The position numbers and the translations under genes were made by a program. A DNA stretch of 64,000 nt, from positions 2,790,001-2,854,000 of the forward strand of contig JAZGTN010000097.1 of the NCBI GenBank assembly GCA_037783415.1, given 5' to 3'. The notes under the pieces were generated by a model, which saw nothing but the letters and a program-made list of their open reading frames with translations, ran no database searches and had not been told where the DNA came from. Positions 1-64,000 of the stretch are shown here, piece after piece (the stretch's first letter is position 1; every line of letters starts with the position of its first letter). This DNA comes from Leptasterias polaris. Lineage: Eukaryota; Echinodermata; Asteroidea; Forcipulatida; Asteriidae.

Positions 1-156
1 TTTGTTTTTAGATGAGGTCATTTGAAATGTAACAAAGGGCAAGTAATACCAGAGCAACATTTATACCAAGTACCTTTTTTTGTTTAAAGCATTTTCAGTT
101 TTAGAGTTCTGGTTTCTTTTCTTAAAATCACCAACAATGTCTCATTTTCTTTAAAG

Positions 157-3100
157 GTGAGGAGGCCTTCTCTTATGGATATGGAGGAACTGCCAAGATT
201 TCTGTTCAATGCAAATTCAGTGATTTTGGCGAAAAGTTTGAAGCTGGAGATGTGATCAGTTCATACTTGGTAAGGAATTGTTTATTTAATTTTTGTTAAA
301 TAAAGATGTAGCATAATGTTAAATCTGTTTAATAATGGTTATTTGTACTGGATCACCAACCAGGAGATTAGGTTTTAGAGGATTTACAGTAGTCAATCAT
401 TGTTACTTTACTTTGTTAGCCAACTCGGAGCTCATCCAGTAACCCTGTTATTTGGTTTGTACTTCCTGTTGATTGTGCTTTATGTACTGGGTACAAACAC
501 AGCATGCAGGGCTCAATGTTACACTGGGTGGCAGGCCGAAACCCAGTGATTTTAGTGTTGGGCCAAAAAACTCTTGACTCTTGTGTTTTTCAATTAAATA
601 AATCGTCAAGAACAAAAATGATGTTGAAATGTTTACTTTGACTTTGAATCAAAGTATACTTGCCATTAGAATGAGATAAATTTGTTCTTAGTGCTTGTTC
701 AAATAAAAAACGGTTTATTTGTCAAGCTGTGTGGACAGTTTTTTTTTCAATTGATTCTGTTATTATAAAAATAATTTGCAGTTCATTTAAAGTTTTGAGC
801 TACAATCCCTGCAGTCTTGTGGATTCCTGTATGACTGGGTACTGGGTATTGACTTACTGTCTTGTTCCATTTCTCAAACCAGGATTTTGAAGGAGAGAAA
901 CCCACCATCTCATACAGCAAGAATGGCAAAGATCTTGGTGTGGCTTTCACCATCGATGATGATCTGGAGGGCAAAGCACTGTTCCCCCATGTGCTGCTGA
1001 AGAACACATCTGTTTCAGTTAACTTTGGTCAGAAGGTAACTGCTAATCTTTAGTTTCACATATGCATCATAACCAAATGAGCCCAGCAGTTAGTCTAGGG
1101 GAAAAAAATTGGCTCTGCATTTACATCTTTTTGTTTTGCTATTTCTGTCTCAGTCTCTCTCTTTATGAAAAAATATATATATATATACATTGGTCAGCAA
1201 TGCCTGCGCACATGTTTGGACAGCGCGTGCACCAACCTACAGTGCGATATCTTCATACCATGAAGCCTGCACTACACCTGGAAGAAGAAGGGCTATTGCA
1301 GCACTACCATCTTGCAGGCATAATATTCTTCCTACTTGAATCTAATTTTAAAAAACAAAAAATCCCTTGAGAAATTTCAGCAACATTTTTATCAAATATT
1401 ACCTAAAAAGCCTATACCATGTACATGTTGATCAGTTTTTGTACTTGATAACAGTTTCAGACTTTTTTTCAAGGGCAATATGTCATGCCTGATGACGTAA
1501 TGTTCATTGAAAAGAAATTGATGTGGACTTCAGGTAATAGAAAACAAATTATTTTAGTGGTGTAGGATTTTCTCAGTCCAATTTGTTTTGTGCTGTGCAT
1601 CTTACAGGAAGAGCCATTTTTCCCTGTGCCAGAAGGCTTCACGCTGATCGGTGCGGTATCTGAAGAAGATAGAGTCCGTGGGCCTCTTCCCCCAGCCACT
1701 AAGAAAGACTCTGAGGTAAGAAACCAATCATTTAAATTGTCTGTCGTCTGTTGTATTGTAGAGCCTAGATTGAATTGTCTGTCGTCTGTTGTATTGTAGA
1801 GCCTAGATTGAATTGTCTGTCGTCTGTTGTATTGTAGAGCCTAGATTGAATTGTCTGTCGTCTGTTGTATTGTAGAGCCTAGATTGAATTTGATTTTGCA
1901 AATATTTGAAGGCTTTGAAACTTTGTGGTGTACTGACAAGGGCCCAATTTCATAGAGTTGCTTAAGCAGAAAATAAATTGCTTAAAAATTGTCTGCTTAG
2001 CAGAAATGAGAAGAATACCAGTAAAAAATTGTACACGTGACATGGTAGCTCGGCTGGTAATCTTATTCTGGTAAGCATAATTTCTTTGTGCTGAAGCAGC
2101 GCTGTGAAATAGGGCTCATGTCATTTACCTCAAGGAAGGCATGGTTTTGTACGTAATCTTCCTGTCTAAACTTGATTTCAGATCTTGATGATGGTTGGCT
2201 TACCAGGAGCCGGTAAGACCACATGGGTAGAGAAGTACTGCAAGGAACACCCAGAGAAGAAGTACTACATCCTGGGCACCAACCTTATCATGGATAAGAT
2301 GAAGGTAACATAGAATGCTCATCCAATACGTACCCCTCGCTGAAAGGCCTAATTTACTGTGTGTGGCAAGCGTAGCTTACACACAAGGTTGCAATTCACT
2401 GAATGCTGTTAGAAATTAGTATAAATTAAGTTTTATTTTGAATACTAGTTTTAAAGGACTGGGGGAGTTTTTTTCAGTTGAGAAGTTTGCCTTTATTTAT
2501 AGATGTTTTTTTTTGTAATTATTAAATTGTATTGTGTGCCAGATACATTTGTATGTGTCATAGATCGCCAACTTGTGCAATTGTGCTATGCAAGTAATCA
2601 CCTCGTCATGAAATAATCCCTGGTCAATGTGAATTGTTTTGAGCAAAATCGTCACCGGTTGTGAACATTTAAAACTCTTTATGTGCAGTAGAATACATTG
2701 AGTAGACTTTGATTGAAAGTCTGTGTGTAGCTTATGAATACAATATAAAAAGGTCAAGGTATAACTTGTGGACATCTGTCCTTACAGAAATTCAAATTTT
2801 TCTTGTCAGTTCAAAAAGTGATCTTTCAAATAAAAGTTAAGCAATTCTAAAAGCAACAAATCTTATCCTTTGGAGATTGCAGCATGCAATGCTGACAACT
2901 TTCGTCTTCTGTTGGAAGTAAGCAGTTCTCACTATTAATGACAGCGATGCTTTGACTTTACACGTAGAACAACCCGATGCAGTTTCTATCTCTGTACTCA
3001 TTAAATTGACTGTCAGATGCAGAGGTTTAGGTTTCAGAAAAGCTTGGATTGTGAAGAAAACTGCTATTCTTAACATCTTTTGTGTTACACTGAATTGACT

Positions 3101-6100
3101 GATGAGGTTGTGCAGTTGATGACAAATTGAAATCATTTGAAAAGAGTTCACCAGTATTTGCAATCGGGATAGTAGAGCATGTACATTGGGAAGGTTATTT
3201 ACAGTTCTGTGTATAGTTTATCTGTACAGCACACAGCCAATGTTTAAGGGGTGTTTATTAGGCATTTGTCTTGAAGCTAATTTTTGTACAGTATCTTTGT
3301 TAGACATTTGCATATTTATTGACTTGATTAAAATAGGTATTTAGGATTGTTTTCTCAAATAATTGTAGAAGCGTTGGAACAGTTTTTATCGGCGTTTGAG
3401 CTGTGTAGGATTTAAGCATTAGTAGAATGAAACGTACAATGCACCTTAAATGCAGGCATTTTCAGTGTAAGACTGATTGTTTGAGACTCTGTCATATTGC
3501 AGGCCTACGGTAATTTTCGTTTTCTTTTTAACCAAATTAAAGTACTGGAAATCTGCATTTTGTGAATTGCTACCTTGAAAGTAAGCTACGCAAGTTCGTA
3601 CATCAGACTTCCTGGAATGGCCTTTATAATAGACTTCCCAAGTTTTTTAGGATCTGACATTTTCAAGGCGACGCTGAGATGAGATGAGATTCTATTTATA
3701 GATTATGACATAATGTACAGGCTGCTCAGCCTTTATCCACACAGATGCTTGATGCTGAACACCAATGATAAAACCTCCCTGAGGATGATACTCTTAAGAG
3801 ATTGCCCAGCGATAACTTCACAGATTAACAGTCACAACACAGAGTTAAACATTTGTAAGTAGAAACGAAGATGACCCGGGCGATAAACGACATAGGCTTC
3901 AAAAACACAGTGAGTCTTAGTGACTTTCAGATCGTCTTTCTTAGTCATTCGTAGCAGGGATCTAACCGTACTCTTTTTCCCAGGTTGGTTTCATTAGTAG
4001 GTGTGTGATGCACTTATCTGGCATTGCACAAGGTTTTATGGCTTGTATAATAACAACCTCAACCCCACAAATCTGTAGGTGATGGGACTTCCTCGAAAGC
4101 GCAACTACAGTGGCCGCTGGGATACCTTGATGGACAAGGCAACCAAATGTCTGAACCGGTTCTTTGACATGGCTTCTCGTAAGAAGCGCAACTTCATCTT
4201 GGATCAGGTTAGTAATGCCTCTCAAACTCTTCCACTCTCCTCAAATTATTGTCATCATTTGTCTTTTGTGTTCATCTAACTTTTAGCTTCAAGTTTGAAA
4301 GTTAAAATGTAGTTTAATATCTTAATAGTTTGGTGATGCAAACTTGCTTTATTTGATACAACTACTTTCAAGGAACTTTTTGTAATTTTTTATTATTTAG
4401 TTTCAGTAATTTTTTCAGAGAGGCAGTCATCAAGGTTTTTATACAAAAAAGTAGAACATTTCCCAGTAGTGACTTTTGTGTAAAGATGGATAATGTACAG
4501 TGTGTGTAATTGTATATAACTAAAACAGTGGCATGGGAGCTATCCTTGAATATTGGAGGATGAAGTGAACCATGCGAGGGAATACATAGCAGCCATGATA
4601 GTCTTCCAACTGCAGTCTGGTTTCCGATTCTGAAAAGTTGTTATTAATAAGTCCTGAAAAGTCTAGAGCCTACACCATGTGTACATGAAGGTCAGCTGTT
4701 GTACTCGATAAACTGTTCCTACTTTTTTACAAGGACCAAATATCATGCCTAACTTAGATGGTAGGATCGTTTAAGAAGTCGCGTCAAAGAAAGTTTACCA
4801 AATCAAAGTGATCAACCAGTCAAGTGGACACTTCTTTACAGTTTAAAACAAATACTGCATCGGAAAAAATAACATACGGTTGTTTTGAAGCACAGTTTTA
4901 TATAGATCGTGGCATGCCCAAACAACATCTCTGATCTTTGCCTGAAGTCCAAGAGTCTTTTAATGAAGTATTATTCAGGAAAAGAGAAAAACTTTTAGGA
5001 AATTATTTAGCCTTAAGTTTAAAAAAGCTTGTAGGTAATTGTTTGATTATTTGATTTAAGGTCTTAAATGACCTAAGGTACAAAATGTCTACATTTAGTC
5101 GACTTCGTCACTTGATTTGATCCAAGCTCATATGGACACTGATTGAGTAGGTGGCTCAGTATTTCTGTAATTATTGTATGTGCTAGTTTGAAAAAGGTTT
5201 GTGATATAAATTGAAAGAGCAAAGTTTCAAGTAGTGTTAATGGCAGTGAACTAACCCATTATGAATTGGTCATTTTCTTTCAGCAAAAGGTGAGTTCCGT
5301 AAAGTAGGTGGCTAGTAGGGGTAGTGAGACGGGGGCTTGGGATGGAGCTAGTACACATGAGCTTTACTTTACTGATGTTATAATCCATGTTGTGGAATTC
5401 CTCATTGCAGAGAGTAACCAAGCCGGCCAATCTTGTCCCTTTTTATTGAGAACTTTAATCCTTTCTCCATTTATTACCTGACGTCAGACAAATGTGTATC
5501 CCTCTGCAAGAAGACGAAAAATGCGACCTTTTGAGGGTTTCACCGGAAAAGCAATCGTAGTAGTACCCACAGATGAGGAATTTCAGAAGCGAATTGAAAA
5601 ACGCACAAAGGAGGAAGGCAAGGACGTGCCCGAACATGCAGTGTTGGAAATGAAAGGTAGGATCAACATCGCAGACTCCACACAGGCAGTGAGACAATCT
5701 CATAGCTATAGGTGCAGCTTCAGGGAAACGCCCTTTAGGGGTGTAGTTGTAGGGGTTGCCCACCAAAACATGCACCACTTTTCTTTCTAATGCTGGTCGA
5801 TTTTCGTCGCTCTCTTTTAACCAGCCAATTTTGAGCTGCCAGAAGAAGGTCAACTCTTTGAAGAGGCTGTCTTTTCGGAGCTGAGCAGAGAGGAGTCCAA
5901 GCCCCTGGTAGAGAAGTATAACAAGGAGGGACGTGATGCTGTTGGGTCAGCTCCAAAGCGATTCCGTGATGACCGTGACCGTCGTGGTGGTGGCGGTGGT
6001 GGGTTCAACCGAGGAGGAGGGTTCAACCGAGGAGGAGGATTCAACCGTGGTGGTAGCGGCGGCGGCGGGTACGGTGGAGGCTACAACCGAGGAGGATACA

Positions 6101-9100
6101 ATCGTGGTGGTTATGATCGTGGAAACGACCGTGGGGGCTACCGAGGTGGATACAGGGACCAGAGACAAAGCCGTGGAGGTCAGTAGCAACCAGTAAATTC
6201 TTTTTTTTAAACTACTGAAAGGATGTTTTTTAGTCATAACCCTAACATTTTCCCTTCAGTTTCACATAAAATAGTATGTAACCATTTAAATTTCAAAATT
6301 GGGAAATTTGTGGTTCATACCTTCATATTTGTTGCAGGTGTCATTTTATTCTTAGCAGTTTGATTTGTTGAAAAGATTAATGGTAAATTGATGAATGCAA
6401 AATCAGTCATACAAATTGTTTTCTCCCCACAGGTTATGGTGGTGGTGGTGGTGGTGGTGGTGGAGGCTACGGTAGTGGCGGTTACGGTGGTGGCGGCGGC
6501 GGTGGTTACCGTGGAGGTAACTACGGAGGCAGCGGTGGCTACAGAGATAACAGAAGCAGCTCCGGGCATGGCGGCAGTCACAGTGGTGGCAGTGGCTACG
6601 GCAGCAGGGACAGCAGCAGCAGTTATGGCAGCCGGGATTCTAGCAGCCGTGGCGGGAGTAGTTACGGAAGTGGTGGTGGTGGTGGTAGTGGTAGTAGCAA
6701 CTACGGCGGTAGTAACAATAGACGGGACCAGGGATCCTCATATAACAGACAGGTAGGAAACTTTTGCCAACTCTTGTCTCTACTCTCTACTGTATGAGAT
6801 TGATATTTCCCATGTACACAATGAAACTTCATCCCTGATAATGCATTGTGTATTTACACGTGGGTTGTTGTTCCAGGCATGTGAGCGGGTCACAGAAAAA
6901 AAATGCGGAAAACTTTAGCAAGTGAAATCCGTGTCCGGATTTTGGGCCAGCGCTACAGTCTGAATAACAGGCTTTGTACTGCAGCGTAGACAAAACATTA
7001 ACAGAAATATAAGCCACAATTCTTACTTGGTAACAATGTGTTGTTCGTCCTCATTTTCAATATGTTTTTGTGACATTCCTTAGAAATGTGTTCCACAAAC
7101 AAGCGCGATGCGTTTATTATCACAGACGACGTAACGTGAAAGACTGTGTGCGCCTAGTCTTGGCTCAGGGTGTTGGCTTTTTAATACAGTTTTTAGTACA
7201 GCGCCCTCTCTTGGTGGAACGGGATGACGACATGGGTAAGTATAATGGGACATCGCGCTTAACGAAAAATGAACAACAGCTTTAATCAAAGACTAACGCA
7301 GAGCATTTTACTGGGTCTAGCCCCCGACTCGTGTTGAAATCAAATAGCAATTAAAGTGATTCCCGATGCTAGGTTCCCCTTCTCTGTGTGAGTGTTGTGC
7401 ATGCACTTGCTGCTTGATGATCGAAAAAAACAAAACGTGGACCGGCCATTCACGGCGGAGACAGGAAAAACGCGGAGCCCGCAAGAAAAACGCAGAAGGG
7501 AAAATAAAAAACGCGGATTTCCGCGTAAACGCGGAGGTCTCCGCGTAAACGCGGAGGTCTCACATGCCTGTTGTTCAGTTACAGTCACAGTCTCTGTCCA
7601 AAAAAGTTGTGCGTGCTTACATGTCTTCTAGGGTTAATGATGCATAGACATGTGTTGTCTGTATTTTATGTCTAATCATGCAGCTTTTCAGCTGATTAGC
7701 TCATTTTTTATTTTTTTTATTTTTGTTTAGTGCCATATTTAGTCAACTGAAGAACACTGTACAGACCATAATTTTAAAGGAGCGCGATCGCGCTCCTCCG
7801 CGCTCCTTAATGTTTTCCAAGGAGAGCAAAAAAAAGCGCTCCTTACAAATTTAACAAGAGTATGTTTTTTCAAAACCCTAGTTGTTGATTAAAATAAGCC
7901 GCTTGAATCTCGGAGTTGGCAGTGGCAACATCTAAAGAGTGCACGCTTTTTCTTTTCCCCCCGTTAATTTTACCTTTATTTCACCGTTCGTAAATTGTGG
8001 CCCGGCGGCGGCCAGACCGGACCACCATGCGGTGATTTATTTCTTCCATGTGCCGTCGTGTATTGTATGCAGCTAGATCTATTGATATGTGTAGACTTCT
8101 CTCATTCCCCGCTTCATTCGCGGTACAGTTTGACCGTAGTACATGTACAATGTATGTTTACTGCTGCAGCAAAGGAACATGTGTGGAGACATTGAAAAGT
8201 CTACTGACAACAACGCACGGTGGGTTGTGCGGATGCCCGCGAATCGTTAGACTTTTTTCACCAGTCGTCACTATCCACGTTCATAGGCAAAAGCGCCAGT
8301 TCTTTGATTCGTTTAATGTGTTTTACGGCTGGAGATATTTTTACGCATTGAACTATGACCTGGAAGAAACTTCGAGATAATTCCTGCAATGAGTGTGCGT
8401 CACACACGTGTGAGGGGATCGTCGACGACGTTTGAGTTGACGTCTTACATTATTTTTCCAAAATGATTTGGTTTGCGATCTTCGAGGATGTGTTTCAAGA
8501 AGAATTTTCAATGTCCAAAAGGACACTTAACCCAATGATTCACTAACACAGGTAAAGACCCCAAACATCAAAATTTCTTTTAACAAAAACCATTGAAAAC
8601 GTCATGACTGCTCCGTTCATATTTTCGTGGATTATTTCGGAAGATCATTATGATTGTATTTTTTTGTTTTTTTAGACACTATACGTCTGATTTCATCTTT
8701 TGTAAAAGTATTTTCCTCCTATTTACTCGTCCCCGGCCCCATCTATGGTCCCAATAACGCCCGAGGGGTTCACAGAGTGCGGCGCTGACGCACGAGTCAA
8801 CTTGCCCAAATTCCGGACACCACAAATTCGGGCTTTGCCCAAAATCCGGACAAAATTTTTAGCGTTAGATTTTTCCGGATTTTTTGTCATCGCCTATTCT
8901 TATGCATATGCGCAGTAAATTCAAATCGCTCTCCTTAATTCACTTTCTTGATTTAAGGAGAGCAATTTACAGCTCTCCTCAGATTTATTAAAATGAAGGC
9001 CTGACTGTACAATGTTGTGTGTGTTTGGAAGTTCATCTTATTTTCACAAACTCAAAATTGCATGTTTGGTAACTTTTCATCAATCTATTGTTTTCAGGGG

Positions 9101-9517
9101 AATTACGGTAGTACTGGTGGCTACAGTAGCCAGGGAGGCAGTGGTTATGGAAGCAGCAGTGGGGCGAGCAGCTACACCGGCGGTGGTGGTGGTAGCGGTA
9201 GCAACACTGGCGGAAGCTATAGCAGCAGCACTGGCACCACTGGCACTGGCTATGGCACTGGCTCTGGCTCTGGCTATGGCACTGGCTATGGCTCCAGTAC
9301 CAACACCGGTAGTACCGGTCAGGTGGCATCCACAACGGGTCAACAGGGATACACCAACCAGCAGTATCAACAGTATGCACAGCAGTATCAGCAGTACCAA
9401 CAATACTACCAGAATAACCCTCAGTACGCCCAGCAGTACGCCCAGTATGCCCAGCAGTATGGCAACTACGGAGGATACGGTCAGGGCTCAGGGTCCAGTG
9501 GGGGTACCTCTCAGTAG
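157..9517 (+). CDS. HNRNPU-like: hnRNP U / UL-like RNA-binding protein, 3' nine exons (5' end outside window)
   Basis: Nuclear RNA-binding protein of the hnRNP U (SAF-A)/hnRNPUL family, which acts in pre-mRNA processing and chromatin-RNA scaffolding. Coding exons with consensus splice sites and matching phases: 157-269, 883-1035, 1608-1715, 2182-2304, 4079-4207, 5488-5656, 5825-6178, 6433-6752, 9098-9517, giving 628 residues to the TAG at 9515-9517. Exons 1-3 encode the SPRY domain ([22 protein letters not shown]). Exon 4 has the P-loop GLPGAGKTT and [10 protein letters not shown]. Exon 5 has [13 protein letters not shown] and [10 protein letters not shown]. Exon 6 has [18 protein letters not shown] and [15 protein letters not shown]. 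All of these match the family closely and in order. Exons 7-9 are an RGG/GY-rich then Gln/Tyr-rich low-complexity tail ([17 protein letters not shown]), longer than in a minimal hnRNP U. The N-terminal SAP domain expected upstream is not in the window. U versus UL1 orthology is not decided here. Confidence 0.93.
1736..1889. repeat. 38-bp tandem repeat, four units, in hnRNP U-like intron
   Basis: The unit starts ATTGTCTGTCGTCTGTTGTA and ends in GAGCCTAGATTGA. Unit starts at 1736, 1774, 1812 and 1850 give an exact 38-bp period. The units are nearly identical, so the expansion is recent. It begins just 20 bp after the donor of the 1608-1715 exon. Confidence 0.9.
1940..2117. repeat. Dispersed short repeat with inverted ends (GGGCCCAATTTCATAGAG family)
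   Basis: Starts GGGCCCAATTTCATAGAG and ends with an imperfect inverse (GCTGTGAAATAGGGCTC), with TTGCTTAAGCAGAAA and CTGCTTAGCAG inside. A diverged relative lies at 11941-12120. Probably a non-autonomous short interspersed element; no coding capacity. Confidence 0.6.
2305..5487. other. hnRNP U-like introns 2305-4078 and 4208-5487, no further gene seen
   Basis: The two introns flank the 4079-4207 exon. No other coding exon was recognised. Near 4660-4755 is a sequence (ACCATGTGTACATGAAGGTC ... AAATATCATGCCTAA) that is a diverged copy of the one around 1405-1490 in an upstream intron of the same gene, so a small interspersed repeat is present twice. Confidence 0.5.
6753..9097. other. 2.3-kb last intron of the hnRNP U-like gene, GC-rich repeat islands
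   Basis: No exon recognised. It contains a CGCGGA-rich stretch at about 7450-7560 with a 20-bp unit (CCGCGTAAACGCGGAGGTCT) present twice in tandem. A perfect 20-bp palindrome AGGAGCGCGATCGCGCTCCT lies near 7780, followed by several inverted AAGGAGAGC/GCTCTCCTT motifs at about 7815-7850 and 8925-8980. GTCCGGATTTTGGGC near 6933 recurs inverted near 8850. This suggests decayed mobile DNA, but no clean element ends were found. Confidence 0.45.
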
Positions 9518-9844
9518 AAGCCATTTGGTCAAAGCAAACCTTTCCAGTTGATCTGCTTTACTGGCGTTTTTTTTTTTATACTTGATAAAAAAATAATTTC
9601 TTGGGAATGTGATTCAAGGCTACTATCGTAACATTGGGTTAAGTTGGAATAGTGGTTAACAAAAAAACGTGAAATTTTTCATTTTAGAAATTTGTAAATA
9701 TTTTAGATATTAAATCCTTAATCTTGTTCTGCATTACTCTGTTTTAGATGAGTGTTGTGAATAGGGTATTAAACTGATTGAACCAAGGATAGTTCAAATA
9801 GTGTATTCTTCACCATCTTAGGGTTAAAACCACACAAAAAATGA

Positions 9845-9891
9845 AATAAATGAAGACAAAAATGTATTGCTCAGTTTCCGAGATGAATAAA
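9845..9891 (+). terminator. Candidate poly(A) signals of the hnRNP U-like gene
   Basis: Two AATAAA hexamers (9845-9850 and 9886-9891) lie about 330-370 bp after the stop codon, the first ones downstream. Further hexamers (10941) could give longer 3' UTRs. Assigned by position only. Confidence 0.4.
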
Positions 9892-11940
9892 ATGAGTAAT
9901 GTGTAAAACCATTTTCAGATCAAATGTAGGTAGCAGGGCAGTTAATTTGCATTTTGCTTTAATAGTTTAGCAAACTCTTTCAAGTTGAAATGTCATGTTA
10001 GAAATCAAGGAAAGATTTTTTATAATTTGTGTTTTCTTCATTTCGTTAAATACTATTGTTATAAAATACTTTTTGTTTTTAAGAGTGTAATTCTGTCATT
10101 CCAATTTTGTATCCACTTGTTCTGAAGGTTAGTTTGTAACAGTGACATTGTTGGTAGTGGTGTACATTGTAGCAGCAGTCAGTAAGAAGGTGCCCTCTCC
10201 CCCAGGTTTAATCCAAACTATGACCCAAAAGGTGTATGTACACACTGAGAAGGGTAATCATTTATGCTCATAGCTAGATGTCTTCATATCAGATGAATTT
10301 AGTCAGTGTTTCGTTATCTGGTTATCTACTGTACATGCCATACTGTTGTAAAGTTGTTGGATCACCCCTTCCCCATGGCATTGTTTCTACAATCCCGACC
10401 AAAATGGTTGTGACACTTGACAATAAACATTCCCTCCCTGTTCCCTACCCCCTCCCTCAAATCAATGTTGTTACCTCGCATGCAGTGAGAACCAACATTG
10501 ACTGGGGCCGGTTGAATGGGAGCTCAGTAAGATCTGGTAGGGATTGTCATTACAAAATTCTGCATTTTTCTAAAATTTCTCAACCTTGGTAAAACAAAAA
10601 AGTAACATGTTGGGGGGGGGGGTGATTCTCCATTATTTCCCATAACTTTGTAGGTATACCCATCAGTTATATCCAGTATACTGTTAGATTGGCACATGTA
10701 CATGCATGAATTAGTGTGATTACACTACAATGTACTCTAGTAAAATCTTTTGCATGTATTGAGTTAAGGGCACGATAATGTGGACTTAATTTTAACGTGA
10801 CTGAGACACACAGCCCAAGGATAGACGACTGTTCCACAGATACCTCAGTTGCTGAAATCATTGATAAACATGTTTTGTGGTAGTTTGGTTTTGTTGTTTT
10901 TTACTTAGATCTTCAAAAGTGATTGAGAAAGTCTTCATGTAATAAAATGTTGTTTACTTTTTAAAGGTATCAATCTTAAAAAATGATATGCAAGGAAAAT
11001 AGTGATGCAGGTGCTTTGAAGTGGAACGTTGAAGAATGAGTGAAGCACAGATGTTTGTTTAAGCTTTTATTCTTCATTTCATGTTTTTGCCAAAAAGGGA
11101 TTCAGTTATAGGTCCATGCATAAGGAATATTTGAGAAACTGTTGTGAAATAGCACCGATTGTCTTTTTTCTCTTTTTTTAAATCAAAATTAAGCTGCTGT
11201 AGTTTGCCAATGCTTGCTTCGTTCTTGCAGAATCATCCTGACGAACTGGTTTTAATTACTAGCCTGGTTCTATATTTTCATTTGTCATCACGCGCATACC
11301 ATTTACACAATCATGGAACTCAGGGACCCTAGTTCTGTTACTCTTGATTTGTACAGTGAAAAAAAACAGGAAAATACTGGTGATCCTGATGAAGAAGTGT
11401 TGAGTCTTTAAAAATAATTACTGGAACTTTTTAAATGATGAACTTTAAGATTCTTGAGATGGATTAATAAAAAATCCCAGTGGGAATTTATTTGCATCCT
11501 TGATATCAGAGTTGTGTCTTGTAACAATTTTTATTTTATACAAAGTTGTCTTTTCTTATTAAAAAAGATGATGCATTACCAGCAAACCGTGAATGGCTTC
11601 TTACACCTGTCCAAATGTCCCATTACTTTTCCTTATGCCTGATATGTGTTAGAGAGTGTGTCGTGTGCCCCCCCCCCCCCCATACTTTAACACTCTTTTC
11701 CTCTTGTACAGAAGTAACCCTCCCCCCAACCCTCTGAACAATTCCTGGGATTCCCATCAGAACACAAAATAGGAGGGAGGGGTGTAGACCATGCCACATG
11801 CATTTTCATTTATAATTTTTTTTTCTTCTAAACACAGTCTTGTGATTGTCAGAATTTTTCACTAATCACCCTGCAGTGCACCTGTAGGTTTTATTGAACG
11901 AGGCAAATAGAGTCAACAAGACTTGGCCCTTGCTATGACC

Positions 11941-12120
11941 AGGGCACAATTTAATAGGGCTGTTTATGCACAAAAAATAGAAGCAAAAAAAAAAAATGCT
12001 TACCACAATAAGGTTACAAGCCAAAATACCATGTCACATGCATCCTATGTGACTGTTATCCCCATATCCTTTTTAGTTGAGAACCATCTGATGCTTAAGC
12101 AGCTGTATGAAATTGGGCCC
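11941..12120. repeat. Diverged copy of the GGGCCCAATTTCATAG dispersed repeat
   Basis: Begins AGGGCACAATTTAATAGGGC and ends GTATGAAATTGGGCCC, the inverse of the start, with GCTTAAGCAGCTG near the right end. It shares this layout with 1940-2117. Non-coding. Confidence 0.6.
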
Positions 12121-12784
12121 ATACCTTCAGGTATGTATTTGAAATCGTGGGCGGGCCGTAAACATTGTAACATGTAACATTATGTACACTCGTGGAACTT
12201 CATTTCCAACTGTTATCCTATTTACAGGATATTTTATTTTCATACAATCTCATTCTTGTAAACAGCGTTGTGAAGTTGAGCTGGTTTCGTTGTCCTTTAA
12301 TAATTGTAAAGGGGTTTAAAATAAGAGGCATTCTTAATAGCTCTGTGGACAACTGGTGTTTGTCTAAACATAATAATATACAGAATGAGTTAATGGCTGT
12401 ACTAAAGATCCATAAAGAGTTGGTATCAATAATGTACTGGAGGCCTATACATTTAAAATTATGTGATGAATGTTGTCGTCTGATACATGTGTTTCAATTC
12501 AAATTTACAGCAGGGGTGGCAAACCGAAAAATACTGTAAAGTCGTTGGACTGCTCCCGTCATTACCCCAAAAATCTACAGAAATAACCTTGTTGAAAATA
12601 TACTTAACATTGTTCAAATCAAGGTGTTAAAATCAAGAACTGTAAAAGGGAAGGAAAACTTGCAAGTCTGAATACTAAACACAAGCTAGTAAAGTTTCGC
12701 CAGACCACCATGCACTGACTGATGGAACGACAACTCCTTTAACTCCAACCCCATCGACTTGTGACATGTCCTCTCTAGCTGTTT

Positions 12785-15700
12785 TCAGTCCGGATATTGT
12801 AGGCCCAGCCACATCGGTATCGGCCTGTTTGGATTCTGCATGACTTGGTTCCATTGATCCAGCTCTTCGCATGTTGCAGACCAGCCCAGCTCACACTGAA
12901 AGAAACATCATGTTAACAAATAATGAGGTTTTATGACTACAAAACTAAGTGCTAAAAGTCAATATATTATTTGTTTTTAACCGATGTAATATTATGCGTG
13001 GAATTTGTTTCACAAGACTCGTAAAAGTACTGACTAGGCATAAACAGTGCTTTCGTCGGTGTCGGGGTAAAAAACAATAATCACTCTTTATCCCTGATGC
13101 AAAAAAATTAATCTATACAAATTTACATCTATTAAAAATGATTTATGCTACAAGGAAATCCGGAAATGTCCACTTTTTGTGAACTCTCGAATAATGATGA
13201 TAGTAGAACACAGGGACTCACTTCGTAGACATGTGGTTCAAACTGTTGACATTTTGCATCCATGAATTCAATTTTGAACCATTCTTCCAAAGAATTCTTC
13301 TGAAGACGATCAGAGCATACTGACCGAAACGTCAAGGTTTTTTTTTCAGAACCACCACAACTTCCAGAGAGAGCGTTTTGTGTATGGTGTCTCCGCAAAC
13401 CCTACTAGATTGTATTACCACAGTTTAAGGTTTCAAATTTAACTCACCTTGCCAATTACATGTCCTCCCTTGACCATGTCGACGTGCAGTACTGTAACAA
13501 CGAACAGAATGTCTTGTAATTTGGTGTTGGCCTCTGGGATGGTGAACACGATTTGGTTGTTCCACACGGGGTTGTGGGCCTCCCTTACGACCCTGGATTT
13601 CTGTTTCTCGAGCCGCTTCCTGGAGCACAGCATCTCAACTTTGGCAACAGAATCTGTGATGATGACGACCATGAAATAAATGTCAAGACTGGAAGTGTTT
13701 GTATGGTAGAACTGGCAGAAATTTAACAACATATACGAGGAGCTATGCAGAACAGTCAGACCGGTATCTCCGAACAGTTCATCAGATAGCATACAAAGAC
13801 TGGTATTTCACTCGGAGGAAAAAATGCTTTAAAAAATACAATTACCACTCTTTTTGCATTTCTCCGTGAATGTCTAATTTGTGGCAAACCAAATGTAATT
13901 GTTAATTGTTTAAGTGGAGTTTTGTTCACAGGGGCTTCTTAAGATGATGGTAGAGAGCGAAGATGCCATGTTTGTTGATTATAGATGGATGTCATTTTGG
14001 CTCGGGATTCTTGACTTTCGTTTCTTTGTTATAGAGGTATAGTGCACAATATTTGACGCTATATTCAATGTCGTGGATGAGCTTTTCCCAGTTCGCCATT
14101 CCGTGCGGTAGGTTGTGTCCGAATTGGCCGCTATGGCTATGGCTATGATCGCCGCGTCATCATGCATTGAAGTATAGGACTTCCTTAGTAACGGTCGTAG
14201 CCGTAGCGATTGCCGCCAATTCAGACACGGCCTTAGAATACTTACGTATACTTCCAAAGAGCGTGCTACGAGGAAGGTCTCTGGCCTCTAGAATGAGGAA
14301 CACGATGCGTCGAAGCTCTGGCTGGTAACATACGGACACGTGGATATCTCCCAGGTCGGACTTATAAGGTAAGAAATGATTTCAAGACGTTGTAACAGTC
14401 AGTATTGAACATTTCCATTCTATAGTTTTGGGTATGAACATGGTTATTTCTGCATGCTTTGATTAGCTATGGAGTGCGAATTGAGTATCACGATATTCCT
14501 TTGTGCAGCAGAGAATCTTGAATATTTCAACTCCAGTCAGGGCTGGAATTTTACACTGGACCCTACGCCAGTAAACCCAGGACCGGATAAGACATTGTGT
14601 TTTTAATTGAATAATAATACTTCATGTGAAATATCATTAATAATATTAATAAATTGTTTTAAAGGAATTTTCAAGCGTTGGCTTTGAGTCTGATAAACAT
14701 ATTTAAATTCTGTTGACCGTATCGAAAATATACTTTAAAAACTAATGAGATAAATCTTCTTTTCGGTCATGTTCAAACAAGAAAACTTTACATAAAGACA
14801 GTTCTTGAACTTCTTTGCCAATTAGATTCTGTACTTGTAAAATAAATTGTGTTCCTGTAATTTTTTTTAGTTACGAGCCCTGCTGGTCTTGTGGAATTTT
14901 ACACAAATATTCGACCACTTGCCTGCTGACAGTGCATTGTATTTTCAAAGAAAATTTTGTCCAAACAAATCAGTTTACACACGATGTTTATTAGCGTGTT
15001 TTACATGCTGACCGGGAAAAACACAACTTACACATTGCTTCTCACTGGAAAAGAAGTTAAGCGTAATCTCCTGTGATTTCTCGAGATTTATCTGACCGAG
15101 GACTACGTCACAAACTCCGATAGTTTGTATTCTGTCGAGTTTGTTCTCCCGGTAGCATAGGTGCAGACGCATGGTCAGCTGCCAGGCCGCTGACTTTGAC
15201 ACCCCCATGATGGCAAACTCATTGCACCATGTCACATTCTGAATGTACAGTGGATAAAGATCGAATAAAAAAACTAACTTTTGGGGGTTATTGCAAAATG
15301 ATGATCATTGCTAAATCCACTTCAAACCTCTTCACTTGAATCCACACGTATTCGAAGTCGCCCCTTGAATTGAAGCCAACAAAGGGAGAACTTTGCATCG
15401 GCAAGGATGCAAAATAAAAACCGAAATAAACCAACCAAAATTCCTGGAAACCAACACCTAAAAAATGAAACAAACAAAGAAACAAACAAACAAAGAAACA
15501 AACAAACAAAGAAACAAACAACCCAACAAACAAACAAACACACTCTCATACAAAACATCTATGTCGTGTTGCCTCATATGAGCTGGAAAGAGTGTTAAAC
15601 TAAGGGTGCCGCTGGCATTATGGGCACTATAGGGCCTAACTCAAGACAGTTGCTAGAAATAAAATATGGGGATACACTATTAAATCTTCGATTATATAGG

Positions 15701-18700
15701 CTTCAATATCGATTAGATAATTAACATATTAAAAATAAATATGTTGACAATTTCTTAAGTAATTCAATTATTATTGTAGCGACGGGCTGTTCTGGGTGTT
15801 GGGCCGTACAATTTTTAGACAGCGGGTTTGTTACTTTCGATACTGCAACTAATTACAAGCGTTACTCGTCATTTTTCACCTTAGAAGATTTGGGAGAAAT
15901 GAAACAAAAAAATATGAGACTGTACCTCGGCAAAAGGGGCGTATTTAGTGGTGAATCGTTGCCCCATTGTGGGTAGGAAACCCCCTTTGACATACAGCAC
16001 TGGGTTCAGACTCTTATTCATCTTGACACTGGTTGGCAATTGGAGATCCTTTACCTGCAGATGAAGGCACACAATGCAAAATTGGATGGTGTTTTTTTTT
16101 CAAGGTTTAACATTGAAAAGTGCATTCGTTAATAATTGTAGGAAAACTTCAATTAGGACCATTGGTATAACAATATCGGGCTCGTCAAAAACGATGGGAA
16201 GACCAGTTCCAATGCGCACGAGGCAGTTGCACGGACCATGCAAAACCTCTAATATTTCATATTATAAAAACACTACATTAATACTGATTGTCGAGAGCGA
16301 GAGGGGAATTAATATTAATACAACATTATCATGGCATTATGTTACCAGCGAAAACCATGCAGCGCAATGTTACACGCTCGTGATATTTTGGACAGCTTCC
16401 GTTTTATATCCATAATACTGACTCACCTTGTTGATTAACAATAGCAGTTTTTCTTCTGTTGAGTTGTGATGAATTATGATGAACAACTTTCCGATTGGTT
16501 CAACTAAAAATAAAACAAGAGTGTATATGAGAAACTGGTTATTTCTAAAAACTATTAAATGTGACAGACTATCTGAATGAAAGTGTGTAATGTTGCTAAC
16601 ACAAATCTAAACATTGAAAAGTATTTAAAGCCGGAACTCCCGTTCTCAAACGTTGTCGTTTTGCAGCCAACGGCCATAGTAGTTGCTGGAGGTGGCTTGA
16701 TTCGGACACAGCCTAAGTTCGACTGCAATATGGCGCAAAACATTTGGGGTTAAACAATAAACAAGAGAAGACAAGAACACCGATATACTTTAGGTTTACC
16801 TGTCCCCTTTTGATTTCGAAGAAATGAATTTGTAAAACTAAGTGTGACAAACATTCTTAATCTTCAGATTGAAATGATAAACTGAAACTTTCTAGAAATA
16901 CTGTTCAATAAACAAATTATTATGTGGGCTAAATAATTGATCGTTTTTGTATTTGGGCAAGGCGCTATCACTTTCCAAAAACTCCCGGATCAGAATTGGC
17001 CCGGAATTCGGGTCGCTGGAGCCTGACCCATTTATTGGCAGGCTGACCCGGAACACGTGTCAAACTGACCCGAAACGGTGTTTCAAACTGACGCAGAATC
17101 CAGGTTCCGGGTCAGCCTAGACTTGTGGACAAGTCGTTCAATGTCTGTCGCGGTGAAAGCGGAACGGCTCTCTCGCAATATCCCGCGAGTGGGCTGCTCT
17201 GCGCGAGACTACTGCTCTCGAAGACTGAATATTATGATCGGCAGCCAGCAACTTCGCACGAGAGCAGTGATCTTGCGAGATCAGTCTTTATTACGCTACC
17301 CACGCGACTTGACAATCAACGCGACAAACAAAAACGACTTGTCCACAAGTCTAGGGTCAGCCTGACTCAGAAATGGTTTGGGAGTTTTTCAGAGAGCACT
17401 CAAGCTAACAGGTAAAAGTAGCATACTATAATATTTCTTGAATCAGATCTAGTTATAGATTACCTAATCCCACTATGCTATCTGCTGATCCAAAGCGACC
17501 CTTAACGAGGGAGTGGTCGTAGATGTTTGGAGAAGCACCCTCAGACTTCCTCTGTAGCCTCGTTGGCAAGTTTATGTGAGGTACACTCAGTCTTTTCTGT
17601 GGGGGAAAAATAAGCAGGGAATGTGAGCATGATACAGATTCACTGTAAATGCGTGACGTATTATTATTCAGTTAGTAGTTTACAATTTTTTAATTCAGTA
17701 TACAATTCATACCTTTAAGCTACACGCGTCATGGGGGTCTCTACTTGACAAGCTCTGCTTTTTGGAGGCCCCCGCCACTTAATCGCTCTCCATTCTATAT
17801 TTTCCCTATAGTATAAGTATTATTGATTGATTGACTGGATAAGACTGGATAAATATTGAATTGAAAAAGTATTGAATTTCAAATGTCCAAAATCGGTGGT
17901 AATGAGGCTTTGTATTCAACAAATTTGTTTCGGTCATCAGCGATTGAAAGGTGTTATTTTAAAGAGTGTGATCAGGCGCTACTCAAAACAAAAGTTAGAT
18001 TTAAACAACATGAAAACTTTAGTCCTATTTGCAATGCATTGTGTTCTCACCCGTTTTCGTTTCTTCTTCGTTTCGTGTGTTGGTTGTAGCAAATGATTAT
18101 CAACGACGATCTCTTTCTCCTGGTCAGTGCTCAAAGATTTTAGGACTTCTGAAAAAATGACCACAAAAATGAGGAAGGGATTAACTACTGATTGATACTT
18201 ACTTGATTAGAAAGTTCGCTTCGTTGGACTGATCTAAAAAGACATTACGTTGAGTCAGTTGATGAATTGTGACTTCCAAACTTAGGCCTATAACTTATCT
18301 ACTGTATGTGAGGTTAGAGCAGTGCTTCCACTCCCCAAAATTGAATTTCCTTAGATTGACATAATTTTTTCCTTAGATTAAAAGAAATTTCCTTAGAGTT
18401 TTGGGAGGATTTCCTTAAAATTTCCTTAGATAAAATAACTTAAACTATTGATGGTAATTGATGAAAATTGTCATAGTATACCAGTCCCAATTTTAGTCAA
18501 ACGGCAATGAACAAACAACACAACATGTACAATGTACAGTATGCAAAATCTACGACGTGCAAACCACACATACAGTCATCATGTGGTCGGTAGTAGTGTG
18601 GATGCGCGACCCCGCCGCATATCAGGCCTGGGCTCAGCCTACGATGCAATCGAAACCAGACTAATTACTTGGGGGCGCCAGGCGCAGCAGTGGAGCGATG

Positions 18701-21700
18701 CTTTTAGTACGCACCGACCGGGTTCTAATTCTATGGTACGCGCTATAAGCAACCAACCTCGTTCCCAGCCGTGATCGATCTCACTGCGCCATTTTTCGCT
18801 GATATGAACCCGAAAAATGGCCAGTTTTCATGTTTTATTGTGTTTTTTTTGTATGATTTGCTTTTATTCTCACATTTCTTTAAATTTTTCTTAAAATTTT
18901 GAAATTTCCTTAAAATTTCCTTAGATTTTTGAAATTTCCTTAAATTTCCTTAGATTTTTTGTTTCCTTAGAAATTTCCTTAGGACGTTAAAATTTCCTTA
19001 AAATAAGGAAATTTCCTTAGAAGTGGAAATGCTGGGTTAGAGGTGTAGATGATTCGCAGATTATTTTTGAACGCATGAGGGCGTTTGTGAACCAAATTTT
19101 ACGTATGCAATTAGTAAAACTAACTTTTTATTCATTGTTGAATGTTGTTATTATTATTTATTTGTCAACTGATACAAGAACAAACATACAGACAGTCAAA
19201 ATAAGATAAAACTCTTATTGTGATACGTGAAAATTATCCGTTGAAAGTGCCCTCGTCTTGTCAAACATACGGTAAATTTAGGCCAATGCTCAAATTTTTG
19301 TGGAAGTGTCGTCATATTTGTATGGTCAATATTGTGTACGCGATCGTTCAATCATTATGGTGGGATGGCGTTGGTTCGTAATAAAGTACAGTGAATTTCA
19401 CGTTGATTTTAACGAAATCAAATTTATTTTTTTGTGTGGGCCTTCTCACTCCACTCTTCAACAATTCTCCATTTCACCATATCCTTTGATGTACATGTAT
19501 GTTAAAGCAATGGAAACCAGTCAACTCGCCCCCCAGCAAAGTCGCCCACTACAAAGTCGCCCCCCAGCAAAGTCGCCCACTACAAAGTCGCCCCCCAGCA
19601 AAGTCGCCCACTACAAAGTCGCCCCCTCACTTACAAAGTCGCCCCCTGTCAAAGTCGCCCCTCACAAAGTCGCCCCCTGACAGAGTCGCCCACCAACAAA
19701 GTCGCCCCCTAACAAAGTCGCCCCCTAACAAAGTCGCCCAGTGTATGGTTGAGCGACGTAAAGCCATATCACAAAAGTTTTTCGTTATTTAAACAGTCCG
19801 CTGTTCCTTTTGCTTTGTTAAAACACTTCGAAGTTAAAACCTGCACCCAATAACTTTAAAATGAAAACTAACTCTTTTGCGAAAGTCTTGAGATTTTTGA
19901 TGTAAACTTCAAACCCAATTTGTTTAATTTTTTTTTTCCCTCCATGTTGAAGCAAATTTTTGTGCAATGGTAATTGAAAACATTATGGGCTACTTGATAA
20001 ATGAAATACCGCGGCGTCTTTTCTGGGACACTCATCGGCCGTAACTAATTTGATTTTGCATATGTTTATTCCCGTTAATTCTCAACATTATAAGGTTATG
20101 GTGGTTATTTACTTGATAATTTCCCCCCTTGTTTTATTTACTTGTGCTTACATATAAAGAACTAAATTTTATTCGCGAATTTATTAAAAGTTATGGTGGT
20201 TAGGCCCTATTTATTTGTTTTTAAATAAAGTTCTAATTGTTTTTTTAATTCAAAACCTTCTTTTTTTAGTCTATATGTTTTTTAATTGAATAAAATTATG
20301 TTAACTCTAATACTGATGTGTTTTGATACATTATTTGAAGTTTTATTGTTGTGATAAGTTGACAGGTTGCCTACTTTAATTAAAACCCTAATTAGTCGAT
20401 CACTGATGTATTTTGATAAGATAAGATAAAACTTTATTTTCCCACACTGGGGAAATTCAAACTGGCCTTGATTCAAACACTAGGCCTACAGACAAAATCA
20501 CTGAACATGTCATAACAACTGTTTATTGTTAAAACAAATTGATTAAAAATATTAACTAAAAATATCAGGTATAAAAATATGTTTCCGGTATGATAAAAAT
20601 TATGCACAGCATGCTTAATTTAATTCAGAAAACTGTCTATGTTCGATTCAGATTTACATAATATTAGAAGGCCAATTCAAAGTTTAAAAAAAGAACATTA
20701 GTTATCTAGCGGTAACATTTCGACAAAAGCGGAGAGTTTTCTCGAAAAGACAAAGCATTCGCCAAGCCTGGAATCTCCAATGGTTGAATCTAAACCGTTA
20801 ACAAAGGGCGCCCTCACTTAGTGAAATCTTCTTGGGCGACTTTGTTAGGGGGTGACTTTGTTAGGGGGCGACTTTGTTGGTGGGCGACTCTGTCAGGGGG
20901 CGACTTTGTGAGGGGCGACTTTGACAGGGGGCGACTTTGTAAGTGAGGGGGCGACTTTGTAGTGGGCGACTTTGCTGGGGGGCGACTTTGTAGTGGGCGA
21001 CTTTGCTGGGGGGCGACTTTGTAGTGGGCGACTTTGCTGGGGGGCGAGTTGACTGGTATTCAAAGCAATAATGCCATGTATGTTCTTAGTTCATCTCCCC
21101 ATCTTCTGCTTTGTCCCTCTCCTTTTTGTTCGGTTTCTTGGAGTTCCAATCCGTTTGGTTGTTTTGCATGCCTACCTGTTGTCATTTGCTATAGATAGGT
21201 AACCTGCCCATCTCCACTTCTTTGATTTAATGGCATTAATATCCCGCACTCTTGATTTCTTTCTATTCCTCATTTTGTCACCCTTTCCTTTGTTACTCTT
21301 ATCATTATTCTTTCAATAGCCCTCTCTATACACTAAGCTTTTTCTCAAGATTTGTTTGCAGTGGGAGGCGTTGGATTGGAATTAAGTTACCTTTTTCAAA
21401 AAATCCTCAATGGTTCGTTTCTTTTGGAGATGTTTTAAAAAAAATCCTGAATATTTATTTAAAGGGTGTGTACAACATTGGTAATTGCCAAAGACCTGTA
21501 TCCAAACTTGATGTGACCCAACATATACATGAAATAACAAACCTGTGAAAGTTTAAGCTAAATCGGTCTTCGGAGTCTTCGAAAACTGTGAAAAAACCCC
21601 TTATGTGTTTTAACTTCTTTTCAAACATCGGAATATATCCTGCAGGATAAAGACTATTATTTTACCGATTTCCTAAAAATTATGGCATTTCAAGTAAAAC

Positions 21701-24644
21701 TATTTCAAGGGAAGTTTTCCACCATGACCATCTTTATACAGTCGTTTGACCAGTTCTGGATCACTTTTTGAATTCACGTTGTTTTTTATTGCAATCTCTC
21801 TGACATCTTGAACGAAAAAGTTTATCAGTTTACCTAAACATGTCATAAAACTCACCAAGTATCCACTGACAAAAAAAGATTAGTACTTTTGAAGAAGCTT
21901 TGAGAAAAGTATCGTTTGACCAGTTCAGGATCAGTTGATTCTATTCTGGATCAGTAGCATGCCCTTTATTGCAAACCCATACTCCCATTCATAAAACTGT
22001 CTCTCGAGGACACGAAACTTCAGAAGTGTGTTGGCATGGACTTGGACTTCCTTTCTTTAGTGAATGTCATGCAAGTGTCTTCAACAGCAGCGCAAAAACT
22101 CAGCCAAAAACAGAAAACAACAGCAAAGGCGAATGAAAAGGTGAAGCGCACCTAAAGCAACATTGACCCCTCCAAGTTTCATTTTCTCACAAAAAAAAAC
22201 AAACAATCTACAAGAATTTGTTGAAGTAATGTATCTCAAAAGCAATAAATAAACTTTCTACTGCAGCAGTATGATTTTACCTCACTTAGTAAGTTAGTGT
22301 GACACCATTTGACACAATGAGATGTTGAGTGATCCCGAACTGGTCAAGGGTACAATCCCCCCCCCCCTCCCCAAAGATGATTTTTGTAATTTCGTCTCCT
22401 CAAAAAAACAAGGCGACTGCTCAGTATTTACGTGAAGTATATTTTACACATTCTTAGCATTTTACATAAATGTTTTTCGCCCTGGCGTTCAAATTCTAAT
22501 GGTGAGAAGTTTTAACAGCGTTTTTCAACCAACATTTTTTAACAAAATAATTATCAATATCGCAGACAAACTTCAGGAAAATTACCGTAATTTATTTGCC
22601 GATGATGTTTTTCACCTTATTTTGGGTTTGTTGGTTTAATGGGTGTTATTCTTCACATGTATCAACAGAAATTAGTAATGTGAGAAGTAATATAATTATT
22701 TGGTTATTGCAAAGTTGAAGTGATCCCGAACTGGTCAATGATCCCGAACTGGTCAAATGACTGTATCATGTAAGTTATGTGCAAATCTGTGAACATTTAT
22801 ATTTTCATTCTTACCAATGTTGTACACACCCTTTAAACAATTACCTTTTTCATATTGATACACAGAATATGCAGCTTCTTCATAATCACTCTCAGTCGCA
22901 GACTTGCCGCCCGACGGCCCTCCTGTGTCAGACCTAAGCCTACTCTTATTGTCCTCGTCGTTAATCTCCGGGGTACAGGGAGCACTATTCTCCCCGTCGG
23001 CATCTCTCCGATCACTCTTTATGTCATCTGCCCCTCCCGTTCCCCGTCCTTGTAAACCGTCTCTCCCTCCATCCCCGGCACCTTGACTCTCTCCGTTAAC
23101 CGGTCGTTCTACTGCCTCCTCTTCTGACGACGAGCTACTACTGGAATCCAAGTCCGATCGATACCGAGCACCAGTGATAGGGATGTGGATGGTGGTGACC
23201 TTAGGAGTGGATGAAGAGGACGAGAATGGGATGACCATGTGGGAAGGGGTACTGTGGTTGTGACTCACAAGCGGACTCGTGGAGGTATGCGAATGCCTGG
23301 CGGCTGACGGTATGGCATCTTGAAAAAAAACAAGCATTAACTGGTTATTGCAGGTATAGGCAAAGTTTGATGTGAAATAAATGCATTATATTAAAACATA
23401 TAAAGCATGTTGGTTTTTTTGGAGATAAAACAGCAACTCATGTAGGCCTACACAAACAAACACTCAAACACCCACAAACAAACAAAACAAGCGACCAAAT
23501 TATGTCTATGCGTTTCACCTTTGTGTTCAAATCAAACCATGCATCTTTGTGTGAGGTTATGTTTGAAAACAAGCCTATGTATTTCATTTCAGGTTGTTCT
23601 GCTTTTTGTTAAAGTTTAGCCTACGGGTTGAAAGGTGATGTTGGTTCGTTTTGGATATTCAAAAATGTCTTTATCGAACTAAACATGAAATATTCATTAT
23701 TATGCAGACAGAATGAGATATCTTAGTCACCTGGTTTGTGAGTTTGTTCTTTTGTTTTCTTCAGTGGGTTCCACAGTTGGTACTCTGGAGGCTTGCTCCT
23801 GCACTTGAAGTAAACTAGTACCACAGTTATCGTTACAAAGAAGATGACAATGACGACAAGAACGGCTATTCCTCCACCAGACACTATAAAGGCAAAGAGT
23901 GGATACACAGTAACGAATCAATAAAGCCACAGTGGGGGAAATGACACTACACCTGCATCGTTTTGCTACAACGTTTTCCTAAACCTTCTTCCATCAAATA
24001 CAGTTTATTCCACATACAACAATGGTATTTTTAAAGGCACCCAAACAGCAATGTTTCAACTTGTATGACTTAATGTTACCATGGTAGGCCTAGTCCCTCC
24101 CACCTCCAGTATAGAACACCAAAAGCAAACGAAATCACAGTATACCATGGGTCTGTTGGTAATGAATAAAATGGAAATGTAGAAGGCGATGGGTTTATGT
24201 GGGTGTCATGTTGATCTTCTGTTGATCTTTGATTTGTCTTGTTCAATAGCCAGAATAAAGTAAAAGGTCAATTCATTTAATAACTTCACCCCAAAAACAG
24301 TTTGACGTTTCGACCCAAGCAGAGTCTTTCTGAAAGGTTAACATTTAATGACAACACAGCACACATAAACAGGTATACAAGGTGTCACAAAAGCAGTCAA
24401 GAGGAAAGAAGTGAAAAGAAAAGGGGAGAAGCAGAAAGCACACCGAAAGAGCAAGGGGTGAACAATGAAGAAGGGGCAAGGAGGGTAGAGGGAAGGGGGC
24501 TGGTTTAACAACGAGAGATTGGAAACACAAAAAACAAAATCAAAGGTGGGAAGAGGGAGAACACAATAAGTTAGTGAATTAGAAATACTACAATGAGGGA
24601 TACCTAATAATTGGACACAATATAGACACATACTCACAAGCCAT
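12785..24644 (-). CDS. Synaptotagmin-like membrane-anchored tandem C2 domain protein
   Basis: Likely a membrane-trafficking protein. Exons in coding order on the minus strand: 24644-24638 (ATG GCT T, followed by GTGAGT), 23883-23731, 23318-22845, [at least one exon not found], 18233-18203, 17596-17464, 16503-16427, 16054-15926, 15238-15032, 14360-14246, 13653-13448, 12895-12785 (TGA 12785-12787). The N-terminus MALSGGG leads straight into one hydrophobic segment (IAVLVVIVIFFVTITVVLVY) and then a basic KCRSK stop-transfer, as in synaptotagmins. A Ser/acidic linker (DLDSSSSSSSEEEAVERP) follows. C2A runs from GKLFIIIHHNSTEEKLLLL; C2B from GDIHVSVCYQPELRRIVFLI through HNPVWNNQIVFTIP. The tail DQWNQVMQNPNRPIPMWLGL is the family's usual W...P-R-P...W ending. 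The usual calcium-binding loop-1 aspartates are absent (FGSIHSVAKV). Phases fit throughout except 22845 to 18233 (phase 1 to 2), hence the missing exon. Closest in feel to SYT13/SYT14/TC2N; not resolved. Joining the 5' and 3' halves is inference from phase, order and architecture. Confidence 0.78.
13300..13333 (+). ncRNA. Possible hammerhead-ribozyme-like motif (Penelope-type retroelement remnant)
   Basis: CTGAAGA (13300-13306) is followed by an imperfect stem (GATCAG ... CTGACC around the loop AGCATA), then GAAAC (13326-13330) and GTC. This is the core order CUGANGA - stem II - GAAA - GUC of minimal hammerheads known in Penelope-like retroelements. The stem carries mismatches, so it may be decayed. 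A rougher relative lies on the minus strand at about 24300-24340 and its unit 2 copy near 40916. Confidence 0.3.
14111..14232. mobile_element. 122-bp inverted-repeat MITE beside a splice donor
   Basis: Left end GGTTGTGTCCGAATTGGCCG; the right end, read inverted, is GGCCGTGTCTGAATTGGCGG. The arms contain repeated GGCTAT/GGCTAC triplets and pair imperfectly. No clear target duplication was seen. It ends only 8 bp from the minus-strand splice donor of exon 14246-14360 of the synaptotagmin-like gene. Confidence 0.65.
15472..15545. repeat. CAAA/GAAA simple repeat
   Basis: Interrupted AAACAAACAAAG-type microsatellite in an intron of the synaptotagmin-like gene. It creates long spurious open frames on both strands. 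Confidence 0.9.
17118..17353. mobile_element. 236-bp MITE, TAG...CTA ends, 9-bp TSD
   Basis: Ends TAGACTTGTGGACAAGTCG and CGACTTGTCCACAAGTCTA are perfect inverses, flanked by the direct repeat GGGTCAGCC (17109-17117 and 17354-17362). The 9-bp duplication is typical of the Mutator-like superfamily. It lies in an intron of the synaptotagmin-like gene, inside an older repeat that starts AAAAACTCCC (16977) and ends GGGAGTTTTT (about 17393). Confidence 0.85.
18320..19034. mobile_element. 715-bp hAT-like non-autonomous element, 8-bp TSD
   Basis: Flanked by the exact 8-bp direct repeat GGTTAGAG (18312-18319 and 19035-19042). Ends CAGTGCTTCCACT and, inverted, CAGCATTTCCACT are a 13-bp imperfect TIR starting CAG, as in hAT elements. 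Both subterminal regions are packed with AATTTCCTTAGA-type repeats. No transposase frame. Confidence 0.8.
19512..21061. mobile_element. 1.55-kb inverted-repeat element with AAAGTCGCCC arrays, 8-bp TSD
   Basis: Flanked by AAAGCAAT at 19504-19511 and 21062-21069. The ends share ACCAGTCAACTCGCCCC in inverted orientation. Each ~230-bp arm is an array of about a dozen AAAGTCGCCC units with variable spacers (CCCAGC, ACTAC, CTAAC). The core (about 19745-20830) is AT-rich and non-coding; it includes GATAAGATAAAACTTTATT, a motif often found near LINE 3' ends. The left breakpoint of the segmental duplication (20683) is inside this element. Confidence 0.75.
21463..22832. mobile_element. TTAA-flanked element interrupted by a nested TA-flanked element
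   Basis: Ends AGGGTGTGTACAACATTGG and its inverse, with TTAA at 21459-21462 and 22833-22836, a piggyBac-type target. About 340 bp is its own sequence; the rest is the nested element 21739-22763. Its right edge lies only a few bases past the splice donor of exon 22845-23318 (donor starts at 22844). Confidence 0.7.
21739..22763. mobile_element. 1025-bp Tc1/mariner-like non-autonomous element with subterminal repeats
   Basis: Ends CAGTCGTTTGACCAGTTC and, inverted, CAGTCATTTGACCAGTTC, flanked by TA on both sides. CAGT ends and a TA duplication fit Tc1/mariner. The motif GACCAGTTC(T/G)GGATCA occurs at least five times, inward from both ends and inverted (about 21747, 21917, 22332, 22721, 22740). 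No transposase frame. Confidence 0.75.
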
Positions 24645-26799
24645 GTTTATTCTAGTTTATTACCGCGCACGCTCCAGTCACAGTTGTCTAGTTGTCATCA
24701 TTTCATCTCAAATCAAATCGTATAATCTGTGCACGATGATCCGAAGTAAATTCGGCGAAATGTTCGGTTCAGGAAAATCACAAAATGTACTCCTTCATAG
24801 AGTATGGTTTAAGGCTGGGCTCGCACAAGTGTAAACCAACTCGTGAAAAATCAAGTAAAACCCCATGTAGCCGTAGGGATAGAGCTTGCCAAGCGACCGT
24901 GAAACACCGACCGACATCGAAGGGTGCGCCCACTATAGGTATATCAGTTACCTCGTACCCAACGAGCATCGTGGGTCGTAAACAAACGAAGAACAAGCAG
25001 TAATCAACAGAGATAGTTGTCTGGATCGAGGAACACAAATTATCACTGAGTAAATACAAGTACTATTGACCGACGTCGGTAAACACTTCGCTGTGTTTGG
25101 TGTCTATCTACGGGCTGATAACCCGAGTATCTCGTGTTGATTGACCAACCAACTTTATAGGGCACTTAAATAATTTCTTTTTCGTTTTGTCAACTTATTG
25201 ATTTACTTATTTTTAACCATTTTATCAAATCTGTTTGATTAAGGTTTTACATTTTTGCGTTATGCAGTTTTCCCCCCTAAAAGGATATCTTTGATATAGC
25301 TGTTGCCCAAAACGTTAACGTTTTTAATTAGGTTAATTATGATCCGACATGAACAACTTTGAAAACTCCTTTCTCACCCATGCAAAGTTTTATGCCAATT
25401 TTATGCAAAGTTTATGCAAATTTCATGGTCAACTTTTGAGGCTCAGATTCCAGGCCCAGTTAATTTTATAAAAGAGGGTTGACCCCATCGCTTGCATCCA
25501 TCATTATGATAGATTAAAATTTGCATAACAGTTTTCTCAAGTTTGTGCCCCCTTCTCAATAATTGTTTGTAATGTATTTAAAAAAAGATTTAGCCAAAAC
25601 ATGCGGAAAGAAACGAAAATGAAACACCAAAATTGATGGAGGATGCTTTGTGTTCCACAACAATAATTCAAATGTGTAAAATATAACTACTAGGCCCTAA
25701 TGATTTAGGTGAACAATTGGTTTCTAAATAATTTTGATGGGACGCCATAGTGAGAAAGGAATAGTTATCGAAATCATAAATAAACAAAATAAACAACACT
25801 GTTTGCTTTTATTCCAACAGTTATGCCTAAGTATGTATATCACGACTATAACAAGAATCGCAGGTATGAGATGACTACCTCCGGTATTGCAATCACCGAC
25901 TTTAAAGTGACATCTGGCATATTTATAAACCTACGTTAATATTCACGTAAACAATTTATTTACACTTTTAACTTGTTTTATTAAATACCTTCCCAAACAA
26001 AATAGCGACGTCAATAGTTACAAAATTCGCACATTTTGTGTCAAGAAGCTTTATCATGTTATAAAGTGGTTCTGCGGTCGCTAAACCAACATCTGCTCGA
26101 AGAGTGAAAACTGTGTCATGCACAGCTGTATTGTTGCCAAGTATGGCTGCCTGTCAACAAGGTTTCTCCTTGACAAAATGCTTCTGTACCTTTTTTGAAA
26201 TAAGGCCCCCAAGAGGCATTTGTTTATATGGGTTACATTTTGTATTAAAAAAACAAAACCTTTGTGATAATGCCTTTGTGAAATTTCAGCCCCTGGCTCA
26301 TGGACTATAGGGACCATTGTCTACAAGCCCTGCTTCTTAATGGATCCCTCCGCAGTATCACATTTGCTCTTTTCTTATATCTATAATTTTATTTACATGA
26401 TATTAAGTAACTTTTTGTGATTTACTTTCTGTGGTTTAAAACTGTGGAATAAATCAACCTGAGACCTGAACCTGAAGCTTGGTACCCAAACCCAATTCCT
26501 TGCTTTCCAGCTCCAAGGAATGGTAGGAATTTGCCGAAGCTCATTGGTTAAGAATTTGTGAAAGAATGTCAATTCCAAAGATCTTAAATTCCTGAATGAA
26601 ATGTTCAGTCGAAGGGAACCGTCCCCCAAAACACCTGTGTCGATCTTTGAATAACAAAATCTCACAAAAATCACCTAATTTTGAATAAAAACCAAGGTAA
26701 CTTAAGTGGTTATTCACTACAGTGGTTACCTCGCAGAGTGCTGCAAGTAACCAACGTGTCTCACCACCGCTGCACAAACCGCACTGCGTTCCCGGCATC
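24645..26799. other. Head-to-head intergenic region (unit 1)
   Basis: Separates the ATG of the synaptotagmin-like gene (-) from the ATG of the repeat-protein gene (+), so promoters of both should lie here. No clear TATA box or CpG-rich island was recognised. Short open frames are not supported as genes. The matching stretch in unit 2 is 41261-43417. Confidence 0.5.
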
Positions 26800-29700
26800 A
26801 TGGTGATGAAAGTTTTCTGGCTGCTACTCGTGGCCACATTGGCTAGGACTGCTTCAGTACAGACACAGCAGGAGGATGGTGGCGTATACGAACAGTCCTC
26901 GTGCACTGAGCGAAGGGTCCAATATTGGTCCGAGCGCTCAAGGGATGCCGTTCAACGCATCAAAGAGGTCCGGTTCGATCTCGATACAAAGATTGAAGTT
27001 CTGGGAGACTTCGCATCCACGAAAGACCTAGAGGACTATACAGGAAAGGTATGTTGAAAACACTCTCGGGCAACGATTAATGTTTGCTTTTTATAGTCTA
27101 TACGAGCCGCAGCTAATAGGTTGAAACAGATCGTCATTCAAGTATATTTCATAGTCTGCATTTTGTTTCAATTTACAACGAAATGGGTGCCTATGAATAT
27201 TACAAATTAAGGTATACTTCTATACAGGATGGTAAGGATAACAAGATTAATAATTAATAGTTTTAGTCTGAAGCTTACTGATGATGAAGTTCATACTAAG
27301 GACAAATATTCTGTAAAGTTTTTCCCTCTGAAATGAAATTGTAATACCTGCAAAAGGGGGAGGGGTTTGTGCGCTTTAAAATTCTTAAAGGAGTCGGGGG
27401 TTTTTTTTAATGAAGATTTTGATGCTAATTTTGTCAAAGTTCCAACTGGGCTGATTATAGTATCGGCGCACATGACACATTGAGTTGGTTGCAACACTTA
27501 CAAGAAGTTTAAGCACAGGTCCGTCTCCGTATTTTTATTAAACACGTTGTTTTTCCATCCTAATTATTTGCAAATCTTGGCATTTTTGGTGGGCCCGGGC
27601 CCCGTTGAAAACCATTGCGCCCCCCGCCCCTAATCGACAAATGCACAAATGAATGGTTCCTTGCACCAAAAGCCACCCCGCAGGGGTGCTCTTTATATTA
27701 TAAAAAATTTGACCTCCCAAGAAAGACATTCCTGGACATCTTCATGTCGTCCCATGGGTCTGTATAATTTGTTTCTTTCTAAGACTAGATCCTTTTACTG
27801 CACTTGTTTCCTCACTTTTCAATTATCACTTTCTGTGCATTTTGGTAGCACTTAAATGCGAATAATGTTCATCATGTCATGGCCAACTTGAACATTTATA
27901 AAATGTCGTTTTGGTCTAAGACTAAGAGCCTCGGCTGATAATTATCGAACTGTGCAACCCCCCCCCCCCCCCCCCCCCCCCCCGCCACCCAAACACACAC
28001 AAACACCCTCACTTTTACAATATGAATGTCTCTCTTAAAATACAAAACTTATATTTAAAAAAATTCTATAATATCAAAATTATAGTCGATTTATGTTCAT
28101 CGTTGAAGGAAATCCCCTCAAACATTTCACTTTTACTTCTCATCGAGGGCTGATTCAATGAAAATCCACTATACTTTTTTTTTCAAAACCATTCCCTTTG
28201 AAACCTGGCACGACAACAGTCCTACTGTACCAGTAACAGGTCACCCATTAATTAATAACCAATTAATTTGTACATTTTGTATATTCCATCTCGTATTAAC
28301 GTAAACAAACGGGAAAATGTTCAGTTGTTTGAGAAACTGCGTTCAGCCTGTTCAGCTGTGTGAATTACTCCAATGCCTTTTATCTACAAATCCCTCGGGG
28401 TCTGTACTGTAACTACAGACGGCCTTCTGTGATAACATACGGTATATATATATACATATTTTTTTTAAATACACTTTTTTATATCTGCAAACCCTATAAG
28501 AAAATTATCAAACATAACTTAACTATATACCCTCGTTCTGAATTGAATAGCTGGTTGAATCTTCGCTAGACTGCTTGAATGAAATCTTCCAGTATGGAGC
28601 ATTGATCTTCGAGTGCCCACCGGAGGAAGAGGACGATGCTACTGTACCTAAAAGTGAGTACAGAGTGGACGTTGAAAGTCTACAGATAATTAAAACCTCC
28701 TCACCTTGAATATAATATACTCTAAAAACTTTACTTTTTGTAAAGTTAAATTAATCTTACTAAAAAGGAGTAGGCCCCCTAATAGCATGTTAGAGTTAAC
28801 TTTGACAATGCTAATTTAACGTTTCCATGTCGTTAAATCTGTGTACGGAGCAGTCACTGACCGCAAAACTTAGTTTGAGCATGGTTTGAGATAGTCTTGA
28901 TTGGCGACGTTCATTTTGTTTAACGGTACGTGCGATATCGCAACACGAATTACTGTCCGCAACACGAATTACTGGAGAAGAGATATCACACGAACATCTG
29001 GATCAAACGGCTGTTTCGATCCAGATTTATAGACTTGCCCAGTCCTTCCAAGTCAGCCAGACCAAACAGTCTATCGGTGGCTAAAAAAAAAAAACAGCGT
29101 CGCCAATCAAGACTAGGTTTGAGAGTGTATTTTTTTCAAGATCACATCAGTTGGGGCGAATTTTATTCCCCGAGCACTCTGAAATTGCTCGACATTTGTT
29201 AACGTTGATGAGCGCAAAAGGGGTGCTGGGTGATTGATGTGACTTCTTATGACCTGACTTTGTTATATAATAATTGTGTCCATTTTTTGAATAATCGTCC
29301 CCTTAATTTCTGATCCTGCTTTACTAAGGTTTCAAAATAATATAGAATGTCTCCGGTCACTGACTTACCAAAATATCCTCGTGGATTCACTGTTCTGTAA
29401 TTGTCTATAACGTTAACCACTTTCTGTTATACCCCCTTCATTTACCATTGCCCTTTAGAAGCAGTCATTGTGGATCGAATCCGACAAGAGATGTTGATCA
29501 TAATGGAACATCTGCGAGACATTCTAAGAGAAGGAATTTCTGAGCAAAATCAGGCCCAAACCCAGCAGGCCCAAACCCAGCAGGCCCAAACCCAGCAGGC
29601 CCAACCCCAGGCGGACTCACCCCATGAAAAACCGTAAGTATTAGTACATTTTTCTTTGTTCAACCCAAAATTATTAAAAATGTATCCAGTCAATTTCCCT

Positions 29701-31678
29701 TCCGGTTTATTTTGATCCCCTCAAGGTGATCCCTCTGCTGCCGCTTCCCAAGTTGTATCGTAAACTTGGGTGTGATCCCTGGCTACGGCAGTTACAGATT
29801 GAATGGCTCCTGAACAAAGATATTGACAAACTAGACATAAATCTTTGTTGCATAACAAAAACGAGGTGTTCGGCATGATATTAAAATTTTGGTCGTAATA
29901 CATCCCAGCTTGAATTCATGCAAAGTTTCACCTTGATCACCAAAGTTGTTCTTTACATATAGATCTCGTAAAAAACTACCTTTATGGTAATGTAACGTGA
30001 CAAATGATGACCTCGTGAAGACGTCAGTCCATATTTTAACCATAAATGACCTTCCAAGCCTTATGCAAAACAAAATTTGATTGCAGCTTGTTTTGAAACT
30101 TATATAGCAAAAACATAAAAGGTTATATCGTAATTTATACGACCTCAACAACAGAAAAGAATCTTTTAGCCTAGATGTACTTTTTATTTGTGCAAAATAT
30201 AACAAATTCGATAAAGCCATGTACAAATAAATAAAAGCAAAGGCATGCACTACTGAGCATAATTTATAGCTTAGATTTTTATAATTGTTTGTTACAATAT
30301 GGGTCCAGGTCATGGGGTGTTCGTTTTTCCTAAAATGAAAAACGGATTAATAAATTAATTTAAAAACGCGGCTTTATATTTTTATTTTTATTTACGCTTC
30401 CAGTGAAACAAACAACCGGGAAGATGATGAAACCAAGAGAGGTGCTACAGAGTTGGATTTATGTATCGCTCGAGTAAGACAACAACATAAAGGTCAAGAC
30501 GAAGCCTTCATCCTCCAAACCATCTTGAGTCGATGTCAAAGAAAACGAGAGTTTTCACTTCCTCTAAGGTAAGCGTAAATACAACCTGTTTTTATTTTAT
30601 TTTATTTTAGTTATTAATATTATTTTTAGGTAAAAGAAATGAAAGAACCAACACTTATTATAAATTCGATCTCGGTAAAATATGTTCCTATTTGTTCTTT
30701 ATTAAAATGTAGATCATTTAAAAGAAATCGTTACATTTCTGAAGAAAGCTAGCTAGCCTGATGCCAGTGATTTATTATTCATCCCGACAATGCTAACCGA
30801 TCCAACATTATTCTAAGTTCCTTTATTGTTCTTTTGTTGATCTTTGTTATTACCAAATAATGAACAACTCTTTGACAGATTGTGTGTTGTTTCAACAAAA
30901 TTGACATCGTTATGTTTTGAAATCAAATAAGCATATATTTTTTTAATCAATCAGCGAAACACAGCAAAACCAGGAAGACGACGAAACCAAGAGAGGTGCA
31001 GAGTTGGGTTTATGTATCACTCGAGTAAGAAAACAAAATCAAGGTCAAGACGAAGGGTCTATTTTCCAAGCCATCATGGTTCAATGTCAGAGCAAACGAT
31101 GGTCACTTCCTTTAAGGTAAGCGCAAATGAAACTTTATATTATAATTGTTTTAAACATACATTATTTAAAGAAACACAACAAGTAAGGATTATCCGGGGT
31201 CCTGTTGAAAATGAAAAATTGAATGTCATTATTTTGACTGGTTGTTTTTTGAAAATAAAGACCGTTTAAAAGAAATCAAGAAAAAAAGCCTATGACCTCT
31301 TCGTGTTTAACTCCCAGTGATTTACCATTTATTCCGACATTGCTAATCAATCTGAGTCGGTACTCAGCATTTTTGTTGTTCTGTGTTTAGTTTTGGTGTC
31401 ACCAATTTATAGTTGAAAACTTTTCGACAGAAAGTGTGCTGGTTTAACAAAACTTACATTGTTATATTTTGAAACAAGTATATTTATTTGTTAATTCAAT
31501 CAGTGAAACACAGCAAAACCAGCAGGACGACGAAGCTAAGAGAGGTGCTACACAGTTGGATTTATGTATCGCTCAAGTAAGACAACAACATAAAGGTCAA
31601 GACGAAGTTTCCATCTTCCAAGCCATCATGGTTCAATGTCAGAGCAAACGAGAGATTCTTTTTGAGCCTTTCATGTGA
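26800..31678 (+). CDS. Secreted cysteine-pair repeat protein, copy 1 (three repeats)
   Basis: Function unknown; no family recognised. Exons 26800-27048, 28551-28653, 29459-29633, 30404-30568, 30955-31116 and 31504-31678 (TGA 31676-31678) join in phase to about 342 residues. The start was chosen at 26800 because MVMKVFWLLLVATLARTAS then reads as a signal peptide; an in-frame ATG at 26722 would bury it. The mature N-terminal part is charged and helical with cysteines (CTERRVQYW, LDCLNEIFQ, FECPPEEEDD). Exon 3 ends in an AQTQQ repeat. Exons 4-6 each encode one ~55-residue unit: a Gln/acidic hinge (SETQQNQ-DDE-KRGA), then LDLCIARVRQQH, QDE, and ILQTILSRCQRKRE. Each unit has two cysteines spaced C-x23-C, suggesting a disulfide-closed helical hairpin (inference). 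All internal repeat exons are phase 2-2. Probably extracellular. Confidence 0.85.
27958..27983. repeat. Poly(C) tract
   Basis: 26 consecutive C in intron 1 of repeat-protein copy 1; the unit 2 counterpart (44577-44597) has 21. The homopolymer length may not be exact. Confidence 0.8.
28892..29115. mobile_element. 224-bp MITE, TAG...CTA ends, 9-bp TSD
   Basis: Ends TAGTCTTGATTGGCGACG and CGTCGCCAATCAAGACTA (one base off at the inner edge), flanked by GGTTTGAGA at 28883-28891 and 29116-29124. It lies in an intron of repeat-protein copy 1. It is also in unit 2 (45506-45728), so the insertion is older than the duplication. Confidence 0.85.
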
Positions 31679-34138
31679 AAGAGATACAAATTGAACTGAC
31701 CTTCTAAAACTTGAAAGCTTGAAATTAACTGCAATAACAATGATACCGACGAGTCTATGTCCATCAGACACAGGAAACACGATAGTACACCTCATGCACA
31801 TGACGTGCGTTTCCGTTATTTCATCTTCATCAGTTTATCTCTAAGATGGCGAGTTGATGACGTCAAAAGGCCTATAAGGAAGGCTGCCATTTTGCCTCCG
31901 TCATGTTAGCAGTTTTTCACAATGGTTGGATTTGTGTTGCAAACTAGACATGAGACCACCAAAGAGTGTCTCAACCGTTGTGATTGGACATGCAGGCTTA
32001 TACTTAAAATAGTTTGAGATAAGATAATATATCAGTTGGTGTTCTTGAATTTGTTGTTTAATCCGCCCTCAACTTTCCATAAAAAATGAACGGGAAAAGT
32101 GACAATTTTTTAATGGAATTGAAGAGCGAGAGTAACCGATTTAAAAAAAAAATAATTATTAACTAAAAACAAAATAGTGTTAGCCTGCAAGTCCGTTCAC
32201 ATGTTATAGCACTTGTGGTGGTTTCAGGTACTTAAAAAGCTACAACCATTGGAAAAACTGCTTGTACGTGATGGCTGTAGAAAAGTTTCATTGAGTGTGT
32301 TTCCTGTCATCGGTCAGTCCTGAAAAAATTACCGAAACGGTTAGATGAAGAATTGTCTTGGACTATATTGTGTTTACATTAACAAGTATTAATTATATAT
32401 TTATCAAAACAATATTTATTAAGAAAACAAAATCGTGATTCTATTGATTAAATGTTTACATATAAAGTTATAGCGTATGAACAATTTATATTGTGAGTAG
32501 TGAACACTTGAACTTTTGGTTAAAAAAATTAATATTCTGAGTACAGCTTAATTAAAACTCTTTGTTTATCAACTCTGCATGCCAGGCCCAAGTTAAATTT
32601 ACCTCGTGCTTCTAAATTGTTCGACTTCTCTACATGATGACAATTTATAAGCATAGTATAATTAGTAGGCCTAGGCCTAAAACTATCATTTCATAATGGG
32701 GTTTAACATTATCTTCAGTCGTTCATTGGTGTTGAACTTTCAGTGAGTGTTAACTTTTACCAGACAATTTATGAAACATTTGAAGTGGCTCAATTTTTAG
32801 ACCTAAAACAGCAATTTGGGGGGTTTTCAGACAATTAAACCGCTGGTGGTCATACTCACTGTAAAAAAAATCGTCTGTTTTTGACAATAAATGCGTACGC
32901 CGGGTGTGAACGCGGTTTTATCTTTGTGCAGCAAATTGGTGTTCGTGGTGACTTTTGTATTTCTTGTCAATCAATAATTAGGCCTAAGCAATTTAACAAA
33001 CTTTATTAAATTAGGCCTATACTAGGCCTACAGGCCTTTGCGCATTGATTTTGCAAAAAAAGTCGCGGATTCAAGCGTCTATTTGAAAAGGCCCTATTCA
33101 TTCGAAAATCACTGAAATTCAAGTTGTTCATCGCTGTCATCACAAGGCATATGGGGGTAATGTTTGTGGTAGTTTGCCTGCTTTAACTGAAAGGTTTAAA
33201 AAGATATCCAAGTTGTCTTCTATAACAGCACTAGGCCTACATGTTCTCATGCTTCTTATATGCCTAGACCTACTGAGTCTTCAGGCAAACGTTCATAACT
33301 TGGGCCAACCTATGAGTGGTGGCCTTCTCGGCCTTAGCTGAAGGGATATATTATATTTGGATATGGATTTAACTGTAAACAGAAATGAGTTGAACAAATA
33401 CAATTGGCCAAACAGAAATATTACAACTTTATTTTTTGGAAACGATGTCCAACTCTTATTATTCCATGAGCCCGAACCTTTGTTTTGGTGGTCATTAGGC
33501 CTATAGGCACATAAGACCCACCCCACCCCGACCCCAAATTATATTCATAGAACACAATTGTGCAATTGGTATGGATAGCAAACAATGAGCGGCATGGTGC
33601 ACCGAAACTTCATCACTTGCTCTAGGCATGCACAAAAAAAAACACACCATGATTTGCGTTTTATTTGGCCTGGAAAATCTGCATAGGCCGACACTAAAAT
33701 TTGATAACTTTTTAACTACACACGGTTGCGCAGGGCGGACCTGTTGTGTCCACTGATCTCTAAGTAGACTTGATTCAAGTCCCTTTCTCGTGCGAGGTTC
33801 CTAACGTAACGCGCCAGCATGCAGCCACAGAATACCAGTGCGCCCTCACCGACAAAATGTAGTTATTTATGCGGTGTCCCGCGCGCGGAACAGGTTGGGG
33901 AATGCAGAGCGCAAAATAATAGTTTTCTGACGATGAGGCAAGGAAGGGCCTTGCACGGGATTGGGACTTGAGTCAAGTCTAATCTCTAAGTAGATCAGTG
34001 GATGTGTCAATGAAAACTGAGGTTATGCACAACAACTTTTTTTAGTCTGGTGCAAGTTGTGTTCTTTATTTTCTGCTATCAACTCATATGGGATAGTGGG
34101 ATCCAGTTTCAGTAAAAAGGCAGCGCTAGTTTCCAAAA
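31679..34138. other. Intergenic region between repeat-protein copy 1 and MUS81 fragment
   Basis: Holds the 3' UTR of the repeat-protein gene and the promoter side of the MUS81 fragment. AATAAA occurs at about 32886. Several AGGCCTA-type palindromic motifs occur around 32670 and 33010. No gene recognised besides the MITE at 33765-33981. Confidence 0.5.
33765..33981. mobile_element. 217-bp MITE, unit 1 only, 9-bp TSD
   Basis: Ends TAGACTTGATTCAAGTCCC and GGGACTTGAGTCAAGTCTA, flanked by ATCTCTAAG (33756-33764, 33982-33990). Unit 2 shows the empty site at 53343-53370 with a single ATCTCTAAG. It lies upstream of MUS81 exon 1 of the orphan fragment. Confidence 0.92.
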
Positions 34139-34942
34139 ATGAGTTTAGAGCCAGCTCCGAAAAAGAGGAAAAAGAAAGTAGACCGTTGCCCCAATCCACT
34201 TTTTGTGAAATGGTTGACAGAATGGCGGGACGAAGCTGCAGAACAAGGAAAGAAAACTCAGTACGCTTACGGAAAGGTAAGTATCGGCGGCCCTGCCAAA
34301 TGTCTTGTTTCAAATACTTGCCCAGTTCCCGGACAATTGGGATCCGTAGGCAGGCGCGGCAGGCGCAGCATGTAAGACTAAAGCCTAGGCCATAGCATGG
34401 GAATGTTTTTTTAAAAAGGGTTGACGCTAGCCGGGTAGCCCCATGATTGTTAATGATAAATAGATAGTGCCAATCAAGAAAACATATCCGGATCCGAATG
34501 ACAGTAGACACGTTTTCACTCATTCATTGTTACCAAAAGCAACATCTCATTTGAGTAAATAACTAAATTAAATTAGGATTAGATTAATAGAATGATTACT
34601 AATCGTGCTAATTTAATAACTAATTTAAGACCCAGTAACCATGGTAACTTGGGCGCTGTACCTGGTTTTTTCTCTCGGAATTTTGACATCTGCGATCGTA
34701 CTAGCGCCCCAGGAAATTATCCTAGGTACGATTGATTGTTGTAGACCTCAATTTGCTATGATTTTGCAAACACCAAGCCACAAAAAATGCCTCAGAATGA
34801 CAAAAATAGCCAACAAAATGGCTTACTGGCTTCTTATATGTCTAAGATGCAACATCAGGCATTTAATGCTCCAAATTGACGATTTTTTAAGTCAACAATC
34901 GGAGAAACCATACATGACGATCCAAATCTCGCTTGTATCGGC

Positions 34943-35040
34943 GGGTGCCCTGCCTCAACCGCATAGTCGTCACGGTTGAGGCAGGGCACCTGTCTAACCT
35001 GTCAAATTTTAGACGGGTACCCTGCCTCAACCGTGACGAT
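34943..35040. repeat. Three-arm inverted repeat in MUS81 intron 1 (unit 1)
   Basis: GGGTGCCCTGCCTCAACCG (34943-34961) pairs with CGGTTGAGGCAGGGCACC (34973-34990), which can alternatively pair with GGGTACCCTGCCTCAACCG (35015-35033). The unit 2 version (54980-55071) is better preserved, with 22-bp arms including GACGGGT. Confidence 0.75.
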
Positions 35041-35761
35041 AATATTTTGTAAAATTAATGCGAAAAAGTAGCAGTCGAATACTGGAATTTTTCCCCAACA
35101 AATTTTAGTAACGAAATTTGTCACTATAAATTAATACTGCTAGATTGTTTGGCACAGTTTTCCTTTAAGTCGGTGCCTGATGAACTGAACATATGCAGAA
35201 TTTATTAGCCCAACTTGTTGGGCAGTAAATGGCCCTCAATTTTTGGGGGGAAATTTCTGCATCTGGCCACCACTTTTTAAAGGGATTTATTTGATTTTGT
35301 AATGTTGGACTTTATTTCCCTTTTTTAAATTTTCCTCTCAAGGAATCGGTATCTGAAATACTAAATTTTGACCTTAAAAAGGGAAAATTCAAGTGCACAA
35401 TTCATCGCGTGGAACTCTCGCACACTCATGCCCAATGAACTAAAATGGAGTGTAGCGAGTAGCGTTGTCAAGACCACCATTGACCCCAAAATGGCTTTGT
35501 TTTTGCATGATTTTGACACTTTGTAAATGTATTGGTTCAAAATGCCTGTGCCTCTCTGTCAACCCTTCTGGACAGGTGAGGATATAATTTGACCTCAATT
35601 AAGGGCGTTTGGTGGCTGGAAGCGGAATTTTAATCATTATTTTTAACATCGGTGTAGAGCTAGACCCAGCTGGTAGACTGTTTTGCACAAGTTTTTCTGT
35701 CTTAATTTAAGTCACAGTCACTGATGCGGTTATTTCACTTGCAAGATAATGTTCTTTCTCC

Positions 35762-35885
35762 TAGACCCAGTAACTGGGGCGTTGTACTCCTCTTTTTGAA
35801 ATTGTGACCTCAACAATCATACCAGTACAACAATGGAAGTCAAAATTTAAAAAAGAGAAGTACAGCGCCCCAGTTACTGGGTCTA
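35762..35885. mobile_element. 124-bp MITE, TAG...CTA ends, near-perfect 9-bp TSD
   Basis: Ends TAGACCCAGTAACTGGGGCG and, inverted, TAGACCCAGTAACTGGGGCG. Flanks are TCTTTCTCC and TCTTTATCC (8 of 9 match). It lies in MUS81 intron 1 and is present in both units (55816-55939). A degenerate relative begins near 34627 (AGACCCAGTAACCATGG). Confidence 0.8.
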
Positions 35886-37299
35886 TCTTTATCCCTTATA
35901 CTATTGATTTAAGAATATTTTCAACAAAATTTAAGCATTATGTAAAAAATAAAACAAAATAAATGCCTCACTGTTTTGCTTGATTATTTATTTAACTAAA
36001 ACTTATTTTTCTTGTAAACCATTAGGCGCTGAGTTCTCTCAAAAAGTATCCCATGCCCCTGACATCTGGAAAGGAAGCAACAATTTTAGATAATTTTGGG
36101 GAAAAGATCTGTAAGATGTTAGATCACAAGTTGGAAAAACATGTTGAAGAAAATGGTGAGTAAGGCTGTCCTCTCTCTTGTTATTGTTTGGTAAAAGCAT
36201 TATTTACAATAAAATTATTTGGGGGGAAGGCTGGTTCAAGGTTATTGTGCTTTTAAGGAGCAAGGTTATACATAAAACCTAATTGTGAAACTCCATTGTC
36301 AAACTTTTCTGTATATGATATAATGGAAAGAGTTGTATGCATGTAAGTGTGTCACCGATACTAGTTGGAGTCTATGAATAATGGGGACATGTAAACAGCG
36401 TTCCGTTATAATAAGTTTATTCTAAAAAATGTAGAGAAGAGAGCAGGGTACATTATGATGTTACTTCTCTAGCAGTGAATGTGAAAGTGGGGGCCTGGGA
36501 GGGCGCCAGTTGGAACAGGTTTAGTTTGCACATAAATAAAAGGCAATGGGCGTATGGATATAAATGCAATGAGTAAAAGACCCTAGCATTTGTTAAAAAA
36601 AATGACAGGAAATAGTGTATTTAAAGGAACAATTAGTCAACTTTGTGAGGGATATATTTATAACAGTCACAGCATCCTAATACCAAAAGCACATTTTAAG
36701 TTTAAGTTATCGCGATTGGCAATTATTTTACGCAGGAGAATCGTCCTCGTTGGAAGCTGACCATGAACCATTAGTATCGCCACTGACTACACAAGCTCAT
36801 TCCACATCCTCTGTACCATATGAAGACATTCTGGCCGTTCCTCCACCCCAAGATGAGATTAACGGAGTTGACCAGCAAGTATGTAGATCTCGATAAATTA
36901 CCTGCAACCAAAGTTTGAGTGACATTTATTTGTTACAATTTTTTGGAATGTGTTGAAAACAAATTTATTTTACAAAACCAAATTTCTTTTTGTTACAGTG
37001 TATAGTTTTTTATCAAACTATGTGCTCCACTGTTTAACTATACATTTTTAAAGATGTAGTGAAGAGAACCAGTAGGACATTTAACATAAGCCTGACGTTA
37101 AAGTTCATATTCAACTGTGCCATTGATTATAGAGAGTTGGTTCTTCAAATGTCTAATACTATTTACCACTTGGCGACAGTATTAAAAACTCTTGATCATG
37201 CCATTCCTTGGTATTATTATATTTGAATGATTGAAATAATTGTTTTGTATTTTTGAGACTATATTTTTCACAATGAAACCCTGACTGAACAAAGTAAAG

Positions 37300-37677
37300 T
37301 TTAAAAAAAGAACATTAGTTATCTAGCGGTAACATTTCGACAAAAGCGGAGAGTTTTCTCGAAAAGACAAAGCATTCGCCAAGCCTGGAATCTCCAATGG
37401 TTGAATCTAAACCGTTAACAAAGGGCGCCCTCACTTAGTGAAATCTTCTTGGGCGACTTTGTTAGGGGGTGACTTTGTTAGGGGGCGACTTTGTTGGTGG
37501 GCGACTCTGTCAGGGGGCGACTTTGTGAGGGGCGACTTTGACAGGGGGCGACTTTGTAAGTGAGGGGCGACTTTGTAGTGGGCGACTTTGCTGGGGGGCG
37601 ACTTTGTAGTGGGCGACTTTGCTGGGGGGCGACTTTGTAGTGGGCGACTTTGCTGGGGGGCGAGTTGACTGGTATTC
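37300..37677. mobile_element. Truncated right arm of the AAAGTCGCCC array element
   Basis: Same sequence as 20683-21061, including the array of GGGCGACTTTG units (37452-37665) and the end GCGAGTTGACTGGT. The left arm and its target duplication are missing because the duplication breakpoint cuts the element. One G shorter than unit 1. Confidence 0.9.
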
Positions 37678-38078
37678 AAAGCAATAATGCCATGTATGTT
37701 CTTAGTTCATCTCCCCATCTTCTGCTTTGTCCCTCTCCTTTTTGTTCGGTTTCTTGGAGTTCCAATCCGTTTGGTTGTTTTGCATGCCTACCTGTTGTCA
37801 TTTGCTATAGATAGGTAACCTGCCCATCTCCACTTCTTTGATTTAATGGCATTAATATCCCGCACTCTTGATTTCTTTCTATTCCTCATTTTGTCACCCT
37901 TTCCTTTGTTACTCTTATCATTATTCTTTCAATAGCCCTCTCTATACACTAAGCTTTTTCTCAAGATTTGTTTGCAGTGGGAGGCGTTGGATTGGAATTA
38001 AGTTACCTTTTTCAAAAAATCCTCAATGGTTCGTTTCTTTTGGAGATGTTTTAAAAAAAATCCTGAATATTTATTTAA

Positions 38079-39448
38079 AGGGTGTGTACAACATTGGTAA
38101 TTGCCAAAGACCTGTATCCAAACTTGATGTGACCCAACATATACATGAAATAACAAACCTGTGAAAGTTTAAGCTAAATCGGTCTTCGGAGTCTTCGAAA
38201 ACTGTGAAAAAAAACCTTATGTGTTTTAACTTCTTTTCAAACATCGGAATATATCCTGCAGGATAAAGACTATTATTTTACTGATTTCCTAAAAATTATG
38301 GCATTTCAAGCAAAACTATTTCAAGGGAAGTTTTCCACCATGACCATCTTTATACAGTCGTTTGACCAGTTCTGGATCACTTTTTGAATTCACGTTGTTT
38401 TTTATTGCAATCTCTCTGACATCTTGAACGAAAAAGTTTATCAGTTTACCTAAACATGTCATAAAACTCACCAAGTATCCACTGACAAAAAAAGATTAGT
38501 ACTTTTGAAGAAGCTTTGAGAAAAGTATCGTTTGACCAGTTCAGGATCAGTTGATTCTATTCTGGATCAGTAGCATGCCCTTTATTGCAAACCCATACTC
38601 CCATTCATAAAACTGTCTCTCGAGGACACGAAACTTCAGAAGTGTGTTGGCATGGACTTGGACTTCCTTTCTTTAGTGAATGTCATGCAAGTGTCTTCAA
38701 CAGCAGCGCAAAAACTCAGCCAAAAACAGAAAACAACAGCAAAGGCGAATGAAAAGGTGAAGCGCACCTAAAGCAACATTGACCCCTCCAAGTTTCATTT
38801 TCTCACAAAAAAAACAAAACAATCTACAAGAATTTGTTGAAGTAATGTATCTCAAAAGCAATAAATAAACTTTCTACTGCAGCAGTATGATTTTACCTCA
38901 CTTAGTAAGTTAGTGTGACACCATTTGACACAATGAGATGTTGAGTGATCCCGAACTGGTCAAGGGTACAATCCCCCCCCCCCTCCCCAAAGATGATTTT
39001 TGTAATTTCGTCTCCTCAAAAAAACAAGGCGACTGCTCAGTATTTACGTGAAGTATATTTTACACATTCTTAGCATTTTACATAAATGTTTTTCGCCCTG
39101 GCGTTCAAATTCTAATGGTGAGAAGTTTTAACAGCGTTTTTCAACCAACATTTTTTAACAAAATAATTATCAATATCGCAGACAAACTTCAGGAAAATTA
39201 CCGTAATTTATTTGCCGATGATGTTTTTCACCTTATTTTGGGTTTGTTGGTTTAATGGGTGTTATTCTTCACATGTATCAACAGAAATTAGTAATGTGAG
39301 AAGTAATATAATTATTTGGTTATTGCAAAGTTGAAGTGATCCCGAACTGGTCAATGATCCCGAACTGGTCAAATGACTGTATCATGTAAGTTATGTGCAA
39401 ATCTGTGAACATTTATATTTTCATTCTTACCAATGTTGTACACACCCT
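38079..39448. mobile_element. Unit 2 copy of the nested TTAA / TA elements
   Basis: Same nested structure as 21463-22832; the inner TA-flanked element is 38355-39379. Near-identical to unit 1, so both insertions predate the duplication. Confidence 0.75.
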
Positions 39449-39460
39449 TTAAACAATTAC

Positions 39461-41260
39461 CTTTTTCATATTGATACACAGAATATGCAGCTTCTTCATA
39501 ATCACTCTCAGTCGCAGACTTGCCGCCCGACGGCCCTCCTGTGTCAGACCTAAGCCTACTCTTATTGTCCTCGTCGTTAATCTCCGGGGTACAGGGAGCA
39601 CTATTCTCCCCGTCGGCATCTCTCCGATCACTCTTTATGTCATCTGCCCCTCCCGTTCCCCGTCCTTGTAAACCGTCTCTCCCTCCATCCCCGGCACCTT
39701 GACTCTCTCCGTTAACCGGTCGTTCTACTGCCTCCTCTTCTGACGACGAGCTACTACTGGAATCCAAGTCCGATCGATACCGAGCACCAGTGATAGGGAT
39801 GTGGATGGTGGTGACCTTAGGAGTGGATGAAGAGGACGAGAATGGGATGACCATGTGGGAAGGGGTACTGTGGTTGTGACTCACAAGCGGACTCGTGGAG
39901 GTATGCGAATGCCTGGCGGCTGACGGTATGGCATCTTGAAAAAAAACAAGCATTAACTGGTTATTGCAGGTATAGGCAAAGTTTGATGTGAAATAAATGC
40001 ATTATATTAAAACATATAAAGCATGTTGGTTTTTTTGGAGATAAAACAGCAACTCATGTAGGCCTACACAAACAAACACTCAAACACCCACAAACAAACA
40101 AAACAAGCGACCAAATTATGTCTATGCGTTTCACCTTTGTGTTCAAATCAAACCATGCATCTTTGTGTGAGGTTATGTTTGAAAACAAGCCTATGTATTT
40201 CATTTCAGGTTGTTCTGCTTTTTGTTAAAGTTTAGCCTACGGGTTGAAAGGTGATGTTGGTTCGTTTTGGATATTCAAAAATGTCTTTATCGAACTAAAC
40301 ATGAAATATTCATTATTATGCAGACAGAATGAGATATCTTAGTCACCTGGTTTGTGAGTTTGTTCTTTTGTTTTCTTCAGTGGGTTCCACAGTTGGTACT
40401 CTGGAGGCTTGCTCCTGCACTTGAAGTAAACTAGTACCACAGTTATCGTTACAAAGAAGATGACAATGACGACAAGAACGGCTATTCCTCCACCAGACAC
40501 TATAAAGGCAAAGAGTGGATACACAGTAACGAATCAATAAAGCCACAGTGGGGGAAATGACACTACACCTGCATCGTTTTGCTACAACGTTTTCCTAAAC
40601 CTTCTTCCATCAAATACAGTTTATTCCACATACAACAATGGTATTTTTAAAGGCACCCAAACAGCAATGTTTCAACTTGTATGACTTAATGTTACCATGG
40701 TAGGCCTAGTCCCTCCCACCTCCAGTATAGAACACCAAAAGCAAACGAAATCACAGTATACCATGGGTCTGTTGGTAATGAATAAAATGGAAATGTAGAA
40801 GGCGATGGGTTTATGTGGGTGTCATGTTGATCTTCTGTTGATCTTTGATTTGTCTTGTTCAATAGCCAGAATAAAGTAAAAGGTCAATTCATTTAATAAC
40901 TTCACCCCAAAAACAGTTTGACGTTTCGACCCAAGCAGAGTCTTTCTGAAAGGTTAACATTTAATGACAACACAGCACACATAAACAGGTATACAAGGTG
41001 TCACAAAAGCAGTCAAGAGGAAAGAAGTGAAAAGAAAAGGGGAGAAGCAGAAAGCACACCGAAAGAGCAAGGGGTGAACAATGAAGAAGGGGCAAGGAGG
41101 GTAGAGGGAAGGGGGCTGGTTTAACAACGAGAGATTGGAAACACAAAAAACAAAATCAAAGGTGGGAAGAGGGAGAACACAATAAGTTAGTGAATTAGAA
41201 ATACTACAATGAGGGATACCTAATAATTGGACACAATATAGACACATACTCACAAGCCAT
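39461..41260 (-). pseudogene. Orphan 5' exons of the synaptotagmin-like gene (unit 2)
   Basis: Exons 41260-41254 (ATG GCT T), 40499-40347 (membrane anchor) and 39934-39461 (Ser/acidic linker) have intact splice sites and are near-identical to unit 1. There are no C2 exons downstream on this strand before unit 1 begins again. All three junctions are phase 1, so splicing from 39461 into the unit 1 anchor exon (23883) or linker exon (23318) would stay in frame and give a protein with a repeated anchor or linker (inference). Otherwise a C2-less fragment. Confidence 0.75.
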
Positions 41261-43417
41261 GTTTATTCTAGTTTATTACCGCGCACGCTCCAGTCACAGT
41301 TGTCTAGTTGTCATCATTTCATCTCAAATCAAATCGTATAATCTGTGCACGATGATCCGAAGTAAATTCGGCGAAATGTTCGGTTCAGGAAAATCACAAA
41401 ATGTACTCCTTCATAGAGTATGGTTTAAGGCTGGGCTCGCACAAGTGTAAACCAACTCGTGAAAAATCAAGTAAAACCCCATGTAGCCGTAGGGATAGAG
41501 CTTGCCAAGCGACCGTGAAACACCGACCGACATCGAAGGGTGCGCCCACTATAGGTATATCAGTTACCTCGTACCCAACGAGCATCGTGGGTCGTAAACA
41601 AACGAAGAACAAGCAGTAATCAACAGAGATAGTTGTCTGGATCGAGGAACACAAATTATCACTGAGTAAATACAAGTACTATTGACCGACGTCGGTAAAC
41701 ACTTCGCTGTGTTTGGTGTCTATCTACGGGCTGATAACCCGAGTATCTCGTGTTGATTGACCAACCAACTTTATAGGGCACTTAAATAATTTCTTTTTCG
41801 TTTTGTCAACTTATTGATTTACTTATTTTTAACCATTTTATCAAATCTGTTTGATTAAGGTTTTACATTTTTGCGTTATGCAGTTTTCCCCCCTAAAAGG
41901 ATATCTTTGATATAGCTGTTGCCCAAAACGTTAACGTTTTTAATTAGGTTAATTATGATCCGACATGAACAACTTTGAAAACTCCTTTCTCACCCATGCA
42001 AAGTTTTATGCAAATTTTATGCAAAGTTTATGCAAATTTCATGGTCAACTTTTGAGGCTCAGATTCCAGGCCCAGTTAATTTTATAAAAGAGGGTTGACC
42101 CCATCGCTTGCATCCATCATTATGATAGATTAAAATTTGCATAACAGTTTTCTCAAGTTTGTGCCCCCTTCTCAATAATTGTTTGTAATGTATTTAAAAA
42201 AAGATTTAGCCAAAACATGCGGAAAGAAACGAAAATGAAACACCAAAATTGATGGAGGATGCTTTGTGTTCCACAACAATAATTCAAATGTGTAAAATAT
42301 AACTACTATAGGCCCTAATGATTTAGGTGAACAATTGGTTTCTAAATAATTTTGATGGGACGCCATAGTGAGAAAGGAATAGTTATCGAAATCATAAATA
42401 AACAAAATAAACAACACTGTTTGCTTTTATTCCAACAGTTATGCCTAAGTATGTATATCACGACTATAACAAGAATCGCAGGTATGAGATGACTACCTCC
42501 GGTATTGCAATCACCGACTTTAAAGTGACATCTGGCATATTTATAAACCTACGTTAATATTCACGTAAACAATTTATTTACACTTTTAACTTGTTTTATT
42601 AAATACCTTCCCAAACAAAATAGCGACGTCAATAGTTACAAAATTCGCACATTTTGTGTCAAGAAGCTTTATCATGTTATAAAGTGGTTCTGCAGTCGCT
42701 AAACCAACATCTGCTCGAAGAGTGAAAACTGTGTCATGCACAGCTGTATTGTTGCCAAGTATGGCTGCCTGTCAACAAGGTTTCTCCTTGACAAAATGCT
42801 TCTGTACCTTTTTTGAAATAAGGCCCCCAAGAGGCATTTGTTTATATGGGTTACATTTTGTATTAAAAAAACAAAACCTTTGTGATAATGCCTTTGTGAA
42901 ATTTCAGCCCGTGGCTCATGGACTATAGGGACCATTGTCTACAAGCCCTGCTTCTTAATGGATCCCTCCGCAGTATCACATTTGCTCTTTTCTTATATCT
43001 ATAATTTTATTTACATGATATTAAGTAACTTTTTGTGATTTACTTTCTGTGGTTTAAAACTGTGGAATAAATCAACCTGAGACCTGAACCTGAAGCTTGG
43101 TACCCAAACCCAATTCCTTGCTTTCCAGCTCCAAGGAATGGTAGGAATTTGCCGAAGCTCATTGGTTAAGAATTTGTGAAAGAATGTCAATTCCAAAGAT
43201 CTTAAATTCCTGAATGAAATGTTCAGTCGAAGGGAACCGTCCCCCAAAACACCTGTGTCGATCTTTGAATAACAAAATCTCACAAAAATCACCTAATTTT
43301 GAATAAAAACCAAGGTAACTTAAGTAGTTATTCACTACAGTGGTTACCTCGCAGAGTGCTGCAAGTAACCAACGTGTCTCACCACCGCTGCACAAACCGC
43401 ACTGCGTTCCCGGCATC

Positions 43418-46400
43418 ATGGTGATGAAAGTTTTCTGGCTGCTACTCGTGGCCACATTGGCTAGGACTGCTTCAGTACAGACACAGCAGGAGGATGGTGG
43501 CGTATACGAACAGTCCTCGTGCACTGAGCGAAGGGTCCAATATTGGTCCGAGCGCTCAAGGGATGCCGTTCAACGCATCAAAGAGGTCCGGTTCGATCTC
43601 GATACAAAGATTGAAGTTCTGGGAGACTTCGCATCCACGAAAGACCTAGAGGACTATACAGGAAAGGTATGTTGAAAACACTCTCGGGCAACGATTAATG
43701 TTTGCTTTTTATAGTCTATACGAGCCGCAGCTAATAGGTTGAAACAGATCGTCATTCAAGTATATTTCATAGTCTGCATTTTGTTTCAATTTACAACGAA
43801 ATGGGTGCCTATGAATATTACAAATTAAGGTATACTTCTATACAGGATGGTAAGGATAACAAGATTAATAATTAATAGTTTTAGTCTGAAGCTTACTGAT
43901 GATGAAGTTCATACTATAAGGACAAATATTCTGTAAAGTTTTTCCCTCTGAAATGAAATTGTAATACCTGCAAAAGGGGGAGGGGTTTGTGCGCTTTAAA
44001 ATTCTTAAAGGAGTCGGGTTTTTTTTTTAATGAAGATTTTGATGCTAATTTTGTCAAAGTTCCAACTGGGCTGATTATAGTATCGGCGCACATGACACAT
44101 TGAGTTGGTTGCAACACTTACAAGAAGTTTAAGCACAGGTCCGTCTCCGTATTTTTATTAAACACGTTGTTTTTCCATCCTAATTATTTGCAAATCTTGG
44201 CATTTTTGGTGGGCCCGGGCCCCGTTGAAAACCATTGCGCCCCCCGCCCCTATCGACAAATGCACAAATGAATGGTTGCTTGCACCAAAAGCCACCCCGC
44301 AGGGGTGCTCTTTATATTATATAAAATTTGACCTCCCAAGAAAGACATTCCTGGACATCTTCATGTCGTCCCATGGGTCTGTATAATTTGTTTCTTTCTA
44401 AGACTAGATCCTTTTACTGCACTTGTTTCCTCACTTTTCAATTATCACTTTCTGTGCATTTTGGTAGCACTTAAATGCGAATAATGTTCATCATGTCATG
44501 GCCAACTTGAACATTTATAAAATGTCGTTTTGCTCTAAGACTAAGAGCCTCAGCTGATAATTATCGAACTGTGCAACCCCCCCCCCCCCCCCCCCCCGCC
44601 ACCCAAACGCACACAAACGCCCTCACTTTTACAATATGAATGTCTCTCTTAAAATACAAAACTTATATTTAAAAAAATTCTATAATATCAAAATTATAGT
44701 CGATTTATGTTCATCGTTGAAGGAAATCCCCTCAAACATTTCACTTTTACTTCTCATCGAGGGCTGATTCAATGAAAATCCACTATATTTTTTTTCAAAA
44801 CCATTCCCTTTTGAAACCTGGCACGACAACAGTCCTACTGTACCAGTAACAGGTCACCCATTAATTAATAACCAATTAATTTGTACTTTTTGTATATTCC
44901 ATCTCGTATTAACGTAAACAAACGGGAAAATGTTCAGTTGTTTGAGAAACTGCGTTCAGCCTGTTCAGCTGTGTGAATTACTCCAATGCCTTTATCTACA
45001 AATCCCTCGGGGTCTGTACTGTAACTACAGACAGCCTTCTGTGATAACATACGGTATATATATATATACATATTTTTTTTAAATACACTTTTTTATATCT
45101 GCAAACCCTATAAGAAAATTATCAAACGTAACTTAACTATATACCCTCGTTCTGAATTGAATAGCTGGTTGAATCTTCGCTAGACTGCTTGAATGAAATC
45201 TTCCAGTATGGAGCATTGATCTTCGAGTGCCTACCGGAGGAAGAGGACGATGCTACTGTACCTAAAAGTGAGTACAGAGTGGACGTTGAAAGTCTACAGA
45301 TAATTAAAACCTCCTCACCTTGAATATAATATACTCTAAAAACTTTACTTTTTGTAAAGTTAAATTAATCTTACTAAAAAGGAGTAGGCCCCCTAATAGC
45401 ATGTTAGAGTTAACTTTGACAATGCTAATTTAACGTTTCCATGTCGTTAAATCTGTGTACGGAGCAGTCACTGACCGCAAAACTTAGTTTGAGCATGGTT
45501 TGAGATAGTCTTGATTGGCGACGTTCATTTTGTTTAACGGTACGTGCGATATCGCAACACGAATTACTGTCCGCAACACGAATTACTAGAGAAGAGATAT
45601 CACACGAACATCTGGATCAAACGGCTGTTTCGATCCAGATTTATAGACTTGCCCAGTCCTTCCGAGTCAGCCAGACCAAACAGTCTATCGGTGGCTATAA
45701 AAAAAAACAGCGTCGCCAATCAAGACTAGGTTTGAGAGTGTATTTTTTTCAAGATCACATCAGTTGGGGCGAATTTTATTCCCCGAGCACTCTGAAATTG
45801 CTCGACATTTGTTAACGTTGATGAGCGCAAAAGGGGTGCTGGGTGATTGATGTGACTTCTTATGACCTGACTTTGTTATATAATAATTGTGTCAATTTTT
45901 TGAATAATCGTCCCCTTAATTTCTGATCCTGCTTTACTAAGGTTTCAAAATAATATAGAATGTCTCCGGTCAATGACTTACCAAAATATCCTCGTGGATT
46001 CACTGTTCTGTAATTGTCTATAACGTTAACCACTTTCTGTAATGCCCCCTTCATTTACCATTGCCCTTTAGAAGCAGTCATTGTGGATCGAATCCGACAA
46101 GAGATGTTGATCATAATGGAACATCTGCGAGACATTCTAAGAGAAGGAATTTCTGAGCAAAATCAGGCCCAAACCCAGCAGGCCCAAACCCAGCAGGCCC
46201 AACCCCAGGCGGACTCACCCCATGAAAAACCGTAAGTATTAGTACATTTTTCTTTGTTCAACCCAAAATTATTAAAAATGTATCCAGTCAATTTCCCTTC
46301 CGGTTTATTTTGATCCCCTTAAGGTGATCCCTCTGCTGCCGCTTCCCACTGAGTTGTATCGTAAACTTGGGTGTGATCCCTGGCTACGGCAGTTACAGAT

Positions 46401-49400
46401 TGAATGGCTCCTGAACAAAGATATTGACAAACTAGACATAAATCTTTGTTGCATAACAAAAACGAGGTGTTCGGCATGATATTAAAATTTTGGTCGTAAT
46501 ACATCCCAGCTTGAATTCATGCAAGCTTGGTTTCAGCTTGACCAAGCATTTATTTCTCTGCATATAAAGATCTTGTAAAACTGCACATTGAAGGTGAAGT
46601 CACGTTACACTTAATGACGTCATCGTGATGTAATCGTGATGTAAACTAAATTTGTGGATGTAACACATCCCAACTTGAATACGTGCAAAGTTTCACCTTG
46701 ATCACCAAAGTTGTTCTTTACATATAGATCTCGTAAAAAACTACCTTTATGGTAATGTAACGTGACAAATGATGACCTCGTGAAGACGTCAGTCCATATT
46801 TTAACCATAAATGACCTTCCAAGCCTTATGCAAAACAAAATTTGATTGCAGCTTGTTTTGAAACTTATATAGCAAAAACATAAAAGGTTATATCGTAATT
46901 TATACGACCTCAACAACAGAAAAGAATCTTTTAGCCTAGATGTACTTTTTATTTGTGCAAAATATAACAAATTCGATAAAGCCATGTACAAATAAATAAA
47001 AGCAAAGGCATGCACTACTGAGCATAATTTATAGCTTGGATTTTTCTAATTGTTTGTTACAATATGGGTCCAGGTCATGGGGCGTTCGTTTTTCCTAAAA
47101 TGAAAAACAGATTAATAAATTAATTTAAAAACGCGGCTTTATATTTTTATTATTTTTCTTTACGCTTCCAGTGAAACAAACAACCAGGAAGATGATGAAA
47201 CCAAGAGAGGTGCTACAGAGTTGGATTTATGTATCGCTCGAGTAAGACAACAACATCAAGATCAGGACGAAACCTCCATCCTCCAAACCATCTTGAGTCG
47301 ATGTCAAAGAAAACGAGAGTTTTCACTTCCTCTAAGGTAAGCGTAAATACAACCTGTTTTTATTTTATTTTATTTTAGTTATTAATATTATTTTTAGGTA
47401 AAAGAAATGAAAGAACCAACACTTATTATAAATTCGATCTCGGTAAAATATGTTCCTATTTGTTCTTTATTAAAATGTAGATCATTTAAAAGAAATCGTT
47501 ACATTTCTGAAGAAAGCTAGCTAGCCTGATGCCAGTGATTTATTATTCATCCCGACAATGCTAACCGATCCAACATCAATTATTCTAAGTTCCTTTATTG
47601 TTCTTTTGTTGATCTTTGTTATTACCAAATAATGAACAACTCTTTGACAGATTGTGTGTTGTTTCAACAAAATTGACATCGTTATGTTTTGAAATCAAAT
47701 AAGCATATATTTGTTTAATCAATCAGCGAAACACAGCAAAACCAGGAAGACGACGAAACCAAGAGAGGTGCAGAGTTGGGTTTATGTATCACTCGAGTAA
47801 GAAAACAAAATCAAGGTCAAGACGAAGGGTCTATATTCCAAGCCATCATGGTTCAATGTCAGAGCAAACGATGGTCACTTCCTTTAAGGTAAGCGCAAAT
47901 GAAACTTTATATTATAATTGTTTTAAACATACATTATTTAAAGAAACACAACAAGTAAGGATTATCCGGGGTCCTGTTGAAAATGAAAAATTGAATGTCA
48001 TTATTTTGACTGGTTGTTTTTTGAAAATAAAGACCGTTTAAAAGAAATCAAGAAAAAAAGCCTATGACCTCTTCGTGTTTAACTCCCAGTGATTTACCAT
48101 TTATTCCGACATTGCTAATCAATCTGAGTCGGTACTCAGCATTTTTGTTGTTCTGTGTTTAGTTTTGGTGTCACCAATTTATAGTTGAAAACTTTTCGAC
48201 AGAAAGTGTGCTGGTTTAACAAAACTTACATTGTTATATTTTGAAACCAAGTATATTTATTTGTTAATTCAATCAGTGAAACACAGCAAAACCAGCAGGA
48301 CGACGAAGCTAAGAGAGGTGCTACACAGTTGGATTTATGTATCGCTCAAGTAAGACAACAACATAAAGGTCAAGACGAAGTTTCCATCTTCCAAGCCATC
48401 ATGGTTCAATGTCAGAGCAAACGGGAGATCACCAAAGATCCTCCCAGTGAAGATGATGAAACCAAAATAGGTGCAACAGAGTTGGATTTATGTATCGCTC
48501 AAGTAAGACAACAACATAAAGGTCAAGACGAAGTTTCCATCTTCCAAGCCATCATGGTTCAATGTCAGAGCAAACGGGAGATCACCAAAGATCCTCCCAG
48601 TGAAGATGATGAAACCAAGAGAGGTGCTACAGAGTTGGATTTATGTATCGCTCGAGTAAGACAACAACATCAAGATCAGGACGAAACCTCCATCCTCCAA
48701 ACCATCTTGAGTCGATGTCAAAGAAAACGAGAGTTTTCACTTCCTATAAGGTAAGCGTAAATACAACCTGTTTTTATTTTATTTTATTTTAGTTATTAAT
48801 ATTATTTTTAGGTAAAAGAAATGAAAGAACCAACACTTATTATAAATTCGATCTCGGTAAAATATGTTCCTATTTGTTCTTTATTAAAATGTAGATCATT
48901 TAAAAGAAATCGTTACATTTCTGAAGAAAGCTGCTAGCCTGATGCCAGTGATTTATTATTCATCCCGACAATGCTAACCGATCCAACATCAATTATTCTA
49001 AGTTCCTTTATTGTTCTTTTGTTGATCTTTGTTATTACCAAATAATGAACAACTCTTTGACAGATTGTGTGTTGTTTCAACAAAATTGACATCGTTATGT
49101 TTTGAAATCAAATAAGCATATATTTGTTTAATCAATCAGCGAAACACAGCAAAACCAGGAAGACGACGAAACCAAGAGAGGTGCAGAGTTGGGTTTATGT
49201 ATCACTCGAGTAAGAAAACAAAATCAAGGTCAAGACGAAGGGTCTATATTCCAAGCCATCATGGTTCAATGTCAGAGCAAACGATGGTCACTTCCTTTAA
49301 GGTAAGCGCAAATGAAACTTTATATTATAATTGTTTTAAACATACATTATTTAAAGAAACACAACAAGTAAGGATTATCCGGGGTCCTGTTGAAAATGAA

Positions 49401-51272
49401 AAATTGAATGTCATTATTTTGACTGGTTGTTTTTTGAAAATAAAGACCGTTTAAAAGAAATCAAGAAAAAAAGCCTATGACCTCTTCGTGTTTAACTCCC
49501 AGTGATTTACCATTTATTCCGACATTGCTAATCAATCCGAGTCGGTACTCAGCATTTTTGTTGTTCTGTGTTTAGTTTTGGTGTCACCAATTTATAGTTG
49601 AAAACTTTTCGACAGAAAGTGTGCTGGTTTAACAAAACTTACATTGTTATATTTTGAAACCAAGTATATTTATTTGTTAATTCAATCAGTGAAACACAGC
49701 AAAACCAGCAGGACGACGAAGCTAAGAGAGGTGCTACACAGTTGGATTTATGTATCGCTCAAGTAAGACAACAACATAAAGGTCAAGACGAAGTTTCCAT
49801 CTTCCAAGCCATCATGGTTCAATGTCAGAGCAAACGGGAGATCACCAAAGATCCTCCCAGTGAAGATGATGAAACCAAGAGAGGTGCTACAGAGTTGGAT
49901 TTATGTATCGCTCGAGTAAGACAACAACATCAAGATCAGGACGAAACCTCCATCCTCCAAACCATCTTGAGTCGATGTCAAAGAAAACGAGAGTTTTCAC
50001 TTCCTCTAAGGTAAGCGTAAATACAACCTGTTTTTATTTTATTTTATTTTAGTTATTAATATTATTTTTAGGTAAAAGAAATGAAAGAACCAACACTTAT
50101 TATAAATTCGATCTCGGTAAAATATGTTCCTATTTGTTCTTTATTAAAATGTAGATCATTTAAAAGAAATCGTTACATTTCTGAAGAAAGCTGCTAGCCT
50201 GATGCCAGTGATTTATTATTCATCCCGACAATGCTAACCGATCCAACATCAATTATTCTAAGTTCCTTTATTGTTCTTTTGTTGATCTTTGTTATTACCA
50301 AATAATGAACAACTCTTTGACAGATTGTGTGTTGTTTCAACAAAATTGACATCGTTATGTTTTGAAATCAAATAAGCATATATTTGTTTAATCAATCAGC
50401 GAAACACAGCAAAACCAGGAAGAAGACGAAACCAAGAGAGGTGCAGAGTTGGGTTTATGTATCACTCGAGTAAGAAAACAAAATCAAGGTCAAGACGAAG
50501 GGTCTATATTCCAAGCCATCATGGTTCAATGTCAGAGCAAACGATGGTCACTTCCTTTAAGGTAAGCGCAAATGAAACTTTATATTATAATTGTTTTAAA
50601 CATACATTGTTTAAAGAAACGACAACAAGTAAGGATTATCCGGGGTCCTGTTGAAAATGAAAAATTGAATGTCATTATTTTGACTGGTTGTTTTTTGAAA
50701 ATAAAGACCGTTTAAAAGAAATCAAGAAAAAAGCCTATGACCTCTTCGTGTTTAACTCCCAGTGATTTACCATTTATTCCGACATTACTAATCAATCCGA
50801 GTCGGTACTCGGCATTTTTGTTCTGTGTTTAGTTTTGGTGTCACCAATTTATAGTTGAAAACTTTTCGACAGAAAGTGTGCTGGTTAACAAAACTTACAT
50901 TGTTATATTTTGAAACAAGTATATTTATTTGTTAATATAATCAGTGAAACACAGCAAAACCAGCAGGACGACGAAGCTAAGAGAGGTGCTACACAGTTGG
51001 ATTTATGTATCGCTCAAGTAAGACAACAACATAAAGGTCAAGACGAAGTTTCCATCTTCCAAGCCATCATGGTTCAATGTCAGAGCAAACGGGAGATCAC
51101 CAAAGATCCTCCTAGTGAAGATGATGAAACCAAAATAGGTGCAACAGAGTTGGATTTATGTATCGCTCAAGTAAGACAACAACATAAAGGTCAAGACGAA
51201 GTTTCCATCTTCCAAGCCATCATGGTTCAATGTCAGAGCAAACGAGAGATTCTTTTTGAGCCTTTCATGTGA
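43418..51272 (+). CDS. Secreted cysteine-pair repeat protein, copy 2 (eleven repeats)
   Basis: Exons 43418-43666, 45165-45267, 46072-46231, 47172-47336, 47727-47888, 48277-48750, 49140-49301, 49690-50010, 50400-50561 and 50945-51272 (TGA 51270-51272) join in phase to about 761 residues. Signal peptide MVMKVFWLLLVATLARTAS and N-terminal domain as in copy 1, with one AQTQQ unit fewer and a Pro to Leu change in exon 2. Repeats per exon from exon 4 on: 1,1,3,1,2,1,2. Exons 48277, 49690 and 50945 hold repeats fused by the linker KREITKDPPSEDDETK instead of an intron. Short single-repeat exons (47727, 49140, 50400) encode the variant with CITRVRKQNQGQDEG and KRWSLPLR. All internal exons are phase 2-2. 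Function unknown; likely extracellular, with two cysteines per repeat (C-x23-C). The near-identity of repeats shows very recent amplification. Confidence 0.85.
45506..45728. mobile_element. Unit 2 copy of the GGTTTGAGA-flanked MITE
   Basis: Same as 28892-29115 with flanks GGTTTGAGA at 45497-45505 and 45729-45737; a few substitutions and one base shorter. Confidence 0.85.
47172..51272. repeat. Exon-intron tandem array within repeat-protein copy 2
   Basis: A block made of a repeat exon, its intron, the single-repeat exon (47727 type), another intron and a fused exon is present in tandem. Equivalent positions 47784, 49197 and 50457 give periods of 1413 and 1260 bp; the 153-bp difference is one repeat inside the fused exon. 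Introns are almost identical between blocks. Unit 1 has a single block. Confidence 0.9.
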
Positions 51273-53503
51273 AAGAGATACAAATTGAACTGACCTTCTA
51301 AAACTTGAAAGCTTGAAATGAACTGCAATAACAATGATACCGACGAGTCTGTCCATCAGACACAGGAAACACGATAGTACACCTCATGCACATGACGTGC
51401 GTTTCCGTTATTTCATCTTCATCAGTTTACCTCTAAGATGGCGAGTTGATGACGTCAAAAGGCCTATAAGGAAGGCTGCCATTTTGCCTCCGTCATGTTA
51501 GCAGTTTTTCACAATGGTTGGATTTGTTTTGCAAACTAGACATGAGACCACCAAAGAGTGTCTCAACATGTGATTGGACATGCAGGCTTATACTTAAAAT
51601 AGTTTGAGATAAGATATCAGTTGGTGTTCTTGAATTTGTTGTTTAATCCGCCCTCAACTTTCCATAAAAAATGAACGGAAAAAATGAACGGGAAAAGTGA
51701 CAAATTTTTAATGGAATTGAAGAGCGAGAGTAACCGATTAAAAAAAAAAAAATTAACTAAAAACAAAATAGTGTTAGCCTGCAAGTCCGTTCACATGTTA
51801 TAGCACTTGTGGTGGTTTCAGGTACTTAAAAAGCTACAACCATTGGAAAAACTGCTTGTACGTGATGGCTGTAGAAAAGTTTCATTGAGTGTGTTTCCTG
51901 TCATCGGTCAGTCCTGAAAAAATTACCGAAACGGTTAGATGAAGAATTGTCTTGGACTATATTGTGTTTACATTAACAAGTATTAATTATATATTTATCA
52001 AAACAATATTTATTAAGAAAACAAAATCGTGATTCTATTGATTAAATGTTTACATATAAAGTTATAGCGTATGAACAATTTATATTGCGAGTAGTGAACA
52101 CTTGAACTTTTGGTTAAAAAAATTAATATTCTGAGTACAGCTTAATTAAAACTCTTTGTTTATCAACTCTGCATGCCAGGCCCAAGTTAAATTTACCTCG
52201 TGCTTCTAAATTGTTCGACTTCTCTACATGATGACAATTTATAAGCATAGTATAATTAGTAGGCCTAGGCCTAAAACTATCATTTCATAATGGGGTTTAA
52301 CATTATCTTCAGTCGTTCATTGGTGTTGAACTTTCAGTGAGTGTTAACTTTTACCAGACAATTTATGAAACATTTGAAGTGGCTCAATTTTTAGACCTAA
52401 AACAGCAATTTGGGGGGTTTTCAGACAATTAAACCGCTGGTGGTCATACTCACTGTAAAAAAAATCGTCTGTTTTTGACAATAAATGCGTACGCCGGGTG
52501 TGAACGCGGTTTTATCTTTGTGCAGCAAATTGGTGTTCTTGGTGACTTTTGTATTTCTTGTCAATCAATAATTAGGCCTAAGCAATTTAAAAAACTTTAT
52601 TAAATTAGGCCTATACTAGGCCTACAGGCCTTTGCGCATTGATTTTGCGAAAAAAGTCGCGGATTCAAGCGTCTTAATTTGAAAAGGCCCTATTCATTCG
52701 AAAATCACTGAAATTCAAGTTGTTCATCGCTGTCATCACAAGGCATATGGGGGTAATGTTTGTGGTAGTTTGCCTGCTTTAACTGAAAGGTTTAAAAAGA
52801 TATCCAAGTTGTCTTCTATAACAGCACTAGGCCTACATGTTCTCATGCTTCTTATATGCCTAGACCTACTGAGTCTTCAGGCAAACGTTCATAACTTGGG
52901 CCAACCTATGAGTGGTGGCCTTCTCGGCCTTAGCTGAAGGGATATATTATATTTGGATATGGATTTAACTGTAAACAGAAATGAGTTGAACAAATACAAT
53001 TGGCCAAACAGAAATATTACAACTTTATTTTTTGGAAACGATGTCCAACTCTATTATTCCATGAGCCCGAACCTTTTGGTGGTCATCTAATAGGCCTATA
53101 GGCACATAAGACCCACCCCGACCCCAAATTATATTCATAGAACACAATTGTGCAATTGGTATGGATAGCAAACTATGAGCGGCATGGTGCACCGAAACTT
53201 AATCACTGGCTCTAGGCATGCACAAAAAAAACCCCACCATGATTTGCGTTTTATTTGGCCTGGAAAATCTGCATAGGCCGACACTAAAATTTGATAACAT
53301 TTTAACTACACACGGTTGCGCAGGGCGGACCTGTTGTGTCCACTGATCTCTAAGTAGAGATCAGTGGATGTGTCAATGAAAACTGAGGTTCTGCCGAACA
53401 ACTTTTTTAGTCTGGTGCAAGTTGTGTACTTTATTTTCTGCTATCAACTCATATGGGATAGTGGGATCCAGTTTCAGTAAAAAGGCAGCGCTAGTTTCCA
53501 AAA
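51273..53503. other. Intergenic region between repeat-protein copy 2 and MUS81
   Basis: Counterpart of 31679-34138 without the MITE. It contains the palindromic empty site at 53343-53370 (arms CCACTGATCTCT / AGAGATCAGTGG). The promoter of full MUS81 should lie at its right end. No other gene recognised. Confidence 0.5.
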
Positions 53504-56500
53504 ATGAGTTTAGAGCCAGCTCCGAAAAAGAGGAAAAAGAAAGTAGACCGTTGCCCCAATCCACTTTTTGTGAAATGGTTGACAGAATGGCGGGACGAAG
53601 CTGCAGAACAAGGAAAGAAAACTCAGTACGCTTACGGAAAGGTAAGTATCGGCGGCCCTGCCAAATGTCTTGTTTCAAATACTTGCCCAGTTCCCGGACA
53701 ATTGGGATCCGTAGGCAGGCGCAGCATGTAAGACTATAGCCCCATTTAGTGCCAATACTCTGGACTTCCTCCGATCCTTGGCCCTACGCCCATGTACTTC
53801 CAGAAGGTGTGATAATTTTTCGAATATCAACTCACGTTTTACGCCGAGATTTTTTCCCCAGTCGTCACTCATTGTATCCGATTTGTGAAAAGCACATTAA
53901 AACGCCATTGTGCAACCTCGTTTTGGTGTAATTTTGAAGAAATTCTGAGGCGTTACTGCCACCGATTTGACTGCCCGGCATCCATTTTGTTGATCGGTTG
54001 ATTTCAACAGAGGGCGCCCTGCGCTAGGGCATTATGGGATAGGCAAGGGACCCTTTCGCGCGCTAGGGCATGAGAGATGTTCCCCTGCCTATCCCAGCAT
54101 GCCCTAGCGCAGGGCGCCCTCTGTTGAAATCAACCGATCAACAAAATGGATGCCGGGCAGTCAAATCGGTGGCAGTAACGCCTCAGAATTTCTTCAAAAT
54201 TACACCAAAACGAGGTTGCACAATGGCGTTTTAATGTGCTTTTCACAAATCGGATACAATGAGTGACGACTGGGGAAAAAATCTCGGCGTAAAACGTGAG
54301 TTGATATTCGAAAAATTATCACACCTTCTGGAAGTACATGGGCGTAGGGCCAAGGATCGGAGGAAGTCCAGAGTATTGGCACTATAAATGGGGCTAGTAA
54401 GACTAAAGCCTAGGCCATAGCATGGGAATGTTTTTTTAAAAGGGTTGACGCTAGCCGGGTAGCCCCATGATTGTTACCGTAATGATAAATAGATAGTGCC
54501 AATCAAGAAAACATATCCGGATCCGACTGACACGTTTTCACTCATTGTTACCAAAAGCAACATCTCATTTGAGTAAATAACTAAATTAAATTAGGATTAG
54601 ATTAATAGAATGATTACTAATCATGCTAATTTAATAACTAATTTAAGACCCAGTAACCATGGTAACTTGGGCGCTGTACCTGTTTTTTTTCTCTCGGAAT
54701 TTTGACTTCTGCGATCGTACTAGCGCCCCAGGAAATTATCCTAGGTACGATTGATTGTAAACCTCAATTTGCTATGATTTTGCAAACACCAAGCCACAAA
54801 AAATGCCTCAGAATGAAAAAAATAGCCAACAAAATGGCTTACTGGCTTCTTATATGTCTAAGATGCAACATCAGGCATTTAATGCTCCAAATTGACGATT
54901 TTTTAAGTCAACAATCGGAGAAACCATACATGACGATCGGAGAAACCATACATGACGATCCAAATCTCGCTTGTATCGACGGGTGCCCTGCCTCAACCGC
55001 ATAGTCGTCACGGTTGAGGCAGGGCACCCGTCTAACCTGTCAAATTTTAGACGGGTACCCTGCCTCAACCGTGACGATAATATTTTGTAAAATTAATGCG
55101 AAAAAGTAGCAGTCGAATACTGGAATTTTTCCCCAACAAATTTTAGTAACGAAATTTGTCACTATAAATTAATACTGCTAGATTGTTTGGCACAGTTTTC
55201 CTTTCTTAAGTCGGTGCCTGATGAACTGAACATATGCAGAATTTATTAGCCCAACTTGTTGGGCAGTAAATGGCCCTCAATTTTTGGGGGGAAATTTCTG
55301 CATCTGGCCACCACTTTTTAAAGGGATTTATTTGATTTTGTAATGTTGGACTTTATTTCCCTTTTTTAAATTTTCCTCTCAAGGAATCGGTATCTGAAAT
55401 ACTAAATTTTGACCTTAAAAAGGGAAAATTCAAGTGCACAATTCATCGCGTGGAACTCTCGCACACTCGTGCCCAATGAACTGAAATGGAGTGTAGCGAG
55501 TAGCATTGTCAAGACCACCATTGATTCCAAAATGGCTTTGTTTTTGCATGATTTTGACACTTTGAAAATGTATTGGTTCAAAATGCCTGTGCCTCTCTGT
55601 CAACCCTTCTGGACAGGTGAGGATATAATTTGACCTCAATTAAGGGCGTTTGGTGGCTGGAAGCGGAATTTTAATCATTATTTTTAACATCGGTGTAGAG
55701 CTAGACCCAGCTGGTAGACTGTTTTGCGCAAGTTTTTCTGTCTTAATTTAAGTCACAGTCACTGATGCGGTTATTTCGTGAGCAATATTCACTTGCAAGA
55801 TAATGTTCTTTCTCCTAGACCCAGTAACTGGGGCGTTGTACTCCTCTTTTTGAAATTGTGACCTCAACAATCATACCAGTACAACAATGGAAGTCAAAAT
55901 TTAAAAAAGAGAAGTACAGCGCCCCAGTTACTGGGTCTATCTTTATCCCTTATACTATTGATTTAAGAATATTTTCAACAAAATTTAAGCATTATGTAAA
56001 AAATAAAACAAAATAAATGCCTCACTGTTTTGCTTGATTATTTATTTAACTAAAACTTATTTTTCTTGTAAACCATTAGGCGCTGAGTTCTCTCAAAAAG
56101 TATCCCATGCCCCTGACATCTGGAAAGGAAGCAACAATCTTAGATAATTTTGGGGAAAAGATCTGTAAGATGTTAGATCACAAGTTGGAAAAACATGTTG
56201 AAGAAAATGGTGAGTAAGGCTGTCCTCTCTCTTGTTATTGTTTGGTAAAAGCATTATTTACAATAAAATTATTTGGGGGGAAGGCTGGTTCAAGGTTATT
56301 GTGCTTTTAAGGAGCAAGGTTATACATAAAACCTAATTGTGAAATTCCATTGTCAAACTTTTCTGTATATGATATAATGGAAAGAGTTGTATGCATGTAA
56401 GTGTGTCACTGATACTAGTTGGAGTCTATGAATAATGGGGACATGTAAACAGCGTTCCGTTATAATAAGTTTATTCTAAAAAATGTAGAGAAGAGAGCAG

Positions 56501-59500
56501 GGTACATTATGATGTTACTCCTCTAGCAGTGAATGTGAAAGTGGGGGCCTGGGAGGGCGCCAGTTGGAACAGGTTTAGTTTGCACATAAATAAAAGGCAA
56601 TGGGCGTATGGATATAAATGCAATGAGTAAAAGACCCTAGCATTTGTTTAAAAAAATGACAGAAAATAGTGTATTTAAAGGAACAATTAGTCAACTTTGT
56701 GAGGGATATATTTATAACAGTCACAGCATCCTAATACCAAAAGCACATTTTAAGTTTAAGTTATCGCGATTGGCAATTATTTTACGCAGGAGAATCGTCC
56801 TCGTTGGAAGCTGACCATGAACCATTAGTATCGTCACTGACTACACAAGCTCATTCCACATCCTCTGTACCATATGAAGACATTCTGGCCGTTCCTCCAC
56901 CCCAAGATGAGATTAACGGAGTTGACCAGCAAGTATGTAGATCTCGATAAATTACCTGCAACCAAAGTTTGAGTGACATTTATTTGTTACAATTTTTTTG
57001 AATGTGTTGAAAACAAATTTATTTTACAAAACCAAATTTCTTTTTGTTACAGTGTATAGTTTTTTATCAAACTATGTGCTCCACTGTTTAACTATACATT
57101 TTTAAAGATGTAGTGAAGAGAACAAGTAAGACATTTAACATAAGCCTGACGTTAAAGTTCATATTCAGCTGTGCCATTGATTATAGAGAGTTGGTTCTTC
57201 AAATGTCTAATACTATTTACCACTTGGCGACAGTATTAAAAACTCTTGATCATGCCATTCCTTGGTATTATTATATTTGAATGATTGAAATAATTGTTTT
57301 GTATTTTTGAGACTATATTTTTCACAATGAAACCCTGACTGAACAAAGTAAAGACAACAATCTTTCTCATAAAATGCACCGTGATTTTTTTTTTTCTCTT
57401 TTGAGAAATTATGGATTGTCCTCACCTTGAATAGGCCAATAAGCCATGGTCAATGATCGGCCATGGTTTGCTGGAATCTCAAACTTGCCTCCTATATGCC
57501 GAATATACAATGATAAGCAAAGGTGGCAGCCTATCGATCTCTCGTAATCCTTGTTTGTACAACAAAAGGATGAATGTCTGGAATCGGAGATTACACAATA
57601 ACCTCTGGAAACAAGGAGACTGGGACCATGAATTCCAGGACCGTTTTTTCTTTGTACTTGGGAAACAAAGTGGAGCACGATGAGTGCATGCCTGTGCAAG
57701 CTACATAATAGAATATCAGGGGGGCGTAGTTGTAGTCAACCAAAAGAGAAGTTCTGTTACTTTTCCGAAACGTACACTTTCACCGTAATTCAGTTTGGAA
57801 AAGTTTTGGTTTGTAACACATTATCTGATGTCAAGTTGTTAAAAAGTAGTTCCTTTTCAATTTAGAATCCTTGACTGAATACCGTATGGTTTTATATGTT
57901 TCTTGAGTTGTACATTTTTCACTTATCACTATCACTAAACAGCTCAGAAAAAAGTTCCAGTGAGCAGCAGCTTCAGTCTTGATCTCCTATATAGAGGTCG
58001 TACTCTCCTACTAGATTGATGATTATTTCCTTTTCTTTTTGTAGAGGAAGAGAAGACCTTCCAACCGTGGGCCGAGGGAGTATGTTCCTGTCTACAGATC
58101 AGGGCCGTATGCGCTTGTTCTTACACTATACAGGCATTATAGGGTATGTTAGACTGAGGTACCGTAATTTCCTGCGGATAAGACACATCTTATCCGACTT
58201 TCGAAGGTAAAAAAAGGTAACGGCATCTTATCTTCCGATGCACCTTATCTTCCGATGCGCCTTATCTGATTTTGATTGAGTTCATTGTGATGATTACAAT
58301 GTGAAATCTTACCTTTATACTGCAAAATAGTTCCTTTATTTCGTCCAGGGTAATTCTGCATGTCACATTTTTCTTAAAATAAAACCTACACCGTTCACAT
58401 TTTTGACGAAACTTACCGAAGAACGAAGTTACTGGCCATGCTGCTGCCCACAATAATAACAATGACAGCGCGAATGAGCGACGATCAAAATGCTGCACAC
58501 AGTACACTGCTATATCACATGACATGTACTAGTCTTTATTAAACAAGTCGTTTATTGTATGTTTTGTTATCGTGAATTTTGCCAACAGGGCTTACGTTCC
58601 TAATCTGAAAGCATTATTAAGAAAGCGCCCTCTAGCATTCGTTGGTTCTTGCATGTATTGTTGTGTACAAAAAAGTGAGTAACGAAGACTTGCAGCCAAT
58701 TGATTGGGAAACGTTGGGAAAACATTTATCTGCGCGCGCTCGTTGTGTAAAATTTGTAAAGCTATGGTTTTATACAAAAACTTTAAAACGATCATGGAAA
58801 AAATAATAATGAAAAAATAGCAGTGATGTTTTACTCGTCTTCGTGATTATAAAATTACGATCCCTTTGCGCTATGGTAAGTGTGCTTATACCATCACAAT
58901 GACCCCTGTATGTGTTGATGTACAAGCGGTATGGGACTATGACAATGAGAGCGTGTATTCTGTTAAAGATATATGTTGCGCCTTATGCGGTGGGGTGCCT
59001 TATCTGTTAACCCTGGAATATTATTTTGGTACTTTGAGGTTCAGCGCCTTATGCGCCGAGCGCCTTATGCGCCGAGCGCCTTATCCGCAGGAAATTACGG
59101 TAGTAAGCTTGTGAGTGGACAATTGAAAAGAACTTTTCCTGAATAAACGAAGAACATGCATGGTGTGTCTACCAGTCCTCTGGTCACAGCTTGAATCAAA
59201 CTTTGAACAAAATCAGTGCTGCTGTGAGTCAAATACTGTGATGATGTGAGTCAAATACTGTGTTGCTGTGAGTCAAAATCAGTGTTGCTGTGAGTCAAAT
59301 ACTGTGTTGCTGTGAGTCAAAATCAGTGTTGCTGTGAGTCAAATACTGTGTTGCTGTGAGTCAAAATCAGTGATGCTGTGAGTCAAATACTTTGTTGCTG
59401 TGAGTCAAAATCAGTGTTGCTGTGAGTCAAATACTGTGTTGCTGCTGTGAGTCAAAGTCAGTGTTGCTGTGAGTCAAATACTTTGTTGCTGTGAGTCAAA

Positions 59501-62500
59501 TACTTTGTTGCTGTGAGTCAAATACTGTGTTGCTGTGAGTCAAAATCAGTGTTGCTGTGACTTAGAATCAGTGTTGCTGTGACTCAAAATCGGTGTTGCT
59601 GTGACTCAAAATCAGTGTTGCTGTGAGTCAAATACTGTGTTGCTGTGAGTCAAAATCAGTGTTGCTGTGAGTGAAATACTGTGTTGCTGTGAGTCAAAAT
59701 CAGTGATGCTGTGAGTCAAACTCAGTGTTGCTGCAACTCAGAATCAGTGTTGCTGTGACTCAAACTCAGTGTTGCTGTGACTCAGAATCAGTGATGCTGT
59801 GACTCAAACTCAGTGTTGCTGTGAGCCAAATACTGTGTTGCTGTGAGTCAAAATCAGTGTTGCTGTGAGTGAAATACTGTGTTGCTGTGAGTCAAAATCA
59901 GTGATGCTGTGAGTCAAACTCAGTGTTGCTGCAACTCAGAATCAGTGTTGCTGTGACTCAAACTCAGTGTTGCTGTGACTCAGAATCAGTGATTCTGTGA
60001 CTCAGAATCAGTGATGCTGTGACTCAAACTCAGTGTTGCTGTGACTCAGAATCGGTGTTGCTGTGACTCAGAATCAGTGATGCTGTGACTCAGAATCAGT
60101 GTTGCTGTGACTCAGAATCAGTGTTGCTGTGAGTCAAAATCAGTGTTGCTTTGAGTCAAGTACAGTGTTGCTGTGACTCAAAATCATTGTTGCTGTGACT
60201 CAAAATTCCAGAGGCGGGGCCCGTTGTAGCGAAGAGTGTTCATAGAGTAAGAAGTGCGTGCAAAAGGGATACACAGATCATGACAAGAGCGAGGCAGTGG
60301 GAAAGTAGTTAGAGAAAGTGTAGGGCAGAAGATTATTTGTGTATTTGAACATGAAAATGCCTGTTTGAAGTTTGTTGATATCCGATTGGCAAACAAGGGC
60401 GCAGTATGGTTTCAGTTAACCCTTAAATAGAGAAGGAATGAGTCAAAGATCAAAGATATTCTTGAATATTATGAACGTTTTTACAAAGACTCCTAGCATT
60501 CATGTAGTATACAGAAAAGTAGCCTGTGGAATCGGACATTAAATTATTAAAGTAATTACTTTCAAAATAAGAACAACAATTTGTGGATATAGTATCGTCT
60601 AGGCTATACAAATTATAAATACTACAATCGGGAAACATACAGAGTGGGGGTGGGGGAACACACACACACACACAAGTGTGTAACAGCCTGCAATCGTGGA
60701 CCCTCCTTTGTTCAACTCTTTGTGATAGCAACCGTGGACCACAATGCTTTCCTTCGTGATAGCAACCGTGGACCTATTGTCCTCTTTTGTTATAGGTCCC
60801 CGGTTTGAATGTGGTTACCTACTCACACACACACAAATGTTTGTGAATCCGCTTACCGAGGACTTCTCTTTGTTCTCCCATTGTTTGGACATAGTTTCTT
60901 TTAGCGACGTCCCTATTGGGTTTGTACACAAAAACGAAGCGAGGACGTCCTCGCTCTGTCAAACACCCGGATCCCTTTTGTTAAAGTCCTCGGTTTGAAT
61001 GGATAGACACGCTCACACACACAGGTGTGTAAACACCTGCAATCAGGGACCTCCTATTGTCCCTCTTTTGTTTATAACCTTTTTGCAACAGCTCCCATTG
61101 GTTTTGTACACGCTCTCCAACTGGGGACCTTTCCCCAACCGGGGACCCTATTGTCCTCTTTTGTTATAGGTCCCCGGTTTGAATGTGTATACACATCCCG
61201 GTGCACACACCATTGTGGGGACTTCCTATTGTTGTTCTATTATTCCCTTTTCTATTGAATCTGGTGTGGGGACCCAGTTTAACAAAGAAAAACGTTGTGG
61301 GGACCTTTGTTCCATCGTATAAAAGTCCCCACAGCTCTGGGTATGCCTACCTACCTACTCACACACACACAGGCTTGTTTATGGTGTTAACCAAGGACTT
61401 CTCTTTGTTCTCCCTTTGTTTGGACATAGTTTTTTTTAGCGACGTCCCCATTGGTTTTGTACACGAAAATGAAGGGAGGACGTCCTCTGTGCACCTTTTT
61501 CCCGGATCCCTTTTGTTAAAGTCTTCGGTTTGAATGCGTGGACATGCCCACGCACACACACACAAAAACAAGAAAAATGGAAACTAGTAATACAAATTAT
61601 TTGAGAAAAAAACCCAGCAAATCGTTATACTTAGTTACTCGAAGTAAGCAACAACAAAAAACACAGTTTAAAACGAATCAAAACAAAACAAGTGGGAAAC
61701 TCATTATTAATTGCGTGAATAGAATCTGGGGGAGCTAAATAGCTAGAAAGCTATAATTCAATCAAAATGTGGCAGGCATTATGGAGATATTGAACAATGC
61801 TCATATAATTAAAAATTTGACATAATTGAGAGACAAGTACAGTCAACATCAACAATTCTATGAAGTGAATTTGTTTAGTTGACTCAACGATGAGACAGAC
61901 ACTTTACTGTTGTTCTCAAGGAGCAAGATGATCCTCCCATCCTTTGTCCATGCTGCCTTTACTGATGAAAGGGGCGAATGTCCACTTTTTTCTTCTTTCA
62001 GATACCTGCAAGTAAAAGATTCATGCTGAAGACTGAGCTCCAGAGAGAGGCACAACCACTGAGTGAAAAATCCTTCAGGATTGTAAGTACAGAAAACAAG
62101 ATGTCAACACTAACAATAGCCACACAACCCCATCCCCCAACGAAGAAAACAACAAAACAATCAAACCTCACACTCTTCACTTTAGAGAAATTTAGAAACT
62201 ATGTGTACGTGATGACATTTATGAAGAAACCGTATTCTTCAAAACAAGGGAAAAACATGCCTCAGGATTGCTTAACTTGTATCAGTTTCTCGCAAACAAT
62301 TTACTTAGGTACTCTTTAACAGAACCATTCAAACATTGAAAGCTTAGGAGAACAACTTTGACCATCTTGAGCTCTTTCTGGATCTCTATCTCATTGTGCA
62401 TTGAAACGAAATGGTATAGTTTTGGTGACTTATTTTTGATCAATGGAAATACTTAATGGTATTTTACAGGGTTCGTAGAGCTGACAAAATAGTCCTAGAC

Positions 62501-63271
62501 AGTGTTATATATATTTTTTTTTGATCAACCATAATACATGAAACAAACCTTTACAAATTTGAGCTTAATCCGTTCTGCAGGAGAAAATAGTGAAAAACCA
62601 GGCACAATTTTCAGCTTGTAAACACATTGTCCTTAATTGTTGTTGTAGCAAACAAAATCAGATGTTGCTTTTTTTAAAAGGTTTTCAGATGCAGTTTTCT
62701 CCACATGACTTCATTCCAGAGGGAAATATTTCACAGAAAAAATGGTTCTCGTATAAACTTCATAATCAGTTTAAAGCTTTCAGAGTCAAATTAAACAATG
62801 GTGTTTTTTATCCTTACCACTCTTGTATAATATATAATACCTTTAAAAGAACATTTTGAACTGAGAGTATTAGACAGTGTCCATCAATAATGTTACATAC
62901 CCATGTAAACCCCTGGGAAGGTAAACGTCTTTAGAAAAATGTAGGTCAGGGTAATGTCCTCTTCCAGAAGAAAGTGTTTGAATCATCTTGAGATACAACA
63001 GTTAACTTTTTCAAAATATAAAATTATTAAAGCATTTAAAACTGTTTTGCAGTGTTTAATTGAACAGAAGGTTGGTTTCAAGATTAGTTCATTTAAACTA
63101 AACTGTATGGCCTGCACTCTTTCAAAAACCAATGCTGTACCATCAATTGATTCATTGTTGTGTGCTCTTTGAATATTCGCAGCCTGATCCGGGATCACAC
63201 TACACTGCATGGTCATCTATGAGTACTCTAATATCCAAAGGATTTGTATTCAAGGACGGTAATCCTGCCAG
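53504..63271 (+). CDS. MUS81: MUS81 structure-specific endonuclease subunit (N-terminal half; continues past window)
   Basis: MUS81 pairs with EME1/EME2 to cut branched DNA during recombination and replication-fork repair. Exons 53504-53641, 56080-56209, 56790-56932, 58045-58143, 62002-62082 and 63183-63271 join in phase (680 coding bases so far; the last ends in phase 2 at a GTAGG donor). Start ATG at 53504 gives [20 protein letters not shown], as expected for the family. Exons 1-2 encode the N-terminal helix-hairpin-helix region ([32 protein letters not shown]). Exon 4 has [18 protein letters not shown]. Exons 5-6 encode the winged-helix region ([32 protein letters not shown]). The XPF-type nuclease domain and C-terminal HhH must lie beyond 64000. 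Introns are large and repeat-filled: a foldback in intron 1, a DNA transposon, minisatellite and LINE remnant in intron 4. Confidence 0.93.
53737..54396. mobile_element. 660-bp foldback element, unit 2 only, 9-bp TSD
   Basis: Begins TAGCCCCATTTAGTGCC and ends GGCACTATAAATGGGGCTA, flanked by GTAAGACTA (53728-53736, 54397-54405). The two arms of about 310 bp are nearly identical inverses around a ~40-bp centre near 54065, so the same short translation appears on both strands. Unit 1 has the empty site near 34372-34380. It lies in MUS81 intron 1, about 95 bp after the exon 1 donor. Confidence 0.93.
54980..55071. repeat. Three-arm inverted repeat in MUS81 intron 1 (unit 2)
   Basis: Perfect arms GACGGGTGCCCTGCCTCAAC.. 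/ ..GTTGAGGCAGGGCACCCGTC around a short loop, then a third arm GACGGGTACCCTGCCTCAAC. The middle arm can pair with either side. Just upstream is a 22-bp tandem duplication (CGGAGAAACCATACATGACG..) not found in unit 1. Confidence 0.8.
55816..55939. mobile_element. Unit 2 copy of the 124-bp TAGACCCAGTAACTGG MITE
   Basis: Same ends and flanks as 35762-35885; predates the duplication. Confidence 0.8.
57354..58044. other. End of MUS81 intron 3, single-copy sequence
   Basis: First sequence to the right of the duplication. Moderate-length open frames on both strands (57409-57699) show no recognisable family or splice context. Treated as intron. Confidence 0.5.
58162..59100. mobile_element. 939-bp TA-flanked non-autonomous DNA transposon
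   Basis: Ends CCGTAATTTCCTGCGGATAA and its exact inverse, flanked by TA (58160-58161, 59101-59102). GCGCCTTATGCGCCGAGCGCC-like and CATCTTATCTTCCGATGC-like subterminal repeats lie at the right and left ends. A TA target and compact ends fit the Tc1/mariner/pogo group; no transposase frame. It starts 18 bp after the donor of MUS81 exon 58045-58143. Confidence 0.8.
59214..60205. repeat. ~1-kb minisatellite, 21-22-bp unit, about 45 copies
   Basis: Unit TGTTGCTGTGAGTCAAAATCA with variants. The left half alternates GAGTCAAATACTG and GAGTCAAAATCAG forms, giving a ~43-bp higher-order period. The right half shifts to GACTCAGAATCAG and GACTCAAACTCAG. It lies in MUS81 intron 4 and abuts a LINE fragment. 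Confidence 0.93.
60205..60600 (-). mobile_element. Internally deleted LINE remnant (CR1/L2-like)
   Basis: On the minus strand a frame at about 60600-60450 reads [19 protein letters not shown], resembling the start of a LINE apurinic endonuclease domain (..LN.RSL..). Directly downstream a second frame (60396-60205) contains [20 protein letters not shown] followed by WN, the typical C-terminal tail of CR1/L2-type reverse transcriptase ORFs. The endonuclease body and RT domain are missing between them. Non-functional. Confidence 0.6.
60635..61570. repeat. Complex repeat cluster (GTCCCCGGTTTGAATG / CACACA units)
   Basis: Repeated modules: ACCTATTGTCCTCTTTTGTT, AGGTCCCCGGTTTGAATG, and CA tracts. 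A longer module (GGACTTCTCTTTGTTCTCCC ... CGGATCCCTTTTGTTAAAGT) occurs at about 60858-61000 and again at 61393-61530. Open frames here are by-products of the repeats. Confidence 0.75.
61571..62001. other. End of MUS81 intron 4
   Basis: AT-rich and non-coding, with a pyrimidine-rich tract (TTTTTTCTTCTTTCAG) making the acceptor of exon 62002-62082. No other feature seen. Confidence 0.5.
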
Positions 63272-64000
63272 GTAGGATGCAGTTCTCTTTCAACTTAGCA
63301 GCATGTGTTATGAGAGTCCCTCTACCCTCCTAGAGAAACCGTTATTATATTGTTTTGGGGGGTTTTTTCTATACAAAAAAGCAAAAAGTTGAAACAGGCC
63401 CTCAAGTTGAGACTGAATGAACCCAGATCCAAATATCTCCAGTACTTCAGAACTTTCTTGCCATGTATGGGACTAAGAATTTAGAGTAAGTTTGATCAAG
63501 GCCAACGGTTAAATAGTGGTTAGTTCATGATGTACATAGCCCATGCGCACTGAAGTTGAAATGGGAACGACTCTAGTCATGTCTATGTCATGTGAACGCG
63601 ACCATGAGAAAATGACGGTGGCGTGATTGTTTACTGTTTTGGATGAGTTCACAGACAAATAGATGTGGTCGATATTTGCTCCCACAAGGGGTAGTGTGCA
63701 CCTTACATTTGTGGACAAATTTCTTATACTGTAGAATAATGAAATAACTACTGAGAGTCATTTTAGTTCTCCCTCTTCTTCATGTAATGTTGTTGTCTGC
63801 TCAGAATGTGACCAATTTCTTCAAGATTTGTGGTGTCATGCTTCACATCAATTAAAGATTTTCCCTGAAAAATTAAAGGATGTTATTCAGGGCTCAAAAT
63901 TAACACTGGTCCACAGTGTGTTTAGTCCTGCGGTCTCGTGTTTTTTAATGATGGTAGCTCAATGTGTATCTTTACTTTAACAAATTGTGTTCAAATGTTT
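62083..64000. other. MUS81 introns 62083-63182 and 63272-64000
   Basis: Apart from exon 63183-63271, no coding exon was recognised. The stretch after 63271 is intron running off the window. Small open frames (such as 62590-62859) have no family resemblance or splice support. Confidence 0.5.

Follow-up and report, generated by a model that had tools for sequence, protein, structure and literature searches.

How have two adjacent, nearly identical predicted genes of a starfish come to encode predicted secreted proteins with three and eleven copies of one small cysteine-pair unit, and what would these units do? In the window (the whole stretch of 64,000 nucleotides analysed here), we consider it likely that both genes, termed A and B, are precursors of asterosaps, and that their unit numbers have come to differ through unequal recombination among the repeats.

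Structure of the Two Genes

That the locus holds adjacent paralogues with 3 and 11 repeats, as a preliminary description of this DNA had it, has been borne out by clean gene models with GT donors, AG acceptors and no internal stop: gene A (26800-31678) comprises 6 exons, 342 aa and 3 units, gene B (43418-51272) 10 exons, 761 aa and 11 units. The exons listed here follow the gene models, and the unit types the unit analysis.

26800..27048, +, gene A exon 1, signal-peptide-like start (by eye) and N-terminal domain
28551..28653, +, gene A exon 2, N-terminal domain
29459..29633, +, gene A exon 3, end of N-terminal domain and Gln-rich 15-bp tandem repeat (4 copies)
30404..30568, +, gene A repeat exon, unit type a
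30955..31116, +, gene A repeat exon, unit type b
31504..31678, +, gene A terminal repeat exon with stop, unit type c
43418..43666, +, gene B exon 1
45165..45267, +, gene B exon 2
46072..46231, +, gene B exon 3, Gln-rich repeat (3 copies)
47172..47336, +, gene B unit 1 (type a)
47727..47888, +, gene B unit 2 (type b)
48277..48750, +, gene B units 3-5 in a single exon: c, c' (Lys-Ile for Lys-Arg in front), a
49140..49301, +, gene B unit 6 (type b)
49690..50010, +, gene B units 7-8 in a single exon: c, a
50400..50561, +, gene B unit 9 (type b)
50945..51272, +, gene B units 10-11 in a single terminal exon with stop: c, c'

Internal repeat exons of both genes begin and end in phase 2, in agreement with the earlier reading. 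A layout of one exon per repeat does not hold, as three of the seven repeat exons in gene B carry 3, 2 and 2 units. The near-identity claimed for the repeats holds within unit types and fails between them, where ring identity falls to 58%. Same-type introns have been found to differ by 0-1 substitutions over 382-389 sites in 9 of 12 comparisons and by 5-6 in the other three, each involving the last b-c intron. Since these introns resemble one another about as closely as the exons do, the likeness points to recent exchange rather than constraint. Between unit types, dN amounts to 0.14-0.21 vs a dS of 0.31-0.49 (six comparisons of short sequences), a pattern as for constrained coding sequence.

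Identity of the Peptide Units

A single protein relative has been found, the uncharacterized Asterias amurensis protein P0121 (1045 aa, 15 units; E 0.0, 59% identity, 77% of the query), to which the N-terminal domain is 78% identical (115/147). Both linker types are common to P0121 and the window proteins, and the C-terminal end is identical save one residue. P0121 differs in its longer Gln-rich tract, its more uniform units and the ITKDPPSE-type linker at 12 of its 14 junctions; linkers of this type are present in gene B and absent from gene A. The P0121 entry carries five precomputed Pfam accessions.

Asterosap has been well studied in A. amurensis as a peptide and with regard to its receptor and signal chain, and a 1999 cDNA paper is said to report precursors with about ten units. 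The published sequence we take to be that of unit 6 of P0121. In passages of PMC3528131, asterosaps appear as sperm-activating peptides of A. amurensis (Nishigaki et al., 1996, as cited there), namely Gln-rich 34-mers with a 25-residue disulfide ring, whose receptor is a flagellar guanylyl cyclase of sperm; passages of PMC8431315 describe asterosap as a chemoattractant in this species. The window units correspond closely to this description. Two cysteines, predicted to form the disulfide, enclose exactly 25 residues (inclusive) in 14/14 window units and 15/15 A. amurensis units, and the peptide between the borders has 34 residues in 10 and 15 of them, respectively, the four type-b units having 33. 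Glutamine makes up 18.8% of the peptides in gene A, 19.9% in gene B and 21.8% in A. amurensis. Lys-Arg flanks both sides of 12/14 window units and 13/15 A. amurensis units, the relative from which we infer dibasic sites as an asterosap character. In front of 2/11 gene B units Lys-Ile takes its place, so that not every unit has both sites. Several residues differ from A. amurensis, with a ring identity of 69-85% to its units.

The window units are thus likely to be asterosap, the egg-jelly peptide guiding starfish sperm. Gamete interaction, one of three functions guessed at earlier, has thereby become very likely, and the suggestion of an undescribed family is rejected by P0121 together with the asterosap description: the peptide family is known, and what is new is how the genes are built, their occurrence as a pair and the unstable unit number.

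A protein search with the gene A product, limited to proteins of up to 598 aa and hence not covering the 1045-aa P0121, returned no relative; Rfam gave no match within the window; and in the literature, pieces of the unit sequence matched no paper text, and a phrase search found no paper on an asterosap precursor. A fold prediction for the three-unit exon (10 window rows) gave two helices per unit at a mean pLDDT of 57.9 and a pTM of 0.29, which is too weak to build on. In the unit tree, the window units cluster together, but the grouping hangs on a near-zero branch.

Tandem Duplication and Change in Unit Number

Both genes lie in a tandem segmental duplication, which holds more than the repeat-protein gene according to self-BLAST.

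20679..37296, unstranded, left copy of the duplicated segment (self-BLAST, breakpoints read)
37296..57353, unstranded, right copy of the duplicated segment (self-BLAST, breakpoints read)
48430..51250, unstranded, 2,821-bp stretch without which gene B has the architecture of gene A (self-BLAST, in-silico removal)

The left copy spans 16.6 kb vs 20.1 kb for the right one, and they differ at 94 of 16,332 aligned sites, unevenly distributed (10/6,499 in the left part, 84/9,833 in the right). The flanking gene hnRNPUL1 has its top match in A. amurensis (91% over 300 residues, among the best 120 of 995 matches), with 289/306 residues identical across seven exon pieces after trimming by eye, which places the genome near this starfish. 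As the A. amurensis contigs of P0121 and hnRNPUL1 both measure 38,009,675 bp, the two probably share a chromosome there.

Two blocks at the 2,821-bp stretch, 48316-48429 and 51137-51250, are alike at 111/114 sites, and the point of exchange is approximate. Removing the stretch from gene B gives the gene A architecture; over the last 170 positions it leaves 5 differences, each of them in exon a. With a single loss between these near-identical blocks, a long array like that of gene B would become gene A, which has probably been derived by contraction in one recombination event. The direction implied before, from 3 to 11, is therefore probably reversed, since one loss suffices and P0121 of A. amurensis combines 15 units with the gene B linker type; the polarity takes this one outgroup protein as its reference. 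Recombination between repeats accounts for the change in number without selection for variability.

That repeated unequal exchange expanded gene B from 3 units to 11 we hold to be improbable, though this is the best placed of the alternatives. Blocks of gene B are near-identical including their introns (0-1 substitutions in 4/6 within-B comparisons, 5-6 in the two that involve the last b-c intron), which argues for recent block gains in B; yet expansion needs several steps where contraction needs one, and 15 units and the gene B linker type are already found in A. amurensis. It may also be that B gained blocks recently and that A lost some afterwards.

Over 46 codons of unit a, A and B are separated by 4 non-synonymous changes and a single synonymous one (5 to 1 for the whole exon). 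Positive selection on the peptide has been rejected as the cause: of 14 differences within 29930-31700, 11 are concentrated in a 236-bp tract (30273-30508), part of which is intron, a conversion tract or an older allele explains the changes equally well, and dN stays below dS between unit types. The title of a 2008 paper, according to which the peptide is conserved among related starfish, speaks against fast peptide evolution.

It is unlikely, and more so than expansion, that A and B are two haplotypes of one gene joined by the assembler, with 3 and 11 as alleles. The low and uneven divergence could also suit alleles, and a search of the own genome with a 1-kb piece of the segment returned two full copies only (40 of 1,948 candidates scored). 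Against this stand the clean junction at 37296 with AAAG common to the breakpoints, as in a real duplication, and a window with 0 N in which left flank, both copies and right flank run on unbroken.

Predicted Fate of the Units

For the asterosap precursors, we propose that each product would be secreted and would carry 3 or 11 peptide units behind its N-terminal domain. As the units match the published description of asterosap, they are predicted to be cut into free peptides, presumably at Lys-Arg by a prohormone convertase, which would give peptides of 33-34 residues with one predicted disulfide each. The genes would be expressed in the ovary and the peptides released into the egg jelly, where they may bind the sperm flagellar guanylyl cyclase; the ensuing changes in cGMP, pH and Ca2+ would make sperm turn and help the acrosome reaction.

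A precursor of neuropeptides or hormones that acts in the nervous system rather than in eggs is very unlikely. Its multicopy layout, dibasic sites and acidic spacers are typical of such precursors in general, but cysteine spacing and length are those of asterosap; a weak further point is that asterosap, sperm and KRG gave no hit in an A. rubens neuropeptide-precursor paper (PMC4772807). That the repeats stay in one long polyvalent protein of adhesion or immunity is the most improbable reading, as the secreted-type start, the repeats and the recent duplication that would suit it are met by acidic spacers between units of asterosap cysteine spacing, by the location of every KR pair in the three proteins (6, 20 and 28 pairs) at a unit border (6 in the three unit types together vs a mean of 0.75 in 20,000 shuffles), by a Pfam search of the gene A protein with nothing above cut-off (best 13.5 bits vs 22, then 13.2 vs 33.9) and by no match to solved structures below E 0.066. 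The valency proposed earlier is accordingly unlikely, since Lys-Arg pairs bracket units predicted to be released singly.

Implications for Starfish Fertilization

Resact and speract are egg-derived sperm-activating peptides of sea urchins, which stem from multicopy precursors and are much shorter than the window units. Resact is read by a sperm guanylyl cyclase (passage of PMC8431315). VERL and other egg-coat proteins are fertilization proteins with expanded repeats as well, but there the repeats are domains of a single egg-coat protein, according to passages of PMC8830517, whereas the window units are predicted to end up as separate peptides.

The locus offers a genomic layout for what is likely asterosap, in which all unit matches found (14 in its own 630-Mb assembly, all inside the window) sit in one recombination-prone gene pair. 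With up to 11 peptides per gene B protein vs 3 per gene A protein, the genes would differ in yield and isoform mix, and the 2,821-bp loss would cut the ligand yield per protein almost four-fold. More tentatively, entire peptides may be gained and lost from the array at such a pace that 3-unit and 11-unit genes occur within one genome, and individuals may vary in how much attractant they make and in which isoforms. If this is true, the attractant signal of the egg would be tuned by recombination, as a heritable control on how sperm are attracted and on the risk of polyspermy. With this locus, it can be tested whether females vary in attractant dose or isoform mix, with an effect on fertilization.

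Paired Genes for Predicted Multi-Unit Secreted Peptides

Two adjoining gene models, with GT/AG splice ends and free of internal stops, have been found within a duplicated stretch of the window.

Features of the window (positions within it)
1-9517, plus strand, hnRNPUL1, by protein match
13439-13807, minus strand, C2-domain frame of a flanking gene
20679-37296, left duplicated segment (unit 1), holding gene A
26800-31678, gene A, six exons, 342 aa
37296-57353, right duplicated segment (unit 2), holding gene B
43418-51272, gene B, ten exons, 761 aa

In both genes the protein opens, by visual judgement, with a signal-peptide-like stretch; this, the N-terminal domain and a brief tandem tract rich in Gln are encoded by exons 1-3, and all exons after the third are repeat exons. 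The Gln-coding 15-bp repeat of exon 3 is present in 4 copies in gene A (29551-29610) and in 3 in gene B (46164-46208). The encoded peptide units belong to three types, a, b and c, plus a variant of c (c'), and follow the order a-b-c in gene A (n = 3) and a, b, (c c' a), b, (c a), b, (c c') in gene B (n = 11; brackets mark units fused in one exon), so that the 3 and 11 repeats of neighbouring paralogues in the preliminary description hold as the unit counts of these models. As internal repeat exons start and end in phase 2, the gain or loss of a block stays in frame. Between unit types, dN of 0.14-0.21 stands against dS of 0.31-0.49 (six comparisons), as for coding sequence under constraint.

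Identity as Predicted Asterosap Precursors

The two cysteines of a unit enclose 25 residues in all 14 units of the window and in all 15 of a 1045-aa uncharacterized protein from Asterias amurensis, the single match to residues 1-400 of the gene B product (candidates of ~419-1332 aa, best-sharing 7,995 scored). Between borders, 10 of the 14 window units measure 34 residues and four type-b units 33, and the A. amurensis units measure 34 throughout (15/15). Every Lys-Arg pair (6, 20 and 28 across the gene A, gene B and A. amurensis proteins) lies at a unit border; the exceptional borders are KI ahead of two gene B units and, in A. amurensis, TR ahead of one unit and KQ after one. The N-terminal domain of the A. 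amurensis relative is 78% identical to the window gene product and its C-terminal end is the same except for one residue; its Gln-rich tract is far longer than that of exon 3. For the gene A protein, 2,619 candidates of 188-598 aa yielded no match at E up to 1, none of the Pfam models scored above cut-off, and no solved structure matched with E below 0.066.

Asterosap, the sperm attractant of starfish egg jelly, has been described as a peptide of 34 residues, rich in glutamine, whose disulfide ring of 25 residues is needed for activity and which acts via a guanylyl cyclase in the sperm flagellum (PMC3528131). It is the chemoattractant of A. amurensis, with a receptor affinity of 57 pM (PMC8431315), and has a described role in the acrosome reaction (PMC9265791). 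Judged by these descriptions, the unit layout and the cysteine spacing, both genes very likely encode asterosap precursors, and the family once considered possibly undescribed is an already known peptide family. Unit 6 of the A. amurensis protein presumably equals the published asterosap sequence, and a cDNA paper on asterosap precursors reportedly appeared in 1999. A phrase-based look through the open literature yielded no paper on the precursor, and in the 12 open-library papers mentioning asterosap(s) as a whole word the term stands in no title or abstract.

Tandem Duplication and Neighbourhood

The duplication breakpoints have AAAG in common and the window contains zero N. Aligned with unit 2 in a shortened form that keeps 114 bp twice, the copies differ at 94 of 16,332 sites, unevenly distributed between the left part (10/6,499) and the right part (84/9,833). 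An assembly artefact that placed two haplotypes in tandem could also account for the copies, with 3 and 11 then being alleles, but the duplication junction speaks against this. In the genome assembly itself (334 contigs, 629.7 Mb), at least 14 peptide-repeat matches were found, all within the window (15/15 candidates scored), and a 1-kb piece of the segment has two full copies, both in the window, among the matches listed (best 40 of 1,948 candidates); the other 38 of these 40 are confined to an interspersed repeat inside the piece. That repeat (~24293-24607) occurs at 75-80% identity in at least 38 other genomic places (40/1,948 candidates scored).

The joined exon pieces of the upstream gene best match A. 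amurensis hnRNPUL1 (91% over 300 residues; best 120 of 995 found), and the other 119 matches, Acanthaster planci included, show 60-65% identity; trimmed to seven pieces, 289 of 306 residues are identical to A. amurensis. This match doubles as a control that starfish proteins are present in the searched collection. It places the genome evidently in a starfish close to Asterias, probably a different species. As the A. amurensis 1045-aa protein and hnRNPUL1 sit on equally long contigs, the gene neighbourhood is probably conserved there.

Several further elements have been observed. A near-perfect palindrome (53737-54396; self-match over 664 columns, 96.4%) is found only in duplication unit 2, with ends TAGCCCCAT/ATGGGGCTA, the 9-bp repeat GTAAGACTA flanking each side and an empty site in unit 1 near 34372; with at least 84 genomic matches of one arm (40/661 candidates scored), it probably represents a mobile foldback family. 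A minisatellite of GGGCGACTTTGT type lies ~154 bp in from the left end of each unit (20833-21047 and 37450-37663) and, inverted, at 19513-19740, ~0.9 kb left of unit 1. Putative minus-strand frames in the duplicated segment (39369-40533 and, by offset, ~22750-23920) encode a membrane-helix-like and a Ser-rich acidic stretch, and two fragments of them gave no Pfam match above cut-off. A 22-bp minisatellite of ~45 copies (59208-60206) follows 1.9 kb right of the duplication.

Change in Unit Number

Omission of 48430-51250 (2,821 bp) from gene B yields the architecture of gene A, leaving 5 differences in the last 170 positions, every one in exon a; beyond this stretch, a single Gln-tract unit and a single residue of exon 2 further set the two products apart. 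The end blocks of the stretch, 48316-48429 and 51137-51250, match each other at 111 of 114 sites. Of the 175 bases of the gene A terminal exon, 147 match the start and 125 the end of the gene B terminal exon, and the b-c intron of gene A shows 0 substitutions and one gap column against the first block of gene B, and 6 substitutions and 6 gap columns against the last. Among the A. amurensis junctions, 12 of 14 carry the ITKDPPSE-type spacer (variants included) and 2 that of the exon-junction type, against four ITKDPPSE-type junctions in gene B and zero in gene A. Taken together, the omission, the exon and intron matches and the A. amurensis linkers indicate that the short gene has probably been derived through a single loss. 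The blocks of gene B itself appear recent as well, given their high likeness, introns included. Array turnover is fast whichever the direction, and exchange among repeats explains it with no need for selection.

Proposed Processing and Implications

The precursor would be secreted in the ovary and cut at Lys-Arg by a prohormone convertase, and the freed peptides would pass into the egg jelly, spread by diffusion and bind to the receptor on sperm. The predicted yield per protein is up to 11 peptides for gene B and 3 for gene A; the two gene B units that lack a front Lys-Arg would retain the spacer at their front or be cleaved elsewhere. Nakachi et al. 2008, by its title (reference list of PMC2927915), describes the peptide and its receptor as conserved between closely related starfish, so change may lie in unit number more than in the peptide. 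How repeats expand in proteins of fertilization has been reviewed (PMC8830517), and no mention of sperm-activating or chemoattractant peptides was found in that review. The claim to novelty thus covers only gene structure, gene pairing and the probable loss event. The attractant is known, and the architecture of its probable precursor genes opens dose and isoform variation to testing.
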